Shown piece after piece: positions 1 to 64,000 of a DNA stretch of 64,000 nt; the stretch's first letter is position 1, and each line of letters begins with the position of its first letter. The notes beneath the pieces are model-generated. The model did not search any database. It saw only the letters and a program-made list of their open reading frames with translations, and was not told where the DNA came from. The stretch covers positions 2,698,133-2,762,132 of the forward strand of contig NZ_BAABKM010000002.1 of the NCBI RefSeq assembly GCF_039543825.1, given 5' to 3'. The translations under genes and the position numbers were made by a program. The stretch comes from Nocardioides conyzicola. GTDB lineage: Bacteria; Actinomycetota; Actinomycetes; Propionibacteriales; Nocardioidaceae.

Positions 1-1
1 C

Positions 2-550
2 GGGTCCCGGCTGGTGCGCACCGTGGTCGAGGCGATGACGGCACTGCCGTCGATCGTCGCCGGCCTGTTCATCTACTCGGCCCTGATCGTCGGACTCGGC
101 CTGCCCAGCAGCGGGCTCGCGGCGGCCCTCGCCCTGGCCGTAATGGGTCTCCCGATCATGGCGCGGGCCAGCGACGTCGTGCTGCGGGTCGTGCCCGGTG
201 GGCTGCGCGAGGCGTCGTACGCCCTCGGCGCCGGGCGGCTGCAGACGGTCTGGAAGGTCGTCCTGCCGACGGCCCGCCCCGGCCTGGCGACCGCGCTCAT
301 CCTCGGCATCGCCCGGATGGTCGGCGAGACCTCGCCGCTCATCCTCACGTCCGGGGCGTCGACCTTCCTCAACACCGACCCGACGAGCAACCCGATGAAC
401 TCGCTGCCGCTGTTCATCTACAACGCCGTCGCGTCCGGTCAGCCGGCCTTCGAGCAGCGCGGGTACGCCGCAGCGACGGTGCTGCTCGTCATCGTGCTCA
501 TCCTCTTCGTCTTCGCCCGTCTCGTCGCCCGCAGGAGGCCTGTCCGATGA
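2..550 (+). CDS. pstA: PstA phosphate ABC transporter permease, C-terminal part (cassette A)
   Basis: Inner-membrane permease subunit of the Pst phosphate importer; the start lies left of the window. The visible 182 residues contain the permease coupling region (EAMTALPSIVAGLF, then the EAxxxLGAGR-type EAA loop near residues 75-95 of the fragment) and the GETSPLI segment typical of PstA, with four hydrophobic helices. The paralogue at 12045-13292 aligns over the whole fragment. The stop overlaps the next start by 4 nt (ATGA), so it is translationally coupled to the PstS-like gene. It is the first visible gene of cassette A; a pstC would be expected just upstream by analogy with cassette B. 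Confidence 0.93.
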   Translation, partial: GSRLVRTVVEAMTALPSIVAGLFIYSALIVGLGLPSSGLAAALALAVMGLPIMARASDVVLRVVPGGLREASYALGAGRLQTVWKVVLPTARPGLATALILGIARMVGETSPLILTSGASTFLNTDPTSNPMNSLPLFIYNAVASGQPAFEQRGYAAATVLLVIVLILFVFARLVARRRPVR

Positions 551-2214
551 AGCTCCGTCCCCGTGTGTCGAGGATCGTCACCGCTGCCGCGGTGCTCGGC
601 CTGACGATGCTCGTGCCCGCGGCCGCCGTGCCGCCGGCCAACGCCGCGACGCACGCGCTGATCCAGGGATCGGGCTCGAGCTGGGCCGCCAACGCGATCA
701 ACCAGTGGGTCGCCGACGTGGCCAACCAGGGCATGCAGGTGGTCTTCACGGCCAACGGCGCCGCGCAGGGCCGCAAGGACTACGCCAACCGGTCCAACGA
801 CTTCGGCGTCTCCGACATCCCCTTCCGCGGCGCCGACCCGACGACGGGCCAGGAGGACAGCCCGCGCGGCCGGTCCTTCGCCTACCTGCCGATCGCCGCC
901 GGTGGTACGTCGTTCCCCTACCACGTCGAGGTCGCGGGCAAGCTGGTCCGCAACATCCGCCTGTCGGGCGAGACCATCGCGAAGATCTTCACCAGCCAGA
1001 TCACCAACTGGAACGACAAGCAGATCACGTCCGACAACAACGGCAAGGCGCTGCCGTCGATCCCGATCATCCCGGTCGTGCACTCCGAGGGCGCGGGCGT
1101 CACCAACCAGTTCACCCGCTACCTCGCGAAGCAGTACCCCGCGATCTGGGGTCCCTGCAACGGCGGCAAGGTCGTGGAGACCGAGTACTTCCCGCTCAAC
1201 TGCGGCAAGTCCACCGGCAACCAGAAGGCGCAGGCCGGCTCCGACGGCGTCATGAACTTCATCAAGAGCGCGGGTGCCAACGGCTCGATCGGCATCGAGG
1301 AGTACTCCTACCCGCTGCTGGCCGACTTCCCGGCGATCAAGCTGCTCAACAAGGCCGGCTACTACACGCTGCCGACCCAGTACAACGTGGCGGTCGCCCT
1401 GACCAAGGCGGTCATCGACACCAACCCGAAGTCCCCGACGTACCTGACCCAGAACCTCGACCAGGTCTACGTCAACCCGGACAAGCGGACCTACGCGCTC
1501 TCGTCGTACGTCTACGCGATCATCCCCACCGCCTCCGACGACTCGCGGATGACGACCGCCAAGCGCCAGACGCTCGCGGACTTCCTCTACTTCTCGATCT
1601 GCCAGGGGCAGTCGGAGATCGGTCCGATCGGCTACTCGTCGCTACCGGTCAACCTGGTCACCGCCGGCTTCGACCAGATCGGCAAGCTCAAGACGGCCGA
1701 CAGCAAGGTGGACCTCACCAAGCGGGACGTGAGCACCTGCCACAACCCCACGTTCATCGCGGGCAAGCCCAACGTGAACCACCTCGCGCAGATCGCCCCC
1801 AACCCGCCTGCCTGCGACAAGGTCGGCGCGGACCCCTGCGTCGCCGGCGTGGGCTCCTACAACGGCGACAACCCCACCGACGACAAGAACAACCAGCCCT
1901 CGGGCAACGGCTCGGGCGGTGGTGCGGGTGGCGCCGGTGGCGGGTCCGGCGCCGGTCCCGGCGGCACCGACGGCGGTGGCGCCACCGGCGTCAGCTCCGA
2001 CCTCGGGCTCGGTGGCACCGGTACGACGGGGAGCTCCGACGACCCGGCAACTGCGGGCGGCGACATCGTGCCGACCACGCTCGCCGCCGGCAGCGGGAGC
2101 GGGCCGACCAGCACCCTGACCGTGCTGGTGATCGCCCTGCTCGCCCTCGCGGTGATCCTGCCCGCCGTCGTCAGCCGGCTGCTGTCCCGTCGCCCCGGCG
2201 GAGGGTCGAGATGA
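547..2214 (+). CDS. PstS-like substrate-binding protein with Gly-rich linker and C-terminal membrane anchor (cassette A)
   Basis: Exported solute-binding protein of the PstS fold, 555 aa. It has a Sec signal peptide (cleavage probably after ANA, residue 33) and no lipobox Cys. The PstS domain spans about 38-430, followed by a Gly/Ser/Thr-rich linker (about 455-510) and a C-terminal hydrophobic helix with an Arg-rich tail (about 522-550). It should therefore be tethered at its C-terminus. PstS ligand positions are altered. The segment matching RSDGSGTT reads HSEGAGVT (179-186), so the Arg, Ser and Thr that contact phosphate in E. coli PstS are replaced. The upstream Ser-rich loop reads NGAAQG (from about 70). 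Asp90 in FGVSD is kept. The cassette B paralogue keeps the canonical RSDGSGTT. Substrate may thus be other than orthophosphate (inference). Confidence 0.9.
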   Translation: MKLRPRVSRIVTAAAVLGLTMLVPAAAVPPANAATHALIQGSGSSWAANAINQWVADVANQGMQVVFTANGAAQGRKDYANRSNDFGVSDIPFRGADPTTGQEDSPRGRSFAYLPIAAGGTSFPYHVEVAGKLVRNIRLSGETIAKIFTSQITNWNDKQITSDNNGKALPSIPIIPVVHSEGAGVTNQFTRYLAKQYPAIWGPCNGGKVVETEYFPLNCGKSTGNQKAQAGSDGVMNFIKSAGANGSIGIEEYSYPLLADFPAIKLLNKAGYYTLPTQYNVAVALTKAVIDTNPKSPTYLTQNLDQVYVNPDKRTYALSSYVYAIIPTASDDSRMTTAKRQTLADFLYFSICQGQSEIGPIGYSSLPVNLVTAGFDQIGKLKTADSKVDLTKRDVSTCHNPTFIAGKPNVNHLAQIAPNPPACDKVGADPCVAGVGSYNGDNPTDDKNNQPSGNGSGGGAGGAGGGSGAGPGGTDGGGATGVSSDLGLGGTGTTGSSDDPATAGGDIVPTTLAAGSGSGPTSTLTVLVIALLALAVILPAVVSRLLSRRPGGGSR

Positions 2215-4961
2215 TCGCCGTGACGCAGCGTCGTCGCCTGGCGTACGTCGGCGCGGGCCTGGTGGCGGTCGGCCTGCTCGTGGCGGGCCTGCTGGTGCCG
2301 CTCGCGACCGCGCCGGCCGAGTCCGCCGGTGCCTACCGGGTCACCGCGACCCGCACCGCCCTCGATGCCGACGGGACGTCGACGACGCTCGACCAGCGCA
2401 CGATCTCGATGGATGTCTCGCAGACCAAGAACCTGCGCGGGCGCCAGCAGCTGACGGTGTCCTGGTCCGGTGCCCACCCGACCGGCGGCACGGTCGCCGA
2501 CGTCAACTCGGCCGCCGGCGCAGGCGAGGAGTACCCGTTCGTCATCCTCCAGTGCCGCGGCACCGCCTCGGGGCAGAACGCCGTGCGCCCCGAGACCTGC
2601 TGGACCCAGACCTGGGCCGAGCGCTTCCAGCGCAGCTCGTCGGCCTGGCCGGTGTGGCGCGCCGACGCGGCCGCCGACGCGGACGCGCGCGGTCCCGCCG
2701 TCAACGCCCCGGACCCGCGCCCCGCCCCGTGCTTCGGTGCCGCGCGCTCCGAGCGCTGGCTGCCGTTCGACGCCGCCGACGGCACGACGTACGTCGGCGG
2801 GTCCGCAGGCTGTGCCGGCATGGCTCCGGAGTCGTCGAACGTCGACGGGTCCGGGCTCCCGAGCAACACGACCTACGGCATCACCGGCACCGACGGCAAG
2901 GGCTCCGAGCAGTTCACCGTCTTCAGCGCCGACGAGAACGCCTCGCTCGGCTGCTCGAGCGAGGTCCCCTGCTCGCTGGTCGCCGTCCCGATCATGGGCA
3001 TCAGCTGCGACGGCTTCGGCACGAAGCTGCCCGAGGAGGCCCGCCCGAGCGCGTCGGCGGGTGCGCGAGCCGACACCTTGTGCCGAGCGCCCGACGTCTA
3101 CCAGCCGGGTCAGATCGCCACGACCGGCACGGACGCCAACCTCGCCGTCTCCGGCGCCCTGTGGTGGGCGGCCTCCAACTGGCAGAACCGGATCACGGTC
3201 CCGCTGAGCTTCGCGGTGTCCTCGAGCGTCTGCTCGGTGCTGAACCCGACGGCGCCGCTGACCGCGTTCGGCTCGGTGCTGTTCTCCGACATCAGCGCCC
3301 AGTGGACGCCTCGCTTCTGCACCGACGACCGGCTCGAGCCGTTCGTGCACGTGCAGGCCGCAGACACCGCGGCCCGCACCCTCATCACCGCCGGCACCGC
3401 GTCGATGGTCCTCAGCAGCCGGGCGCCGGACGCCGGCTTCGGGAGACCCGTGGTCCAGGCCCCGGTCGCCCTCACCGGCTTCGCCGTGGCCTACAACGTC
3501 GACGACTCGTCCGGGAGACCGGCCAGGACGCTCAACCTCAACGCGCGGCTGCTCGCCAAGCTGCTCACGGAGTCCTACCCGGCCAACTCGCTGGTCGGCG
3601 ACAACTACCCGGCGCTGGCGAAGAACCCGATGAACATCACCAAGGACCCGGAGTTCATCGCGCTCAACCCGGACCTGCCCGAGTACGACACGGTCGAGGC
3701 GGCCGCGACCATCATGACGCTCTCGACCGAGACCGACATGACCACGGCGCTGACCAGCTACATCGACGCCGACCCCGAGGCGCGCAAGTGGCTCGACGGG
3801 GTCCCCGACCCGTGGGGCATGCGGGTCAACCCCAACTACATGCAGATCGACCTGCCGGTGGCCTCGTGGCCGCAGCTCGACGACTTCCAGCTGCCGCAGT
3901 CGATCATCGACGCCAAGATCAACCCCTGCTACAGCTACAGCCCCAGCCCGTACCTCGGCCTGATCGCCAACCCGACCGGGTTCGTGCAGACGATCGTGCA
4001 GAACGTCCAGTACTCGCTGTCCAACGTCAACATCGCCTGCCCCAACGGCGACTTCAGCGATGTCACGACGCTCCGGCTGCGGACCCAGGGCCGGCAGCAG
4101 CCGGGCCACCGGTTCGTGCTCGGGATCGTGCCGCTGACCTCGGCGTACCGCTACAGCCTGCGCACGGCGTCGCTCCAGACGACGTCGGACGTCGCCGCCA
4201 GCGACAAGATCACCGACGCGGCGGGGCGGACCTTCGTCGCCGCCGACTCCGCCGGGCTGAAGGCGGCGGGCAAGCTGCTGAAGCCGGACGAGGACGCCGG
4301 CGTCTGGGAGCTGGACTACGCCCAGCTCCACGAGGACGCGGGCGAGAGCGCGTACCCCGGGACGCTGCCGGTGTACGCCGACGTCCCGACCTCGGGCATC
4401 GACAAGGGCACGGCCAGGCGGGCGGCGCAGTTCCTCGAGTACGCCGCGACGACGGGACAGCAGCCGGGCACCGGCAACGGTCAGCTGCCTCCGGGGGCGC
4501 TGCCGCTCACCGAGGCCAACGGGCTCTCGGCCCTCTCGGCGTACACGCACCGGGCCGCCGCGGCGGTCCTCGCCCAGAAGGGGGACGTGCCCAAGCTGGT
4601 CGCCGACGACCCGGACCCGACGGAGTCGCCCAGCACCGACCCCACGGGCGCGCCGACGGTGTCACCCCCGACCGGGACGGGTGCCGGGCCTGGGGCGCTG
4701 CCCAGCGCCAGCGTCTCGCCGAGTGCGGACACGCCCGGCAAAGGCGCGGGGCCGAAGCCGGCCGACACCGAGGTGATCCGTACCGTCGGCGCCGAGTCGG
4801 CGTTCGGCGGGGTCGGCCTGCCGGTGGTCCTGCTCGCCGGTCTCGTCGTCGGGTTGGCCGGCCTGAGCCTCCGCTTCGCCGGCCGAGCCGTCGCGCTCGG
4901 TCGCTCGGCCCCGGCCCTCCTGGGCCGGGCGCGCGGCGGACGACGGAGGGCCAAGCCGTGA
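2211..4961 (+). CDS. Large membrane-anchored surface protein with divergent PstS-like region (cassette A)
   Basis: 916-aa exported protein with no family I can name. Visible parts: an N-terminal signal/anchor helix (about 14-32); a Cys-containing N-terminal domain with LTVSWSGAHPTGG and LVAVPIMGISC; a long central region; a Pro/Ser/Thr-rich linker (about 800-860); and a C-terminal hydrophobic helix with a basic tail. The middle and C-terminal parts read like a diverged periplasmic-binding fold: GFAVAYNVD followed by LNLNARLLAKLLTE recalls the PstS GIAxxYN / IFTGKI region, and YPGTLPVYADV with GQQPGTGNGQLPPG recalls the PstS C-lobe. No LPxTG or LAxTG precedes the last helix. The ATG at 2211 overlaps the previous stop (ATGA). 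The paralogue at 14914-17508 shares the layout. Confidence 0.82.
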   Translation: MIAVTQRRRLAYVGAGLVAVGLLVAGLLVPLATAPAESAGAYRVTATRTALDADGTSTTLDQRTISMDVSQTKNLRGRQQLTVSWSGAHPTGGTVADVNSAAGAGEEYPFVILQCRGTASGQNAVRPETCWTQTWAERFQRSSSAWPVWRADAAADADARGPAVNAPDPRPAPCFGAARSERWLPFDAADGTTYVGGSAGCAGMAPESSNVDGSGLPSNTTYGITGTDGKGSEQFTVFSADENASLGCSSEVPCSLVAVPIMGISCDGFGTKLPEEARPSASAGARADTLCRAPDVYQPGQIATTGTDANLAVSGALWWAASNWQNRITVPLSFAVSSSVCSVLNPTAPLTAFGSVLFSDISAQWTPRFCTDDRLEPFVHVQAADTAARTLITAGTASMVLSSRAPDAGFGRPVVQAPVALTGFAVAYNVDDSSGRPARTLNLNARLLAKLLTESYPANSLVGDNYPALAKNPMNITKDPEFIALNPDLPEYDTVEAAATIMTLSTETDMTTALTSYIDADPEARKWLDGVPDPWGMRVNPNYMQIDLPVASWPQLDDFQLPQSIIDAKINPCYSYSPSPYLGLIANPTGFVQTIVQNVQYSLSNVNIACPNGDFSDVTTLRLRTQGRQQPGHRFVLGIVPLTSAYRYSLRTASLQTTSDVAASDKITDAAGRTFVAADSAGLKAAGKLLKPDEDAGVWELDYAQLHEDAGESAYPGTLPVYADVPTSGIDKGTARRAAQFLEYAATTGQQPGTGNGQLPPGALPLTEANGLSALSAYTHRAAAAVLAQKGDVPKLVADDPDPTESPSTDPTGAPTVSPPTGTGAGPGALPSASVSPSADTPGKGAGPKPADTEVIRTVGAESAFGGVGLPVVLLAGLVVGLAGLSLRFAGRAVALGRSAPALLGRARGGRRRAKP

Positions 4962-5878
4962 CGGCGCCCGCGCCCGAGGCGCCGCGGACCGTCGTCCGCG
5001 TGCTGCCGGCCGACACGGCCCCGCTGCCCCGCCCGGAGCGCGGCCTGAGCGAGGCCGCGCTCGGCCAGACCATGATCGTGCTCGGCCTGGTCGCGGTCTG
5101 GGTGCTGTCCTACCTGTTCGTCTTCAGCGACTTCCAGCAGGGGCACGCCCAGCACCGGCTCTACGCGCAGCTCCGCACCGAGCTCGCGCTCGGTGAGGCC
5201 CCGGCGGGTGCACCGATCGCCGTGGGCGCGCCCGTGGCCCTCGTCTCGGTGCCGGACGCCGGCATCGACGACCTCGTGGTCGTGGAGGGGACGACCGCCG
5301 CGGTGCTCCAGCAGGGACCCGGACACCAGCAGGGCAGCGTGCTGCCCGGTCAGGCCGGGGTGAGCGTGCTGATGGGCCGGGCACTCTCGTTCGGTGCGCC
5401 GTTCAAGCACGTCCCGCAGCTCCGGGTGGGCGACCCGATCGACGTGACCACGGTCCAGGGCACCTTCCACTACGAGGTGAGCGGCGTACGCCGCAAGGGC
5501 GACCCGGTCCCGCCGGCCCTGACCGACGGTGCCAGCCGGATCACGCTGGTGACGGCGGTGGGGGAGGGACGCCTGGCCGCGCTCGGCCCGTCGAAATCGG
5601 TCTACGTCGACGCGACGCTCGACGGAGACGCCCAGCCCGCCGGCGCGGTCGCGGCGATCGACCCCCAGGGGGCGCCCTTCGCGCACGACGCCGGGTTCAC
5701 GACGCTGGCCGTGCTCGCCCTGGCCCTCGAGGTGCTCGTCGCGGCGGTCCTGCTCGTCGTCTGGGCCCGGCACCGATGGACCCCGCTGGCCGCCTGGGTC
5801 GCCGGTGTCCCCGTCATCCTCGCGGCCCTCTGGCTGGTCTCGTCAGCCGCCAGCCGACTGCTCCCGAACCTCGTCTGA
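4958..5878 (+). CDS. Sortase-fold membrane protein lacking catalytic His and Cys (cassette A)
   Basis: 306-aa protein with one N-terminal membrane helix (about 30-52), an extracytoplasmic class-E-sortase-like beta-barrel (about 85-225) and two C-terminal helices. Recognisable sortase landmarks are the VEGTTAAVLQQGPGH region, LPGQAG and SFGAPF. In active sortases the segment after LPG reads GH, but here it is MGR (Arg141). The TLxTC strand reads TLVTA (Ala200). The catalytic Arg normally found in the RLVV strand is also not visible (SVYV). By sequence it should not transpeptidate. The GTG start overlaps the preceding stop (GTGA). The neighbouring surface proteins lack sorting signals, so a structural or ligand-binding role in a surface complex is more likely. 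Confidence 0.85.
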   Translation: MTAPAPEAPRTVVRVLPADTAPLPRPERGLSEAALGQTMIVLGLVAVWVLSYLFVFSDFQQGHAQHRLYAQLRTELALGEAPAGAPIAVGAPVALVSVPDAGIDDLVVVEGTTAAVLQQGPGHQQGSVLPGQAGVSVLMGRALSFGAPFKHVPQLRVGDPIDVTTVQGTFHYEVSGVRRKGDPVPPALTDGASRITLVTAVGEGRLAALGPSKSVYVDATLDGDAQPAGAVAAIDPQGAPFAHDAGFTTLAVLALALEVLVAAVLLVVWARHRWTPLAAWVAGVPVILAALWLVSSAASRLLPNLV

Positions 5879-5917
5879 GAGCCCGGACCGAGCCGGTGGA
5901 CCAGACCATCCCTGCGA

Positions 5918-5975
5918 CCCGGAACACTAAATCTCCAAAATCTAGTAACTAAGTACAAAAACAGTCTAAATTCAG
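5918..5975 (+). promoter_or_regulatory. AT-rich promoter island upstream of the secreted PstS-like gene
   Basis: A stretch of about 55 nt (ACTAAATCTCC... to ...GTCTAAATT) is far richer in A/T than anything else in the window. It sits between the sortase-fold gene and the next gene, which starts at 6040. ACTA recurs at 5926 and 5948, 22 nt apart, and TCTA-type words recur. An internal promoter for the secreted binding protein is the simplest reading; no PHO-box words (GTTCACC-like) are seen here. Confidence 0.45.
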
Positions 5976-6039
5976 CACGCCACATGCTTCGACCTCGCCG
6001 ACCGGCGCGGGTCAGAACGTCCCAGGAAAGGCTCCACAC

Positions 6040-7254
6040 ATGTCGAAGAGACGGACCGCCGTCGCCATCACCCTCGCGGGGGTCGTCTCGGCCGGTGTCC
6101 TGGCTGCGGCCCTGCCCTCCCAGGCCGACCCGGCGCCGACCGCGACCGACGTCGTCGGCGTGGGCTCCGACATCATCCAGAACTCCGTCGACTTCCTCGG
6201 CGACGGCTACTCCTGGTCCGGCGGGTCCCTGCCCGGCTACAACACGGCCGGCAACAAGAACCGCCTGATCAGCTTCAGCGCCACCGCTGACGGCAACGGC
6301 CGCAACGCCTTCACCGATCCCGCCCTCGGCACGGTCGGCAAGCTCAACCCCACGATCGTGCTCCGGGCCGGCACCTCGCCGGTGCAGCGCCCGAACGGCG
6401 GCGGCGCCGGCCTCAACGCCCTGATCGCGGACGGCAACGCGACCAACGGCGGCCGGATCAGCTTCGTGCGCAGCCCCAACAAGCCGACCTCGGCGCAGCA
6501 GACCAGCGCCGGCAACAGCCTGCACACCGCGCTGCACACGGTCCAGTTCGCCGACGACAAGCAGTACATCGCGACCGCGACCACCACCAACGCGCCGGCG
6601 ACCCTGACGACCGGGGACCTGGTGAAGATCTACTCGGGCACGTGGACCACCTGGGGTGACGTCGCCGCCGGCGTGACCCCCGGCGCGCACACCGGCGAGA
6701 CGATCGTCCCGCTGCTCCCGCAGGACGGCGCGGGCGTGCAGACGATCTTCCTGAACGCCCTCAAGGCCGCCAACGGGGGCACGGCGATCACCCTCGGCGG
6801 GGCGGTCCAGAAGGTCCAGCAGAACGACCCGACCACGATCACCGCGCTCCCGGACGCGACCCGCAAGAACGCCATCGTGCCGTTCCCCAAGGGCCGGTAC
6901 GAGCTGCTCGGTGCGGGCTTCTTCCACGACCCGACGCCGGTCTACAACTCCGAGAGCCCGGCCCCGGCCCTGTCCAACGCGGGCATCCAGCTGCTGACCA
7001 GCGGGTCGAACTTCATCGCGGACATCCCGTACTACGTGGTGTTCCGTGAGTCGGACGTCGACAGCGACACGCCGTGGCAGCCCGGCAGCACGCTGAACTG
7101 GGTCCAGACGCTCTTCTACAACCCGGACTACGACCCGGAGGAGCCCGGCGACGTCACGCCGCCGTTCGTCGCCAGCGCCGCCGGCAAGGCGATCCTCGAG
7201 TCGATCGGCCTGACCCCGCTGTACGTCGACCACGGCAACACGACGACGGGGTGA
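6040..7254 (+). CDS. Secreted PstS-like substrate-binding protein without anchor (cassette A)
   Basis: 404-aa exported protein. Its signal peptide ends near SQA-D (about residue 30), and there is no lipobox and no C-terminal helix, so it should be soluble or wall-associated. It keeps PstS-like landmarks: VGVGSDIIQ at the N-terminus, TLTTGDLVKIYSGTWTTWGD (the IFxGKITNWND region), and PQDGAGVQTIF where PstS has RSDGSGTT. The ligand-binding Arg is therefore Gln. It resembles the N-terminal part of the cassette B fusion (18538-20271), sharing VGVGSD, ITLRAGT/IVLRAGT and PVQRPNG. The start has AGGAAAGG upstream. It is preceded by its own AT-rich promoter candidate and followed by a hairpin, so it may be expressed at a level different from the membrane components. 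Confidence 0.85.
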   Translation: MSKRRTAVAITLAGVVSAGVLAAALPSQADPAPTATDVVGVGSDIIQNSVDFLGDGYSWSGGSLPGYNTAGNKNRLISFSATADGNGRNAFTDPALGTVGKLNPTIVLRAGTSPVQRPNGGGAGLNALIADGNATNGGRISFVRSPNKPTSAQQTSAGNSLHTALHTVQFADDKQYIATATTTNAPATLTTGDLVKIYSGTWTTWGDVAAGVTPGAHTGETIVPLLPQDGAGVQTIFLNALKAANGGTAITLGGAVQKVQQNDPTTITALPDATRKNAIVPFPKGRYELLGAGFFHDPTPVYNSESPAPALSNAGIQLLTSGSNFIADIPYYVVFRESDVDSDTPWQPGSTLNWVQTLFYNPDYDPEEPGDVTPPFVASAAGKAILESIGLTPLYVDHGNTTTG

Positions 7255-7261
7255 TGAACGT

Positions 7262-7298
7262 GGTCGGCCCGGACGGTGCACCCCCGTTCGGGCCGGCC
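7262..7298 (+). terminator. Hairpin after the secreted PstS-like gene
   Basis: A 13-nt arm (7262-7274) pairs with 7286-7298 around an 11-nt loop, with two weaker (G.T/A.C) positions. It lies 7 nt after the stop, with no T-run. It could be a partial terminator or an mRNA-stabilising stem. A stronger tandem pair occupies the same place after the homologous gene of cassette B. Confidence 0.45.
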
Positions 7299-7339
7299 TC
7301 GACCGGCCACCGCCACCACACCGACAGGAGAAACCCGAC

Positions 7340-7981
7340 GTGAGCAGCACACTCGACTCGGCGCAGCACCGCGCCGATGCCGAGCCTCCGACCAGCACCC
7401 GGTCGCGGCTCGGACGCCGAGGTGTCGCCATCGCGCTCGTCGTGGTTGCGGTCGTGGTGGCGGTGGCCGTGGCTCTGGAGCTCCGGCTGACCGGAGCGCC
7501 GTCCGAGGCGCCGTACACCGACCCGGCCGCCTCCGGCCGGCTGACGCTGTGCGGCGCCGACGGCAAGGCGATCACCGAAGGATCGACCAAGGACCCGGTG
7601 TTCGCCGCGACCGTGGTGGGTGCGACCGCCGCCACGGGTGGCTACGCCGGCGAGGGCCGCACGGCCGCCGTGTTCGCCTACCAGCCCCGTGAGGGGCTGG
7701 CCCCGTCGGAGTGGAGCGGTCTGCAGCTCACCGCGCCGTCGTCGTACGACGACCCCGCGGCGCCGCAGGTCGCCCTCGCCGAGGGTGACACGACGCTCGC
7801 CCAGTTCCTGGCGGGCTACCCCGCCGCCTACGACGGCTGGGTGCAGCTCCGCCTCTACCTCGCCGCTCCCGACCAGCCGGTCGCGAGCCAGCACTACGAC
7901 ACCGTCGACCTCCAGGTCGACGGCACGACCTGGCGCGCCGTCGACACCGGCGCCGCCACCTGCACGACCACCAAGCCCTGA
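7340..7981 (+). CDS. Membrane-anchored protein homologous to the N-terminal domain of the next protein
   Basis: 213 aa: a short cytoplasmic N-terminus, one membrane helix (about 33-52), and an extracytoplasmic domain of about 150 residues ending in two Cys-containing turns (LTLCGADG and AATC). I do not recognise the domain. It is clearly paralogous to residues about 45-200 of the following protein: both share the order L-T-L, FAYxP, SGLQL, VALx[55 protein letters not shown] start with AGGAG 10-13 nt upstream. Probably one anchored and one released version of the same ligand or partner domain (inference). Confidence 0.8.
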   Translation: MSSTLDSAQHRADAEPPTSTRSRLGRRGVAIALVVVAVVVAVAVALELRLTGAPSEAPYTDPAASGRLTLCGADGKAITEGSTKDPVFAATVVGATAATGGYAGEGRTAAVFAYQPREGLAPSEWSGLQLTAPSSYDDPAAPQVALAEGDTTLAQFLAGYPAAYDGWVQLRLYLAAPDQPVASQHYDTVDLQVDGTTWRAVDTGAATCTTTKP

Positions 7982-8022
7982 TCCACAGCTCCACCCGAAC
8001 CGCTCCGTGCGAGAGGAAGACC

Positions 8023-9465
8023 GTGACCAAGCGATCGACCAGCGTCCTGGCAGGCCTGACGGCCGCCACCGTGGCTGCCAGCACCACCATTGTCCTGGCG
8101 CTCGGCGGATCCGCCGAGGCCGCGACGCCGCCGCCGTGGCAGACCGGTCCCGACAAGGACCCGAACAACGTCGGCGTCCTCACCCTGCACGACGCGAGCG
8201 GTGCCACCGTCACCTCCGGGACCCTCGACGACGGCCCGATCGCGGACTTCGTCGCGGGCTCGACGGCGCTGCGCAGCGGTGACACGTTCGCCACGCTGTT
8301 CGCGTACACCCCCAAGAGCGGCGCTCCCGTCGGGTCGTGGTCGGGTCTCCAGCTGAGCGGCACCACCAACTTCGACACCGCGACCCTGCCGGCCTCGCTC
8401 GACAACGGCCTCCCCGTCGTCGCGCTGACGGAGGCGGACACCACGCTCCCGCAGTACGCCGCCGGCTTCCCCAACACCTCGTCGACCGCCGGCTACCAGG
8501 GCGTGTACGAGCTGCGCCTGCGGACGACCTCGGTCGGCCACAGCGCCACCCCGACGTACGACGTGGTCGACATCGTCATCGACGGCAACACCTGGCACAT
8601 CGCCGGTGTCGGTGGCGAGGCGACCAGCACGTCGCTCGCCGTCGCCCCGACCAGCCCGGCGGTCGGTGACACCGCGACCCTGAGCGCGACCGTCTCGCCG
8701 GCCGTCCCCGGCACCGTCCAGTTCAAGGACGGCGCGACCACCCTCGGTGCGCCGGTGGCCGTGAGCTCGGGTGCGGCGTCGACGACGACCGTCATCGCCA
8801 AGGCCGGCGCCCACACGTACTCCGCCGTCTTCACGCCGACCGACACCGACACCTACGCCGGCTCGACCGGCGACGCGTCGGTGACGGTCGCCAAGGCGAC
8901 GTCCACGACGACCGCGACCTGGCCGTCGTCCGCGAAGTACGGGACGGCCGCCTCGGCCAAGGTCACCGTCGCCGCCTCGGCGGGCTCGCCGACCGGCTCC
9001 GTGACGATCAAGAGCGGCAGCACCACGGTCGGCACCGGCACCCTGAGCGGTGGTGTCGCGACCGTCAAGCTCAGCGCCACCGCCCTCAAGCCCGGCAGCC
9101 ACTCGCTGACGGCGACGTACGCCGGCAACGCTGACGTGGCCGGCTCCACCTCCACCGCGGGCACGCTGAAGGTCGCCAAGGCCACCGGCAAGCTGACCAA
9201 CAAGCTGTCGGCGTCAAAGATCAAGGCGTCGGCCAAGGGCAAGCTCACCGTCAAGGCCACCGCGACGGGCACCGTTCCGGCCGGGACCGTCACCATCTAC
9301 GACGGCAAGAAGAAGATCGGCACGGCCAAGCTCAAGGCCGGCAAGGTCGTCTTCACGCTGCCGAAGCTGAAGAAGGGCACGCACAAGATCCACGCCGTCT
9401 ACGCGGGCTCCTCGCTGGTGTCGGCGGCAACGGCGTCGACCGTGACGCTCAAGGTCGTCAAGTGA
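8023..9465 (+). CDS. Secreted protein with unknown N-terminal domain and three Ig-like repeats, the last strongly basic
   Basis: 480-aa secreted protein: signal peptide (about 1-32), a domain paralogous to the preceding gene product (about 45-200), then three bacterial Ig-like repeats (about 205-295, 296-387, 390-480), each ending in a TYAG/VYAG plus TLKV-type strand. The last repeat holds about 20 Lys and hardly any acidic residues, with KKK, KLKKG and KVVK clusters. There is no C-terminal membrane helix. A basic Ig module suits binding to anionic wall polymers or polyphosphate (inference). The same kind of Lys-rich Ig repeat ends the PstS fusion of cassette B. GTG start with GAGGAAG upstream; the stop overlaps pstB (GTGA). 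Confidence 0.82.
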
Positions 9466-10313
9466 GCTCGACGCTCACCGGCGACCAGACGATGGTCATC
9501 GACGCGGTGACGCCGGCGGCGCCGGCGTCACCACGGACGACGCACGGTCTCGAGGCCGACTCGGTATCGGCCTGGTTCGGGCGGCGCAAGGTGCTGGACC
9601 GGGTCTCGCTCGACATGCCGGCCGGGCAGGTCACGGCGCTGATCGGCCCGTCCGGCTGCGGCAAGTCGACGTTCCTGCGGATCCTCAACCGGATGCACGA
9701 GCTGGTGCCGGGGGCCTCGCTCGCCGGTGAGGTGCGTCTCGACGGCGTGGACATCTACGACCCCGAGCGACGGCTGACCGACGCCCGCAAGTCGATCGGG
9801 ATGGTCTTCCAGAAGCCCAACCCGTTCCCGGCGATGTCGATCGAGGACAACGTGATGGCCGGCCTCAAGCTGACCGGCACCCGGATCTCCCGCACGGACC
9901 GCGAGGCGCTGGTGGAGGAGAGCCTGCGGCGTGCCGGTCTGTGGGAAGAGGTCAAGGACCGGCTCAAGCAGCCGGGGTCGGCCCTGTCCGGCGGTCAGCA
10001 GCAGCGCCTGTGCATCGCGCGGTCGCTGGCGGTCCGCCCGGACGTGCTGCTCATGGACGAGCCGTGCTCGGCGCTCGACCCCACCTCGACGCGCGTGGTC
10101 GAGGACACGATCCAGGAGATCGCGCGCGACGTCACCATCATCATCGTCACCCACAACATGCAGCAGGCGCGTCGTGTCTCGGACCGCTGCGCCTTCTTCC
10201 TGGCCGCCCACGGCACGCCCGGCGTGATCGTGGAGCACGGGGAGACCCGGGCGATGTTCGACGACCCGATCGACTCGCGCACGGCCGACTACGTGAACGG
10301 GCGCTTCGGATAA
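9462..10313 (+). CDS. pstB: PstB phosphate ABC transporter ATPase (cassette A)
   Basis: Cytoplasmic ATPase of the Pst importer, 283 aa. Walker [10 protein letters not shown] (62-70), the PstB-type Q-loop VFQKPNPFP, signature [14 protein letters not shown], Walker B VLLMDEP, and H-loop VTHNMQQ. It has an N-terminal extension of about 30 residues relative to the ATPase core, like the cassette B copy. It starts inside the stop of the Ig-repeat gene, so the unusual surface genes are translationally tied to a standard transporter subunit. No phoU is seen in the window. Confidence 0.95.
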
Positions 10314-10352
10314 CCCGTTGAGGCCGGACGACGGCTGCACCAGGCTGCTGGG

Positions 10353-10790
10353 ATGACCGCCTTCATCTCGCACGTGACCGTCGACTGCGGCAACGCCTAC
10401 GAGCTCTCCGAGTGGTGGAAGCCCGTGCTCGGGTACGTCGACATCGACGGCGACCCCAACCTCCCCGGGCACGAGGAGTGCATGATCCGCGACCCCGAGA
10501 CCGGCCAGCAGCTGCTCTTCATCGAGGTCCCGGAAGGCAGGTCGGTGAAGAACCGGCTGCACCTCGACCTGCGTCCCCGCGCGGCGACCCGGGACGAGGA
10601 GCTCGCGACGCTCGTGGCCCACGGAGCCACGGAGGTCGCCGACCACCGGGGGATCCACGGCCCCGGCAGCGGCTGGGTCGTGCTCGCCGACCCCGAAGGC
10701 AACGAGTTCTGCATCCTGCGGTCGCTCGCCGAGGTGGCGGAGGGGAGGTGGTCTCACCGACCACCGCGCCGCCGTACGAACGGGAGTTGA
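10353..10790 (+). CDS. VOC-family (glyoxalase/bleomycin-resistance fold) protein
   Basis: 145-aa cytoplasmic protein of the vicinal oxygen chelate superfamily: HVTVDCGNAYELSEWW at the N-terminus, LHLDL in the middle and the ADPEGNEFCIL C-terminal strand, as in actinobacterial VOC proteins of unknown substrate. It lies between the two Pst cassettes and has no obvious link to them. An AGGCT word 7-11 nt upstream of the ATG could be a leaderless-type -10. The function cannot be narrowed further. Confidence 0.8.
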   Translation: MTAFISHVTVDCGNAYELSEWWKPVLGYVDIDGDPNLPGHEECMIRDPETGQQLLFIEVPEGRSVKNRLHLDLRPRAATRDEELATLVAHGATEVADHRGIHGPGSGWVVLADPEGNEFCILRSLAEVAEGRWSHRPPRRRTNGS

Positions 10791-10904
10791 ACGGCCAGCG
10801 CGCCGTTCCCATGGCCTGGTTGGCACCCTCGAACCCGTTCGTCTGACCCGTTCGGACTACGGGAAAACGTGCCGCCGGCGAAGTTGGCGAAAGCAGTCGT
10901 CGCT

Positions 10905-10937
10905 GTTCGCCTCTCGTTCACCGTTCGCCGACCGTTC
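10905..10937 (+). promoter_or_regulatory. PHO-box-like 11-nt direct repeats upstream of pstC
   Basis: Three consecutive 11-nt units: GTTCGCCTCTC, GTTCACCGTTC, GCCGACCGTTC, followed by GTTTCGG in the same phase. The first two match the direct-repeat unit described for the Streptomyces PhoP response regulator (GTTCACC-like, 11-nt period). They lie 107-139 nt before the chosen pstC start. Phosphate-starvation control of cassette B is inferred. Confidence 0.65.
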
Positions 10938-11043
10938 GTTTCGGTGATCTCCCGACACTTCTGGCGTTCCGATGCCTCGCTCGGGCGAGGACGACCAGGT
11001 CGCGCTCCGTGCGCGGTCCCCGAATTCCCGAAGAAAGCGTCTG

Positions 11044-12048
11044 GTGACGACCCACTCCGTGCACGAGGCCCCACCCGGGCCTCTGCCTCGCAAGATCTCG
11101 CGAAAGCCCACCGGCGTCGACGCGGTCTTCGTCCACAGCTTTCGCGCGATCGGTGCCTCGGTCCTCGTCATCACCGGCGGCATCGGCGCCTTCCTCGCCT
11201 ACCAGTCGATCCCGACGCTGCGGCACTACGGCTTCAGCTTCTTCACCGAGACGCAGTGGCAGCCCGACCAGGACACCATCGGCATCGCCGCGGTCCTGCT
11301 CGGCACCCTCGAGGTGGCGGTCGTCGCGATGTGCATCGCCTTCCCGCTCTCGCTCGCGACGGCGTTGTACATCTCCGAGTACGCCCCGCCTCGGCTCAAG
11401 GGCACGCTCGTGTCGATGGTCGACCTGATGGCTGCCGTGCCGTCGATCGTCTACGGCCTCTGGGGCTTCTTCCTGATCCAGCCGCACGCGAGCGAGTTCG
11501 CGCACTGGCTGCACCAGCACTTCGGCTGGGTGCCGTTCTTCCAGGTCAACGCCGACGCGGACGCGGCGGCGTGGGACCGGATCCAGTACACCGCCAGCGC
11601 GTTCATCGCCGGCATCGCCGTGTCGATGATGGTGATGCCGATGGCCTGCGCGGTGATGCGCCAGGTGTTCTCCCAGACGCCGCCGGGCGAGAAGGAGGCC
11701 GCGCTCGCGCTGGGCTCGAGCCGCTGGGGCATGGTCCGCACCGTCGTCATCCCCTTCGGCCGCGGCGGCATCATCGGCGGCACCATGCTCGGGCTGGGCC
11801 GGGCGCTCGGCGAGACCATCGCCGTGCTCCTCATCATCAGTCCCGAGTTCGTGATCAAGGGACGTCCGCTCGAGATCGGCACGGAGACCGTGTCGGCCCT
11901 GATCGCGGGCCGCTTCGGTGAGTCCACCGGCATCCAGCTCTCGGCACTGCTCACCGCCGGCTTCGTCCTCTTCGGCATCACGCTGGTCGTCAACACGATG
12001 GCCGCGGTCGTCGTCAACCGCAGCCGGTCGGGGGCGGAGACCGGATGA
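11044..12048 (+). CDS. pstC: PstC phosphate ABC transporter permease (cassette B)
   Basis: Inner-membrane permease, 334 aa from this start, with six predicted helices. Typical PstC features: a long first periplasmic loop (FFTETQWQPDQDTIG), SMVDLMAAVPSIVYGLWGFF, the EAA loop EKEAALALGSSRWGM, and GLGRALGETIAVLLI. The start is uncertain. An in-frame ATG lies at 10972, but it has no ribosome-binding site and sits close to the PHO-box promoter, so I prefer the GTG at 11044, which has the purine-rich GAAGAAAG upstream. The stop overlaps pstA by 4 nt. It heads the complete cassette. Confidence 0.93.
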   Translation: MTTHSVHEAPPGPLPRKISRKPTGVDAVFVHSFRAIGASVLVITGGIGAFLAYQSIPTLRHYGFSFFTETQWQPDQDTIGIAAVLLGTLEVAVVAMCIAFPLSLATALYISEYAPPRLKGTLVSMVDLMAAVPSIVYGLWGFFLIQPHASEFAHWLHQHFGWVPFFQVNADADAAAWDRIQYTASAFIAGIAVSMMVMPMACAVMRQVFSQTPPGEKEAALALGSSRWGMVRTVVIPFGRGGIIGGTMLGLGRALGETIAVLLIISPEFVIKGRPLEIGTETVSALIAGRFGESTGIQLSALLTAGFVLFGITLVVNTMAAVVVNRSRSGAETG

Positions 12049-13292
12049 CCGTCGTCGTCGATCGTCCGCAGACCACCCAGGTCCCGGGGGGTGCGACCGT
12101 CCTTCCCCGGACGGACCCGGACGCCCCGCCGCCGCAGCCCCGCACCGGGCTCGGGCAGGTCCCTGCCGAGAGCCTCCTGGTCGTCTGGGGCTCCCGCGTG
12201 GGCGCCCTCTGCCTGGCCTGGATCATCTGCCAGCGCCTCCTGCCGCTCGAGGGCATCGCGTGGTTCGTCGTGGTGTTCGGCATCAGCAACCTGGTGCTGC
12301 TCGCGACCACGACCGCCGTGACGGACGGCCTCGTGGAGGTCCGCGACCGGGTCGCCCAGTGGCTGATCTCGGCCGGGGCGCTGCTCGTCTTCGCGACCTT
12401 GTTCTCCGTGGTGATCTACGTCTTCTACCGCGGCTGGGACGCCCTCAGCCACATCAACTTCTTCACCGACGACATGACCGGAGTCGGGCCGGACGACCCG
12501 CTCGACCAGGGCGGCATCCTGCACGCGATCCTCGGCACGTTGGTCGAGCTGTCGATCGCGATCGCGATCACGCTGCCGCTCGGCATCGGCACGGCGATCT
12601 TCATGACCGAGATCGGCGGAGCCTTCGCGCGAGTGGTGCGGACCGTCGTCGAGGCGATGACCGCCCTCCCGTCGATCGTCGCCGGACTCTTCATCTACAC
12701 GACCTGGATCATCGTGCTCGGCAACCCGCGCTCGGGTCTCGCCGGCGCGCTCGCCATCTCGGTGATGATGCTGCCGATCATCGCCCGCGCCTCCGACGTC
12801 GTGCTGCGGGTGGTGCCCGGCAACCTGCGCGAGGCCTCCCTGGCGCTGGGGTCCAGCCGGTGGAAGACCGTCTGGCACGTCGTCCTCCCCACCGCCCGGC
12901 CGGGCCTGGCGACAGCCCTGATCCTCGGTGTCGCCCGGGGAGTCGGAGAGACCTCGCCGGTGCTGATCACGTCCGGCTACGCGTCGTTCGTGCACCTCAA
13001 CCCGACCAGCGGCGTGATGACCTCGCTGCCGCTGTCGGTCTACGTCAACGTCCGCAGCGGGCAGGAGCTGATGATCGCCCGCGGCTTCGGCACCGCCGCG
13101 GTGCTGCTCATGCTCGTGCTGATCCTCTTCATCACGGCCCGCCTCCTCGCCCGCCCCGCGGGCAGCAAGCCCCGCTTCGGCACCCGCGTGATGCGCGCGA
13201 TGCCGCGCGCCACCTGGCGCCCGGTCCGCACGCCCGAGCCGGGCGCGGACGCCGAGACCCGCACCGACGACAAGGAAGAGGTCGCTTCGTGA
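12045..13292 (+). CDS. pstA: PstA phosphate ABC transporter permease with extra N-terminal helices (cassette B)
   Basis: 415-aa permease partner of PstC. The PstA core occupies about 105-375 (EAMTALPSIVAGLF, EAA-loop EASLALGSSRWK, GVGETSPVLI). It is preceded by a Pro-rich cytoplasmic stretch (1-40) and two additional hydrophobic segments (about 48-100), and followed by a charged tail of about 40 residues. That is longer than the roughly 290-300 aa usual for PstA. ATGA overlap with pstC and GTGA overlap with pstS. The cassette A copy aligns with the C-terminal 180 residues. Confidence 0.93.
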   Translation: MTVVVDRPQTTQVPGGATVLPRTDPDAPPPQPRTGLGQVPAESLLVVWGSRVGALCLAWIICQRLLPLEGIAWFVVVFGISNLVLLATTTAVTDGLVEVRDRVAQWLISAGALLVFATLFSVVIYVFYRGWDALSHINFFTDDMTGVGPDDPLDQGGILHAILGTLVELSIAIAITLPLGIGTAIFMTEIGGAFARVVRTVVEAMTALPSIVAGLFIYTTWIIVLGNPRSGLAGALAISVMMLPIIARASDVVLRVVPGNLREASLALGSSRWKTVWHVVLPTARPGLATALILGVARGVGETSPVLITSGYASFVHLNPTSGVMTSLPLSVYVNVRSGQELMIARGFGTAAVLLMLVLILFITARLLARPAGSKPRFGTRVMRAMPRATWRPVRTPEPGADAETRTDDKEEVAS

Positions 13293-14917
13293 CCGCCCGA
13301 CTCAGCCTGCACCGCCTGCTCCTGATGGCGCTGCTCTGCTGCCTGGTGACCCTGGCGATGACCGTCCGCCTGGCCGGACCCGCCCAGGCGGTCTCGTACA
13401 CCTCGATCGAGGGCTCGGGATCGACCTGGTCGCAGGTGATCCTGCAGCAGTGGATCGCGGACGTCTCGTCCAGCGGCATGCAGATCACCTACAACGGCTC
13501 GGGCTCGTCGCAGGGCCGCAAGGACTTCGCCAACGGCGTCACCGACTTCGGCATCTCCGAGATCCCCTACCAGGGCGTCGACCCGGTCTCCGGGCAGGCA
13601 GACAGCAGCTCGCGGCCCTACGCGTACTTGCCGATCGTCGCGGGCGGCACGGCGTTCACCTACCACGTCGAGGTCGGCGGCAAGCTGGTCAAGACGCTGC
13701 GCCTGTCGGGCGAGACGATCGCCAAGATCTTCACCAACAAGATCACCAACTGGAACGACGCGGCGATCACCGCCGACAACAACGGCCACGCGCTGCCCTC
13801 GCTGCCGATCCACCCGGTCGTCCGGTCCGACGGCTCCGGCACCACGGCCCAGTTCACCCGCTACCTGGCGACGATGTACCCCTCGATCTGGGGGCCGTTC
13901 AACGGCGGCAAGGCGGTGCTCACCTCGCAGTTCCCGCGCCAGGGTGCGCAGGTGGCTGCGTCCGGCTCGGACCAGGTCATGAACACGATCAGCAGCGCGG
14001 CCGGCAACGGGACGATCGGGTACGTCGAGTACTCCTACCCGGTCAACGCCCACTACCCGGTGGTCAAGGTCGAGAACAAGGCCGGCTACTTCGTCGAGCC
14101 GACGCAGTACAACGTGGCCGTGGCCCTGACGAAGGCCAAGATCAACCAGGACAAGAGCTCGAAGGACTACCTGACCCAGATCCTCGACGGGGTCTACTCC
14201 CACCCGGACCCGCGTGCGTACCCGCTGTCGTCGTACTCCTACATGATCATCCCGACGGGCGCCAGCGACCAGCGGATGACGACGTCGAAGCGCCAGACCC
14301 TGGCCGACTTCCTGACGTACTCGATCTGTGCGGGGCAGTCGAAGGCCGGTCCGTACGGGTACTCGCCGCTGCCCCTCAACCTCGTCCAGGCGGGCTTCTC
14401 CCAGATCAACAAGCTGAAGAAGGCGGACTCCGCCGTCGACCTCACCAACCACGACGTCACGAAGTGCGACAACCCGACCTTCGTGAAGGGCAACCTCCAG
14501 GCCAACCACCTGGCGGACATCGCGCCGAAGCCGGCGTCCTGCGACAAGGCGGGCGCGGGGCCGTGCGGCACCGAGACCGGCACCAACACGCCGTCGACCG
14601 AGGGTGGCAAGGGCGGCGGTGGCGGCGGCGCCTCGAACACCCCGGGTGGCACGACGCCGGGCGGCACCGCCGGCGGCGGCGCAGGGAACACCCCGGGCGG
14701 CGTCGACCCGGTCACCGGCCTGCCGACCGACACCGGCGGGACCGGTACGACGACGGGCGGCGGCGACGTGGTCGCCAACCCGGTCGAGCTGAGCGCCCAG
14801 CGCACCGGCGACGACAAGGTCTTCAGCGGGGTCGCGGTGCTGGAGCTGCTCGCGATCATCCTGCTCCCGGGCCTCTACGTCGCCATCGCGCGGCGGCGTC
14901 GGGAGGTGTCGCGATGA
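13289..14917 (+). CDS. pstS: PstS phosphate-binding protein with Gly-rich linker and C-terminal membrane anchor (cassette B)
   Basis: 542-aa exported binding protein. The signal peptide ends near AQA (about residue 35) and there is no lipobox; the PstS domain spans about 38-420, a Gly/Thr/Pro-rich linker about 430-500, and a C-terminal helix with RRRR-like tail about 510-535. The phosphate motif is canonical: RSDGSGTT at 179-186, with a Ser-rich NGSGSSQG loop. The residue matching E. coli Asp56 is Glu (Glu91, FGISE). This is the only binding protein in the window with the full phosphate signature, so it is the best candidate for true phosphate import. GTG start overlapping the pstA stop; ATGA overlap with the next gene. 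Confidence 0.93.
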   Translation: MTARLSLHRLLLMALLCCLVTLAMTVRLAGPAQAVSYTSIEGSGSTWSQVILQQWIADVSSSGMQITYNGSGSSQGRKDFANGVTDFGISEIPYQGVDPVSGQADSSSRPYAYLPIVAGGTAFTYHVEVGGKLVKTLRLSGETIAKIFTNKITNWNDAAITADNNGHALPSLPIHPVVRSDGSGTTAQFTRYLATMYPSIWGPFNGGKAVLTSQFPRQGAQVAASGSDQVMNTISSAAGNGTIGYVEYSYPVNAHYPVVKVENKAGYFVEPTQYNVAVALTKAKINQDKSSKDYLTQILDGVYSHPDPRAYPLSSYSYMIIPTGASDQRMTTSKRQTLADFLTYSICAGQSKAGPYGYSPLPLNLVQAGFSQINKLKKADSAVDLTNHDVTKCDNPTFVKGNLQANHLADIAPKPASCDKAGAGPCGTETGTNTPSTEGGKGGGGGGASNTPGGTTPGGTAGGGAGNTPGGVDPVTGLPTDTGGTGTTTGGGDVVANPVELSAQRTGDDKVFSGVAVLELLAIILLPGLYVAIARRRREVSR

Positions 14918-17508
14918 CGATCTCCCTCCGACGGCGTCCCCGCGCCGCGCTCGCCGTCCTCGGCGCCCTCGCCGTCATCGCCGGCGGCCTGGCCCTGACG
15001 GCCCCCGCGACGGAGGCCGTACCGACCCCGCTGCCGCGGGCGTCGAGCACCGACGACTCCGTGTCCACCACCAAGACCGTGACCCGGGACTACTACCCGT
15101 CGACGTCGAGCACCGAGCCGGTGACGTCGAGCAACAAGGTGACCGTCAAGGTCGACCGCCACACCGACCTGCAGTCCCGCGAGCGGTTGGCCGTGAGCTG
15201 GTCCGGCGCACACCCGACCGGGGGCCGCGCCGGCAACCCGTACGGCGAGAAGGGCATCGACCAGGAGTACCCGGTCGCGATCTTCGAGTGCCGCGGCGTC
15301 GACGACCCCGACGCCCCCGCGGCGGACCGGATCTCGCCGGACACCTGCTGGACCAACACCATCCAGGAGCGCAGCCAGAGCGACGACGCCGACCGGTCGA
15401 TCTGGCGTGACGACCGGTACGCCGACCCGGCCGACACCGGCCAGGTCTCGGGCGTCGACGAAGACGACCTGCCGGACAGCTGCCCGACCCGCCAGGACAG
15501 CACGGCGTACCACTACACGCCGTTCCGGGCCGCCAACGGCACCTTCTACGCCGCCTGCGACGCCGAGCACCTGCCGCCCGAGGCGGCGGTCGGCTCGGTG
15601 GACCCGCCCAACGAGGTCTTCGCCTACACCGGCGTCGACGGCAAGGGCACCGCGCAGTTCGAGGTCCGCACGAAGTCCGAGAACGAGTCGCTCGGTTGCT
15701 CCGACAAGGTCGCCTGCACCCTCGTGGTCGTCCCGATCATGGGACTGAGCTGCGTCGACGCCACCGCGTCGTGCAACAAGACCGGTGCCTACCCGCCGGG
15801 CTCGCGCAACGACGGCACGACGGGTGCCCAGCAGGCGGTGTCGGGCTCGCTGTGGTGGTCGGCCTCCAACTGGCGCAACCGGATCAGCATCCCGCTGGAC
15901 TTCGCGCTCCCGCCCAACACCTGCACGCTCCTCGGACAGGGTGCTCCCGTGCCGTTCTACGGCTCCGAGCTGCTCAGCCAGGCCGCGCTGCAGTGGTCGC
16001 CGGCCTACTGCCTCAACAAGTCGCGCTTCAACTGGCAGAGCAACGCCATGCCCGACGAGGCCGCGTTCGGCCTGATGACCGCCGGCACGGCCGCGGCGGC
16101 CGAGGTGACCGAGCGCCAGGACGCTGACACCGGCGTCGGGTACGCGCCGACCGCGGTCTCCGGCTTCGGCATCGCCTACAGCGTCGATGACCCCTCGACG
16201 GGCCTGCAGTACGGCTCGCTGAAGCTCAACGCCCGCCTGCTGGCCAAGCTGCTCACGGAGTCGTACGGCGGGGACGCGGTCGGCGCCAAGCGGCCCGGTA
16301 TCCAGGACAACCCGTGGGGCCTGCAGACCGACCCCGAGTTCATCAAGCTCAACCCCGACCTCGAGCTGGCCTTCGGCCGGACTCCCTCGGTGGCCGGCGC
16401 GGCACTGCTGGCACTGTCCACGGGGTCGGGCGTGATCGACCAGCTGACGTCCTACATCGCGCACGACGCGGACGCGATGGCCTTCATCGACGGCAAGGCC
16501 GACCCGTGGGGGATGAAGGTCAACCCGGCGTACAAGAAGGTCGCCGTGCCGGTCAGCACCTGGCCGCTGCTGGACACCTGGGTGCCGTCGAACACGGGCT
16601 CGGAGTGCCTCGACCAGAACAAGGCGCCGTACCTGCCGAAGGTCGCGGCTCCCGTCAGCAGCCTGCGGCTGATCGCCCAGGCGATGCTCTTCAACTGGCC
16701 CAACGTGCAGACCTCCTGCGAGAAGGACGTCACCACCGGCCTGTGGAAGCTCGGGCGTATCGGGGTCCAGGAGGTCGGGCAGCGCTTCATGCTGGGCCTG
16801 GTCACCCTGGGTGATGCCGCGCGCTACGGCCTGCCGGTGGCCGCCCTGCAGGCCAAGAAGGGCAGCTACGTCGAGCCCACTGACAAGAGCATGTCCGCCG
16901 CGCTCAAGCTGTCGAAGCAGTCGACGAAGCTCAAGCCGTTCGAGCTCGACCAGGCTGACATCCGCACGAGCCCGATCGCCTACCCCGGCACGATGGTGGT
17001 GTACACGGCGGCCAAGACCTACGGCCTCGACCAGGCGTCCGCCGGGCGCGTCGCGCAGTTCATCCAGGTGTCGTCGACCGAGGGCCAGACCGCAGGGCGT
17101 GGCAACGGCAAGCTGCCGGACGGCTACCTGCCCATCGCGGCCACGGGTGCGACCGCTCCGTTGTACCGATCTGCTCAGGAGGTCCGCACCGCGGTCCTCG
17201 CGCAGAAGAAGCCGAGCACGCCGGCATCGCCGAGCCCGACGGACGGTGCCAGCGCGGGCCCCGGGGGAAGCGGCGGTCCCATCGAGCCTCCGTCCACGCT
17301 GCCGACGGCACCCGTCCCCTCGGCGTCGACCTCCGCTTCGCCGACGGCCCCGCCGACCTCCACCGGCCCGATCACGACCGCCGACACCGCGCGGGTCAGC
17401 TCCTCCATGGGCGGCGGGCTGCTGCCCTTCCTCCTGGTCGGGGCCGTGCTCGCCGGCGTCGTCGCCGTCGTCACCCGGTTGATGCTCGGGCTCAGGGGTG
17501 TGCGATGA
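14914..17508 (+). CDS. Large membrane-anchored surface protein with divergent PstS-like region (cassette B)
   Basis: 864-aa exported protein, paralogue of the 916-aa protein of cassette A with the same layout: N-terminal signal/anchor, a domain with LAVSWSGAHPTGG, EYPVAIFECRG and LVVVPIMGLSC, then SLWWSASNWRNRISIPLDF. A PstS-like core follows (SGFGIAYSVDD, LKLNARLLAKLLTESY, DPWGMKVNP, GQRFMLGLVTL, YPGTMVVY, GQTAGRGNGKLPDG). A Ser/Pro/Thr-rich linker (about 770-825) and a C-terminal helix end it. The shared Cys residues suggest disulfides outside the membrane. No sorting motif precedes the helix. It overlaps pstS upstream and the sortase-fold gene downstream by 4 nt each. Function unknown; structural or co-receptor role inferred from context. 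Confidence 0.82.
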   Translation: MTISLRRRPRAALAVLGALAVIAGGLALTAPATEAVPTPLPRASSTDDSVSTTKTVTRDYYPSTSSTEPVTSSNKVTVKVDRHTDLQSRERLAVSWSGAHPTGGRAGNPYGEKGIDQEYPVAIFECRGVDDPDAPAADRISPDTCWTNTIQERSQSDDADRSIWRDDRYADPADTGQVSGVDEDDLPDSCPTRQDSTAYHYTPFRAANGTFYAACDAEHLPPEAAVGSVDPPNEVFAYTGVDGKGTAQFEVRTKSENESLGCSDKVACTLVVVPIMGLSCVDATASCNKTGAYPPGSRNDGTTGAQQAVSGSLWWSASNWRNRISIPLDFALPPNTCTLLGQGAPVPFYGSELLSQAALQWSPAYCLNKSRFNWQSNAMPDEAAFGLMTAGTAAAAEVTERQDADTGVGYAPTAVSGFGIAYSVDDPSTGLQYGSLKLNARLLAKLLTESYGGDAVGAKRPGIQDNPWGLQTDPEFIKLNPDLELAFGRTPSVAGAALLALSTGSGVIDQLTSYIAHDADAMAFIDGKADPWGMKVNPAYKKVAVPVSTWPLLDTWVPSNTGSECLDQNKAPYLPKVAAPVSSLRLIAQAMLFNWPNVQTSCEKDVTTGLWKLGRIGVQEVGQRFMLGLVTLGDAARYGLPVAALQAKKGSYVEPTDKSMSAALKLSKQSTKLKPFELDQADIRTSPIAYPGTMVVYTAAKTYGLDQASAGRVAQFIQVSSTEGQTAGRGNGKLPDGYLPIAATGATAPLYRSAQEVRTAVLAQKKPSTPASPSPTDGASAGPGGSGGPIEPPSTLPTAPVPSASTSASPTAPPTSTGPITTADTARVSSSMGGGLLPFLLVGAVLAGVVAVVTRLMLGLRGVR

Positions 17509-18494
17509 GCGTGGCCACCGCAGAGTCGGGAGCACCGGCGCCGACCCAGCCGCCCGAGCCGTCGACGCCGGTCTCGCGCCGGGCTCGGCGGCAGCGTCCG
17601 CCTCGCCGGACGCGTCCGACCCGACCGGTCCGGGCCGGGGAGCCGGAGGAGGCGCTGTCGATCCTCTCGTCGGCTCTCACGGTCATCGCCCTCGGGTGCG
17701 CGTGGATGCTGCTGCAGCTGCTCGTCCTCGGCGGGCTGTCCCAGGCCCGCAGCCAGGACCTCCTCTACAACGAGTACCGCCAGCAGGTCGCGGCGGCGAC
17801 CGCACCGACCGGGTCGGTCGACATCGACGGCCACCCGCTCGCCGCGGGCGCGCCGGTCGCGGTGCTCACGATCCCCTCGCTCGGGCTGTCGCAGGTGGTG
17901 GTGTCCGGCACCTCGTCCGGTGACCTCCTCGCCGGACCGGGACACCAGCGCACGACGCCGCTGCCCGGGCAGGCCGGCATCTCCGTGGTCATGGGGCGAG
18001 CCGCGACGTACGGCGCGCCCTTCGGCGACATCGGGTCCCTCCGGGCCGGCGACGAGATCACGGTCCAGAACGCCCAGGGCGTGGTGACCTACCAGGTCGA
18101 GGACGTACGCCGGGCAGGGGACCCGGTGCCGCAGCCCCTCACGGGCAAGCAGTCCCGTCTCATCCTGGTGACCGCCGAGGGCAGTGGCGCACTGTCCGCG
18201 CTGCGCGCCCAGAACGCCCTCTTCGTGGACGCGATCACGACCAAGGCCTTGCCCGCGGGCCCGCTGGCCGGGAGCGCGCTCCCCCTGTCCGAGCAGCCGA
18301 TGGCACGCGACTCCAGCGCGCTGCCGATGCTCGTCCTCCTGCTCGCCGGACTCGCGCTGCTGGTGCTCGTCGTCAGCATCGCGCGCCGGCGGTTCCGGGC
18401 CGCGCTGGTGTGGGTTCTCGCCACTCCCTGCGTGATCGCCCTCGCCTGGGCCACGACCGACCAGGTCATGCGCCTCCTACCGAACTTGATGTGA
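17505..18494 (+). CDS. Sortase-fold membrane protein lacking catalytic His and Cys (cassette B)
   Basis: 329-aa paralogue of 4958-5878. It has an Arg/Pro-rich cytoplasmic N-terminus (1-48), a membrane helix (about 55-75), a sortase-like barrel (about 110-250) and two C-terminal helices. The His position reads MGR (Arg165) just before the conserved TYGAPF, and the TLxTC strand reads LVTAE (Ala224). The Arg-bearing strand reads ALFV. The same two substitutions in both cassettes argue for a conserved non-enzymatic role rather than decay. ATG overlaps the previous stop. Confidence 0.85.
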   Translation: MSVATAESGAPAPTQPPEPSTPVSRRARRQRPPRRTRPTRPVRAGEPEEALSILSSALTVIALGCAWMLLQLLVLGGLSQARSQDLLYNEYRQQVAAATAPTGSVDIDGHPLAAGAPVAVLTIPSLGLSQVVVSGTSSGDLLAGPGHQRTTPLPGQAGISVVMGRAATYGAPFGDIGSLRAGDEITVQNAQGVVTYQVEDVRRAGDPVPQPLTGKQSRLILVTAEGSGALSALRAQNALFVDAITTKALPAGPLAGSALPLSEQPMARDSSALPMLVLLLAGLALLVLVVSIARRRFRAALVWVLATPCVIALAWATTDQVMRLLPNLM

Positions 18495-18537
18495 CAGCCA
18501 CATCGAGACAACAAGATCGAGAGATCGGGAGCAACTG

Positions 18538-20271
18538 ATGTCCGTACGCAAGATCTGCGCTGCACTCGGAGTGACCGCAGTGGTCACCTCCGGGCTTGCG
18601 CTCGCCGCCACGGCCCCGGCCAGCGCGGACCCTGCCAGCACGCCCGCCGCCGACGCCTACGTCGGCGTCGGCTCCGACACGACCCAGTTCGTGATGACCG
18701 ACCTGATCAACGGCGCGACGGTGAACGGCACCCCCGTCGCCGGCTACAACGCGGGTGTCACGAGCGGGAACCCGCTGATGGCCTCGTTCGACGCGTGCAC
18801 CGTCCCGGTGGGCGCGATGTTCCCCTGCACCCCCGGCACCGCCGACTCCAGCACCTTCATCACCCTGCGCGCCGGAACCGCTCCGGTCCAGCGGCCGAAC
18901 GGCTCGGGCGACGGCAAGAAGCGGCTGTACGGCTCCTCGGACAACCCGGACGTGACGTTCGCACGGTCCTCGGGCGGCCTCAACGACGCCGAGGTGACGG
19001 CACAGCTCAAGGCCTACCCGTTCGCCGTCGACACGCTCGTGATGGTGACCGGTCCCCACTCCAACGCTCCGGCCACGCTGACGCCGCAGCAGGTGCTCGG
19101 CATCTACAACGGCACCATCACCAACTGGAGCGCGGTCGGCGGCACCGCCGGCGAGATCAACGCACTCAAGCCCCAGTCCGGCTCGGGCACGCTGTCGTTC
19201 TTCCAGACCCAGCTCAACACGATCAACGGCGGGACGGCCGTGTCGATGCAGGGCAAGGACATCGAGCTCGCCGACACCACGACCCACCAGCCGTGCGCGA
19301 CCGAGTCGAGCACCTGCGTCAAGACCAAGGTGCAGGAGCACGACCCGACGCTGATCACCAACGACCCGAACGCGATCGCCCCGTTCTCCCTCGGTCGCGC
19401 CAACCTGGCCGGCGTCGACTCGGTGAAGGTCGTCAAGGGCTGGAGCGCCCGCCGTGCGCTCTTCAACGTGCTGCGCAGCAAGGACGCCGGCAACTCCGGC
19501 AAGACCGACAACTCCGCCTGGTTCGCCGGCACGCCGGCCATGGACGCCATCTTCGGCAAGAGCGGGTTCCTCTGCTCCGAGGCCGCTCGCCCGCTGATCG
19601 AGAACGCCGGCTTCAAGCAGCTGCTCTCCTTCAACGACGGTGGCTCCTGTGGCGCCCAGGTCTCCACGACCGCGGCTCCGGACCTCTCGGTCTACGACGC
19701 CGACGGTGTGAACCCGATCGTCTCGGCCACGGCCAGCGGCACCAAGTACGGCGCTGCGCACTCGATCGCCGTCACGGTCTCCGGCGCGGGTGGCACCCCG
19801 ACCGGCGACGTGAAGGTCAACCTCGGCAGCTGGACCGGCACCGGCACCCTGTCGGCCGGCAAGGCCACCATCACCGCTCCGGCCACCCTGGCCGCGGGCA
19901 AGTACGACGCGGCCGTCACCTACCTCGGTGACGACAACTTCACCGACGCCTCCACCGACGTCCCGCTCACGGTCGCCAAGGCGAAGTCCGCGGTGACCGA
20001 GGGCTTCGCGGCGAAGATCGCCAAGAAGGCCAAGAAGGTGGCCGGCACCGTCAAGGTGACGATCAGCGGCTCGAAGATCAAGGGCACCGGCCCGGTGACC
20101 GTGAGCCTCGGCAAGAAGATCCTCGCCCGCGGCACGGCCAAGGCCGGTTCGGTCAAGCTGAGCCTCTCGGCGAAGCAGCTCAAGAAGGGCAAGAACAAGC
20201 TCGTGGTCAAGTACGCCGGCAACAGCAACGTGGCGGCGTCCTCCAAGAGCTTCACCATCACCAAGAAGTGA
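18538..20271 (+). CDS. Secreted PstS-like protein fused to two Ig-like repeats (cassette B)
   Basis: 577 aa: signal peptide (cleavage near ASA-D, about residue 31), a PstS-like domain (about 36-375), and two Ig-like repeats (about 380-480 and 482-577). Landmarks are YVGVGSDTTQF, TLTPQQVLGIYNGTITNWS and PQSGSGTLSFF, where the PstS ligand motif has Gln for Arg and Ser for Asp. The last repeat has about 22 Lys and one Glu, so it is very basic. It corresponds to the separate secreted PstS-like (6040) and Ig-repeat (8023) genes of cassette A. It starts 43 nt after the sortase-fold gene, behind a GGGAGCA ribosome-binding site, and is followed by two strong hairpins. Confidence 0.87.
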   Translation: MSVRKICAALGVTAVVTSGLALAATAPASADPASTPAADAYVGVGSDTTQFVMTDLINGATVNGTPVAGYNAGVTSGNPLMASFDACTVPVGAMFPCTPGTADSSTFITLRAGTAPVQRPNGSGDGKKRLYGSSDNPDVTFARSSGGLNDAEVTAQLKAYPFAVDTLVMVTGPHSNAPATLTPQQVLGIYNGTITNWSAVGGTAGEINALKPQSGSGTLSFFQTQLNTINGGTAVSMQGKDIELADTTTHQPCATESSTCVKTKVQEHDPTLITNDPNAIAPFSLGRANLAGVDSVKVVKGWSARRALFNVLRSKDAGNSGKTDNSAWFAGTPAMDAIFGKSGFLCSEAARPLIENAGFKQLLSFNDGGSCGAQVSTTAAPDLSVYDADGVNPIVSATASGTKYGAAHSIAVTVSGAGGTPTGDVKVNLGSWTGTGTLSAGKATITAPATLAAGKYDAAVTYLGDDNFTDASTDVPLTVAKAKSAVTEGFAAKIAKKAKKVAGTVKVTISGSKIKGTGPVTVSLGKKILARGTAKAGSVKLSLSAKQLKKGKNKLVVKYAGNSNVAASSKSFTITKK

Positions 20272-20276
20272 CCGAC

Positions 20277-20350
20277 GGTGGTGGGCCGGACCCTGCGTCC
20301 GGCCCACCACCTCGTCCGGATCGGGGACGCGACCCGTCCCCGACCCGGAC
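20277..20350 (+). terminator. Tandem hairpins between the PstS-Ig gene and pstB
   Basis: First stem: 15 bp, perfect (20277-20291 with 20297-20311), 5-nt loop. Second stem: 15 bp with one mismatch (20314-20328 with 20336-20350), 7-nt loop. They follow the stop by 5 nt and precede the pstB start by 41 nt. There is no T-run. Likely partial termination or protection of the upstream mRNA, so that the secreted protein is made in excess over PstB. Confidence 0.7.
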
Positions 20351-20391
20351 CGGCACCACCACCCCGCACCAGACCAGAGAGACTTGATGTC

Positions 20392-21258
20392 ATGAGCACC
20401 ACCCAGCCCACCGAGGTGATCCCCCGCGTGGACCCGGCGCCCGCTGGTCCGGCTCCGACGACCGCGTCGGGAGAGCCAGCCCGTCTCGCCGAGCTGCGGG
20501 CCCACGAGATCTCCTGCTGGTTCGGCGACCACATGGTGCTCGACCGGGTGTCGCTGACCATGCGCGCCGGCGGCATCACCGCGCTCATCGGCCCCTCGGG
20601 CTGCGGCAAGTCGACGTTCCTGCGCACCCTCAACCGGATGCACGAGCTGGTGCCCTCGGCCAAGCTGGCCGGCGAGGTCCTGCTGGACGGCGAGGACATC
20701 TACGCGCCGGACAAGAAGCTCACCGACGCGCGCCGTCACATCGGCATGGTCTTCCAGAAGCCCAACCCGTTCCCCGCGATGTCGATCCGGGAGAACGTCA
20801 TCGCCGGCCTGAAGCTCACCGGCACCAAGGCGTCCCGTTCCGACAAGGAAGCACTCATCGAGCGCTGCCTGCGCCTGGCGGGTCTGTGGAACGAGGTCAA
20901 GGACCGCCTCGAGGCACCCGGCGGTGGCCTGTCGGGCGGTCAGCAGCAGCGGCTCTGCATCGCCCGCTCGATGGCGATCCAGCCGCGCGTCCTGCTCATG
21001 GACGAGCCCTGCTCGGCCCTGGACCCGACGTCGACGCGGGTCATCGAGGAGACGATGAAGGAGCTGGCACAGGAGGTGACGATCGTGATCGTCACCCACA
21101 ACATGCAGCAGGCCGCACGGGTCTCCGACCAGTGCGCCTTCTTCCTCGCCGCCCACGGCACCCCCGGCGTCATCGTCGAGCACGGGGATACTTCTGCCAT
21201 GTTCCAGAACCCGCAGGACCAGCGCACCAGCGACTACGTCCAGGGCCGCTTCGGCTGA
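20392..21258 (+). CDS. pstB: PstB phosphate ABC transporter ATPase (cassette B)
   Basis: 288-aa ATPase: Walker [10 protein letters not shown] (67-75), [30 protein letters not shown] and VTHNMQQ motifs, all canonical for PstB. The ATG at 20392 was chosen because an AGAGAGA purine tract precedes it and the longer in-frame reading runs through the tandem hairpins. It is highly similar to cassette A PstB (9462). The lytic transglycosylase begins 7 nt after its stop. Confidence 0.95.
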
Positions 21259-21265
21259 TCGGCAG

Positions 21266-22009
21266 ATGTCCCCTCTTCGCATCATCTCGACGCTGGCCAG
21301 CGCCCTGGCGATCGTGGCCGGCCTCGGCTTCGTCCTCTCCCAGACCCTGCTCGCGCCCGCGCCGCTGGTCGTCTCGCAGCAGCAGCCGCAGTACGTCCAG
21401 GCGCCCAGCCCCGACACCAAGCTGGCGAAGCAGCCGGACGCCCCCGCCGCGCCGACGAAGGTCGACCCCGCGTGGGTGACGAAGATGGCGGGCAGGGCCG
21501 GGATCCCGGCGCCCGCCGTACGCGCCTATGCCAACGCGCAGCTCGCCGAGCGGCGCGGCTGCGAGGTCGGCTGGACCACGCTCGCCGGCATCGGCTGGGT
21601 GGAGTCGCAGCACGGCACCATCGGCGGCCGCACGCTCGGCGAGGACGGGCACTCGTCCACGCCGGTGCTCGGCCCGGCGCTCGACGGCAAGGACTTCGCC
21701 GCGATCCGGGCCACCCCGGAGAGCACCGCCTGGCACGGCGACCCGACCTGGGACCACGCCGTCGGCCCGCTGCAGTTCATCCCGTCGACCTGGGAGACCT
21801 GGGGCTCCGACGGTGACGGTGACGGCGTCGCCGACCCCAACGACCTCGACGACGCGGCGTTCGCCGCCGCCCGCTACCTCTGCGCGGACGGTCACGACCT
21901 GACCACCGGCGCCGGCTGGGCCGACGCGGTCTTCGGCTACAACCACGCCCAGTCCTACGTCGACGCGGTCTACGCCGCCGCCTCGGCGTACGCCGACCGG
22001 ACGAGCTAG
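21266..22009 (+). CDS. Secreted/membrane-tethered lytic murein transglycosylase (MltB/SLT_2-like)
   Basis: 247 aa with an N-terminal membrane helix (about 5-27), a Pro/Gln/Ala-rich spacer (to about 70) and a transglycosylase domain (about 72-240). GIGWVESQHGTI contains the probable catalytic Glu; AVGPLQFIPSTWETWG, the DGDGDGVADPNDLDD loop and AAARYLC follow the actinobacterial MltB-like pattern. It would cleave peptidoglycan glycan strands without hydrolysis. It lies 7 nt after pstB and is probably co-transcribed with cassette B, so local wall opening for the surface proteins is possible (inference). The ribosome-binding site is weak (GGCAG). Confidence 0.87.
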   Translation: MSPLRIISTLASALAIVAGLGFVLSQTLLAPAPLVVSQQQPQYVQAPSPDTKLAKQPDAPAAPTKVDPAWVTKMAGRAGIPAPAVRAYANAQLAERRGCEVGWTTLAGIGWVESQHGTIGGRTLGEDGHSSTPVLGPALDGKDFAAIRATPESTAWHGDPTWDHAVGPLQFIPSTWETWGSDGDGDGVADPNDLDDAAFAAARYLCADGHDLTTGAGWADAVFGYNHAQSYVDAVYAAASAYADRTS

Positions 22010-22128
22010 CCGCCTTCGCCCGTACGGCGATTCGCCACCCGGCACGGGCAGCGGTCGACCCGGCTACCTCTCCGCGACCGCCGCGGTCTCCGCACGCGCC
22101 GGCACGCGGCTCCCGGAGCTGAGCGTGA

Positions 22129-22151
22129 TGGCTACCTCCGGGGAGGAGCCA
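22129..22151. terminator. Hairpin between convergent genes
   Basis: TGGCT-A-CCTC / GAGG-AGCCA stem (9 bp with one bulged A, 4-nt loop), 3 nt from the stop of the minus-strand response regulator and 120 nt after the transglycosylase. It could act as a bidirectional terminator. Confidence 0.5.
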
Positions 22152-22153
22152 CC

Positions 22154-22891
22154 TCAGATCGAGTGCAACGAGGACGCGGCCTCGGGCGAGGAGGACGACT
22201 GACCCCCTCGGGTGGTGTCCGTCCTCTTGCTGGGCGGAGACCATCCGTACTCGTGGGCGAGATTGACGGCACCCAGCCACGACGCGACCTGCAGCTTGTG
22301 CAGCGCCGAGTTCACCAGGCCGTGCACGACTCCCGGTGACCGAACCGGGGGTGTCCGGGCGATGTCGTGCACGAGCTCGCCCGCCATCAGCCGGCCGAGC
22401 ACCCACGCCTCGTCAGGGGAGAGCAGGGCGAACCGGGCCTCGAGCTCGCGCTCGCGGCGAGCACGGTCGTCGACCTCGCGCTGCAGCTCGGAGCGCTGGG
22501 TCTCCGTCATCACCGGTTCGCCGGCAGCCAGCCGACTGACGGCGGCGACGACGTCGGAGAGCGGAAGCGTCTTCTGGACCACGCCGATGGCGCCCAGCTC
22601 CAGGCACCTCGCCCACTCGAGGTGGTCGTCGGAGGCGGTCAGCACCGCGACGCGTACTCCTTGTCCGACCAGCTGCTCGAGCAGGTCGAGAGCAGACCGG
22701 CGGTGGGTGAGGTCCAGGTCGAGGACGGCCGCGCTCGGCGCCGCACGGTCCCCGACGACCCAGGGCATCCCGGCCCGGGTCGCCTCGTCCGCCGGCAGCC
22801 AGTCGACGCTGTGGCCCGCCAAGGAAAGAGCGGTGCGCAGCGACTCGGCGAACAACGTGGGGTCGTCGACGATGACGAGGTCAGTGGGCAA
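22154..22891 (-). CDS. NarL/LuxR-type response regulator with divergent output domain
   Basis: 245 aa. Receiver domain (about 4-120): acidic pair DD (9-10), likely phospho-acceptor Asp58 (AAVLDLD), Thr in VLTASDD, Lys in VVQKTLP. A coiled linker (EVDDRARRERELEAR) leads to a C-terminal helix-turn-helix-like stretch that departs from the usual LTxREREVL pattern (LLSPDEAWVLGRLMAGE), so DNA binding is probable but not certain. A polar tail follows. The start codon is TTG at 22891, within the 3' end of the kinase gene (11-nt overlap), with AGGAAG upstream. It forms a two-component pair with the kinase. Confidence 0.85.
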   Translation of the reverse strand: MPTDLVIVDDPTLFAESLRTALSLAGHSVDWLPADEATRAGMPWVVGDRAAPSAAVLDLDLTHRRSALDLLEQLVGQGVRVAVLTASDDHLEWARCLELGAIGVVQKTLPLSDVVAAVSRLAAGEPVMTETQRSELQREVDDRARRERELEARFALLSPDEAWVLGRLMAGELVHDIARTPPVRSPGVVHGLVNSALHKLQVASWLGAVNLAHEYGWSPPSKRTDTTRGGQSSSSPEAASSLHSI

Positions 22892-24338
22892 GGAGCGCCG
22901 CTTCCTGGGGGAGGCCCGGCTGGTCGACGGTGCTGAGCCTGATCACGAAGGCGGCGCCGGGGGCGTGCTCGGGGTCGAGCTCCAAGGAGATGCCGCGCCG
23001 GGCCAGCACCTCGTGGGCCATCGCCAGGCCGACTCCCTGGCCGGACGAGCCCGGTTGGCTGTAGCCCCAGTCGAAGATCCGGGTGCGCAGCTCCTCGGGG
23101 ATGCCGGGGCCGGCGTCGGCGACGACGAGATCGACCGTGCCTCCGTCGCGCCGGGTGAAGATCCGGACCGGCGAACCCGGCGCGTGCTCGGCGGCGTTGT
23201 GCAGGAGGATGTTCAAGACCTCGGTCAGCTCGTCCGCGTCGGCCGCCACCCGGAGGTCGCACGGCTCCCACTTCACCTGCTGCCCCTGGACGGTGTGCGT
23301 CATCAGCAGGGGGCGCAGGATCTGGTCGAGGTCGACGGTCTGCGTGGACTGCCTCGGACCGGCGTGCACGAGCCGCTGGAGCCGGGCCGTCTCCTGGGCG
23401 AGCATCTCGGCGAGGTACTCCCGGTGCTGACGGGTGAGGCGGTCCTCGTGCCGGATCAGGTCGGTGGCGGAGGCGATGCCCGCGATCGTGCCCTTGACCT
23501 CGTGGAGCTGCTCCACCCCCTCCCGGGCGTGGTCGCGAAGGGTGCGCAGCTGGTGCTGGAGCTCGACGACGGCGTCGTGGTCGTCACGGACCGCCTGCCA
23601 GAGGAGGTCGAGGGACGTGGACATCACCAGCACGCAGGTGGTCAGCGCGGCGACGATCGCGATGACCGACCAGCCGGCGCTGTCGGTCAGTCCCATCGCC
23701 CCTACGACGCCGGCGACCGACCACAGGACGACCGCGGGCGCGAGCCGCCGTCGGGCCGAGGTGGGCAGGCAGGACTGCCGCCAGACGGCGACGGCGAGCA
23801 CGATGCCGATCAGCAGCAGCACCGCGCTCCCGAACCGGATCGCCGGTGCGGCGAGCTGCAACGTCCCGGGCAGGGCCTCCTCGGCCTCCCGGAGCACGAT
23901 CAGCGCGATCCCGAACCCGACGCCCAGCGGGAAGGGAGAGATCGTGACCTGGTGTGCGTCGGCGATGCTGACGAGCAGCAGCATCGCCGCGCCGAGAGCG
24001 ATCGCCGACCACAGCAGCATCGGGTCCGACATCCCCTTGGTGCCGGGCGTCACGATTACGGGAAAGCCCTGGGTCCCGACCATCGTCATGGCGGCCGCGA
24101 ACCAGGCGACGCCGGTCCGGTGGTAGATGCGGCACGCGACGCAGAGGAAGACCGCACTCGCGAGCGCGGCCGGGATCAGGAACTGGCTCGCGGCGGTCGC
24201 AGCCTGGCTCCAGGTCCGCGCACCGGCGCCGGCACCGGCACCGGTCAGCATGATGCTCGCGTACGTCGCCGTCACCAGCAGACCCACCAACCCGGCGCTT
24301 CCCGTTGCTGGTCGCCCTGCCCAGAGTGGTCTGTCCAT
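22881..24338 (-). CDS. Sensor histidine kinase with multi-helix membrane sensor
   Basis: 485 aa. About eight hydrophobic helices (15-240) with short loops, a dimerisation helix carrying His279 (LHEVKG), and a GHKL ATPase domain: N box NILLHNAAEHAPG, G1 DAGPGIP, G2 GQGVGLAMAH. There is no extracytoplasmic sensor of any size, so the signal is probably membrane-related. It is transcribed with the response regulator at 22154. The pair lies beside the Pst cassette but is not a PhoR-type kinase, and no functional link is shown. Confidence 0.87.
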   Translation of the reverse strand: MDRPLWAGRPATGSAGLVGLLVTATYASIMLTGAGAGAGARTWSQAATAASQFLIPAALASAVFLCVACRIYHRTGVAWFAAAMTMVGTQGFPVIVTPGTKGMSDPMLLWSAIALGAAMLLLVSIADAHQVTISPFPLGVGFGIALIVLREAEEALPGTLQLAAPAIRFGSAVLLLIGIVLAVAVWRQSCLPTSARRRLAPAVVLWSVAGVVGAMGLTDSAGWSVIAIVAALTTCVLVMSTSLDLLWQAVRDDHDAVVELQHQLRTLRDHAREGVEQLHEVKGTIAGIASATDLIRHEDRLTRQHREYLAEMLAQETARLQRLVHAGPRQSTQTVDLDQILRPLLMTHTVQGQQVKWEPCDLRVAADADELTEVLNILLHNAAEHAPGSPVRIFTRRDGGTVDLVVADAGPGIPEELRTRIFDWGYSQPGSSGQGVGLAMAHEVLARRGISLELDPEHAPGAAFVIRLSTVDQPGLPQEAALLAH

Positions 24339-24929
24339 CCCCGGTCCCCGATCCCCGATCCCCGTCTCGGGGAGAGTGCTCGCCCCCGAGTGTCTCCACC
24401 CGCTGACCCGATCGCGGGTGCGGGATGCCGTAAGTCCGTCGGCTCCCTACCACCTTCCTAGCCCGCGGTCCTGACGAGGGCGAGCGATGACGGAAACCAT
24501 GCCGAATTTTGGGGATACGGACGCAAATGTCGACGTCACACGTCCGATTCGGCCCGAACTTCTCCCGCGCACGAGGGGGGCTCACCAGCCGCAGTCACCC
24601 ACCTGATGCCGAGTCGTGAGCGACAACTCAAAGAGAGGACGGCGACGACCATGTGGGGGAACATGGCACCGCCGAGTGGGGCTCTCCCTCCCAGTGCTGC
24701 GGCTGGTGAGCAGCACAGCTCCCACCTGCTCGTCCAGCATCCGCCATGTCCGCACGTCTGTGCATCATCAAATTGAAGCAACGACGGTGAGCAACGACGG
24801 TGAGGTGCCGGCGCGGCGCCGCCGTGTCGGTGCCCCGCCGTAGACTTGATGGACCACCCCCTGCCACTCGCTGGCCGGGGGCTCTCGTGTTGTCCGCACC
24901 ACCGTTCCCGCACCACCGATGGAGTCCCT
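24339..24929. other. Gene-poor region between the kinase (minus) and mfd (plus), with short repeats
   Basis: About 590 nt, including the upstream regions of two divergent genes. Near the kinase start is a GATCCCC-type tandem (24348-24363). At 24777-24803 the 13-nt word GCAACGACGGTGA occurs twice in tandem. TAGACT at 24841-24846 is a possible -10 for mfd, giving a leader of about 80 nt. Short open frames here have no ribosome-binding site or recognisable content, and I do not call them genes. Confidence 0.5.
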
Positions 24930-28492
<3,563 letters not shown>

Positions 28493-28496
<4 letters not shown>

Positions 28497-29173
28497 CGCG
28501 CGTGTCCCCCCGACTGTGCACCGGTGCCGTCCTCGCGGCCGCCTCCGCGGTGCTGCTGACCGGCTGCGGCGCCGTACCCGACCTCAACCCGGGCGTGGCC
28601 GTCAGCGTCGGCGACGACACCGTGACGACGCGCCACGTCGCCGACCTCGCGGCGGACTACTGCAAGGCCGCCGCACCCCAGCTCCAGGGGCAGGCGCTGT
28701 CGCGGCACTACCTCAACGGGCGGGTCGCGGGCAGCCTCGCGGTGCGGTCGGCAGCCGACCAGATGCTGGCCGACCACGACGTCGAGGTCGACGCGTCGTA
28801 CGCCGCCGCGGTCAAGCAGGCCGAGGCGCAGCTCAAGGACATGACCGGCGCCCAGCGCGACGCGATCGTCGAGGTGCAGGGCAGCTCGGTGTACGTCGCA
28901 GCCGCGGAGATCGCCGTCGGCAAGGCGGTGCTGGGCTCGTCGGCGTCGGACGACGAGGTGAAGGCCGCGGGCCAGAAGGAGTTCCTCGCCTGGCTCGACG
29001 ACCACGACGTCCGGATCGACCCGCGCTACGGCGTCGCGATCGAGAAGGGCGAGGCGGTCCTCAAGGACACCAGCCTCTCCCACGCGGTGAGCGGGACGGC
29101 CAAGCAGGCCGACGCCACGACGCCCGACAGCACGTACGCCGCGACGCTGCCGCCGACCCAGCGCTGCGGATGA
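28493..29173 (+). CDS. SurA-N-like lipoprotein
   Basis: 226-aa predicted lipoprotein: signal peptide with lipobox LLTGC (Cys about 23), then a helical domain (VSVGDDTVTTRHVADLAADYC...) resembling the N-terminal part of SurA/peptidyl-prolyl isomerase-type chaperones, without a recognisable isomerase domain. It lies directly after mfd and before mazG with 4-nt overlaps. The mfd, SurA-like lipoprotein, MazG order is common in actinobacteria. Probably an extracytoplasmic chaperone (inference). GTG start with GGAG 5 nt upstream; a second GTG lies 9 nt downstream. Confidence 0.82.
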
Positions 29174-29757
29174 GCCCGGCCGCAGGCGAGCCGCTCCTCG
29201 AGTTCCTCGAGGTGATGCGTCGCCTGCGCGCGGAGTGCGCCTGGAAGGCCGGTCAGACGCACCGGTCGCTGGCGCGCTACCTGCTCGAGGAGACCCACGA
29301 GACGCTCGAGGCGATCGACACCGGTGACGCCGCGCTGCTCCGGGAGGAGCTCGGCGACCTGCTGCTCCAGGTCTACTTCCACGCGGTGATCGCCGAGGAG
29401 ACCGGCGAGTTCACGCTCGACGACGTGGCGGGCGACATCATCACCAAGATGCGCCGCCGCAACCCCCACGTCTTCGCCGACGCACCCGGCGGCACTCCCG
29501 GCGAGATCAACGAGGCCTGGGAGGCGATCAAGGCCACCGAGAAGCAGCGCGACTCCGTGACCGACGGCATCCCGCCCACGCTCCCGGCGCTGCTCTACGC
29601 CGACAAGGTGCTGGACCGGCTCGCCCGTGCCGGTGCGGAGGCCCCGTCGCCCGGCGACGACCTGGGCGACCGTCTGCTCGCGCTGGTGGCCGAGGCGCGC
29701 GTGTCGGGGACCGATCCGGAACAGGCTCTGCGCGACGCCGTCCGTCGGCTGCTGTAG
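29170..29757 (+). CDS. mazG: MazG-family nucleoside triphosphate pyrophosphohydrolase
   Basis: 195-aa house-cleaning enzyme hydrolysing (d)NTPs to NMP and pyrophosphate. MazG metal-binding helices: EETHETLEAID, EELGDLLLQVYFHA, and NPHVFAD followed by EINEAWEAIKATEK. A single MazG domain with a short helical tail, as in other actinobacteria. ATG overlaps the lipoprotein stop (ATGA). Confidence 0.93.
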   Translation: MSPAAGEPLLEFLEVMRRLRAECAWKAGQTHRSLARYLLEETHETLEAIDTGDAALLREELGDLLLQVYFHAVIAEETGEFTLDDVAGDIITKMRRRNPHVFADAPGGTPGEINEAWEAIKATEKQRDSVTDGIPPTLPALLYADKVLDRLARAGAEAPSPGDDLGDRLLALVAEARVSGTDPEQALRDAVRRLL

Positions 29758-29785
29758 GGCCGACGGGTGGCCTAGGGTCGTCGAC

Positions 29786-30166
29786 ATGTCACGGGTACTG
29801 ATCGTCGAGGACGACGTCGACGTGCGCGACTGGATCGCGCACTGCATGCTCCACGACGGCGACGAGATCCGTGGCGTGACCGACGGCCGGCGGCTGCGAG
29901 CGCTGCACGAGGAGGAGGCGGACTACCGGCCGGACCTCGTGCTGATGGACTACGCCCTGCCGGACACCAACGGGGTCGACCTGCTGGCCGAGCTCCGGGG
30001 CTTCTGGCCGGACGTGCCGGCGGTCTTCGTGACGGTGCAGTGGACCGGCGAGATCATCGACCGCATCGCCCGGACCGGGTCTGAGCGCATCGCGAAGCCC
30101 TTCAACCCCGATGACCTCCGGGCGGCGGCGCGCCGGGCGCTCGCGACCGGGAGGACCTCGGAGTGA
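29786..30166 (+). CDS. Single-domain (CheY-like) response regulator
   Basis: 126 aa, receiver only: VEDD (8-10), phospho-acceptor Asp55 (VLMDYALPD), Thr in VFVTVQW, Lys in RIAKPFN. With no output domain it may relay phosphate or act by protein contact. TAGGGT (29773-29778) lies 7 nt before the ATG, which fits leaderless transcription. GTGA overlap with the following kinase gene. Confidence 0.9.
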   Translation: MSRVLIVEDDVDVRDWIAHCMLHDGDEIRGVTDGRRLRALHEEEADYRPDLVLMDYALPDTNGVDLLAELRGFWPDVPAVFVTVQWTGEIIDRIARTGSERIAKPFNPDDLRAAARRALATGRTSE

Positions 30167-32205
30167 ACCGGGTACGCCTGCTCGACCTCGGAGCGTTCGC
30201 AGGCTACTTCGTCCTTGCGGCCTACCTGGGTCGGCAGGCGGTCGTCGAGGGGAGCGGCCTCGCGCTCGTCTGGCCGGCGGCCGGCGTCGCGGCGGCCTGG
30301 CTGGCGGTGACCGGCTGGCGACGCTGGGTCGTCGTGGACTCCCTCGGGGTCCTCGTGCTGACGTGGGGCGTGTACGTCGCGACCGGGACCTCGGCCGGCA
30401 TCGCGATCGCCCTCGCGATCGCCATGGTGGTGCAGGCCCTGGTGTTCGGGCTGCTGGTCAGCCGGTGGTGCCCGGCCTGGTGGGGCTTCGGTGCGGAGCC
30501 GCCCCCCGGCGTCCAACGGCTGCGCGAGCTCGGCGTGCTGCTGGCGGCGGCGTTCGCGTCGGCGGTCGTCTCCGCCCTGGTCGGGCCGGTCGCCGTGATC
30601 GTCCTCGTGGCCGACGCCGACTGGTCGGTGCTCGTCTCGTGGGTCATCCGCAACTCGATCGGGATCGTCGCGATCTTCCCGCTCTCGCTGCTGGCCCGCA
30701 ACGCCGCCCGGGCCAGCTCCCCGGGCCGGAACCCCGCACCCTTCGGGCCCCACCGGGGCAGCACGGTCGAGTTCGTCGCGCTGGTCGTCGGCAGCCTCAC
30801 CGTGGGGTGGCTGATCTTCTGGGTCAACGACAGCCTCCCGATCCCGTTCCTGCTGCTGGCGACGTCGGTCTGGGCCGGCACCCGCTTCTCGCCGTGGGTC
30901 GCCGACGTCCACGCCCTGCTGATCGCCGCCGGGGTGGTGGTCTCCACGGTGCTGGACGAGGGACCGTTCGCGGCGATCTCCGACCCGGTCTCCGAGGTGC
31001 TCGCCGTCCAGGCGTACGTCGGCCTCGCGGTCGTGCTCACCCTGGCCTTGTCCGTCGGCCGGCGGGAGAGCGTCGCCCTCGTCCAGCGGATCGCCGCCTC
31101 CGAGCGCACGGCGATCGAGCAGGCCGCGACGATGCGCACGATCCTCGACACCATGGCCGACGGCGTCAGCGTCGTCGACGACGCCGGCGAGATCGTCCTG
31201 CGCAATCCCGCCGCCGACCGCCTGGTGGGCGAGGTGCGCCGTACCGAGGCCGGCGAGCTGGACCTGGCGGCCTACGACATGCGGCACCCCGACGGCACGG
31301 CGGTGACCGCCGAGGACTCGCCGGTCACCCGCGCACTCGCGGGCGAGCTGGTCGACCCCATCGACGTCGTCCTCCGCAACGCCGTGGCACCCGACGGTCG
31401 GATGGTGCAGCTCACGGCCCGCCCGATCCCCGACAGCGACCCCCCGCTCGTCGTCATCGTCTTCCACGACGTCACCGCCGACCGCCGCGAGCGCGACGAG
31501 CTGGCGTCGTTCGCGGGAGTCGTCGCGCACGACCTGCTCAACCCCCTCACGGTCGTGGAGGGATGGTCGGAGACGCTCCTCGAGACGGCCCAGGCCGGGG
31601 TCGTCGTGCCCCCGGAGAAGCAGGTCGTCCAGCTCGAGCGCATCCGGCGCGCGGCGCAGCGCATGCAGAACCTCATCAGCGACCTGCTCGCCTACACGAC
31701 CGCGCGCGACCTGCGGATCACCCCCGTGCGCGTCGACCTCGCCGCGATGGCCCTGGACGTCGCCCGCTCCCGGGTCGAGGCGAGCCGGGTGAGCGACCAG
31801 CCGCCACCGGTGATCACCGTGGACCCGGCGCTGCCCGACGTGCTCGCCGAGCCGGTGCTGCTGCGCCAGGTGATCGACAACCTGGTCGGCAACGCGGTCA
31901 AGTACGTCGCGCCGGGCGTCTGCCCGGAGATCGAGGTGCGGGGTCGCCTGGTCGACGGCGACGACGGGCCGTTGGTGCTGGTCGAGGTCGTCGACAACGG
32001 GATCGGCATCCCGGCCGGGCAGCACACGCGCGTCTTCGACACCTTCCACCGCGAGCACCGCGAGGGCTACCGCGGCACCGGCCTCGGGCTGTCGATCGTC
32101 AAGCGGATCGTCGAGCGCCACGGCGGTACGGCGTCGGCGCGGGACAACGGCGCCGGCGGGGGGACCACGATGACGGTCACCTTCCCGGCGGCCGACGTCG
32201 GCTGA
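30163..32205 (+). CDS. MASE1-PAS hybrid-free sensor histidine kinase
   Basis: 680 aa. An N-terminal MASE1-like membrane domain with about eight helices (10-300; ALVWPAAGVAAAWL and WVIRNSIGIVAIFPL are typical) is followed by a PAS domain (about 325-445: ILDTMADGVSVVDDAGEIVLRN), HisKA (FAGVVAHDLLNPLT, His about 458) and a GHKL ATPase (DNLVGNAVKYV, DNGIGIP, GTGLGLSIV). Its partner is the CheY-like protein encoded immediately upstream. Ligand unknown. Confidence 0.9.
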   Translation: MNRVRLLDLGAFAGYFVLAAYLGRQAVVEGSGLALVWPAAGVAAAWLAVTGWRRWVVVDSLGVLVLTWGVYVATGTSAGIAIALAIAMVVQALVFGLLVSRWCPAWWGFGAEPPPGVQRLRELGVLLAAAFASAVVSALVGPVAVIVLVADADWSVLVSWVIRNSIGIVAIFPLSLLARNAARASSPGRNPAPFGPHRGSTVEFVALVVGSLTVGWLIFWVNDSLPIPFLLLATSVWAGTRFSPWVADVHALLIAAGVVVSTVLDEGPFAAISDPVSEVLAVQAYVGLAVVLTLALSVGRRESVALVQRIAASERTAIEQAATMRTILDTMADGVSVVDDAGEIVLRNPAADRLVGEVRRTEAGELDLAAYDMRHPDGTAVTAEDSPVTRALAGELVDPIDVVLRNAVAPDGRMVQLTARPIPDSDPPLVVIVFHDVTADRRERDELASFAGVVAHDLLNPLTVVEGWSETLLETAQAGVVVPPEKQVVQLERIRRAAQRMQNLISDLLAYTTARDLRITPVRVDLAAMALDVARSRVEASRVSDQPPPVITVDPALPDVLAEPVLLRQVIDNLVGNAVKYVAPGVCPEIEVRGRLVDGDDGPLVLVEVVDNGIGIPAGQHTRVFDTFHREHREGYRGTGLGLSIVKRIVERHGGTASARDNGAGGGTTMTVTFPAADVG

Positions 32206-32239
32206 CGGACCTGTCCTGCTGGGACTGCCCGACCGGCAC

Positions 32240-33529
<1,290 letters not shown>

Positions 33530-33543
33530 GCGACCCTAGGAGC

Positions 33544-34113
33544 ATGCCCGAGTCTCGTCGTACGCCGTCGCGCGCCCCGCGCCCCGGCGGCCGCACCGGA
33601 CCCGGTCGGGTGGGCGCCCGCCCGGGCACGCGTTCGGGGACCGGCGAGCTCCCGGCCGTGGGCGCCGCGGCCGTCCGGCGGCGCCCGCGCCTGACCGGGC
33701 GCGCGACCGTGCTGGTGCTGGTCCTCTCCCTGCTCACGATCTCCTACGCGTCGTCGCTGCGGGCCTACCTGGACCAGCGCTCGCACATCGGCGACCTCAA
33801 GAGCCAGATCGCGCTCCGCGAGGCCCGGATCAGCGACCTCGAGCGCGAGAAGCGGCGCTGGGACGACCCGGCGTTCGTCCGCCAGCAGGCCCGCGACCTC
33901 AACTACGTGATGCCCGGCGAGACGGCGTACGTCGTGCTCGACGAGGACGGCAAGCCGCTCGACAGCGACGCCGAGCTCTCCGACCCGGCCACGATCGCGC
34001 CGAAGCAGCCGACCGCCTGGTGGTCGACGGCGTGGAAGTCGGTGGAGCTCGCCGGTCACCCGCCGAAGGTGGACAAGCAGAAGCCGGCGACCAAGATCGA
34101 CGAGACGCCCTGA
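33544..34113 (+). CDS. FtsB/DivIC-family septum formation initiator
   Basis: 189-aa bitopic membrane protein: an Arg/Pro-rich cytoplasmic N-terminus (1-55), one membrane helix (about 56-76), a coiled coil (about 80-112, LKSQIALREARISDLEREK), then the WDDPAFVRQQARDLNYVMPGE segment typical of DivIC/FtsB proteins of the divisome. Position right after eno matches the actinobacterial arrangement (as in mycobacteria, where the protein next to eno is a FtsB homologue). Confidence 0.92.
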   Translation: MPESRRTPSRAPRPGGRTGPGRVGARPGTRSGTGELPAVGAAAVRRRPRLTGRATVLVLVLSLLTISYASSLRAYLDQRSHIGDLKSQIALREARISDLEREKRRWDDPAFVRQQARDLNYVMPGETAYVVLDEDGKPLDSDAELSDPATIAPKQPTAWWSTAWKSVELAGHPPKVDKQKPATKIDETP

Positions 34114-34125
34114 GAAGATGGGGCC

Positions 34126-34608
34126 GTGATCGACCCCTCCGACGTCTCCGCCATCGAAGCCCAGCTCGGCCGGGAGCCGCGTGCCATCCACGAGGTCGGC
34201 CACCGGTGCCCGTGCGGCAACCCCGACGTCGTCACGACGGAGCCGCGGCTGCCCAACGGGACGCCCTTCCCCACGACGTACTACCTGACCTGCCCCCGCG
34301 CGGCCTCGCGGATCGGCACCCTCGAGGGCTCGGGCCTGATGAAGGAGATGCAGGACCGGCTCGCTGATGACCCGAACCTGGCCGCGGCGTACCGCGCGGC
34401 GCACGAGCGCTACCTGGCGGCGCGGGCGGAGCTCGGTGACGTCCCCGAGATCGAGGGCATCTCGGCCGGCGGCATGCCCGACCGCGTGAAGTGCCTGCAC
34501 GTCCTCGCCGGGCAGTCGCTGGCGCAGGGTCGCGGGGTGAACCCGTTGGGCGACGAGGTGCTCGACGAGCTCGGCGAGTGGTGGAAGTCCGGTCCCTGCG
34601 TTGGGTGA
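34126..34608 (+). CDS. DUF501-domain protein
   Basis: 160-aa cytoplasmic protein of the DUF501 family. A Cys-containing motif RCPCGNPDV (about 27-35), LPNGTPFPTTYYLTCP, and the C-terminal MPDRVKCLHVLAGQSLAQGRGVNP are the conserved blocks, so metal binding is plausible. Function unknown. It sits between the FtsB-like gene and ppx, as in related genomes. GTG start; the 3' end overlaps ppx by 8 nt. Confidence 0.92.
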   Translation: MIDPSDVSAIEAQLGREPRAIHEVGHRCPCGNPDVVTTEPRLPNGTPFPTTYYLTCPRAASRIGTLEGSGLMKEMQDRLADDPNLAAAYRAAHERYLAARAELGDVPEIEGISAGGMPDRVKCLHVLAGQSLAQGRGVNPLGDEVLDELGEWWKSGPCVG

Positions 34609-35506
34609 CCACGTCGCCGCCATCGACTGCGGCACCAACACGATCAAGCTGCTGATCGGCGCGCTGCCCGCCGTCGACGTCCGCGAGATGCGGATGGTCC
34701 GGCTCGGGCAGGACCTCGACCGCACCGGGCGGATCTCCGACGAGGCGCTGGTGCGGGCGTTCGCCGCGATCGACGAGTACGCCGGGCTGATCCGGTCGTA
34801 CGGCGTCCCTCCTGAGCGGGTGCGCTTCGTGGCGACCTCGGCGTCGCGGGACGCGTCGAACGCCGACGTCTTCGTGGCCGGCGTGCGCTCCCGGCTCGGC
34901 GTCGAGCCCGAGGTGGTGTCGGGTGACGTGGAGGCGGGGCTGTCGTTCGACGGGGCGGTGCGCAACCTGCGGGTGCCGCCCGCGACCCCGGCGCTGGTCG
35001 TCGACATCGGCGGCGGCTCGACCGAGCTGATCCTCGGCTCGACCGCCCCCGACTCGTCGTACTCGATGGACATCGGCTCGGTGCGCCTCCACGAGCGGCA
35101 CCTGCACTCCGACCCGCCGACCGCCGCGGAGATCGCCGCGTGCGTGGCCGACATCGACGCCCACCTCGACGCCTGCCCGGTCTCGCCCGCGGACGCCGCG
35201 ACCGTGGTCGGCGTCGCCGGCACGGTGACCCAGCTCGCCGCCGTGGCGCTCGACCTGCCGGCGTACTCCCGCTCCGACGTGGACCAGCTCGTGCTGCCGG
35301 TCGAGCAGGTCGTCGCCACCGTCGAGCGCCTGCTGGCGATGACCGTCGCCGAGAGGCTCGCCCTCCCTGCCATGCACCCCGGCCGCGCCGACGTCATCGG
35401 GGCCGGCGTGCTGATCCTCGACCGGGTCCTGCGCCGTACCCACGTCCCGTCCCTGGTCGTCTCGGACTCCGACATCCTCGACGGGATCGCGTGGTCGATC
35501 GGCTGA
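34601..35506 (+). CDS. Ppx/GppA-family exopolyphosphatase
   Basis: 301-aa phosphatase acting on polyphosphate or pppGpp: sugar-kinase/Hsp70-fold phosphate-1 loop DCGTNTIKLLI, VRFVATSASRDA, the VVDIGGGSTELILG phosphate-2 loop, and GVAGTVTQLAA. This is the short two-domain form common in actinobacteria. The start is probably TTG at 34601, inside the DUF501 gene; no better in-frame start lies near. Its substrate connects with the phosphate theme of the first 21 kb, but nothing shows joint regulation. Confidence 0.92.
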   Translation: MGDHVAAIDCGTNTIKLLIGALPAVDVREMRMVRLGQDLDRTGRISDEALVRAFAAIDEYAGLIRSYGVPPERVRFVATSASRDASNADVFVAGVRSRLGVEPEVVSGDVEAGLSFDGAVRNLRVPPATPALVVDIGGGSTELILGSTAPDSSYSMDIGSVRLHERHLHSDPPTAAEIAACVADIDAHLDACPVSPADAATVVGVAGTVTQLAAVALDLPAYSRSDVDQLVLPVEQVVATVERLLAMTVAERLALPAMHPGRADVIGAGVLILDRVLRRTHVPSLVVSDSDILDGIAWSIG

Positions 35507-35521
35507 CGGCCGGCGGCATAC

Positions 35522-35574
35522 CCACGGTCGAGTTGGTCGTGGTGAGGCCCCTGAGACAACCAACTCGTCCGTGG
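35522..35574. terminator. Long imperfect hairpin after ppx
   Basis: A 16-nt arm (35522-35537) pairs with 35559-35574 with a single mismatch; the loop is 21 nt. It lies 15 nt after the ppx stop with no T-run. A rho-independent-type terminator of the GC-rich kind is likely. Confidence 0.55.
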
Positions 35575-35625
35575 CTATCGGTCCGTGGCGGGTTTGACCT
35601 CCACCCACCCGGGCACCGGAAGCCC

Positions 35626-35862
35626 ATGAGCAAAAGCAGCCTGTTGATCGGTGTCGCCATCGGCTACGTCCTCGGGTCCCGTGCGGGCCACGAGCGGTAC
35701 GAGCAGATCAAGTCCGGCGCGAGCAAGGTCGCGCAGAACCCGAAGGTGCAGGCCGCCGCCGGCCGCGCCCAGGAGGCCGTGGGCCAGCAGGCCGCCGCCG
35801 TCGCTGACGTCGCCAAGGAGAAGGCCAAGGAGAAGGTCGCCTCCGCGACCCACCGGTCCTAG
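35626..35862 (+). CDS. Small YtxH-like protein
   Basis: 78 aa: a short hydrophobic glycine-containing N-terminus (LLIGVAIGYVLGSRAG, about 6-21) followed by an amphipathic, Ala/Lys/Gln-rich helix (YEQIKSGASKVAQNP to the end). This is the shape of YtxH/gas-vesicle-like stress proteins, whose role is unclear. It lies after the hairpin downstream of ppx. Confidence 0.75.
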   Translation: MSKSSLLIGVAIGYVLGSRAGHERYEQIKSGASKVAQNPKVQAAAGRAQEAVGQQAAAVADVAKEKAKEKVASATHRS

Positions 35863-35877
35863 CCTCATCATGAGGCC

Positions 35878-36669
35878 GTGACCCACGTCCCTCCCGGCAC
35901 CGGCTGGCCCGGCGACCCCGCGACGCCCGAGACCCCGGTGGCGAGCACGAGAGCGCAGGTAAGCCGGCTCGCGCGCACCGATGACCTCTCCGAGCTCGAC
36001 GCCCGGGTCTCCGTGTGCCGCGCCTGCCCCCGGTTGGTCCGGTGGCGCGAGGACGTCGCGCGGGACAAGCGCGCGGCGTTCCGCGACGAGACCTACTGGG
36101 GCCGCCCCATCCCCGGCTGGGGCTCGCCCACCCCGCGCATCCTCATCGTGGGACTCGCCCCGGCCGCGCACGGCGCCAACCGCACGGGCCGGGTGTTCAC
36201 CGGTGACCGCAGCGGCGACTGGCTCTTCGCGAGCCTGCACCGGGTCGGCCTGGCCCGCCTCCCGACCAGTACCTACGCCGACGACGGCCAGGAGCTGGTC
36301 GACACCCGGATGGTCGCCACCGTCCGCTGCGCCCCGCCGCAGAACAAGCCGACCGTCACCGAGCGCGACACCTGCGCCCCCTGGATCGAGGCCGAGCTCG
36401 GCCTCCTCGTCGAGCACGTCCGCGTCGTCGTGGCCCTCGGCGGCTACGGCTGGGACGCCACGCTGCGGTCGTACGCCGCGATCGGCTGGGACGTGGTCCG
36501 CCCGAAGCCCCGGTTCGGCCACGGCGCCGAGGCCCGCCTCGTGAGCGGCGACCGGGAGGTCCTCCTGCTCGGCTGCTACCACCCCAGCCAGCAGAACACC
36601 TTCACCGGTCGACTCACCGAGTCGATGACGGACGCCGTCCTCAGCCGCGCGGCGGCGTACGGCTTATAG
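35878..36669 (+). CDS. Family 5 uracil-DNA glycosylase (UdgB-like)
   Basis: 263-aa DNA repair glycosylase with a probable [4Fe-4S] cluster: [10 protein letters not shown] gives the first two Cys, with further Cys in [11 protein letters not shown] and GCYHPSQQN. Motif [20 protein letters not shown] lacks the Asp/Asn of family 1, as in family 5; motif B is HPSQQN. It removes uracil and some deaminated or oxidised bases. GTG start 15 nt after the YtxH-like gene. Confidence 0.94.
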
Positions 36670-36682
36670 GCTCCCCGCCACC

Positions 36683-36756
36683 GCCCCTGTATCCCAACCG
36701 GTAGAGGAAGCCGCCTTAAAAGCGGTTCAGTCTGGGTTCGAACCCCAGCGGGGGCA
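36683..36756 (+). tRNA. tRNA with UAA anticodon (Leu, UUA codon), short variable loop
   Basis: 74-nt cloverleaf. The 7-bp acceptor (36683-36689 with 36749-36755) has one G.T pair; the discriminator is A36756. The D stem is about 3 bp. The anticodon stem is 36710-36714 with 36722-36726, loop CTTAAAA, anticodon TAA at 36717-36719. The variable loop is only 5 nt (36727-36731). The T arm is perfect (36732-36748, loop TTCGAAC). CCA is not fully encoded. Leucine tRNAs normally have a long variable arm, so the class-I shape is odd (see findings). Confidence 0.85.
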
Positions 36757-36765
36757 CCCGAGGCG

Positions 36766-37839
36766 TCACGCCTCGCGCAGGTCGAGCTCCTGCGCGCGTC
36801 GCCAGGCGTACACCGGCTGGTAGCGGTCGTGCAGCGTGGTCATCAGGCTGATCAGGCAGAGGAAGAAGAACGTCGTCCAGCCGTGGCCGCTGCGGCCGAG
36901 GGTGAAGTCGATCAGCCCCACCATCGCGACGTTGATCCCGATCCGGACCAGGACGGCCAGCGCCGCCGACTCGATCGACCAGTCACGGCGCGAGAAGAGC
37001 AGCGTGACCACGGCGTTGAGGGCCACGAGCGTGCCGATGGAGACGAACAGGTCCTGGGTCGACAGGGAGACGGTCGGCAGGAACAGCCCGTAGATGGCGG
37101 ACACCAGGCCGACGAGGACGATCTTCTCGAGCGTCATCCACGACACGACCCACCCGCCCGCGACGTGGATGGCCGCGAGCTTGGCGCTGGTGTCGACCGC
37201 GTCGGGGACCGGGTCCGACACGATCCGGAAGGAGTGCTCGGGCCGGGGCAGACGCGGGCGTACGCCGAACCACAGGATCGCGGCCAGCAGCACCAGCAGG
37301 CCGATCAGCAGCGGCCACGCCCACCAGTAGTCGTGCAGAGTGTCGGTCACGTCGAGCTCTGCGACGTGCAGCCAGTACTCCTGCGGCAGCTTGACGAAGA
37401 CCCAGATGCAGGCCGCCGTGAGGATCCAGGCGCGCTGGGTGACCGGCCGCGTGCTCCAGCGGGTCCGCCACAGCTCGTAGGCGATGAAGAAGTACTCGAA
37501 GGTGTTCGGGAAGACCAGCAGGACCCAGCGCTCGTGGGTGACCTCGAAGGTGAACGCGCCGACCAGCCGGTAGTAGAAGAGGAACCGCGCGACCGCGAAC
37601 GCGTGCAGGTTGTCCCAGTTGCGCATCGCCGCGAGGTAGGCGATGGACAGGTAGAAGATGTCCATCGCCTTGTCGTAGCTCTGGTAGCCCGGCGGGTCGA
37701 AGCCGAAGGCCTGGAAGATCGTCTGGTCCGCGGCGTCGAGCACCAGGCACGCGATGATCGCGGGCAGCGGGAAGCGGGGGATCAGCAGCGGCAACAGGAA
37801 CCGACCGGCCACGACCGCGGCGAACACCACATGCTCCAC
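36766..37839 (-). CDS. Polytopic membrane protein of unknown function
   Basis: 357 aa with about eight hydrophobic segments spread over the whole length and an Arg-rich C-terminal tail (YAWRRAQELDLREA). FPNTFEYFFIAYELWRT and KLPQEYWLHVAELD lie in loops. I recognise no catalytic motif or transporter family. GTG start at 37839 chosen because the hydrophobic protein begins there; a much longer upstream reading has no hydrophobic or conserved content. The stop is 9 nt from the tRNA. Confidence 0.75.
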   Translation of the reverse strand: MEHVVFAAVVAGRFLLPLLIPRFPLPAIIACLVLDAADQTIFQAFGFDPPGYQSYDKAMDIFYLSIAYLAAMRNWDNLHAFAVARFLFYYRLVGAFTFEVTHERWVLLVFPNTFEYFFIAYELWRTRWSTRPVTQRAWILTAACIWVFVKLPQEYWLHVAELDVTDTLHDYWWAWPLLIGLLVLLAAILWFGVRPRLPRPEHSFRIVSDPVPDAVDTSAKLAAIHVAGGWVVSWMTLEKIVLVGLVSAIYGLFLPTVSLSTQDLFVSIGTLVALNAVVTLLFSRRDWSIESAALAVLVRIGINVAMVGLIDFTLGRSGHGWTTFFFLCLISLMTTLHDRYQPVYAWRRAQELDLREA

Positions 37840-37853
37840 GCGCTGATTGTTGC

Positions 37854-38207
37854 CTATCGGGGCAGTACGTCGTCCCGTGTCGTGACCAGGTCGTCCGGGG
37901 CGGTCAGCCGCCAGGCCTCGAAGACCAGCTCCGCGAGCTCGTCGCGGTCGACGCCCTCGAGGTGGACCACCACCCACCCGAAGCCCCAGGCGGTGAACTG
38001 CGGCTCGAACACCTCCGGCCGCTCGGCCACCAGCGCGATCTGCTCGGCGATGGTCTGCTTGAGCCCGACGGTGCGCGTCGGCTCCCACAGGTAGGCGAAG
38101 ACCCGGCGGCGTACGTCGAAGCGCCAGTAGCGGTCGTGGTCGGAGGGCTGGACCTCCGGCAGCTGGTGGACCAGCTCGAGGAAGTCCGATATCTGCGTGC
38201 CGGCCAC
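37854..38207 (-). CDS. MmcQ/YjbR-like protein
   Basis: 117 aa resembling the small MmcQ/YjbR (CyaY-like, double-wing) family: YWRFDVRRRVFAYLWE, VGLKQTIAEQIALVAERPEVF, GWVVVHLEGVDRDELAELVFEAWR. Members are described as putative DNA-binding or substrate-binding proteins of unclear role. GTG at 38207 chosen; a longer reading up to 38324 would cross the promoter of the divergent gene. It precedes the membrane protein on the same strand by 14 nt. Confidence 0.78.
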   Translation of the reverse strand: MAGTQISDFLELVHQLPEVQPSDHDRYWRFDVRRRVFAYLWEPTRTVGLKQTIAEQIALVAERPEVFEPQFTAWGFGWVVVHLEGVDRDELAELVFEAWRLTAPDDLVTTRDDVLPR

Positions 38208-38357
38208 GGGTGCAGTGTGGCGGACGCCGCCGACACTCCACCGGCGATCGGGAACGTTGGGGGTGCATCCGGCGTTGAACCCAGTGAGCCCGCCTAGGAT
38301 GGGCTTGTTGAGGTGACCCGTCACAGCGACGACACCCCCGGCCTCGAGGAGAGACCA

Positions 38358-39185
38358 ATGCAGAGCAACAACCCGGTGTTCCGCCGATCCGAAGAGTTCA
38401 ACCCCGCTGGCGCGCGCCAGACCGGTTACACCGACCCGTCGAGCTGGGGCACGGGCACGCCCGGCCAGCCCGGGCTGCAGACCCCGGTCGCCACCGGCGG
38501 CCCCATGACGATCGACTCGGTCGTCCAGAAGACCGCGATCGCCCTCGGCGTGGTCATCCTGACCGCCGCCGCGACCTGGATCCTGAGCCCCGGCATCGAC
38601 GCCGACACGACCCCGTCGGACATCAGCGGCCTCATCGCCGCCGCCACCGTCGGCTCGCTGCTCGCGTTCGTGCTGTCGCTGGTCAACTCGTTCAAGCGGG
38701 TGATCAGCCCGGCGCTCGTGCTGCTCTTCTGTGCCGCTGAGGGCGTCGCGCTCGGCGCGATCAGCAAGGTGTTCGAGATCCAGTTCCCCGGCATCGTGAT
38801 GAGCGCCGTCCTCGGCACGTTCGGCGCCTTCGCCGGCACGCTCGCCGTCTACAAGTTCTTCAACATCAAGGTTACCGACAAGTTCCGCCGGATGGTCTTC
38901 GCGGCCGTGCTCGGTGTCGTCGCGATCAGCCTGATCGAGGTCGTGCTGAGCCTCTTCGGCGCCGAGATCGGCCTGTTCGGCGACGGCAAGCTGGGCCTGA
39001 TCTTCGCGGTCCTCGGCCTCGCGCTCGGTGTGTTCATGCTGGTGCTCGACTTCGACTTCGTCGAGCAGGGTGTCGCCAACCGCATCCCGGACCGGGAGGG
39101 CTGGCGCGCCGCGTTCGCCATGACCGTCAGCCTGGTGTGGATCTACACCAACCTGCTGCGCATCCTCGCGATCATGCGGGACTGA
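38358..39185 (+). CDS. Bax inhibitor-1/YccA-family membrane protein
   Basis: 275 aa: a polar N-terminus (1-50) and seven hydrophobic helices (about 60-270). ALGAISKVFEIQFPGIV and the C-terminal DFDFVEQGVANRIPDREGW with paired Asp residues are BI-1 hallmarks; family members are pH-sensitive calcium leak channels or protease regulators. ATG with GAGGAGAGACC upstream. TTGAAC (38275) and TAGGAT (38295) are promoter-like but only 14 nt apart. Confidence 0.92.
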   Translation: MQSNNPVFRRSEEFNPAGARQTGYTDPSSWGTGTPGQPGLQTPVATGGPMTIDSVVQKTAIALGVVILTAAATWILSPGIDADTTPSDISGLIAAATVGSLLAFVLSLVNSFKRVISPALVLLFCAAEGVALGAISKVFEIQFPGIVMSAVLGTFGAFAGTLAVYKFFNIKVTDKFRRMVFAAVLGVVAISLIEVVLSLFGAEIGLFGDGKLGLIFAVLGLALGVFMLVLDFDFVEQGVANRIPDREGWRAAFAMTVSLVWIYTNLLRILAIMRD

Positions 39186-39200
39186 CCAGACGTACGACGA

Positions 39201-39230
39201 CGAAGGCCCCGGAGAGATCCGGGGCCTTCG
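39201..39230. terminator. Perfect GC-rich terminator hairpin
   Basis: A 13-bp perfect stem with GAGA loop (39201-39213 and 39218-39230), followed by TGCATTT. It lies 15 nt after the Bax-inhibitor-like gene and 13 nt before the stop of the opposing response regulator, so it can serve both directions. Confidence 0.8.
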
Positions 39231-39243
39231 TGCATTTCGGCCC

Positions 39244-39909
39244 TCAGCCGGCGCCGTCCAGCCAGGCGAGAACGGCGAGCACGCGGCGGTTGTCGTCCGG
39301 GGCCACGGGCAGGTCGAGCTTGGTGAAGATCGCGGCAGTGTGCTTGCCCACTGCCTTCTCGGAGACGAAGAGGCGGGCGGCGACGGCGGCGTTGGAGCGG
39401 CCCTCCGCCATCAGGCTCAGCACCTCGCGCTCCCGCGGGGTGAGCCGCTCGAGCGGCTGCTCGCGGCCCGCGCCGGAGACCAGGCCGGCCACCACCTCGG
39501 GGTCGAGCACCGTGCCGCCGGCGGCGACCTGGCGCATCGAGGCGACGAACCCGTCGACGTCGGCCACTCGGTCCTTGAGCAGGTAGCCGACCGCCCCCTC
39601 GCCACTGGCGAGCAGCTCGCGGGCGTAGAGCGGCTCGACGTACTGGCTCAGCACCAGCACCGGGAAGCCCGGCCGGGCCCGGCGTGCCTCGATGGCGGCG
39701 ACGAGGCCCTCGGTGGAGTACGACGGCGGCATGCGGACGTCGACCACGGCGACGTCGATCGTCGGATCGGCGAGTGCCCGGGTCAGCGAGGGTGCGTTGT
39801 CGACCGCCTCGACCACGGTGAAGCCGCTCGCCTCGAGGATCCGGGTCAGCCCGACCCGCAGCAGTGCCTGGTCCTCGGCCACGACCGTCCTCAGCGGCTG
39901 GTCCGGCAC
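39244..39909 (-). CDS. NarL/LuxR-family response regulator
   Basis: 221 aa: receiver (AEDQALL, phospho-acceptor Asp57 in VAVVDVRMPP, Ser in VLVLSQY, Lys in YLLKDRV) and LuxR-type helix-turn-helix (LTPREREVLSLMAEGRSNAAVAARLFVSEKAVGKHTAAIFTKL split over about 155-197). GTG start with GGAGGT upstream; it overlaps the kinase gene by 19 nt. Last gene of a four-gene operon with the ABC exporter. Confidence 0.93.
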   Translation of the reverse strand: MPDQPLRTVVAEDQALLRVGLTRILEASGFTVVEAVDNAPSLTRALADPTIDVAVVDVRMPPSYSTEGLVAAIEARRARPGFPVLVLSQYVEPLYARELLASGEGAVGYLLKDRVADVDGFVASMRQVAAGGTVLDPEVVAGLVSGAGREQPLERLTPREREVLSLMAEGRSNAAVAARLFVSEKAVGKHTAAIFTKLDLPVAPDDNRRVLAVLAWLDGAG

Positions 39910-41138
39910 GGCACCTCCAGGGTCATCACGGTCGGCCCCCCGACCGGGCTGACGACGTCGAGTGTGCCGTCGAACGCCGCCAGCCGGCGGGCCACGCCGG
40001 ACAACCCGTGCCCCGTCGGGTCGGCGCCGCCGCGGCCGTCGTCACCGACGACCAGGCGGAGCACGTCGTCACGCATGCCACCTGTGACCCAGGCGCGCGC
40101 GGCCGCGGCGTGCTTGACGGTGTTGGTGAGCAGCTCGGCGACGGCGAAGTACGCCGCGGACTCGACCGGCTCGGGCAGGCCCCCCGGCAGGTCCACCGAC
40201 ACGGTCACCGGCAGCGGGATCGGCAGCGCGAGCGCCTCGATCCCACCAGCGAGGCCGCGGTCGGCGAGCGCCGGAGGGTGGATGCCGCGCACCACCGACC
40301 GGAGGTCCTCGAGGGCCGAGACCGTGGTCTGGCGAGCCTCGCGGAGCAGCTCGGCGGCCGCCTCGGGGTCGGTGGCGATCAGCTTCTCGGCGAGGCCGAC
40401 GTTCATGCCCACCGCGGCGATCCGGGCCTGGGCGCCGTCGTGGAGGTCGCGCTCGATCCGGCGTACCTCGGCGGCGCTGTGGTCGAGGGTCTCGGCCCGG
40501 GTGGCCGCGATCGCCTGCACCCGGCGTTCGAGCTGCTCGACGCGGGAGTGGCCGAGGATGTTGCGCTCGGCGACGGCGCGACCGCGGACCAGCGCCGGGG
40601 TGGCGCACCACCAGGCCACCAGCAGCGGGCCGTCGAGCAGCACCAGCAGCCACCAGAACGCGCCGCCGTCGACCACCACCCCGATCAGGTGGATGACCGG
40701 CGAGACGAGGAACGCGACCGGCAGCAGCGACATCACGAACCCACCCGTGGCCGAGAACCACAGGAACCCGACGTCGCGCCACCGCGCCTTGTCCGTCAGC
40801 CAGCGCACCGGCCGGGTGACCACGTTGGTGCCGGTCGTGTCGGCGTACTCGGTCGTGATCGTCTCGCCCAGCAGACCACCGCTGACCCGACGGTGCACCG
40901 CGGTGAGCGCCGCCGTCGCCGGGACGACGGCGAGCGCGAGCACGAAGCCGACGACGACCAGGCCCAGAGGCACGCACAGGATCGACAGGATCGCGAGCGC
41001 CAACGACGGGGCCATCGACAGCGCGTAGCCGATCGACACGGCGGTCAGCCGGAGCCGCTCGACGAGGGCGTCCCCGTCGACGGGTGCGGGCCGGAGGCTC
41101 CGGATCGGCTGGAGTGGCATGACGGCCCAGTCTGTCAT
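39891..41138 (-). CDS. Sensor histidine kinase (HisKA_3 type) with N-terminal Sensor-like membrane domain
   Basis: 415 aa: several membrane helices in two groups (about 30-75 and 115-185), dimerisation/phosphorylation helix with His in ERDLHDGAQARIAAVG, and a NarL-partner-type ATPase domain (ELLTNTVKHAAA, VGDDGRGG, GHGLSGVARR). It pairs with the response regulator at 39244. ATG overlaps the permease stop (ATGA). Confidence 0.92.
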   Translation of the reverse strand: MTDWAVMPLQPIRSLRPAPVDGDALVERLRLTAVSIGYALSMAPSLALAILSILCVPLGLVVVGFVLALAVVPATAALTAVHRRVSGGLLGETITTEYADTTGTNVVTRPVRWLTDKARWRDVGFLWFSATGGFVMSLLPVAFLVSPVIHLIGVVVDGGAFWWLLVLLDGPLLVAWWCATPALVRGRAVAERNILGHSRVEQLERRVQAIAATRAETLDHSAAEVRRIERDLHDGAQARIAAVGMNVGLAEKLIATDPEAAAELLREARQTTVSALEDLRSVVRGIHPPALADRGLAGGIEALALPIPLPVTVSVDLPGGLPEPVESAAYFAVAELLTNTVKHAAAARAWVTGGMRDDVLRLVVGDDGRGGADPTGHGLSGVARRLAAFDGTLDVVSPVGGPTVMTLEVPCRTSR

Positions 41139-42472
41139 CGGACGGCGCCGGTCAGGGGTCCCAGACGCCGTACGGCGGAGCGTGCCGACAGCAGGGTGAG
41201 CGCGACCGTCCCCACCACCAGCAGGGGCGGCAGCCACAGCTGACCGTCGGGCACGACGCCCTCGTGGCGGGCCACCGCGAACGGCACGATCGTGGCCAGG
41301 GAGGCGACGAGCCCGAGGACGACGCCGATGCCCGCCACGATCGCCGCCTCGGCGACGACCGAGCGCTCGACCTGACGTGAGGTGGCGCCGAGCAGCCGCA
41401 GCCGCTGCAGCTCGGCCCGCCGGCCGGCGACCACCGCCGCGAACGCGTTGACCACCATCACGGCTGCGAAGAGCGCGACCATTCCCGTGATGACGTTGTT
41501 GAGCAGGTTGATCGTGTCGCCCTCGGGATGGCCGGCGCCGATCGTGCGGTGGTCGATGCCGACCAGCATCAGCACGCCAACGGCGCCCGCGGTGAGCACG
41601 ATGACCGGGGCGAGCACGCCCCCGAGGAGCTGGGAGCGGCGGGAGGTGTTGTAGGCCGCCAGCCATCCGACGACGCCGGACCGACCGACCGTCGGCGCCA
41701 CCAGCCGCGAGGCCCACCGCAGCAGCACGGGGGAGAGGACGGCCAGGCCGACCCCGACCAGGATCGAGCTCGACCCGCTGGTGCTCATCGCGGCGTACGG
41801 GTCGTCCTGGTGGGCGGTCACGGTGATCGTCACGACCGCCATGCCGACGCCGTAGGCGACCAGCAGCAGCCCGATCGCGCTGCGCCACCAGGGCATCCGG
41901 CCGGATCCGCCGCGGGCCTCGGCGATGGCGAGGCTGGCCGGCCCATTGGTCGTACGCCGGGCCGTGACGGCTGCCGCGACCAGGCTGGTCAGCCCCACCA
42001 GCACGACGGTCCCGCCGAGGGCGGCCGCACCGCCGCCGTAGGCGACGTCGTCGGCGACCAGCCCGCCGTTGCGCAGCAGCGCGAGGAGGAGGAAGCCGGC
42101 CGGCCAGGCGACGGCCGCACCGAGCGCGGCGCCGACCGACGTCACCAGCGACGCCTCGGCCAGCACCAGCCGGCGGGCCTGGCGCGGGGTCGCGCCGACC
42201 ACGCGCAGCAGGCCGATCTCCTCGCCGCGCTGGCGCACCGTGATGGCGAGGGTCGAGGCGACGGAGAAGAGCACGATCAGGCTGCCCCAGCCGCCCACGA
42301 CCAGGCCCATGATGCGCAGCGTCTCCGCGTCGTCGGCGGACACGTCGCCGCCGGCGGTCTGGGCGAGGGTCGCGAACGCCCCGATCATCGCGGCACCGAG
42401 GAAGATCGACAGGAAGGTCGCGGTGAAGGCGGTCGTGCGGTGCCGCAGCGACGCCCAGGCCAGGGTGGTCAT
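41135..42472 (-). CDS. FtsX/MacB-type ABC transporter permease
   Basis: 445 aa with an N-terminal helix, then two blocks of helices. The first FtsX domain (about 60-180: VASTLAITVRQRGEEIGLLRVVGATPRQARR split across the loop) and the second (about 320-440: AFAAVVAGRRAELQRLRLLGATSRQ) each carry the typical cytoplasmic loop. Likely exports or senses a lipophilic compound or peptide together with the ATPase encoded upstream. Confidence 0.92.
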   Translation of the reverse strand: MTTLAWASLRHRTTAFTATFLSIFLGAAMIGAFATLAQTAGGDVSADDAETLRIMGLVVGGWGSLIVLFSVASTLAITVRQRGEEIGLLRVVGATPRQARRLVLAEASLVTSVGAALGAAVAWPAGFLLLALLRNGGLVADDVAYGGGAAALGGTVVLVGLTSLVAAAVTARRTTNGPASLAIAEARGGSGRMPWWRSAIGLLLVAYGVGMAVVTITVTAHQDDPYAAMSTSGSSSILVGVGLAVLSPVLLRWASRLVAPTVGRSGVVGWLAAYNTSRRSQLLGGVLAPVIVLTAGAVGVLMLVGIDHRTIGAGHPEGDTINLLNNVITGMVALFAAVMVVNAFAAVVAGRRAELQRLRLLGATSRQVERSVVAEAAIVAGIGVVLGLVASLATIVPFAVARHEGVVPDGQLWLPPLLVVGTVALTLLSARSAVRRLGPLTGAVR

Positions 42473-43218
42473 GACAGCGCCCCGACCAGCTCGTCGAGGT
42501 GCGCCATCTGACCGGCCACGGCGTCCGCGCTCGGACGGTCCATCCGGCCGGCGACCCGGCCGTCGACCAGGAACACCACCGCGTCGGCGTACGCCGCGGC
42601 CACGGGGTCGTGGGTGACCATCACGACGGTCTGGCCCAGGGAGTCGACGCTGTCGCGCAGGAGCCCGAGGACGTCGCGGGCGGTCGTGGAGTCCAGTGCG
42701 CCGGTGGGCTCGTCGGCGAGCACGACGGCCGGGTCGGTGACCAGCGCGCGGGCGATCGCCACGCGCTGCTGCTGGCCACCCGACAGGGCGTCCGGGAGGT
42801 GTCGCGCGCGGTCGCCGAGGCCGACCCGGTCGAGCAGGTTGCGGATGCGGGCCCGGTCGTGACGACGACCGGCGAGCCGCAGCGGGAGGCCGACGTTCTG
42901 CTCGGCGGTGAGGTAGGGCATCAGGTGGAAGCCCTGGAAGACGAAGCCGATCCGCTCGCGGCGCAGCCGGGTGCGGTCGTTCTCGTTCCAGTCGGTGACG
43001 TCCTGCCCGTCCAGGAGCACCCGGCCGCCGGTCGGCCGCTCGAGGCCGGCCGCACAGCCGAGGAACGTGGACTTGCCGGAGCCGGACGGTCCCATGACCG
43101 CCGTGAAGGTGCCGGGCGCGAAGGCCAGGTCGACGCCGGCGAGCGCGGTGACGGCACCGGCGCCCTCGCCGTACGTGCGGGTCAGGTCGTGGACCTCGAG
43201 TGCGTGGATTGAGTTCAT
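42469..43218 (-). CDS. ABC transporter ATPase (LolD/MacB-like)
   Basis: 249 aa: Walker A GPSGSGKST, Q-loop FVFQGFHLMPYLTAEQNV, signature [15 protein letters not shown], Walker B VVLADEPTGALDS, and H-loop VMVTHDPVA. It belongs to the LolD/MacB group that works with FtsX-type permeases. First gene of the operon (ATPase, permease, kinase, regulator), all overlapping by 4-19 nt. The two-component pair probably controls the exporter, as in antibiotic-responsive systems (inference). Confidence 0.95.
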   Translation of the reverse strand: MNSIHALEVHDLTRTYGEGAGAVTALAGVDLAFAPGTFTAVMGPSGSGKSTFLGCAAGLERPTGGRVLLDGQDVTDWNENDRTRLRRERIGFVFQGFHLMPYLTAEQNVGLPLRLAGRRHDRARIRNLLDRVGLGDRARHLPDALSGGQQQRVAIARALVTDPAVVLADEPTGALDSTTARDVLGLLRDSVDSLGQTVVMVTHDPVAAAYADAVVFLVDGRVAGRMDRPSADAVAGQMAHLDELVGALS

Positions 43219-43288
43219 GCCTCCGACGCTAGGAACGCGCGAGCGCCGCCTCGATGGGCCTGGACCGCCGGTGGGGGTGGGGCTAGGC

Positions 43289-44302
43289 CTACCCCTCGGT
43301 CGCGTCGGGCGCCTCGCCCTCGGTGTCCGGGTGGCGGCGGCGGTGCCGCAGCTCGACCCAGAGACCGCGTACGCCGCGGCGCGAGCCGCCGACCTCGGTG
43401 CCACCCAGCTCGGTGCCGGGCACGTCGACGGCCTGGATCGCGGCGGCGGTGATGGGCATGACGCCCTCGCCCCGGTAGGCCTCCGGCTCGGACTCGTCGT
43501 CGGGCGTCAGCCCGAGGGCGGCGAGCGTCGAGGGCAGCAGCACCTGCACCAGCGAGCGGTAGCCGCTGGCCGAGGGGTGGAACTGGTCCGGCCCGAAGAG
43601 CACCGCGGGTGCCGCGGCGAACTCCGGCCCGAGGATCGAGCCGAGCGAGACGGTGCGGCCGCCCTCCTCGAGGACGGCGATGGTCTGCGCGGCCGCGATT
43701 CGGCGCGACCAGGTGCGCGCGATCTGCTTGAGCGGCGGCATGATCGGCTTGATGGTGCCGAGGTCGGGACAGGTGCCCACCAGGACCGCCACGCCGGCGT
43801 CGTGCAGCCGGCGCACGGCCTCCGACAGGTGCCGCACCGAGGCGGCCGGGAGGACGACGTGGGTGACGTCGTTGGCGCCGACCAGGATCACCGCGACGTC
43901 GGGGTCGGTCGGCAGCGCGCGCTCGACCTGGGCGCCCAGGTCCGAGGACATCGCGCCGACGACCGCGAAGCCGCGCAGGTGCACGCGCCGGTCGGCGAGC
44001 TCGGCGACACCGCTGGCGAGCACGGCTCCCGGCGTCTCCTCGACCCGGTCCACGCCGTACCCGGCGGCACTGGAGTCGCCGAGGATCGCGATCTTGATCG
44101 CCGGGCCCGGTCGGCCGCGGCCGTACCACCCGCTGGGGTCGGGCGGACGCACCGAGCTCGCCTCGCCGATCACCCGCCGAGCGGACTTCGCCTCGAACGT
44201 CAGCAGCCCGTAGAGGGCCACGCCCAGGGCGGACAGACCACCCCCGCCGTACACAGCGGCGGAGGCCAGCTTGCGCGCGGCTCCGGCTTTTCCCACGCCC
44301 AC
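43289..44302 (-). CDS. SGNH/GDSL-type esterase, membrane anchored
   Basis: 337 aa: N-terminal helix (about 14-36), then an SGNH hydrolase domain with block I ILGDSSAAGYG (Ser nucleophile), block III VGANDV, and block V DQFHPSASGY (Asp-x-x-His). The C-terminal 90 residues are charged and unconserved. Divergent from cbs, matching the mycobacterial neighbourhood in which a GDSL esterase (Rv1075c) lies near cbs (Rv1077). Substrate unknown; lipid or acetyl ester likely. Confidence 0.9.
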   Translation of the reverse strand: MGVGKAGAARKLASAAVYGGGGLSALGVALYGLLTFEAKSARRVIGEASSVRPPDPSGWYGRGRPGPAIKIAILGDSSAAGYGVDRVEETPGAVLASGVAELADRRVHLRGFAVVGAMSSDLGAQVERALPTDPDVAVILVGANDVTHVVLPAASVRHLSEAVRRLHDAGVAVLVGTCPDLGTIKPIMPPLKQIARTWSRRIAAAQTIAVLEEGGRTVSLGSILGPEFAAAPAVLFGPDQFHPSASGYRSLVQVLLPSTLAALGLTPDDESEPEAYRGEGVMPITAAAIQAVDVPGTELGGTEVGGSRRGVRGLWVELRHRRRHPDTEGEAPDATEG

Positions 44303-44337
44303 ACCCTACGGACGGCTACCAGTCGGTATGCACGGGG

Positions 44338-44368
44338 TTTACGTGGTGGTGACTCCCGCATCTAGATT
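44338..44368 (+). promoter_or_regulatory. Candidate cbs promoter (leaderless type)
   Basis: TTTACG (44338-44343), 19 nt, TAGATT (44363-44368), then 6 nt to the cbs ATG. No ribosome-binding site lies between, in keeping with a leaderless transcript. Confidence 0.45.
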
Positions 44369-44374
44369 GACTCA

Positions 44375-45772
44375 ATGCAGTACGTGAACTCGCTCCTGGA
44401 CCTGATCGGCAACACCCCGCTGCTCAGGCTGTCCAAGTCCATGGGCTCCCTGGAAGGCGCAACGGGACCGATCGTCCTGGCCAAGGTGGAGTACCTCAAC
44501 CCCGGCGGCTCCGTGAAGGACCGCATCGCCACCCGGATGATCGAGGCGGCCGAGGCCGCAGGCGAGCTCCAGCCGGGCGGCACGATTGTCGAGCCGACGT
44601 CGGGCAACACCGGCGTCGGGCTGGCGATGGTGGCCCAGGCGAAGGGCTACAAGTGCATCTTCGTGTGCCCCGACAAGGTCAGCGAGGACAAGCGCAACGT
44701 GCTCAAGGCGTACGGCGCCGAGGTGGTCGTCTGCCCGACCGCGGTCGAGCCCGAGCACCCCGACTCCTACTACAACGTCTCCGACCGGCTCGCGTCGCAG
44801 CCCGGCGCGTGGAAGCCCGACCAGTACTCCAACCCCCACAACCCGCGCTCGCACTACGAGACCACCGGGCCGGAGATCTGGGCGCAGACCGAGGGGCGGA
44901 TCACGCACTTCGTCGCGGGCGTCGGCACCGGCGGCACGATCAGCGGCACCGGCCGCTACCTCAAGGAGCAGAACCCCGACGTGCAGGTGGTCGGCGCCGA
45001 CCCCGCCGGCTCGGTCTACTCCGGCGGCTCCGGCCGCCCGTACCTCGTCGAGGGCGTGGGCGAGGACTTCTGGCCCGACGCCTACGACCGCGACGTCGCC
45101 GACCGGATCATCGAGGTCTCCGACGCGGACTCGTTCGCGACGACCCGACGGCTCGCCCGTGAGGAGGCGCTGCTCGTCGGCGGCTCGTCCGGCATGGCGG
45201 CGTACGCCGCGATCCAGCTCGCGCACGAGCTCGAGGGCACGCCGGAGGGCGAGAACGCCGTCATCGTCGTGCTGCTCCCGGACTCGGGTCGCGGCTACCT
45301 CACCAAGGTCTTCAACGACGACTGGCTCGGTCAGTACGGCTTCCCGGTCGAGGGCGTCGAGCGCGTCGTGCAGACCGTGGGGGAGGTGCTGCGCGGCAAG
45401 GACGGGCGGCTGCCCGACCTGGTGCACACCCACCCGGGTGAGACCATCGCCGAGGCCGTGGCGATCCTGCAGGAGTACAACGTCTCGCAGATGCCGGTCG
45501 TCCGCGCCGAGCCGCCCGTGGTGGCCGCCGAGGTCGTCGGATCGGTGTCCGAGCGTGGCCTGCTCGACCTGCTCTTCACCGGCACCGCCCGGCTCACCGA
45601 CAGCGTCAGCGAGCACATGTCGCCGCCGCTGCCGTCGATCGGCTCGACCGAGCCGGCCTCCGAGGCCGTCGGGTCCCTCGAGGGCGCCGACGCGCTGCTC
45701 GTGCACGAGGACGGGAAGCCGGTCGGCGTGGTCACCCGGCACGACCTGCTGGGCTACCTCGCGCGAGGCTGA
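44375..45772 (+). CDS. cbs: Cystathionine beta-synthase
   Basis: 465-aa PLP enzyme condensing serine and homocysteine to cystathionine. PLP-binding Lys in NPGGSVKDRIA, the SGNTGVGLA phosphate/substrate loop, GVGTGGTISGTGRYL, and a C-terminal pair of CBS domains (about 340-460). The PLP core plus CBS tail with YYNVSDRLASQPGAW distinguishes it from plain cysteine synthases. Starts transulfuration; also able to make H2S in other organisms. Confidence 0.95.
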   Translation: MQYVNSLLDLIGNTPLLRLSKSMGSLEGATGPIVLAKVEYLNPGGSVKDRIATRMIEAAEAAGELQPGGTIVEPTSGNTGVGLAMVAQAKGYKCIFVCPDKVSEDKRNVLKAYGAEVVVCPTAVEPEHPDSYYNVSDRLASQPGAWKPDQYSNPHNPRSHYETTGPEIWAQTEGRITHFVAGVGTGGTISGTGRYLKEQNPDVQVVGADPAGSVYSGGSGRPYLVEGVGEDFWPDAYDRDVADRIIEVSDADSFATTRRLAREEALLVGGSSGMAAYAAIQLAHELEGTPEGENAVIVVLLPDSGRGYLTKVFNDDWLGQYGFPVEGVERVVQTVGEVLRGKDGRLPDLVHTHPGETIAEAVAILQEYNVSQMPVVRAEPPVVAAEVVGSVSERGLLDLLFTGTARLTDSVSEHMSPPLPSIGSTEPASEAVGSLEGADALLVHEDGKPVGVVTRHDLLGYLARG

Positions 45773-45786
45773 ACGCCGCTCTCGCC

Positions 45787-45805
45787 TATAGTGAGAACAC
45801 GTTCT
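45787..45805 (+). promoter_or_regulatory. KstR-like operator overlapping a promoter
   Basis: AGAACACGTTCT (45794-45805) contains the AACnnGTT core of the mycobacterial KstR motif (TnnAACnnGTTnnA), matching all defined positions except the first T. A good -10, TATAGT (45787-45792), lies just upstream. A partial repeat GTTCTC follows at 45807. The two downstream genes are of the sterol/steroid side-chain type, which supports the assignment. Confidence 0.6.
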
Positions 45806-45822
45806 AGTTCTCAGGAGTGCGG

Positions 45823-46269
45823 ATGACGGCGACCCCGGCGATCGACGGCTGGTTCACCACCGGCCCGGACCCGGCGCTGGTCGGGACCCGGTGCACGACC
45901 TGCGGGACCGTGTTCTTCCCCCGCAAGGCGGGGTTCTGCAGCAACCCGGCGTGCGCCGGCGACGAGTTCGAGGACGCCGAGCTCTCGCGGCGGGGGACGA
46001 TCTGGTCCTACACGGACGCGCAGTACCAGCCGCCCGCGCCGTACATCCCCAGCTCCGACCCCTACGTGCCGTTCGCGCTCGCCGCGGTCGAGCTGGCCGA
46101 GGGCCTGGTGGTCCTCGGGCAGGTGGCGCAGGGGTACGGCGTCGCCGACCTGCGCGTCGGAGCCGAGGCCGAGCTGGTCGTCGAGACGCTCTACACCGAC
46201 GAGACCGGCGACCGGACGATCTGGCGCTGGAAGCCCGTCACCGAGATGGGCGAGGAGTCCGAGCAGTGA
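45823..46269 (+). CDS. DUF35 OB-fold/zinc-ribbon acyl-CoA-binding partner protein
   Basis: 148 aa: N-terminal rubredoxin-like zinc ribbon with C-x2-C and C-x4-C (TRCTTCG, FCSNPAC), then an OB-fold. DUF35 proteins bind acyl-CoA and form complexes with thiolase-fold lipid-transfer proteins or MaoC hydratases in sterol side-chain degradation. AGGAG 5 nt upstream of the ATG sets the start. It overlaps the next gene by 4 nt (GTGA), consistent with a heteromer. Confidence 0.9.
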   Translation: MTATPAIDGWFTTGPDPALVGTRCTTCGTVFFPRKAGFCSNPACAGDEFEDAELSRRGTIWSYTDAQYQPPAPYIPSSDPYVPFALAAVELAEGLVVLGQVAQGYGVADLRVGAEAELVVETLYTDETGDRTIWRWKPVTEMGEESEQ

Positions 46270-47459
46270 GCGCACATGACGTGGCCGTCGCGGGTGTCGG
46301 CATGCACCCCTGGGGCAAGTGGGGCAAGAACTTCGTCGAGTACGGCGTGCACGCGTCGCGGGCCGCGCTCGCCGACAGCGGCGTCGCCTGGCAGGACGTC
46401 GACCTGATCGTCGGCGGCGAGACCGTCCGCAACGGGTACGGCGGCTATGTGGCCGGCGCGACCTTCGCCCAGGCGCTGGGCTGGAACGGCGCCAAGGTCG
46501 CCACGTCGTACGCCGCCTGCGCGACCGGCGCCCAGGCCCTCGACACCGCCCGCGCGCGGATCCTCGCCGGCCTGTCCGAGGTCGCCCTCGTCGTCGGTGC
46601 GGACACGACCCCGAAGGGCTTCCTCGCCCCCAACGCGGGCGAGCGCTGGGACGACCCCGACTGGCTGCGCTTCCGGCTGCTCGGCATGACGAACCCGGCG
46701 TACTTCGCCCTCTACGCCCGGCGGCGGATGGACCTCTACGGCGCCACCGCCGAGGACTTCGCGCAGGTGAAGGTCAAGAACGCCCGGCACGGCCTGGAGA
46801 ACCCCAACGCGCGCTACCGCAAGGCGGTCTCCGTCGAGGACGTGCTCACCAGCGCCGTCGTCTCCGACCCGCTGCACCTGCTCGACATCTGCGCGACCTC
46901 GGACGGAGCGGCCGCGGTGGTGCTCTGCTCGACGGAGTACGCCGCGAGGCACGGGCTCGGCGGCGGCGTGCGGATCAACGCGATCTCGACCGTCACGCCG
47001 ACCTTCCCCAACACGGTCATGGACATGCCCAACCTCTCGACCGACGCGACGACGGCAGTGCCCGCTGGCGACCTGACGTTCAAGGCGTCGATCGGCGCCG
47101 CGGCGTACGAGGAGGCGGGCGTCGACCCGGCCGACGTCTCGCTCGCGGAGGTCTACGACCTCTCGACCGCGCTCGAGCTGGACTGGATCGAGGACCTCCA
47201 GCTCTGCAAGCGGGGCGAGGCCGAGCCGCTGCTCCGCGCCGGCGACACGACCCTCGGCGGCCGGATCCCGGTCAACCCGTCCGGCGGCCTCGCCTGCTTC
47301 GGCGAGGCGGTCCCGGCCCAGGCGCTCGCCCAGGTGTGCGAGGTGACCTGGCAGCTGCGCGGCCAGGCGACCGGCCGTCAGGTCGAGGGCGCGCGCGTCG
47401 GCATCACCGCCAACCAGGGCCTCTTCGGCCACGGCTCCTCGGTGCTCCTCAGCGTCTGA
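46266..47459 (+). CDS. Thiolase-fold lipid-transfer (Ltp-type) protein
   Basis: 397 aa with the thiolase fold of SCP-x/Ltp proteins: SYAACATGAQALDTA (nucleophile-position Cys), EVYDLSTALELDW, and NPSGGLACFGEAVPAQAL near the C-terminus. Such proteins act as thiolases or, with DUF35 partners, as retro-aldolases releasing propionyl-CoA in steroid side-chain breakdown. GTG start overlapping the DUF35 stop. Followed by a very long palindrome. Confidence 0.9.
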   Translation: MSAHDVAVAGVGMHPWGKWGKNFVEYGVHASRAALADSGVAWQDVDLIVGGETVRNGYGGYVAGATFAQALGWNGAKVATSYAACATGAQALDTARARILAGLSEVALVVGADTTPKGFLAPNAGERWDDPDWLRFRLLGMTNPAYFALYARRRMDLYGATAEDFAQVKVKNARHGLENPNARYRKAVSVEDVLTSAVVSDPLHLLDICATSDGAAAVVLCSTEYAARHGLGGGVRINAISTVTPTFPNTVMDMPNLSTDATTAVPAGDLTFKASIGAAAYEEAGVDPADVSLAEVYDLSTALELDWIEDLQLCKRGEAEPLLRAGDTTLGGRIPVNPSGGLACFGEAVPAQALAQVCEVTWQLRGQATGRQVEGARVGITANQGLFGHGSSVLLSV

Positions 47460-47470
47460 CCCCCGCCCCG

Positions 47471-47533
47471 CGTCGAGTGACGCGAAACGGCCCCCAGAGC
47501 AACGTTCTGGGGGCCGTTTCGCGTCACTCGACG
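47471..47533. terminator. 28-bp perfect inverted repeat
   Basis: Arms 47471-47498 and 47506-47533 are exact reverse complements around a 7-nt loop. The core (GGCCCCCAGA / TCTGGGGGCC) resembles a terminator, but the arms extend far beyond the usual length. It lies 11 nt after the thiolase stop and 206 nt before cydA. Terminator, or a mobile REP/MITE-like palindrome. Confidence 0.7.
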
Positions 47534-47602
47534 ATCTCGGGTGGCCCAGGTCACGACCAGAGGGGGTACGACGGACCCCCCTGAAACACCCCTTCCCAGA
47601 CT

Positions 47603-47620
47603 TTGAGAAAGTTTTCACAA
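47603..47620 (+). promoter_or_regulatory. Rex-like operator upstream of cydA
   Basis: TTGAGAA-AGTT-TTCACAA matches the Rex operator TTGTGAAnnnnTTCACAA at 13 of 14 defined positions. It lies 120 nt before the cydA start. Rex represses cyd genes at low NADH/NAD+ in Streptomyces, so oxygen/redox control of this operon is likely. Confidence 0.72.
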
Positions 47621-47739
47621 GCGCGAGGAAGGGACCTTTGGCCCGTTCCGGGGGACCCACGGCACGGGCGCGAAGGGCAGGGTCTTCCTAGCGTTGACCC
47701 GTCGCAGTCGCTGCGTAGAAGACTTCTGGGGAGACCACG

Positions 47740-49191
47740 TTGGACAGCATTCTCGACATCGCCCGGTGGCAGTTCGGCATCATCACCGTCTACCACTTCC
47801 TGTTCGTCCCGCTGACGATCGGGCTCACCGCCCTGGTGGCGGTCATGGAGACCCAGTGGCTCCGGACCAAGAACCCCGAGTGGCTCCGGCTGACGAAGTT
47901 CTTCGCCAAGCTGATGCTGATCAACTTCGCGATCGGCGTCGTCACCGGCATCGTCCAGGAGTTCCAGTTCGGGATGAACTGGTCGGACTACTCCCGCTTC
48001 GTCGGGGACGTCTTCGGCGCCCCGCTCGCGGTCGAGGCGCTGCTGGCGTTCTTCCTCGAGTCGACGTTCCTCGGCCTGTGGATCTTCGGCTGGGACAAGC
48101 TGCCGCGCGGCCTGCACTGCGCTTGCATGTGGATCGTCCACGTCGGCACGCTCGCGTCGAGCTGGTTCATCCTCGCCGCCAACTCCTGGATGCAGCACCC
48201 GGTCGGCTACCTGTACAACCCCGACAACGGTCGCGCCGAGCTGACCGACTTCTGGGCCGTGATGTTCAACAAGGTGCAGCTCGCGACGTTCCCGCACGTG
48301 ATCCTCGCGGCGTACATGACCGGAGGCGCCTTCGTCCTCGGCGTCTCCGCCTGGCTCTACGTGTCCAAGCGCCACCAGCCGGACCGCACGACGTACCGGA
48401 TGGCGATCCGGCTCGGCGCCTGGGTCGTCCTGGTCGCGGGCCTCGGCGTCGCCGTCAGCGGTGACTACCAGGGCAAGATCATGACCGAGGTGCAGCCGAT
48501 GAAGATGGCCGCGGCCGAGGCGCTCTACGACACCGAGGCGCCGGCGTCGTTCTCGGTCATCACGATCGGTACGCCGGACGGGAAGTCCGAGAAGTTCGCG
48601 ATCAAGATCCCGCACCTGCTGTCGTTCCTGGCCACCGGGACGTGGGACGGCAAGGTCGAGGGGATCAACGACCTGCGGGCGCAGTACCAGGAGAAGTACG
48701 GCCAGGACCCGGGCGCGCGCTACTACGACCCGTCCGGCAACTACTCGCCGATCATCCCGGTGACGTACTGGTCCTTCCGCTACATGATCGGCCTCGGCAT
48801 GTTCGCGGCGTTCCTCGCGACGGTGATCCTCTTCCTCACCCGCAGGGGCCGAGCGCCGACGACGAAGTGGTTCGGCCGGATGGCCATCGGTGCCCCGATC
48901 CTGATGCTGCTCGCCAACTCGGCCGGCTGGATCTTCACCGAGATGGGCCGCCAGCCCTGGGTGGTCTTCGGCCTGATGAACACGTCCAACGGTGTCTCGC
49001 CGGGGGTCAGCACGACGGAGGCCTGGATCTCGCTGCTCTCGCTGACCCTCCTGTACGGCGTCCTCGCGGTCGTCGAGGTCGGTCTCATCCTGCGCTTCTC
49101 GAAGCGGGGCCTGGACCCGTTCGAGGAGCCACCGGACCCGACGCTCGGCGGCAGTGGCGACGACGACCGCCCGCTGGCGTTCGCCTACTAG
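47740..49191 (+). CDS. cydA: Cytochrome bd oxidase subunit I
   Basis: 483-aa membrane quinol oxidase subunit. His19 (VYHFLFVP) is the expected haem ligand, GRQPW with the following Met region is present, and nine or so helices fit. The Q-loop is of the short type, as in other actinobacteria and firmicutes. TTG start with GGGGAGA upstream. Sits behind a Rex-like operator. Reduces O2 at high affinity with electrons from (mena)quinol. Confidence 0.96.
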   Translation: MDSILDIARWQFGIITVYHFLFVPLTIGLTALVAVMETQWLRTKNPEWLRLTKFFAKLMLINFAIGVVTGIVQEFQFGMNWSDYSRFVGDVFGAPLAVEALLAFFLESTFLGLWIFGWDKLPRGLHCACMWIVHVGTLASSWFILAANSWMQHPVGYLYNPDNGRAELTDFWAVMFNKVQLATFPHVILAAYMTGGAFVLGVSAWLYVSKRHQPDRTTYRMAIRLGAWVVLVAGLGVAVSGDYQGKIMTEVQPMKMAAAEALYDTEAPASFSVITIGTPDGKSEKFAIKIPHLLSFLATGTWDGKVEGINDLRAQYQEKYGQDPGARYYDPSGNYSPIIPVTYWSFRYMIGLGMFAAFLATVILFLTRRGRAPTTKWFGRMAIGAPILMLLANSAGWIFTEMGRQPWVVFGLMNTSNGVSPGVSTTEAWISLLSLTLLYGVLAVVEVGLILRFSKRGLDPFEEPPDPTLGGSGDDDRPLAFAY

Positions 49192-49206
49192 GAGAGGAGA
49201 GACGAC

Positions 49207-50219
<1,013 letters not shown>

Positions 50220-50223
<4 letters not shown>

Positions 50224-53200
50224 GACCCACCGATCCGGCGGTACGGCGGCAGCTCGCGCCCGCGCGGCGCCAGCTCGCCGTCGTGCTCGTCGCCGGTGGC
50301 ATCGGCAGCCTGCTGCTGGTCGGGCAGGCCTGGGCGGTCACCGAGCTGATCCTCGCCGCGCTGGACGACGGCGCCGTCGGCGCCTGGGCGGCGGTCGTCG
50401 TCGCGGTCTTCGCGGCCCGGGCGCTGACTGGCTGGACCACCGATGCGATGGCTGCGCGTGCGGCCGCGGTCGTCGGGTCCGACGTACGACGGCGCGTGGT
50501 CGGTGCCATCCTGCGCGACGGTGGTGCCGGCGGGTCGACCGGCGAGCTGGCCGGCCTGGCGACCCGGGGTGCGGCGGCGGCCGAGCCCTACCTGACCCGC
50601 TACGTCCCCGCCCTGGTGCTGGCCGGCGTGCTGCCGGTCGTGACGCTGGTGGCGATCGCCACGCAGGACCCGATGAGCGCCCTGATCGTGCTGGTGACGC
50701 TGCCGCTGATACCGGTCTTCGGGATCCTGGTCGGGCTCGCGACCCGCGACCGGGCCCGGCTGCAGTGGCGCGCGCTGGCGTCGCTGTCCGGTCACTTCCT
50801 CGACGTGATGCGCGGCCTGCCGACCCTGGTGGCCTTCCGTCGCGCCGAGGCCCAGTCGTCGACGATCCGCGCGATCACCGACCGCTACCGCCGCAGGACC
50901 CTGCAGACGCTGCAGATCGCGTTCGCGTCGTCGGCCGTGCTGGAGCTCGTGGCGACCCTCTCGGTCGCGCTGGTGGCCGTCACCGTGGGCATCCGGCTGT
51001 CCAACGGAGACCTCGACCTCCAGACCGCGCTGGTCGTGCTGCTCCTGGCGCCCGAGGCCTACTGGCCGCTGCGCCGGGTGGGCGCGGAGTTCCACGCCGC
51101 GGCCGAGGGGGTCGCGACGTTCGAGGCCGCGAGCGAGCTGGTCGACGCGGGGGACCCGACCCCGCACCGGCGTCCCGGCTCGATGCGGCTCGAGCACGTG
51201 AGCGTGCTGCGGCCCGGCCGCGCCGTACCCGCCCTCGACGACGTCAGCCTCGCCGTGCCCGACCGGGGCGTCCTGGCCGTCACGGGCCCGTCGGGGTGCG
51301 GCAAGTCGACGCTGCTCGCGGTGCTCGCCGGCCTGCTCGAGCCGACGTCCGGCACCGTCCACGGGCCGACCCGCGACCGCATCGCGTGGCTGCCGCAGCG
51401 GCCGGTCTTCGTGTCCGGGACGGTCGCCGACAACCTGCGCCTGGCGCTGCCCGACGCGACCGACGACCAGCTGCGCTCGGCGCTGCGGTCGGTTGCCCTG
51501 CCGGTCGACCTCGACACCCGGCTCGGTGAGGACGGCACCACGCTGTCCGCCGGCGAGCGCGCGCGGCTGGCGCTGGCGCGCGTGGTGCTGGCGGCGCGGC
51601 CGTACGTGCTGCTCGACGAGCCGACGGCCCACCTCGACGCCGCGACGGAGCGGGTCATCGCCGAGACCGTGCGCGAGCTCGGACGGACCTCCTCGGTGGT
51701 CGTCGTCGCCCATCGGCCCGCGCTCGTCGCGCTCGCCGACCGGGTGGTCGCCCTGAGCACGCCTGAGCCGGTGCTGGCGGTCCGCGCGGCCTCGGTCGCG
51801 GGGGCCATGCCGTCGCCGGAGAAGCCTGTGGACGAGAAGCGTCGCGGGCTCCTGCTGCCCACGGTGCTCGGCGGCCTCGCGTCCGCGTCGGGGGTCGCGC
51901 TCACGGCCACCGCCGGCTGGCTGATCGTGCGGGCGTCGTACCAGCCCGCGATCCTCACGCTGGTCGTCGCGATCGTCGCGGTGCGTGCCTTCGGCATCGC
52001 GCGCCCGGCGCTGCGCTACGTCGAGCGCCTGCGCTCCCACGACGTCGTGCTGCGGATGCTCGCCGACCGCCGGGTCGCGGTGTACGACGCGGTCGTGCCG
52101 CTCACGCCCGGTGCGTTGGGGCGGCGTCGCGGGGACGTGCTCGCGTCCGTCGTGGACGACGTCGACGCCGTGCTCGACCGGGAGCTGCGGGTGCGGATGC
52201 CGGTGCGCGGGTTCGCCATCACGGCGACCGTGGCCGTCGCGTTCGCCGCCTTCGCTGCGCCGCCTGCGGTGGCCGTGGTGCTGGGCGTCTGTGCTGCCGC
52301 AGCGGCCGCCTACACCCTCGCTCGGGTGGGGGCGACCCGCGCCGAGCGCGCCGCCGTCGCCACCCGCGCGCGGCTCTCCGACGCGGTCGTCGAGGTCACC
52401 CAGACCGCCAGCGAGCTCGCGATGTGGCAGGCCGAGGCGCGCGCGGTCGACGTGGTCGTCGGCCTGAGCGCCGACCTCGGTCGCCGTACCGTCGCCGCCG
52501 CGACCTGGCTCGCCACGGCCCGGGCCCTGGTCCTGCTCGCGTCCGGGGTGGGGGTCGCGGCTGCTGCGCTCGTGATGCCCGGCGCCGTGTCCGGCCCGAT
52601 GCTCGCGCTGCTGGTGCTGCTGCCGCTCGCCCTCGGCGAGCCGGCGTCCTCGCTGGCCGACGCCGGCGCGCTCGCGGCCCGGACCCGGGCGGCCGAGGAC
52701 CGGCTGGCCGCACTGTCGGCGCGGTCGCCGGCCGTCGTCGACGCCGTTGCGCCGGTCCCGCTCGTCGGCGACACGATGCGGCTCGACGCGGTGTCGGCGG
52801 CCTGGGACGACCGGATCGTGCTGCACGACCTGGACCTGCTGATCGAGCCCGGCGACCGGCTCGCGGTCGTCGGCCCGACCGGCTGCGGCAAGAGCACGCT
52901 CGCGTCCCTGCTGCTGCGCTTCGTCGACCCCGTGAGCGGCGCCGTACGGCTGGGCGACCGGTCCCTGACCGAGCTGTCCCTCGACGACGTGCGCCGGACC
53001 GTCGGCCTGGTCGACGACGACCCGCACATCTTCGCCACGACCTTGGTCGAGAACGTCCGCCTGGCGCGCCCGTCCGCGACCGACGCCGACGTCGAGGTCG
53101 CCCTGCGCCAGGCGCGCCTCGGCGCGTGGCTCGACGCCCTGCCCGACGGCCTCGACAGCTGGCTCGGCGACGGGCACGCCCAGGTCTCCGGCGGCGAACG

Positions 53201-53402
53201 AGCCCGCATCGCGATCGCCCGCTCCCTGCTCGCCGACCAGCCGGTGCTGGTCCTCGACGAGCCGGCCGCCCACCTCGACGGCGCCACGGCCGACGAGCTC
53301 GCCGAAGAGGTCCTCGGTGGCGAGCGTCGCCGTACCGTCGTGTGGATCACCCACGCCGACGCCGGCCTCGACCGCGTGGACCGGGTCGTCAGCCTCGCCT
53401 GA
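50220..53402 (+). CDS. cydDC: Fused CydD-CydC ABC exporter required for bd oxidase assembly
   Basis: 1060-aa single polypeptide with two complete half-transporters. CydD half: six helices (about 20-300), Walker [10 protein letters not shown], signature LSAGERARLALAR, Walker B YVLLDEPTAHLD. CydC half: six helices (about 545-820), Walker A GPTGCGKST, signature VSGGERARIAIAR, Walker B VLVLDEPAAHLD. E. coli has two separate genes for this heterodimeric glutathione/cysteine (haem-linked) exporter; a fused form is seen in other actinobacteria. GTG start. Confidence 0.94.
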
Positions 53403-53429
53403 GTCCGCGCCCGGCCCTATGCTGCCGAC

Positions 53430-53756
53430 GTGACGTGGCGTCCCGGCGTGCTCGACGTAGGCGTGCTCTGCCTGGTCGGATTCTTCGGCGTCATCCTCAC
53501 CTTGGGCGCGATCACGAGTGCCGTGGAGCGCGACCCCACCGCCGTCGTCTGGGCGCTCGGGGCGCTGGTGGTCGTGGCGCTGACGGTGGTGATCTGGCGC
53601 AACGGTCGCGGAGCACCGCTGGCCCGGCTGCTCGGTCTCGGTGCGGTGATCGCCGTCCTGGTGATGGCCGGGTCCCTGGTCGTCGCGGCGCTGGTGGGAG
53701 CTCTCCTCATCGCCGACCTGCTCCACGGCTCGCGGGTGACGGGTGGGGCCGCCTGA
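53430..53756 (+). CDS. Small three-helix membrane protein
   Basis: 108 aa with three hydrophobic segments (about 7-27, 39-56, 67-100) and almost no polar loops. Family not recognised. TATGCT (53418-53423) ends 6 nt before the GTG, which fits leaderless transcription. Lies 27 nt after cydDC; may or may not belong to that operon. Confidence 0.6.
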   Translation: MTWRPGVLDVGVLCLVGFFGVILTLGAITSAVERDPTAVVWALGALVVVALTVVIWRNGRGAPLARLLGLGAVIAVLVMAGSLVVAALVGALLIADLLHGSRVTGGAA

Positions 53757-53777
53757 CGACGGCACGTCCCATGCAGC

Positions 53778-54614
53778 TCATGGAAGCTCCTGCGTGCCGA
53801 CGACGGAGAGCAGCTCGAGCTTCTCGTGGCTCTCACTGCCCGGGACGGCGGTGTAGACGAGCAGCAGATGCGCCTGGTCGGGGTCCTGCAGCGTCTGGCA
53901 GCGTAGGTCGAGCACGCCGAGCATGGGGTGCTGGAACTTCTTCAGCTCCCTGGGTCGAACGCCCACCTCGTGGGTCTGCCAGAGGCTCTCGAACTCAGCG
54001 CTCTCCTGCCGCAAGCGGGTCGCGAATGCGGCAGCGCGGGAGCCGGGCCCCCGCTTCGTGGCCAGCTCACGCAAGCCGGAGGCGAACATCCGGGACATGA
54101 AGTCGTGCTCCTCCTCGACGTACAGCGCCCGGGTGGCGGGCTGCGTGAACCAGCGGTAGCCGATGCTCCGGTCCGGACCTCGGTGCACCGACATGTCGCC
54201 GACCAGGGCAACCCCGAGCGGCGTCTGCCGCAACGTCTCACCGAGCTCGGTGACGATCTCTGCGGGGGTGTCGCTCAGCCGGTCCAGGATCCTGAGCATC
54301 CCCGGGCTGACGTGCTCGCTGTCCACGCCGCGGCTCGGCGGGTGGTGACCGGCCAACCGGTAGAGGTGGTCGCGCTCGTCCAGGCTCAGGTGCAGGCCCT
54401 GTGCGATCGACGCGATCATCTGCTCGGAGGGTTGCGGCCCGCGTTCCTGCTCCAGGCGGGAGTAGTAGTCGGGGGACATGTGGCACAGGACCGCGACCTC
54501 CTCGCGGCGCAGGCCGCTGGTCCGCCGCCTCTGTCCCCGCGGCAGACCCACGTCCTCGGGCGGCAGTGCCTCCCGTCGGCCGCGCAGGAACCCAGCCAGC
54601 TCTCCTCGGTCCAC
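53778..54614 (-). CDS. XRE-family regulator with MmyB-like ligand-binding domain
   Basis: 278 aa: N-terminal helix-turn-helix (about 5-80; [25 protein letters not shown]) and a C-terminal PAS-like MmyB domain (about 100-270; [20 protein letters not shown]). This class typically regulates a divergently transcribed short-chain dehydrogenase, as here. The GTG at 54614 was chosen because GAGGAGG precedes it; the open frame continues upstream across the divergent gene's promoter and is not coding there. Confidence 0.9.
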
Positions 54615-54668
54615 CCCACCGCCTCCTCTCGTCAGGCGTCCCACCTTCGCAGGTCCCGAAGCGGCTAT

Positions 54669-54738
54669 CCACGGATCGTCGGTCCCCCTCTCGGGCTCTT
54701 GGAGGGACCGGTCAACCACGGATCGGCAGACCGTGGAT
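54669..54738. promoter_or_regulatory. Candidate operator repeats between the XRE regulator and the dehydrogenase
   Basis: CCACGGATCG occurs twice in direct orientation (54669-54678 and 54716-54725). An inverted CCGTGGAT follows at 54731-54738. Repeats in a divergent regulator/target gap are plausible regulator sites. Confidence 0.4.
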
Positions 54739-54801
54739 GTGGTCCCGCACGTCTGCGCAGACTCGTGGAGCAACGACCGAGCCACCACCGAGGAGCACGA
54801 C

Positions 54802-55737
54802 ATGACGACGAACGCCGACCTGACCATCCCCGGACTCAGGGGGCGACGCGCTGTGATCACAGGCGCCAGCGACGGGATGGGGCTGGTGATGGCCCAGCGT
54901 CTCGCCGGCGCCGGCGCCGAGGTGATCCTGCCGGTGCGCAATCGCGCCAAGGGAGACGCAGCCATCGCCGCCATCCGCGCCGTGCATCCTGACGCGAACG
55001 TCTCCCTGCGCGATCTCGACCTGTCCTCGCTCGCGTCCGTCGCCGCTCTCGGCGAGACCTTGAGCGCCGAGGACCAGCCGATCCATCTCCTCCTCAACAA
55101 CGCCGGCGTGATGACCCCGCCCGAGCGCCAGACGACCGTCGATGGTCTCGAGCTCCAGCTCGCCACCAACCACCTCGGGCACTTCGCTCTCGTCGGCCAC
55201 CTCCTGCCGAGCCTTCGCGCGGGAAGGGCACGCGTGACGTCGCAGCTCAGCGTCGCCGCGGCTCGCGGCTCCATCCGATGGGACGACCTGTCCTGGACCA
55301 GCGAGTACGACGGCATGAAGGCCTACCGGCAGTCGAAGATCGCGTTGGGACTCTTCGGGCTGGAGCTGCACCGCCGGAGCACGGCCGAGGGCTGGGGCAT
55401 CGTCAGCAACCTCGCCCACCCCGGTGTCGCGCCGACGAGCCTCCTGGCCGCGCGACCGGAGATGGGTCGGGACCAGGACACCGGTGCGCGCCGCGTCGTA
55501 CGACTGATGTCTGCCCTCGGCCTGGTCGGAACGGTGGAGACGGCAGGCAGGTCCGCCCTCTACGCCGCCACCTCACCGGACGCCTCGGGCGGGCGGTTCT
55601 ACAGTCCGAGCGGTGTCGGGCACCTGACCGGGCGCCCCGCGGAACAGAAGCTGTTCAAGCCGCTCCAGGACCAGCAGGCTGCGCAGCGGATCTGGGCGGT
55701 GTCCGAAGACCTGACCGGCATCCGGGTTGCTGGCTGA
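54802..55737 (+). CDS. Short-chain dehydrogenase/reductase
   Basis: 311-aa Rossmann-fold NAD(P)-dependent oxidoreductase: TGASDGMG cofactor loop, NNAG, Ser in SQLSVAA, and YRQSK (Tyr/Lys pair). Resembles the retinol-dehydrogenase/WWOX-like SDR group; substrate unknown. Controlled probably by the divergent XRE protein. ATG 187 nt from the regulator start, without a strong ribosome-binding site (GAGGAGCACGAC). Confidence 0.92.
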
Positions 55738-55748
55738 ACGCGATCGAC

Positions 55749-56996
55749 CTACGTGCGTCGGTGGAAGGTGACCTTGCCGGTGGGTTGGTGGGTGGTCTCG
55801 TAGGTCGGGTCGTGGGCTCGGGCGTGGTGGCGGGGGCAGAGCACGCCGCCGTTGGCGAGGTCGGTGTTGCCGTCGTCGGCCCATCTCTGCCAGTGGTGGG
55901 CGTGGCAGAGCCAGGGTGGCCAGTCGCATCCCTCGGCGACGCAGCCGCCATCCCTGATGCCGAGGGCGGTGAGCTGAGCCTTGGTGAAGAACCGCTTGGC
56001 TCGGCCGACGTCGAGGACCTCGCTCTTGCCGTCGAGGACGACGGGGAGGATCCGGGCGGTGCACGCCAGCCGGCGGACCTGGCTCGGGCTGATGCGCTCG
56101 CCGGTGTCGAGCACCCCGGCCTTCTCGAGCCTTCCGGTCAACACGTCGAGGTCGATGTGGATGACGATGGTGGCGTCGGTGCCGCCCACCTTGGGCAGGT
56201 CCTTGGCGGAGATCCGTTCGATGAGCTCGGCGAACGCGCTCCCCATCCGCTGCGGGCCGGGGCGGCGTTCGACCCCGGGCCCGTGGGTCGCGGCCTGATG
56301 CTTGGGTGCCGCGATCGCGAGAAGCATCTTCTTGAACATCGCCGCCTGCACGGTCGGCATGGTGAACCGGCCGTGAGTCTTGCCGTGCCCGTCGTCGGTC
56401 ATCGTCAGCCGCATCGCCTGCGCGGCCTTGGCCTCCTCCTTCTCCAGGAGGTCAGCCTCGTGCTGGTCCGCCAGGTCCGGGGCCACCACTTCCAACAGCC
56501 TCCGGCCGAGGATCCGCAACGTCTTCGCGTCATGCTCAGCAGCGGCCTCGACCAGGTGGCGTTCCGCGCGGATCACGAGGTCGGGGTCCAGGTCCTGCGG
56601 GAGCTCCTTGACCGCGCGGACGATCACGACCGCCTGCTCCGGCCGGAGGTCGCCGACAGCGAGCGCATCCCGGACGTGGTCGTGGGTGTCCAGGTCGTAG
56701 CCGAGGTGCACCACCCCAGCAGCCGCCGACCGGGTCATCCGAGTCTGATGCGCCAACCAGGTGGCGGTCGAGGTGGCACCGACGTCGGTGCCGACCTGCA
56801 GCTCGTCCGCGTGCCGCGCGACCCGGGCGCGGAGCTCCACGACCTGCGCCTCGAGCCGGGTCAGCTCCAGCAGCGTCGACGCGGCCTCGGCAGAAGACAT
56901 GGACCACACCGACGCATCCACCACGGCGTCGACGAGGCCGCGCATCCGCGCGGTCGCCGTCGCCACCTGGTGGTGAGGTGTGGTCATCGCTGTCAT
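55749..56996 (-). CDS. DUF222/HNH endonuclease (13E12 repeat family)
   Basis: About 415 aa. DUF222 helical domain (about 20-250), then an HNH nuclease domain at the C-terminus: GCVAEGCDWPPWLCHAHHWQRW (in two parts), DLANGGVLCPRHHARAHD. This family is multi-copy in actinobacteria and behaves like a mobile element (13E12 in mycobacteria). ATG at 56996 chosen over a TTG at 57008. No ribosome-binding site stands out. Convergent with the dehydrogenase (11-nt gap); its 5' side borders a repeat region. Confidence 0.9.
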   Translation of the reverse strand: MTAMTTPHHQVATATARMRGLVDAVVDASVWSMSSAEAASTLLELTRLEAQVVELRARVARHADELQVGTDVGATSTATWLAHQTRMTRSAAAGVVHLGYDLDTHDHVRDALAVGDLRPEQAVVIVRAVKELPQDLDPDLVIRAERHLVEAAAEHDAKTLRILGRRLLEVVAPDLADQHEADLLEKEEAKAAQAMRLTMTDDGHGKTHGRFTMPTVQAAMFKKMLLAIAAPKHQAATHGPGVERRPGPQRMGSAFAELIERISAKDLPKVGGTDATIVIHIDLDVLTGRLEKAGVLDTGERISPSQVRRLACTARILPVVLDGKSEVLDVGRAKRFFTKAQLTALGIRDGGCVAEGCDWPPWLCHAHHWQRWADDGNTDLANGGVLCPRHHARAHDPTYETTHQPTGKVTFHRRT

Positions 56997-57106
56997 GGGA
57001 CTAGCCAAGCACTGCCCACCGACAGTCAGAGGCCTCAGACGGCTTTATACAGGGTTGTAGGTCACGAAAAGGTCACGATCTCGATGGCGGGAGGGCGGTT
57101 GGCTTT

Positions 57107-57470
57107 CCGGGGTTTCGACACGGGCCTAGCGGCCCTGCTCTACCAGCGGCGGTGGGTTGCGGCCGGAAACCCGGGCGCCAACCGCAACCCACCGCCCGCC
57201 GTACCCGCGTAACTGCCTATCGGCGACCAGTTCGAGCAGACCCGCGGGCCGCGCTCATCGCCCTGCCTTCACGTCCGGGGTTTCGAGACGGGCCTGGCGG
57301 CCCTCCTCAACCACCGGGATCAGGGACCCGTGGCCGGAAAGTCGGGCGCCGACCGCCACCACCCACCCGCCGTACCCGCGTAACTGCCTATCGGCGACCA
57401 ATTCGAGCAGACCCGCAGGCCGCGCTCGTCGCCCTGCCTTCACGTCCGGGGTTCCGAGACCGGCCTGACG
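57107..57470. repeat. About 170-bp imperfect direct repeats, 2.1 copies, in a 550-nt gene-free gap
   Basis: The word CCGGGGTTTCGA starts copies at 57107 and 57275, and a variant CCGGGGTTCCGA starts a third, truncated copy at 57446 (periods 168 and 171). Within each copy GCCGTACCCGCGTAACTGCC and the following segment up to CTGCCTTCACGT are nearly identical, while the first third varies. The rest of the gap (57009-57561) shows no gene; its right end holds the devR promoter. Confidence 0.8.
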
Positions 57471-57510
57471 ACCCGAGCGGCCCGCAGGCAACGGACAGTC
57501 GGACGCACTC

Positions 57511-57524
57511 GGGACCTTCGACCC
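57511..57524 (+). promoter_or_regulatory. DosR/DevR-type box upstream of devR-like gene
   Basis: GGGACCTTCGACCC, preceded by TC, resembles the DosR box (GGGACTTTNGTCCC; two differences). Its centre is about 43 nt upstream of a start point expected from TACGAAT (57549-57555), a position usual for an activator. Autoregulation is inferred. Confidence 0.55.
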
Positions 57525-57561
57525 GCGCGCGAGAGCAGACCGGACTGGTACGAATGACCTC

Positions 57562-60260
<2,699 letters not shown>

Positions 60261-60317
60261 GACAGCCTCCTCAGGTGGTCTTCCCACCATCGTGCGTCGT
60301 GCCGGAGCGCTGCCGCA

Positions 60318-60331
60318 GGGCCGTTGGTCCC
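60318..60331 (-). promoter_or_regulatory. DosR/DevR-type box upstream of the PNPOx-fold gene
   Basis: On the minus strand TCGGGACCAACGGCCC ends here, sharing TCGGGACCnnCGnCCC with the box before the devR-like gene and pointing toward the PNPOx-fold gene. Centre about 64 nt from that ATG. Confidence 0.5.
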
Positions 60332-60350
60332 GAGTTCGTGAGGACGACGC

Positions 60351-60860
60351 CTACGGGCGACCGCTGAGCGTCATCAGCTGCATGACCGGGAAGTCGTCGG
60401 CCAACCACGACGGCTGGACCTCGCCCACGACCGTCCACCCCCGGTGCCGGTAGACCTCGACCGCGCGGTCGTGCACCGGTACGACGTCGAGCACCGGCTG
60501 CCGGCCCGACGCGATGATCCAGTCGACCGCGGTGTCGTGCAGCCGGCCGCCGACGCCGGTCCCGATCGCGTCGGAGCCCACGAAGAGGACGGCCAGCTCG
60601 GCGAGCTCCTCGGTACCGGTCGCGGCGACGAAGTGCTCGCGGAGGTGACCGCCGAGCGCATAGACGGCGACGTGGCCGACCACTCGGCCGTCGACCTCGG
60701 CGACCCAGGCGCGCTCCTCGCCCGGCCGCACCAGGAAGTCCTCGACGGGGAGGGGCAGCGGCCACCGGACGGGGTACTGCGTCGCGGCCTGCTGCTCGGC
60801 GAGGACCTGCGCCAGCACCGGGACATCCTCGGCGCGGCGCTCCCGGATGATGACCGTCAC
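60351..60860 (-). CDS. GNAT-family N-acetyltransferase
   Basis: 169 aa with the acetyl-CoA binding fold: ERAWVAEVDGRVVGHVAVY (motif D/C), LAVLFVGSDAIGTGVGGRLHDTA (motif A, Q/RxxGxG variant) and AVEVYRHRGWTVVGEV (motif B). Substrate unknown. GTG overlaps the stop of the upstream YchJ-like gene (GTGA). Confidence 0.88.
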   Translation of the reverse strand: MTVIIRERRAEDVPVLAQVLAEQQAATQYPVRWPLPLPVEDFLVRPGEERAWVAEVDGRVVGHVAVYALGGHLREHFVAATGTEELAELAVLFVGSDAIGTGVGGRLHDTAVDWIIASGRQPVLDVVPVHDRAVEVYRHRGWTVVGEVQPSWLADDFPVMQLMTLSGRP

Positions 60861-61222
60861 GCGAAGTCGCCGTCCACGTAGACCCACCGACCGCCGCGCT
60901 GCTCGAACCGGCTGCGCTCGTGCTGCTCCCCGGCCACACCGCCGCGCTCGTACGACGCGGTGAACTCCACCCAGTCGTCACCCGCACCGAGGATGGTCAG
61001 CCCGGTCCAGGTCCGGCCCGGGTCGGGGGAGAGGTCGTCGGGCCGCGTGCGCGGGTGCCAGGTGCGGAAGACGTAGTCGGAGTCGCCCACGGCGTACGCC
61101 GCGTAGCGCGACCGCATCAGCTCCTCGGGCGTCTGCGCGAGAGCGGCGCCGCGGTGCAGCCGACCGCAGCAGGCGTCGTACGACGCACCTGATCCGCAGG
61201 GGCAGTTCTGTTGCAGGGCCAC
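60857..61222 (-). CDS. YchJ-family (UPF0225) SEC-C motif protein
   Basis: 121 aa: an N-terminal zinc-binding SEC-C-like motif CPCGSGASYDACCGRLH and a NTF2-like domain (MRSRYAAYAVGDSDYVFRTWHP split, then VEFTASYERGG and the basic/aromatic end). Function unknown. Starts an operon with the acetyltransferase gene. Confidence 0.9.
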   Translation of the reverse strand: MALQQNCPCGSGASYDACCGRLHRGAALAQTPEELMRSRYAAYAVGDSDYVFRTWHPRTRPDDLSPDPGRTWTGLTILGAGDDWVEFTASYERGGVAGEQHERSRFEQRGGRWVYVDGDFA

Positions 61223-61279
61223 CCCGTGACCCTAGGTGCAGCCGAAACGGAGACGTAACCCGTTTGTGGAACAGCGCAG

Positions 61280-61291
61280 TAGCGTGAGGGA
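61280..61291 (+). promoter_or_regulatory. TAGCGT -10-like element and GAGGGA just before the AAA+ gene
   Basis: TAGCGT (61280-61285) is followed by GAGGGA and then the GTG start. Either a leaderless start or a ribosome-binding site directly at the start; the two cannot be told apart here. Confidence 0.35.
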
Positions 61292-62680
61292 GTGACTTCC
61301 GCACCTGACATCGCCACCGTCGGTCAGCTCCGCGCCTCCGGCCACGTCCAGCAGACGCTCCGCGAGGAGATCCGCACCAACCTGCTCGCGGCCCTGCGCG
61401 AGGGACGCGACCCGTGGCCTGGACTGCACGGCTTCCAGGACACCGTCATCCCGCAGCTCGAGCGCGCCCTGATCGCCGGTCACGACATCGTGCTGCTCGG
61501 CGAGCGCGGCCAGGGCAAGACCCGGCTGCTGCGCACGATGGTCGGCCTGCTCGACGAGTGGACCCCGGTGATCTCCGGCTCCGAGCTCGGCGAGCACCCG
61601 TACGAGCCGATCACCCACGCCTCGCAGATCGCAGCGGCGACGTACGGCGACGACCTGCGGGTCTCGTGGCGGCACCGCGACGAGCGGTACGCCGAGAAGC
61701 TCGCGACGCCGGACACGAGCGTCGCCGACCTGATCGGCGACGTCGACCCGATGAAGGTCGCGGAGGGCCGCTCGCTCGGTGACCCCGAGACCATCCACTT
61801 CGGCCTGATCCCGCGCAGCCACCGCGGCATCGTCGCGATCAACGAGCTGCCGGACCTCGCCGAGCGGATCCAGGTCGCGATGCTCAACGTGATGGAGGAG
61901 CGCGACATCCAGATCCGCGGCTACGTGCTGCGGCTGCCGCTCGACGTGCTCGTCGTCGCGAGCGCCAACCCGGAGGACTACACCAACCGCGGCCGCATCA
62001 TCACGCCGCTGAAGGACCGCTTCGGCGCCGAGATCCGCACGCACTACCCGACCGAGCTCGAGGACGAGGTCTCGGTGATCCGGCAGGAGGCCGACCTGGT
62101 CGCCCAGGTGCCGGACTACCTGGTGGAGATCCTCGCCCGGTTCACTCGCGCGCTGCGCGAGTCCAGCTCCGTCGACCAGCGCTCGGGCGTCTCCGCGCGG
62201 TTCTCCATCGCCGGCGCCGAGACGATCGCGGCGGCCGCGCTGCACCGCGCCACCGTGCAGGGCGAGCCGGAGCCGGTGGCCCGCGTGGTCGACCTGCAGA
62301 CCGCGGTCGAGGTGCTCGGCGGCAAGATCGAGTTCGAGAGCGGCGAGGAGGGCCGGGAGGACGAGGTGCTCACGCACCTGCTCCGCACCGCCACCGCCGA
62401 GACCGTGCGCCACCACTTCCGGGGCATCGATTTCGCCGTGCTCGTGCAGGCGGTCGAGGCCGGCGCCATGATCACGACCGGCGAGCAGGTCACCGCGCGC
62501 GACTTCCTCACCGGCCTCCCGGTGCTGGGGGAGTCGGAGCTGTACGACGAGGTCTGCGACCGCCTCGGCGCCACCAACGACGGCCAGCGGGCGGGCGCCA
62601 TCGAGCTCGCGCTCGAGGGGCTCTACCTCTCCCGCAAGGTCGGCAAGGACACCGACGGATCCGAGACCGTCTATGGCTGA
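61292..62680 (+). CDS. AAA+ ATPase of the magnesium-chelatase ChlI/MoxR-like type
   Basis: 462 aa: Walker A GERGQGKT (about 70-77), Walker B/ELP box GIVAINELPDLAERIQVAMLNVMEE (in two parts), sensor 1 VVASANPEDYTNRGR, and Arg-finger-type RIITPLKDRFG. Resembles mycobacterial Rv0958. Such ATPases load metal or remodel a VWA partner; a candidate partner starts at 63056. Confidence 0.9.
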   Translation: MTSAPDIATVGQLRASGHVQQTLREEIRTNLLAALREGRDPWPGLHGFQDTVIPQLERALIAGHDIVLLGERGQGKTRLLRTMVGLLDEWTPVISGSELGEHPYEPITHASQIAAATYGDDLRVSWRHRDERYAEKLATPDTSVADLIGDVDPMKVAEGRSLGDPETIHFGLIPRSHRGIVAINELPDLAERIQVAMLNVMEERDIQIRGYVLRLPLDVLVVASANPEDYTNRGRIITPLKDRFGAEIRTHYPTELEDEVSVIRQEADLVAQVPDYLVEILARFTRALRESSSVDQRSGVSARFSIAGAETIAAAALHRATVQGEPEPVARVVDLQTAVEVLGGKIEFESGEEGREDEVLTHLLRTATAETVRHHFRGIDFAVLVQAVEAGAMITTGEQVTARDFLTGLPVLGESELYDEVCDRLGATNDGQRAGAIELALEGLYLSRKVGKDTDGSETVYG

Positions 62681-63059
62681 GCTGCACGTCGAGGTCGTCC
62701 TCGGTGCGGGCTCGCGGACCTTCACCGGAGGAGCCCTGCTCGACCACGGATGGTCGGACGAGGGGATCACCGTCGACGCCGAGCCGACCGGGGCCCACCA
62801 GCTGCTGGTGTCGGTCGGCTGCTGTGTCGTCAACGACGTCTACCGGGAGGCCCAGCCGGGCGTGCAGGTCGACGGTGTCACGGTGCGCGTCTCGGGCGAG
62901 CTCGACGCCGAGTCCTGGGCGCGGGCCGAGATCACCTACGAGGTCGACATCGACTCCCCGGAGGACGAGGACGTGATCGCGCGGCTGCTGGCCCAGGTCG
63001 AGGCCGTCGCGGAGATCCCACGGGTGCTCCAAGGAGAGGTCACGGTGGGCCGGCGATGA
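62673..63059 (+). CDS. OsmC-like protein
   Basis: 128 aa. HQLLVSVGCCVVNDVYREA followed by GVQVDGVTVRVSGEL and EITYEVDID resembles OsmC/Ohr hydroperoxide-reductase folds. Two adjacent Cys occupy the helix where OsmC has one peroxidatic Cys; no second, distant Cys is present, so peroxidase activity is uncertain. The gene overlaps the ATPase by 8 nt and the next gene by 4 nt, an unusual place for this family. Confidence 0.72.
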   Translation: MAELHVEVVLGAGSRTFTGGALLDHGWSDEGITVDAEPTGAHQLLVSVGCCVVNDVYREAQPGVQVDGVTVRVSGELDAESWARAEITYEVDIDSPEDEDVIARLLAQVEAVAEIPRVLQGEVTVGRR

Positions 63060-64000
63060 GGAACCGCTCCCGTTTCAAGAGGTACGACGGCGGCGACCCG
63101 CTCGCCCCGCCGGTCGACCTGGCCGAGGCGCTCGACGCCATCGGCGACGACGTGATGGCGGGCTACTCGCCCGAGCGGGCGATGCGCGAGTTCCTGCGAC
63201 GCGGCGGCCGCGACCAGAGCGGCCTCGACGACCTGGCCCGCCGGGTCGCGGAGCGGCGGCGCGAGCTGACCCAGCGGCACAACCTCGACGGCACCCTCCA
63301 GGAGGTCAAGGACCTGCTGGACAAGGCGGTGCTCGAGGAGCGCAAGCAGCTCGCCCGCGACGCGATGATGGACGAGGGCGACCGGGCGCTGCGCGAGATG
63401 CAGCTGGACAACCTGTCGCCCAACACGGCGGCCGCGGTGAGCGAGCTGTCGTCGTACGACTGGGCGAGCCGGGAGGCCCGCGAGGACTACGAGAAGATCA
63501 AGGACCTGCTCGGCCGCGAGCTCCTGGACCAGCGGTTCGCCGGCATGAAGGACGCGCTCGAGAACGCCACCGACGAGGACCGCGCCGCCGTCAACGAGAT
63601 GCTCGGCGACCTCAACTCGCTCCTCGAGAAGCACCGGCTGGGTGACGACACCCAGCAGGACTTCGACGAGTTCATGGACAAGCACGGCGACTTCTTCCCG
63701 GAGAACCCGCAGAACATCGACGAGCTGCTCGAGTCCCTCGCCCAGCGCTCGGCCGCCGCTCAGCGGATGCTCAACTCGATGTCGCCCGAGCAGCGGCAGG
63801 AGCTGATGGAGCTCTCCGCCGGCGCGTTCGGCTCGCCTGAGCTGATGGAGTCGCTGGGCCGGCTCGACGACAACCTGCAGGCGCTGCGCCCCGACCTCGA
63901 CTGGGGCGGCTCCGAGCAGATGGGCGGCGAGGAGGGCCTCGGCCTCGGCGACGGGACCGGTGTCTTCCAGGACCTGGCCGACCTCGACCAGCTCTCCGAG
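63056..64000 (+). CDS. VWA-type protein, N-terminal part (runs off the window)
   Basis: 315 residues visible, reading RFKRYDGGDPLAPP at the N-terminus, then long charged helices (about 35-270) rich in Glu/Arg/Leu, ending in LADLDQLSE. The helical N-terminus and the position after a ChlI-like ATPase match actinobacterial VWA proteins (as Rv0959 beside Rv0958); the VWA domain itself would lie beyond the right edge, so this is an inference. ATG overlaps the OsmC-like stop. Confidence 0.75.
   Translation, partial: MRNRSRFKRYDGGDPLAPPVDLAEALDAIGDDVMAGYSPERAMREFLRRGGRDQSGLDDLARRVAERRRELTQRHNLDGTLQEVKDLLDKAVLEERKQLARDAMMDEGDRALREMQLDNLSPNTAAAVSELSSYDWASREAREDYEKIKDLLGRELLDQRFAGMKDALENATDEDRAAVNEMLGDLNSLLEKHRLGDDTQQDFDEFMDKHGDFFPENPQNIDELLESLAQRSAAAQRMLNSMSPEQRQELMELSAGAFGSPELMESLGRLDDNLQALRPDLDWGGSEQMGGEEGLGLGDGTGVFQDLADLDQLSE

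Follow-up and report, generated by a model that had tools for sequence, protein, structure and literature searches.

Two adjacent Pst-type cassettes in Nocardioides conyzicola probably encode extended Pst-type ABC importers equipped with a pseudo-sortase as a docking subunit, of which one (type A) would import phosphate under PhoP and the other (type B) would serve another ligand or role. The window, meaning the whole stretch of DNA analysed, comprises 64,000 nt of the forward strand (assembly GCF_039543825.1, contig NZ_BAABKM010000002.1, positions 2,698,133-2,762,132), and the piece studied covers its positions 1-22009. The interpretation offered by the first-pass annotation, made from the letters of the sequence, is partly supported by the results given below.

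Gene content and conservation of the cassettes

Known Pst operons have the composition pstSCAB(-phoU). Both cassettes of the window are arranged as pstC, pstA, anchored pstS, large gene, sortase-like gene, secreted pstS, with Ig repeats in it or in a nearby gene, and pstB (Table 1); the first belongs to type B, with its pstC placed just upstream of the window (locus L108), and the second to type A. The gene order and sizes previously described for both cassettes agree with the coordinates and the Pfam matches, and the reported 4-nt overlaps up to the sortase-fold gene can be read as ATGA or GTGA at seven junctions (547, 2211, 4958, 12045, 13289, 14914 and 17505). The pstC of cassette 2, the upstream pstC of cassette 1, the Glyoxalase_6 gene and the transglycosylase had been absent from that description. 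The two cassettes are homologous, with 36% identity between the large proteins over 919 columns and 42% between the sortase-fold proteins over 289 columns. No phoU was seen in either cassette of the window.

Table 1. Features of the two cassettes and their surroundings (positions within the window)
Feature	Position	Strand	Basis or remark
pstA 3' part, cassette 1 (type B)	2..550	+	pstA start upstream of window
Anchored PstS, cassette 1 (type B), altered pocket	547..2214	+	Pfam PBP_like_2
Large protein, 916 aa, cassette 1 (type B)	2211..4961	+	homology to modelled cassette 2 copy
Pseudo-sortase, cassette 1 (type B)	4958..5878	+	Pfam Sortase
Secreted PstS-like protein, cassette 1 (type B)	6040..7254	+	Pfam PBP_like_2
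213-aa protein, cassette 1	7340..7981	+	domain common with N-terminus of Ig protein (37% identity over 167 columns)
Ig-repeat protein, cassette 1, three Big_3_5 Ig-like repeats	8023..9465	+	Pfam
pstB, cassette 1	9462..10313	+	74% identical to cassette 2 pstB
Glyoxalase_6 gene, between both cassettes	10353-10790		Pfam
PHO-box-like direct repeat GTTCGCC-N4-GTTCACC	10905..10922	+	1 mismatch; 67 bp 5' of cassette 2 pstC
pstC, cassette 2 (type A)	10972..12048	+	
pstA, cassette 2	12045..13292	+	
Anchored PstS, cassette 2 (type A), pocket kept	13289..14917	+	Pfam PBP_like_2, residue alignment
Large protein, 864 aa, cassette 2	14914..17508	+	
Pseudo-sortase, cassette 2 (type A)	17505..18494	+	Pfam Sortase, structure model
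Secreted PstS-like protein with Big_3_5 Ig-like repeats, cassette 2	18538..20271	+	Pfam
pstB, cassette 2	20278..21258	+	likely start nearer 20392
SLT-type lytic transglycosylase	21266..22009	+	Pfam SLT_2

This layout recurs in many actinobacteria, and the view of each cassette as a conserved unit is supported, the core being whole in 77 of 81 well-flanked loci of all types (57/58 type A, 13/13 type B and 7/10 type C). The single incomplete type-A locus is L017, where one continuous open frame covers both PstS and the large protein; a genuine fusion was rejected there because the PstS linker and anchor seem to be read in a different frame, and a frame error is likely. Among loci with enough flank, pstC, pstA and pstB accompany type A in 66/66, 66/66 and 62/62 cases and type B in 14/14, 14/14 and 16/16. 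The sortase-fold gene starts at the stop of the large gene with a 4-nt overlap in 69/75 type-A loci when the frame is checked (70/75 by ATGA or GTGA without that check) and in 19/19 type-B loci; in type C the overlap occurs in only 1/11 and the core is incomplete in 3/10. Before counting, rows L003 and L004 (copies of the window), L090 (identical to L079) and L110 (identical to L083) were removed, and L091, a near-copy of L058/L059, was left out of the PHO-box, catalytic-residue and core-completeness counts and retained in the pocket count.

The distribution is patchy, with the cassettes in 57 of 198 family genomes, where a 61-genome set was taken by inference as part of the 198 and unmatched genomes were partly listed. 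A search of 396 genomes matched 14, seven of them strongly; in six of the 14 the match was limited to the PstS-like C-terminal part of the large protein and was counted as ordinary PstS, while genome G016 was retained because its locus also contains the pseudo-sortase.

Binding proteins and their pockets

The conserved phosphate-binding residues of PstS are present in type A and not in type B (E. coli numbering throughout). The anchored PstS of cassette 2 keeps T10, S38, R135, D137, S139, G140 and T141, with D56 replaced by E and F11 by W, and the resulting pocket string TWSERDSGT is found in 67/70 type-A rows. Its counterpart in cassette 1 carries T10S, S38A, R135H, D137E, S139A and T141V (string SWADHEAGV). 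Each of the 19 distinct type-B loci differs at R135, at S139/T141 or at both, and the combination S38A/S139A/T141V-or-I recurs in 13 of them; in Nocardioidaceae type B, R135 and D137 are kept in 8/13, so that a ligand change there rests on S38A/S139A/T141V-or-I. A ligand difference between type A and type B PstS is thus supported by the residues compared. Regarding the secreted proteins, SGT is replaced by AGV in cassette 1 and, by motif register, the Arg is missing in both types, which leaves their ligand uncertain, type A included.

The large protein, as modelled, is a degenerate PstS to which a further domain is joined. In the 864-aa copy residues 50-340 are predicted to be beta-rich, residues 342-763 to adopt the PstS fold and residues 833-860 to form a membrane helix; by homology the 916-aa copy would likewise consist of an N-terminal region, a PstS-like fold and a C-terminal anchor. 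No Pfam match was obtained for the N-terminal region. In a profile alignment Arg135, Asp137 and Thr141 are not kept (Leu501, Thr503 and Val507), and Leu occupies the Arg135 position (Leu501) in at least 90% of the A1 alignment. The "large surface protein" of the first-pass annotation is thus itself a predicted degenerate PstS carrying one more domain, and the membrane anchoring of the putative wall-spanning apparatus proposed there is borne out as a prediction. Its PstS fold had been absent from the annotation, as had the loss of catalytic residues in the sortase-fold protein.

The pseudo-sortase

The sortase-fold protein is, by its residues, catalytically dead, and its C-terminus is an LPN-type tail. 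A working sortase was rejected, the catalytic Cys being found in 0/106 proteins and the catalytic His in 1/106, with the His position fixed as Arg/Lys; in cassette 1 His is changed to Arg and Cys to Ala. The fold assigned earlier is upheld, while the residues of a working sortase are gone, and wall attachment by this protein is consequently unlikely. In cassette 2 the sortase fold spans approximately residues 97-249, between membrane helices, in a model of moderate quality (pLDDT 72, pTM 0.57), and the protein ends in LLPNLM, an LPN-type tail predicted by the positive-inside rule to lie on the outer face. Several homologues bear the database names "class E sortase" or "sortase A", which are misleading.

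Regulation and history of the types

A PHO-box-like repeat precedes pstC in 59/66 type-A loci, the other 7/66 scoring below the threshold and the 66 loci being related and so not independent, versus 0/17 in type B and a background rate of 21/3874. The score used a Streptomyces consensus, which may not be the PhoP site of this organism. The genome also holds an ordinary pstSCAB (L106) with a perfect PHO box.

As judged by the tree, A and B are two old paralogous types. A recent tandem duplication was rejected since the tree splits A (75 rows, SH-aLRT 99) from B (8 rows, SH-aLRT 100), with cassette 1 of the window inside B; the duplication is old and not a local recent copy, and type B ranges from Nocardioidaceae to Acidimicrobiaceae. 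The placement of type C is unsure because of the long branches of L086, L087 and L092. In the component trees (pstC, pstA, pstS, pstB and pseudo-sortase), which included all B and C loci and only about 26 A loci, the three types are mostly, though imperfectly, separate, with 3-6 label changes against a minimum of 2 and a shuffled mean of 21.7-24.1. The earlier suggestion that the copies differ in ligand gains support from the changed PstS pocket of type B and its missing PHO-box-like repeat; that the second copy diverged does not, as the changed pocket belongs to the first.

Proposed function

In each cassette PstC, PstA and PstB would form the channel, outside of which three PstS-fold proteins would operate: a tethered PstS, a secreted PstS that carries Ig repeats or has them alongside, and the large tethered degenerate PstS. 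The pseudo-sortase may serve as a non-enzymatic docking subunit, keeping the tethered PstS, the large protein or both at the permease. Type A (cassette 2) would then be a PhoP-regulated phosphate importer for starvation, working alongside the ordinary pstSCAB, and type B (cassette 1) an old paralogue outside PhoP control whose PstS may serve a different ligand or role. It is a more tentative and rather doubtful idea that the sortase fold was recruited as a permanent non-enzymatic importer subunit whose own LPN-type tail acts as a built-in or partner-presented pseudo-substrate docking the PstS-like proteins to the permease, with type B as a chassis for a non-phosphate ligand.

An unlikely alternative places the pseudo-sortase outside the working importer, as an assembly or holding factor escorting the tethered PstS and the large protein during export. 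The position of its gene directly 3' of the anchored-protein genes, to which it is translationally coupled in types A and B, and the retention of the fold with loss of catalysis would suit such a factor, but presence beside a permease in 88/88 loci suits a stoichiometric subunit at least equally, and no chaperone feature was seen. Somewhat less probable still is a sensor module, in which the large protein and the pseudo-sortase would detect phosphate, or some other ligand, outside the cell and pass on a signal instead of feeding the channel. Pst complexes feed PhoR signalling, the large protein combines a PstS fold with Leu at the Arg135 position, and type A has PHO-box-like repeats; on the other hand, the window's cassettes contain no kinase or regulator gene, and a PhoU-like gene, read by eye, sits at the ordinary pst locus instead. 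It is very improbable that the sortase-fold protein retains transpeptidase activity with another nucleophile and serves the wall attachment of Ig or PstS proteins: Ser stands at the Cys position in 23/106, and in 39/62 type-A loci a transglycosylase relative is encoded no more than 12 kb from the large gene and on its strand (not always 3' of pstB), but Ala occupies the Cys position in 70/106, 105/106 have no His, and inspection by eye of the C-termini of the cassette proteins encoded in the window revealed no LPXTG/LAXTG-type signal. That type B is a non-functional duplicate in decay, as its altered pocket and missing repeat might suggest, is hardly credible given an intact core in all well-flanked loci from Nocardioidaceae to Acidimicrobiaceae and the same three-residue change in 13/19.

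Relation to known systems and significance

Taken as extended Pst-type importers, the cassettes resemble PstSCAB (of E. coli, and L106 here) in PstC, PstA, PstB, a PstS with a phosphate pocket (type A) and an upstream PHO-type repeat, and differ from it in having three PstS-fold proteins versus one, a transmembrane tether, a pseudo-sortase and Ig repeats, and in the lack of a visible phoU gene in the window's cassettes. The pseudo-sortase shares its fold with class E sortases (T. fusca, S. avermitilis, S. coelicolor SrtE1), but unlike them it is devoid of catalytic Cys and His, has two extra C-terminal helices ending in the LPN-type motif and is linked to an ABC importer. Compared with the PstS-1/2/3 sets of M. 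tuberculosis, there is an additional region at the N-terminus, the PstS fold contains inserts and a transmembrane tail is present, and the cassettes include the pseudo-sortase.

Many actinobacteria possess a conserved, extended version of a transporter regarded as well understood, comprising three PstS-fold proteins and a dead sortase. Should the pseudo-sortase be a subunit, the sortase fold would have acquired a new use, and many database "sortase" proteins would be misnamed. The A/B pair lends itself to comparing the changed pocket with the lost control repeat, and how thick-walled bacteria pass ligand on to the permease from the wall side becomes testable by gene deletion.

Architecture of the cassettes

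The gene order and gene sizes which the first-pass annotation had given for both Pst-type cassettes agree with the re-read sequence, and the overlaps it had claimed are present as ATGA or GTGA at 7/7 junctions. In the genome carrying the window (4.96 Mb, 7 contigs), the first cassette has its pstC a little before the window begins, in the stretch L108, and cassette 2 has its own pstC inside. With Pfam, all four PstS proteins (two anchored, two secreted) gave PBP_like_2 and both sortase-fold proteins a Sortase domain; Big_3_5 repeats were also detected. The two large proteins (916 and 864 aa) matched no Pfam domain, and the C-terminal part of both gave a weak match to the NCBIfam PstS model TIGR00975, scoring 21-23 bits where the cut-off is 205. 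The catalytic site of the sortase-fold protein is dead, and judged by its residues this pseudo-sortase is not a functional sortase. A promoter scan of the A+T-rich stretch of cassette 1 gave no sigma-70-like promoter, and for the domain common to the 213-aa and Ig proteins the best match among solved structures was no better than E 0.17.

Features located in the window and in separate loci (L)
Feature	Position	Strand	Remarks
A+T-rich stretch	window 5914-5979		39% GC against ~72% in the surroundings; separates pseudo-sortase and secreted PstS genes, cassette 1
213-aa protein and N-terminus of Ig protein	window 7340-9465		common unnamed domain, 37% identity; recurs in type-B loci
Glyoxalase_6 gene	window 10353-10790	same as cassettes	between the two cassettes
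PHO-box-like repeat	window 10905		1 mismatch; 67 bp upstream of cassette-2 pstC
749-aa open frame	window 22212-24461		putative coding; downstream of transglycosylase; no Pfam match at E 0.01
pstS start (inferred), ordinary pstSCAB locus	L106:3118		perfect repeat copy 77 bp upstream
Further anchored-type PstS	L107 4482-6296	-	605-codon frame; pocket ASSDRDSGT
Pseudo-sortase and divergent large-like protein	L092 3511-11063		distant genome; read away from pstC-pstA-pstB-pstS set

Conservation and distribution

Relatives were sought by scanning named species genomes with a large-protein alignment; 234 were confirmed, the best 80 of 234 were used, and 26 further stretches (7 + 19) were added to the locus set, 3 of them left out as copies or near-copies. 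The matches listed include Nocardioidaceae, Cellulomonadaceae, Intrasporangiaceae and actinobacterial MAGs (Frankiaceae, Acidimicrobiaceae and Ilumatobacteraceae among them). The cassette is a conserved unit: in loci with enough flank the core (pstC, pstA, pstS, pseudo-sortase, pstB) is complete around the large gene in 57/58 type A, 13/13 type B and 7/10 type C, and the pseudo-sortase was found nearby in 62/62, 16/16 and 10/10, its frame overlapping the large-gene stop by 4 nt in 69/75, 19/19 and 1/11 respectively. At E 1e-20 the large protein occurs in 57/198 family and 40/196 order genomes (overlapping samples), and at E 1e-3 in 14/396 of the phylum, 6 of these 14 being ordinary PstS matches. 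In the reverse search of 61 family genomes the pseudo-sortase matched in 10; the 8 above 100 bits are all also listed with the large gene, and the other 2 matches are partial (61-63 bits). The arrangement in L092 is perhaps an early form of the system.

Two types of cassette

In a tree built from 88 large proteins, two old types stand apart: A (75 rows, window copy 2 among them; SH-aLRT 99) and B (8 rows, copy 1 among them; SH-aLRT 100); type C is distant and its placement unsure. Both A and B are present by score in 7/57 positive family genomes, this one included, and the type-B pocket was confirmed in the 6/6 others. The two stand in tandem in genome G585, as in the window, and 0.4 Mb and 1.6 Mb apart in G552 and G472; a type-B tail lies directly upstream of type A in the loci L018 (same genome as L114), L019 and L028.

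The types differ in the ligand pocket, read at the pocket positions in E. coli numbering (T10 F11 S38 D56 R135 D137 S139 G140 T141). Type-A anchored PstS reads TWSERDSGT in 67/70 rows and window copy 1 SWADHEAGV. The type-B pocket is altered at R135 and/or S139/T141 in 19/19 distinct loci: S38A, S139A and T141V or I occur together in 13, all Nocardioidaceae, and R135 H/Q with D137E in 11, R and D being kept in 8. In most of type C (5/6 rows) R, D and S139 are retained. By motif register, the secreted PstS-like proteins of A and B are without the pocket Arg; SGT is kept in most of type A and in 2/8 distinct readable ones of type B (L081, L084). The 11-kb stretch L107 around the extra PstS yielded neither a pst permease nor pstB, nor any further gene of the cassette.

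The types also differ in the control region. The PHO-box-like repeat GTTCACC-N4-GTTCACC (up to 3 mismatches, within ~110 bp upstream of pstC) precedes 59/66 type-A loci, the remaining 7 having 4 (six loci) or 6 mismatches (one), against a background of 21/3874 windows of the same loci. In the second set, L121, filed under A, has a copy with 3 mismatches. It was found before pstC in none of the type-B loci (0/6, then 0/12 with 1 duplicate, thus 0/17 distinct; best 4 mismatches, L109), and in type C in 1/5 of the first set and 1/4 of the second. Read by eye, the ordinary locus L106 also carries the end of a polyphosphate-kinase gene, together with genes for a PiT-type permease and a PhoU-like protein.

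Proposed function

Computation establishes that the cassette is conserved as a unit, the folds of its proteins, the loss of the catalytic site, and the divergence of the types in pocket and control repeat. The cassette would work in the manner of a Pst importer, with which type A agrees in the genetic features examined; type B departs from it in the pocket. The low-complexity linkers make a wall-spanning arrangement a candidate reading, and the pseudo-sortase may dock the PstS-fold proteins to the permease. Type A would be a phosphate importer induced by starvation, and type B would handle another ligand or serve another role.
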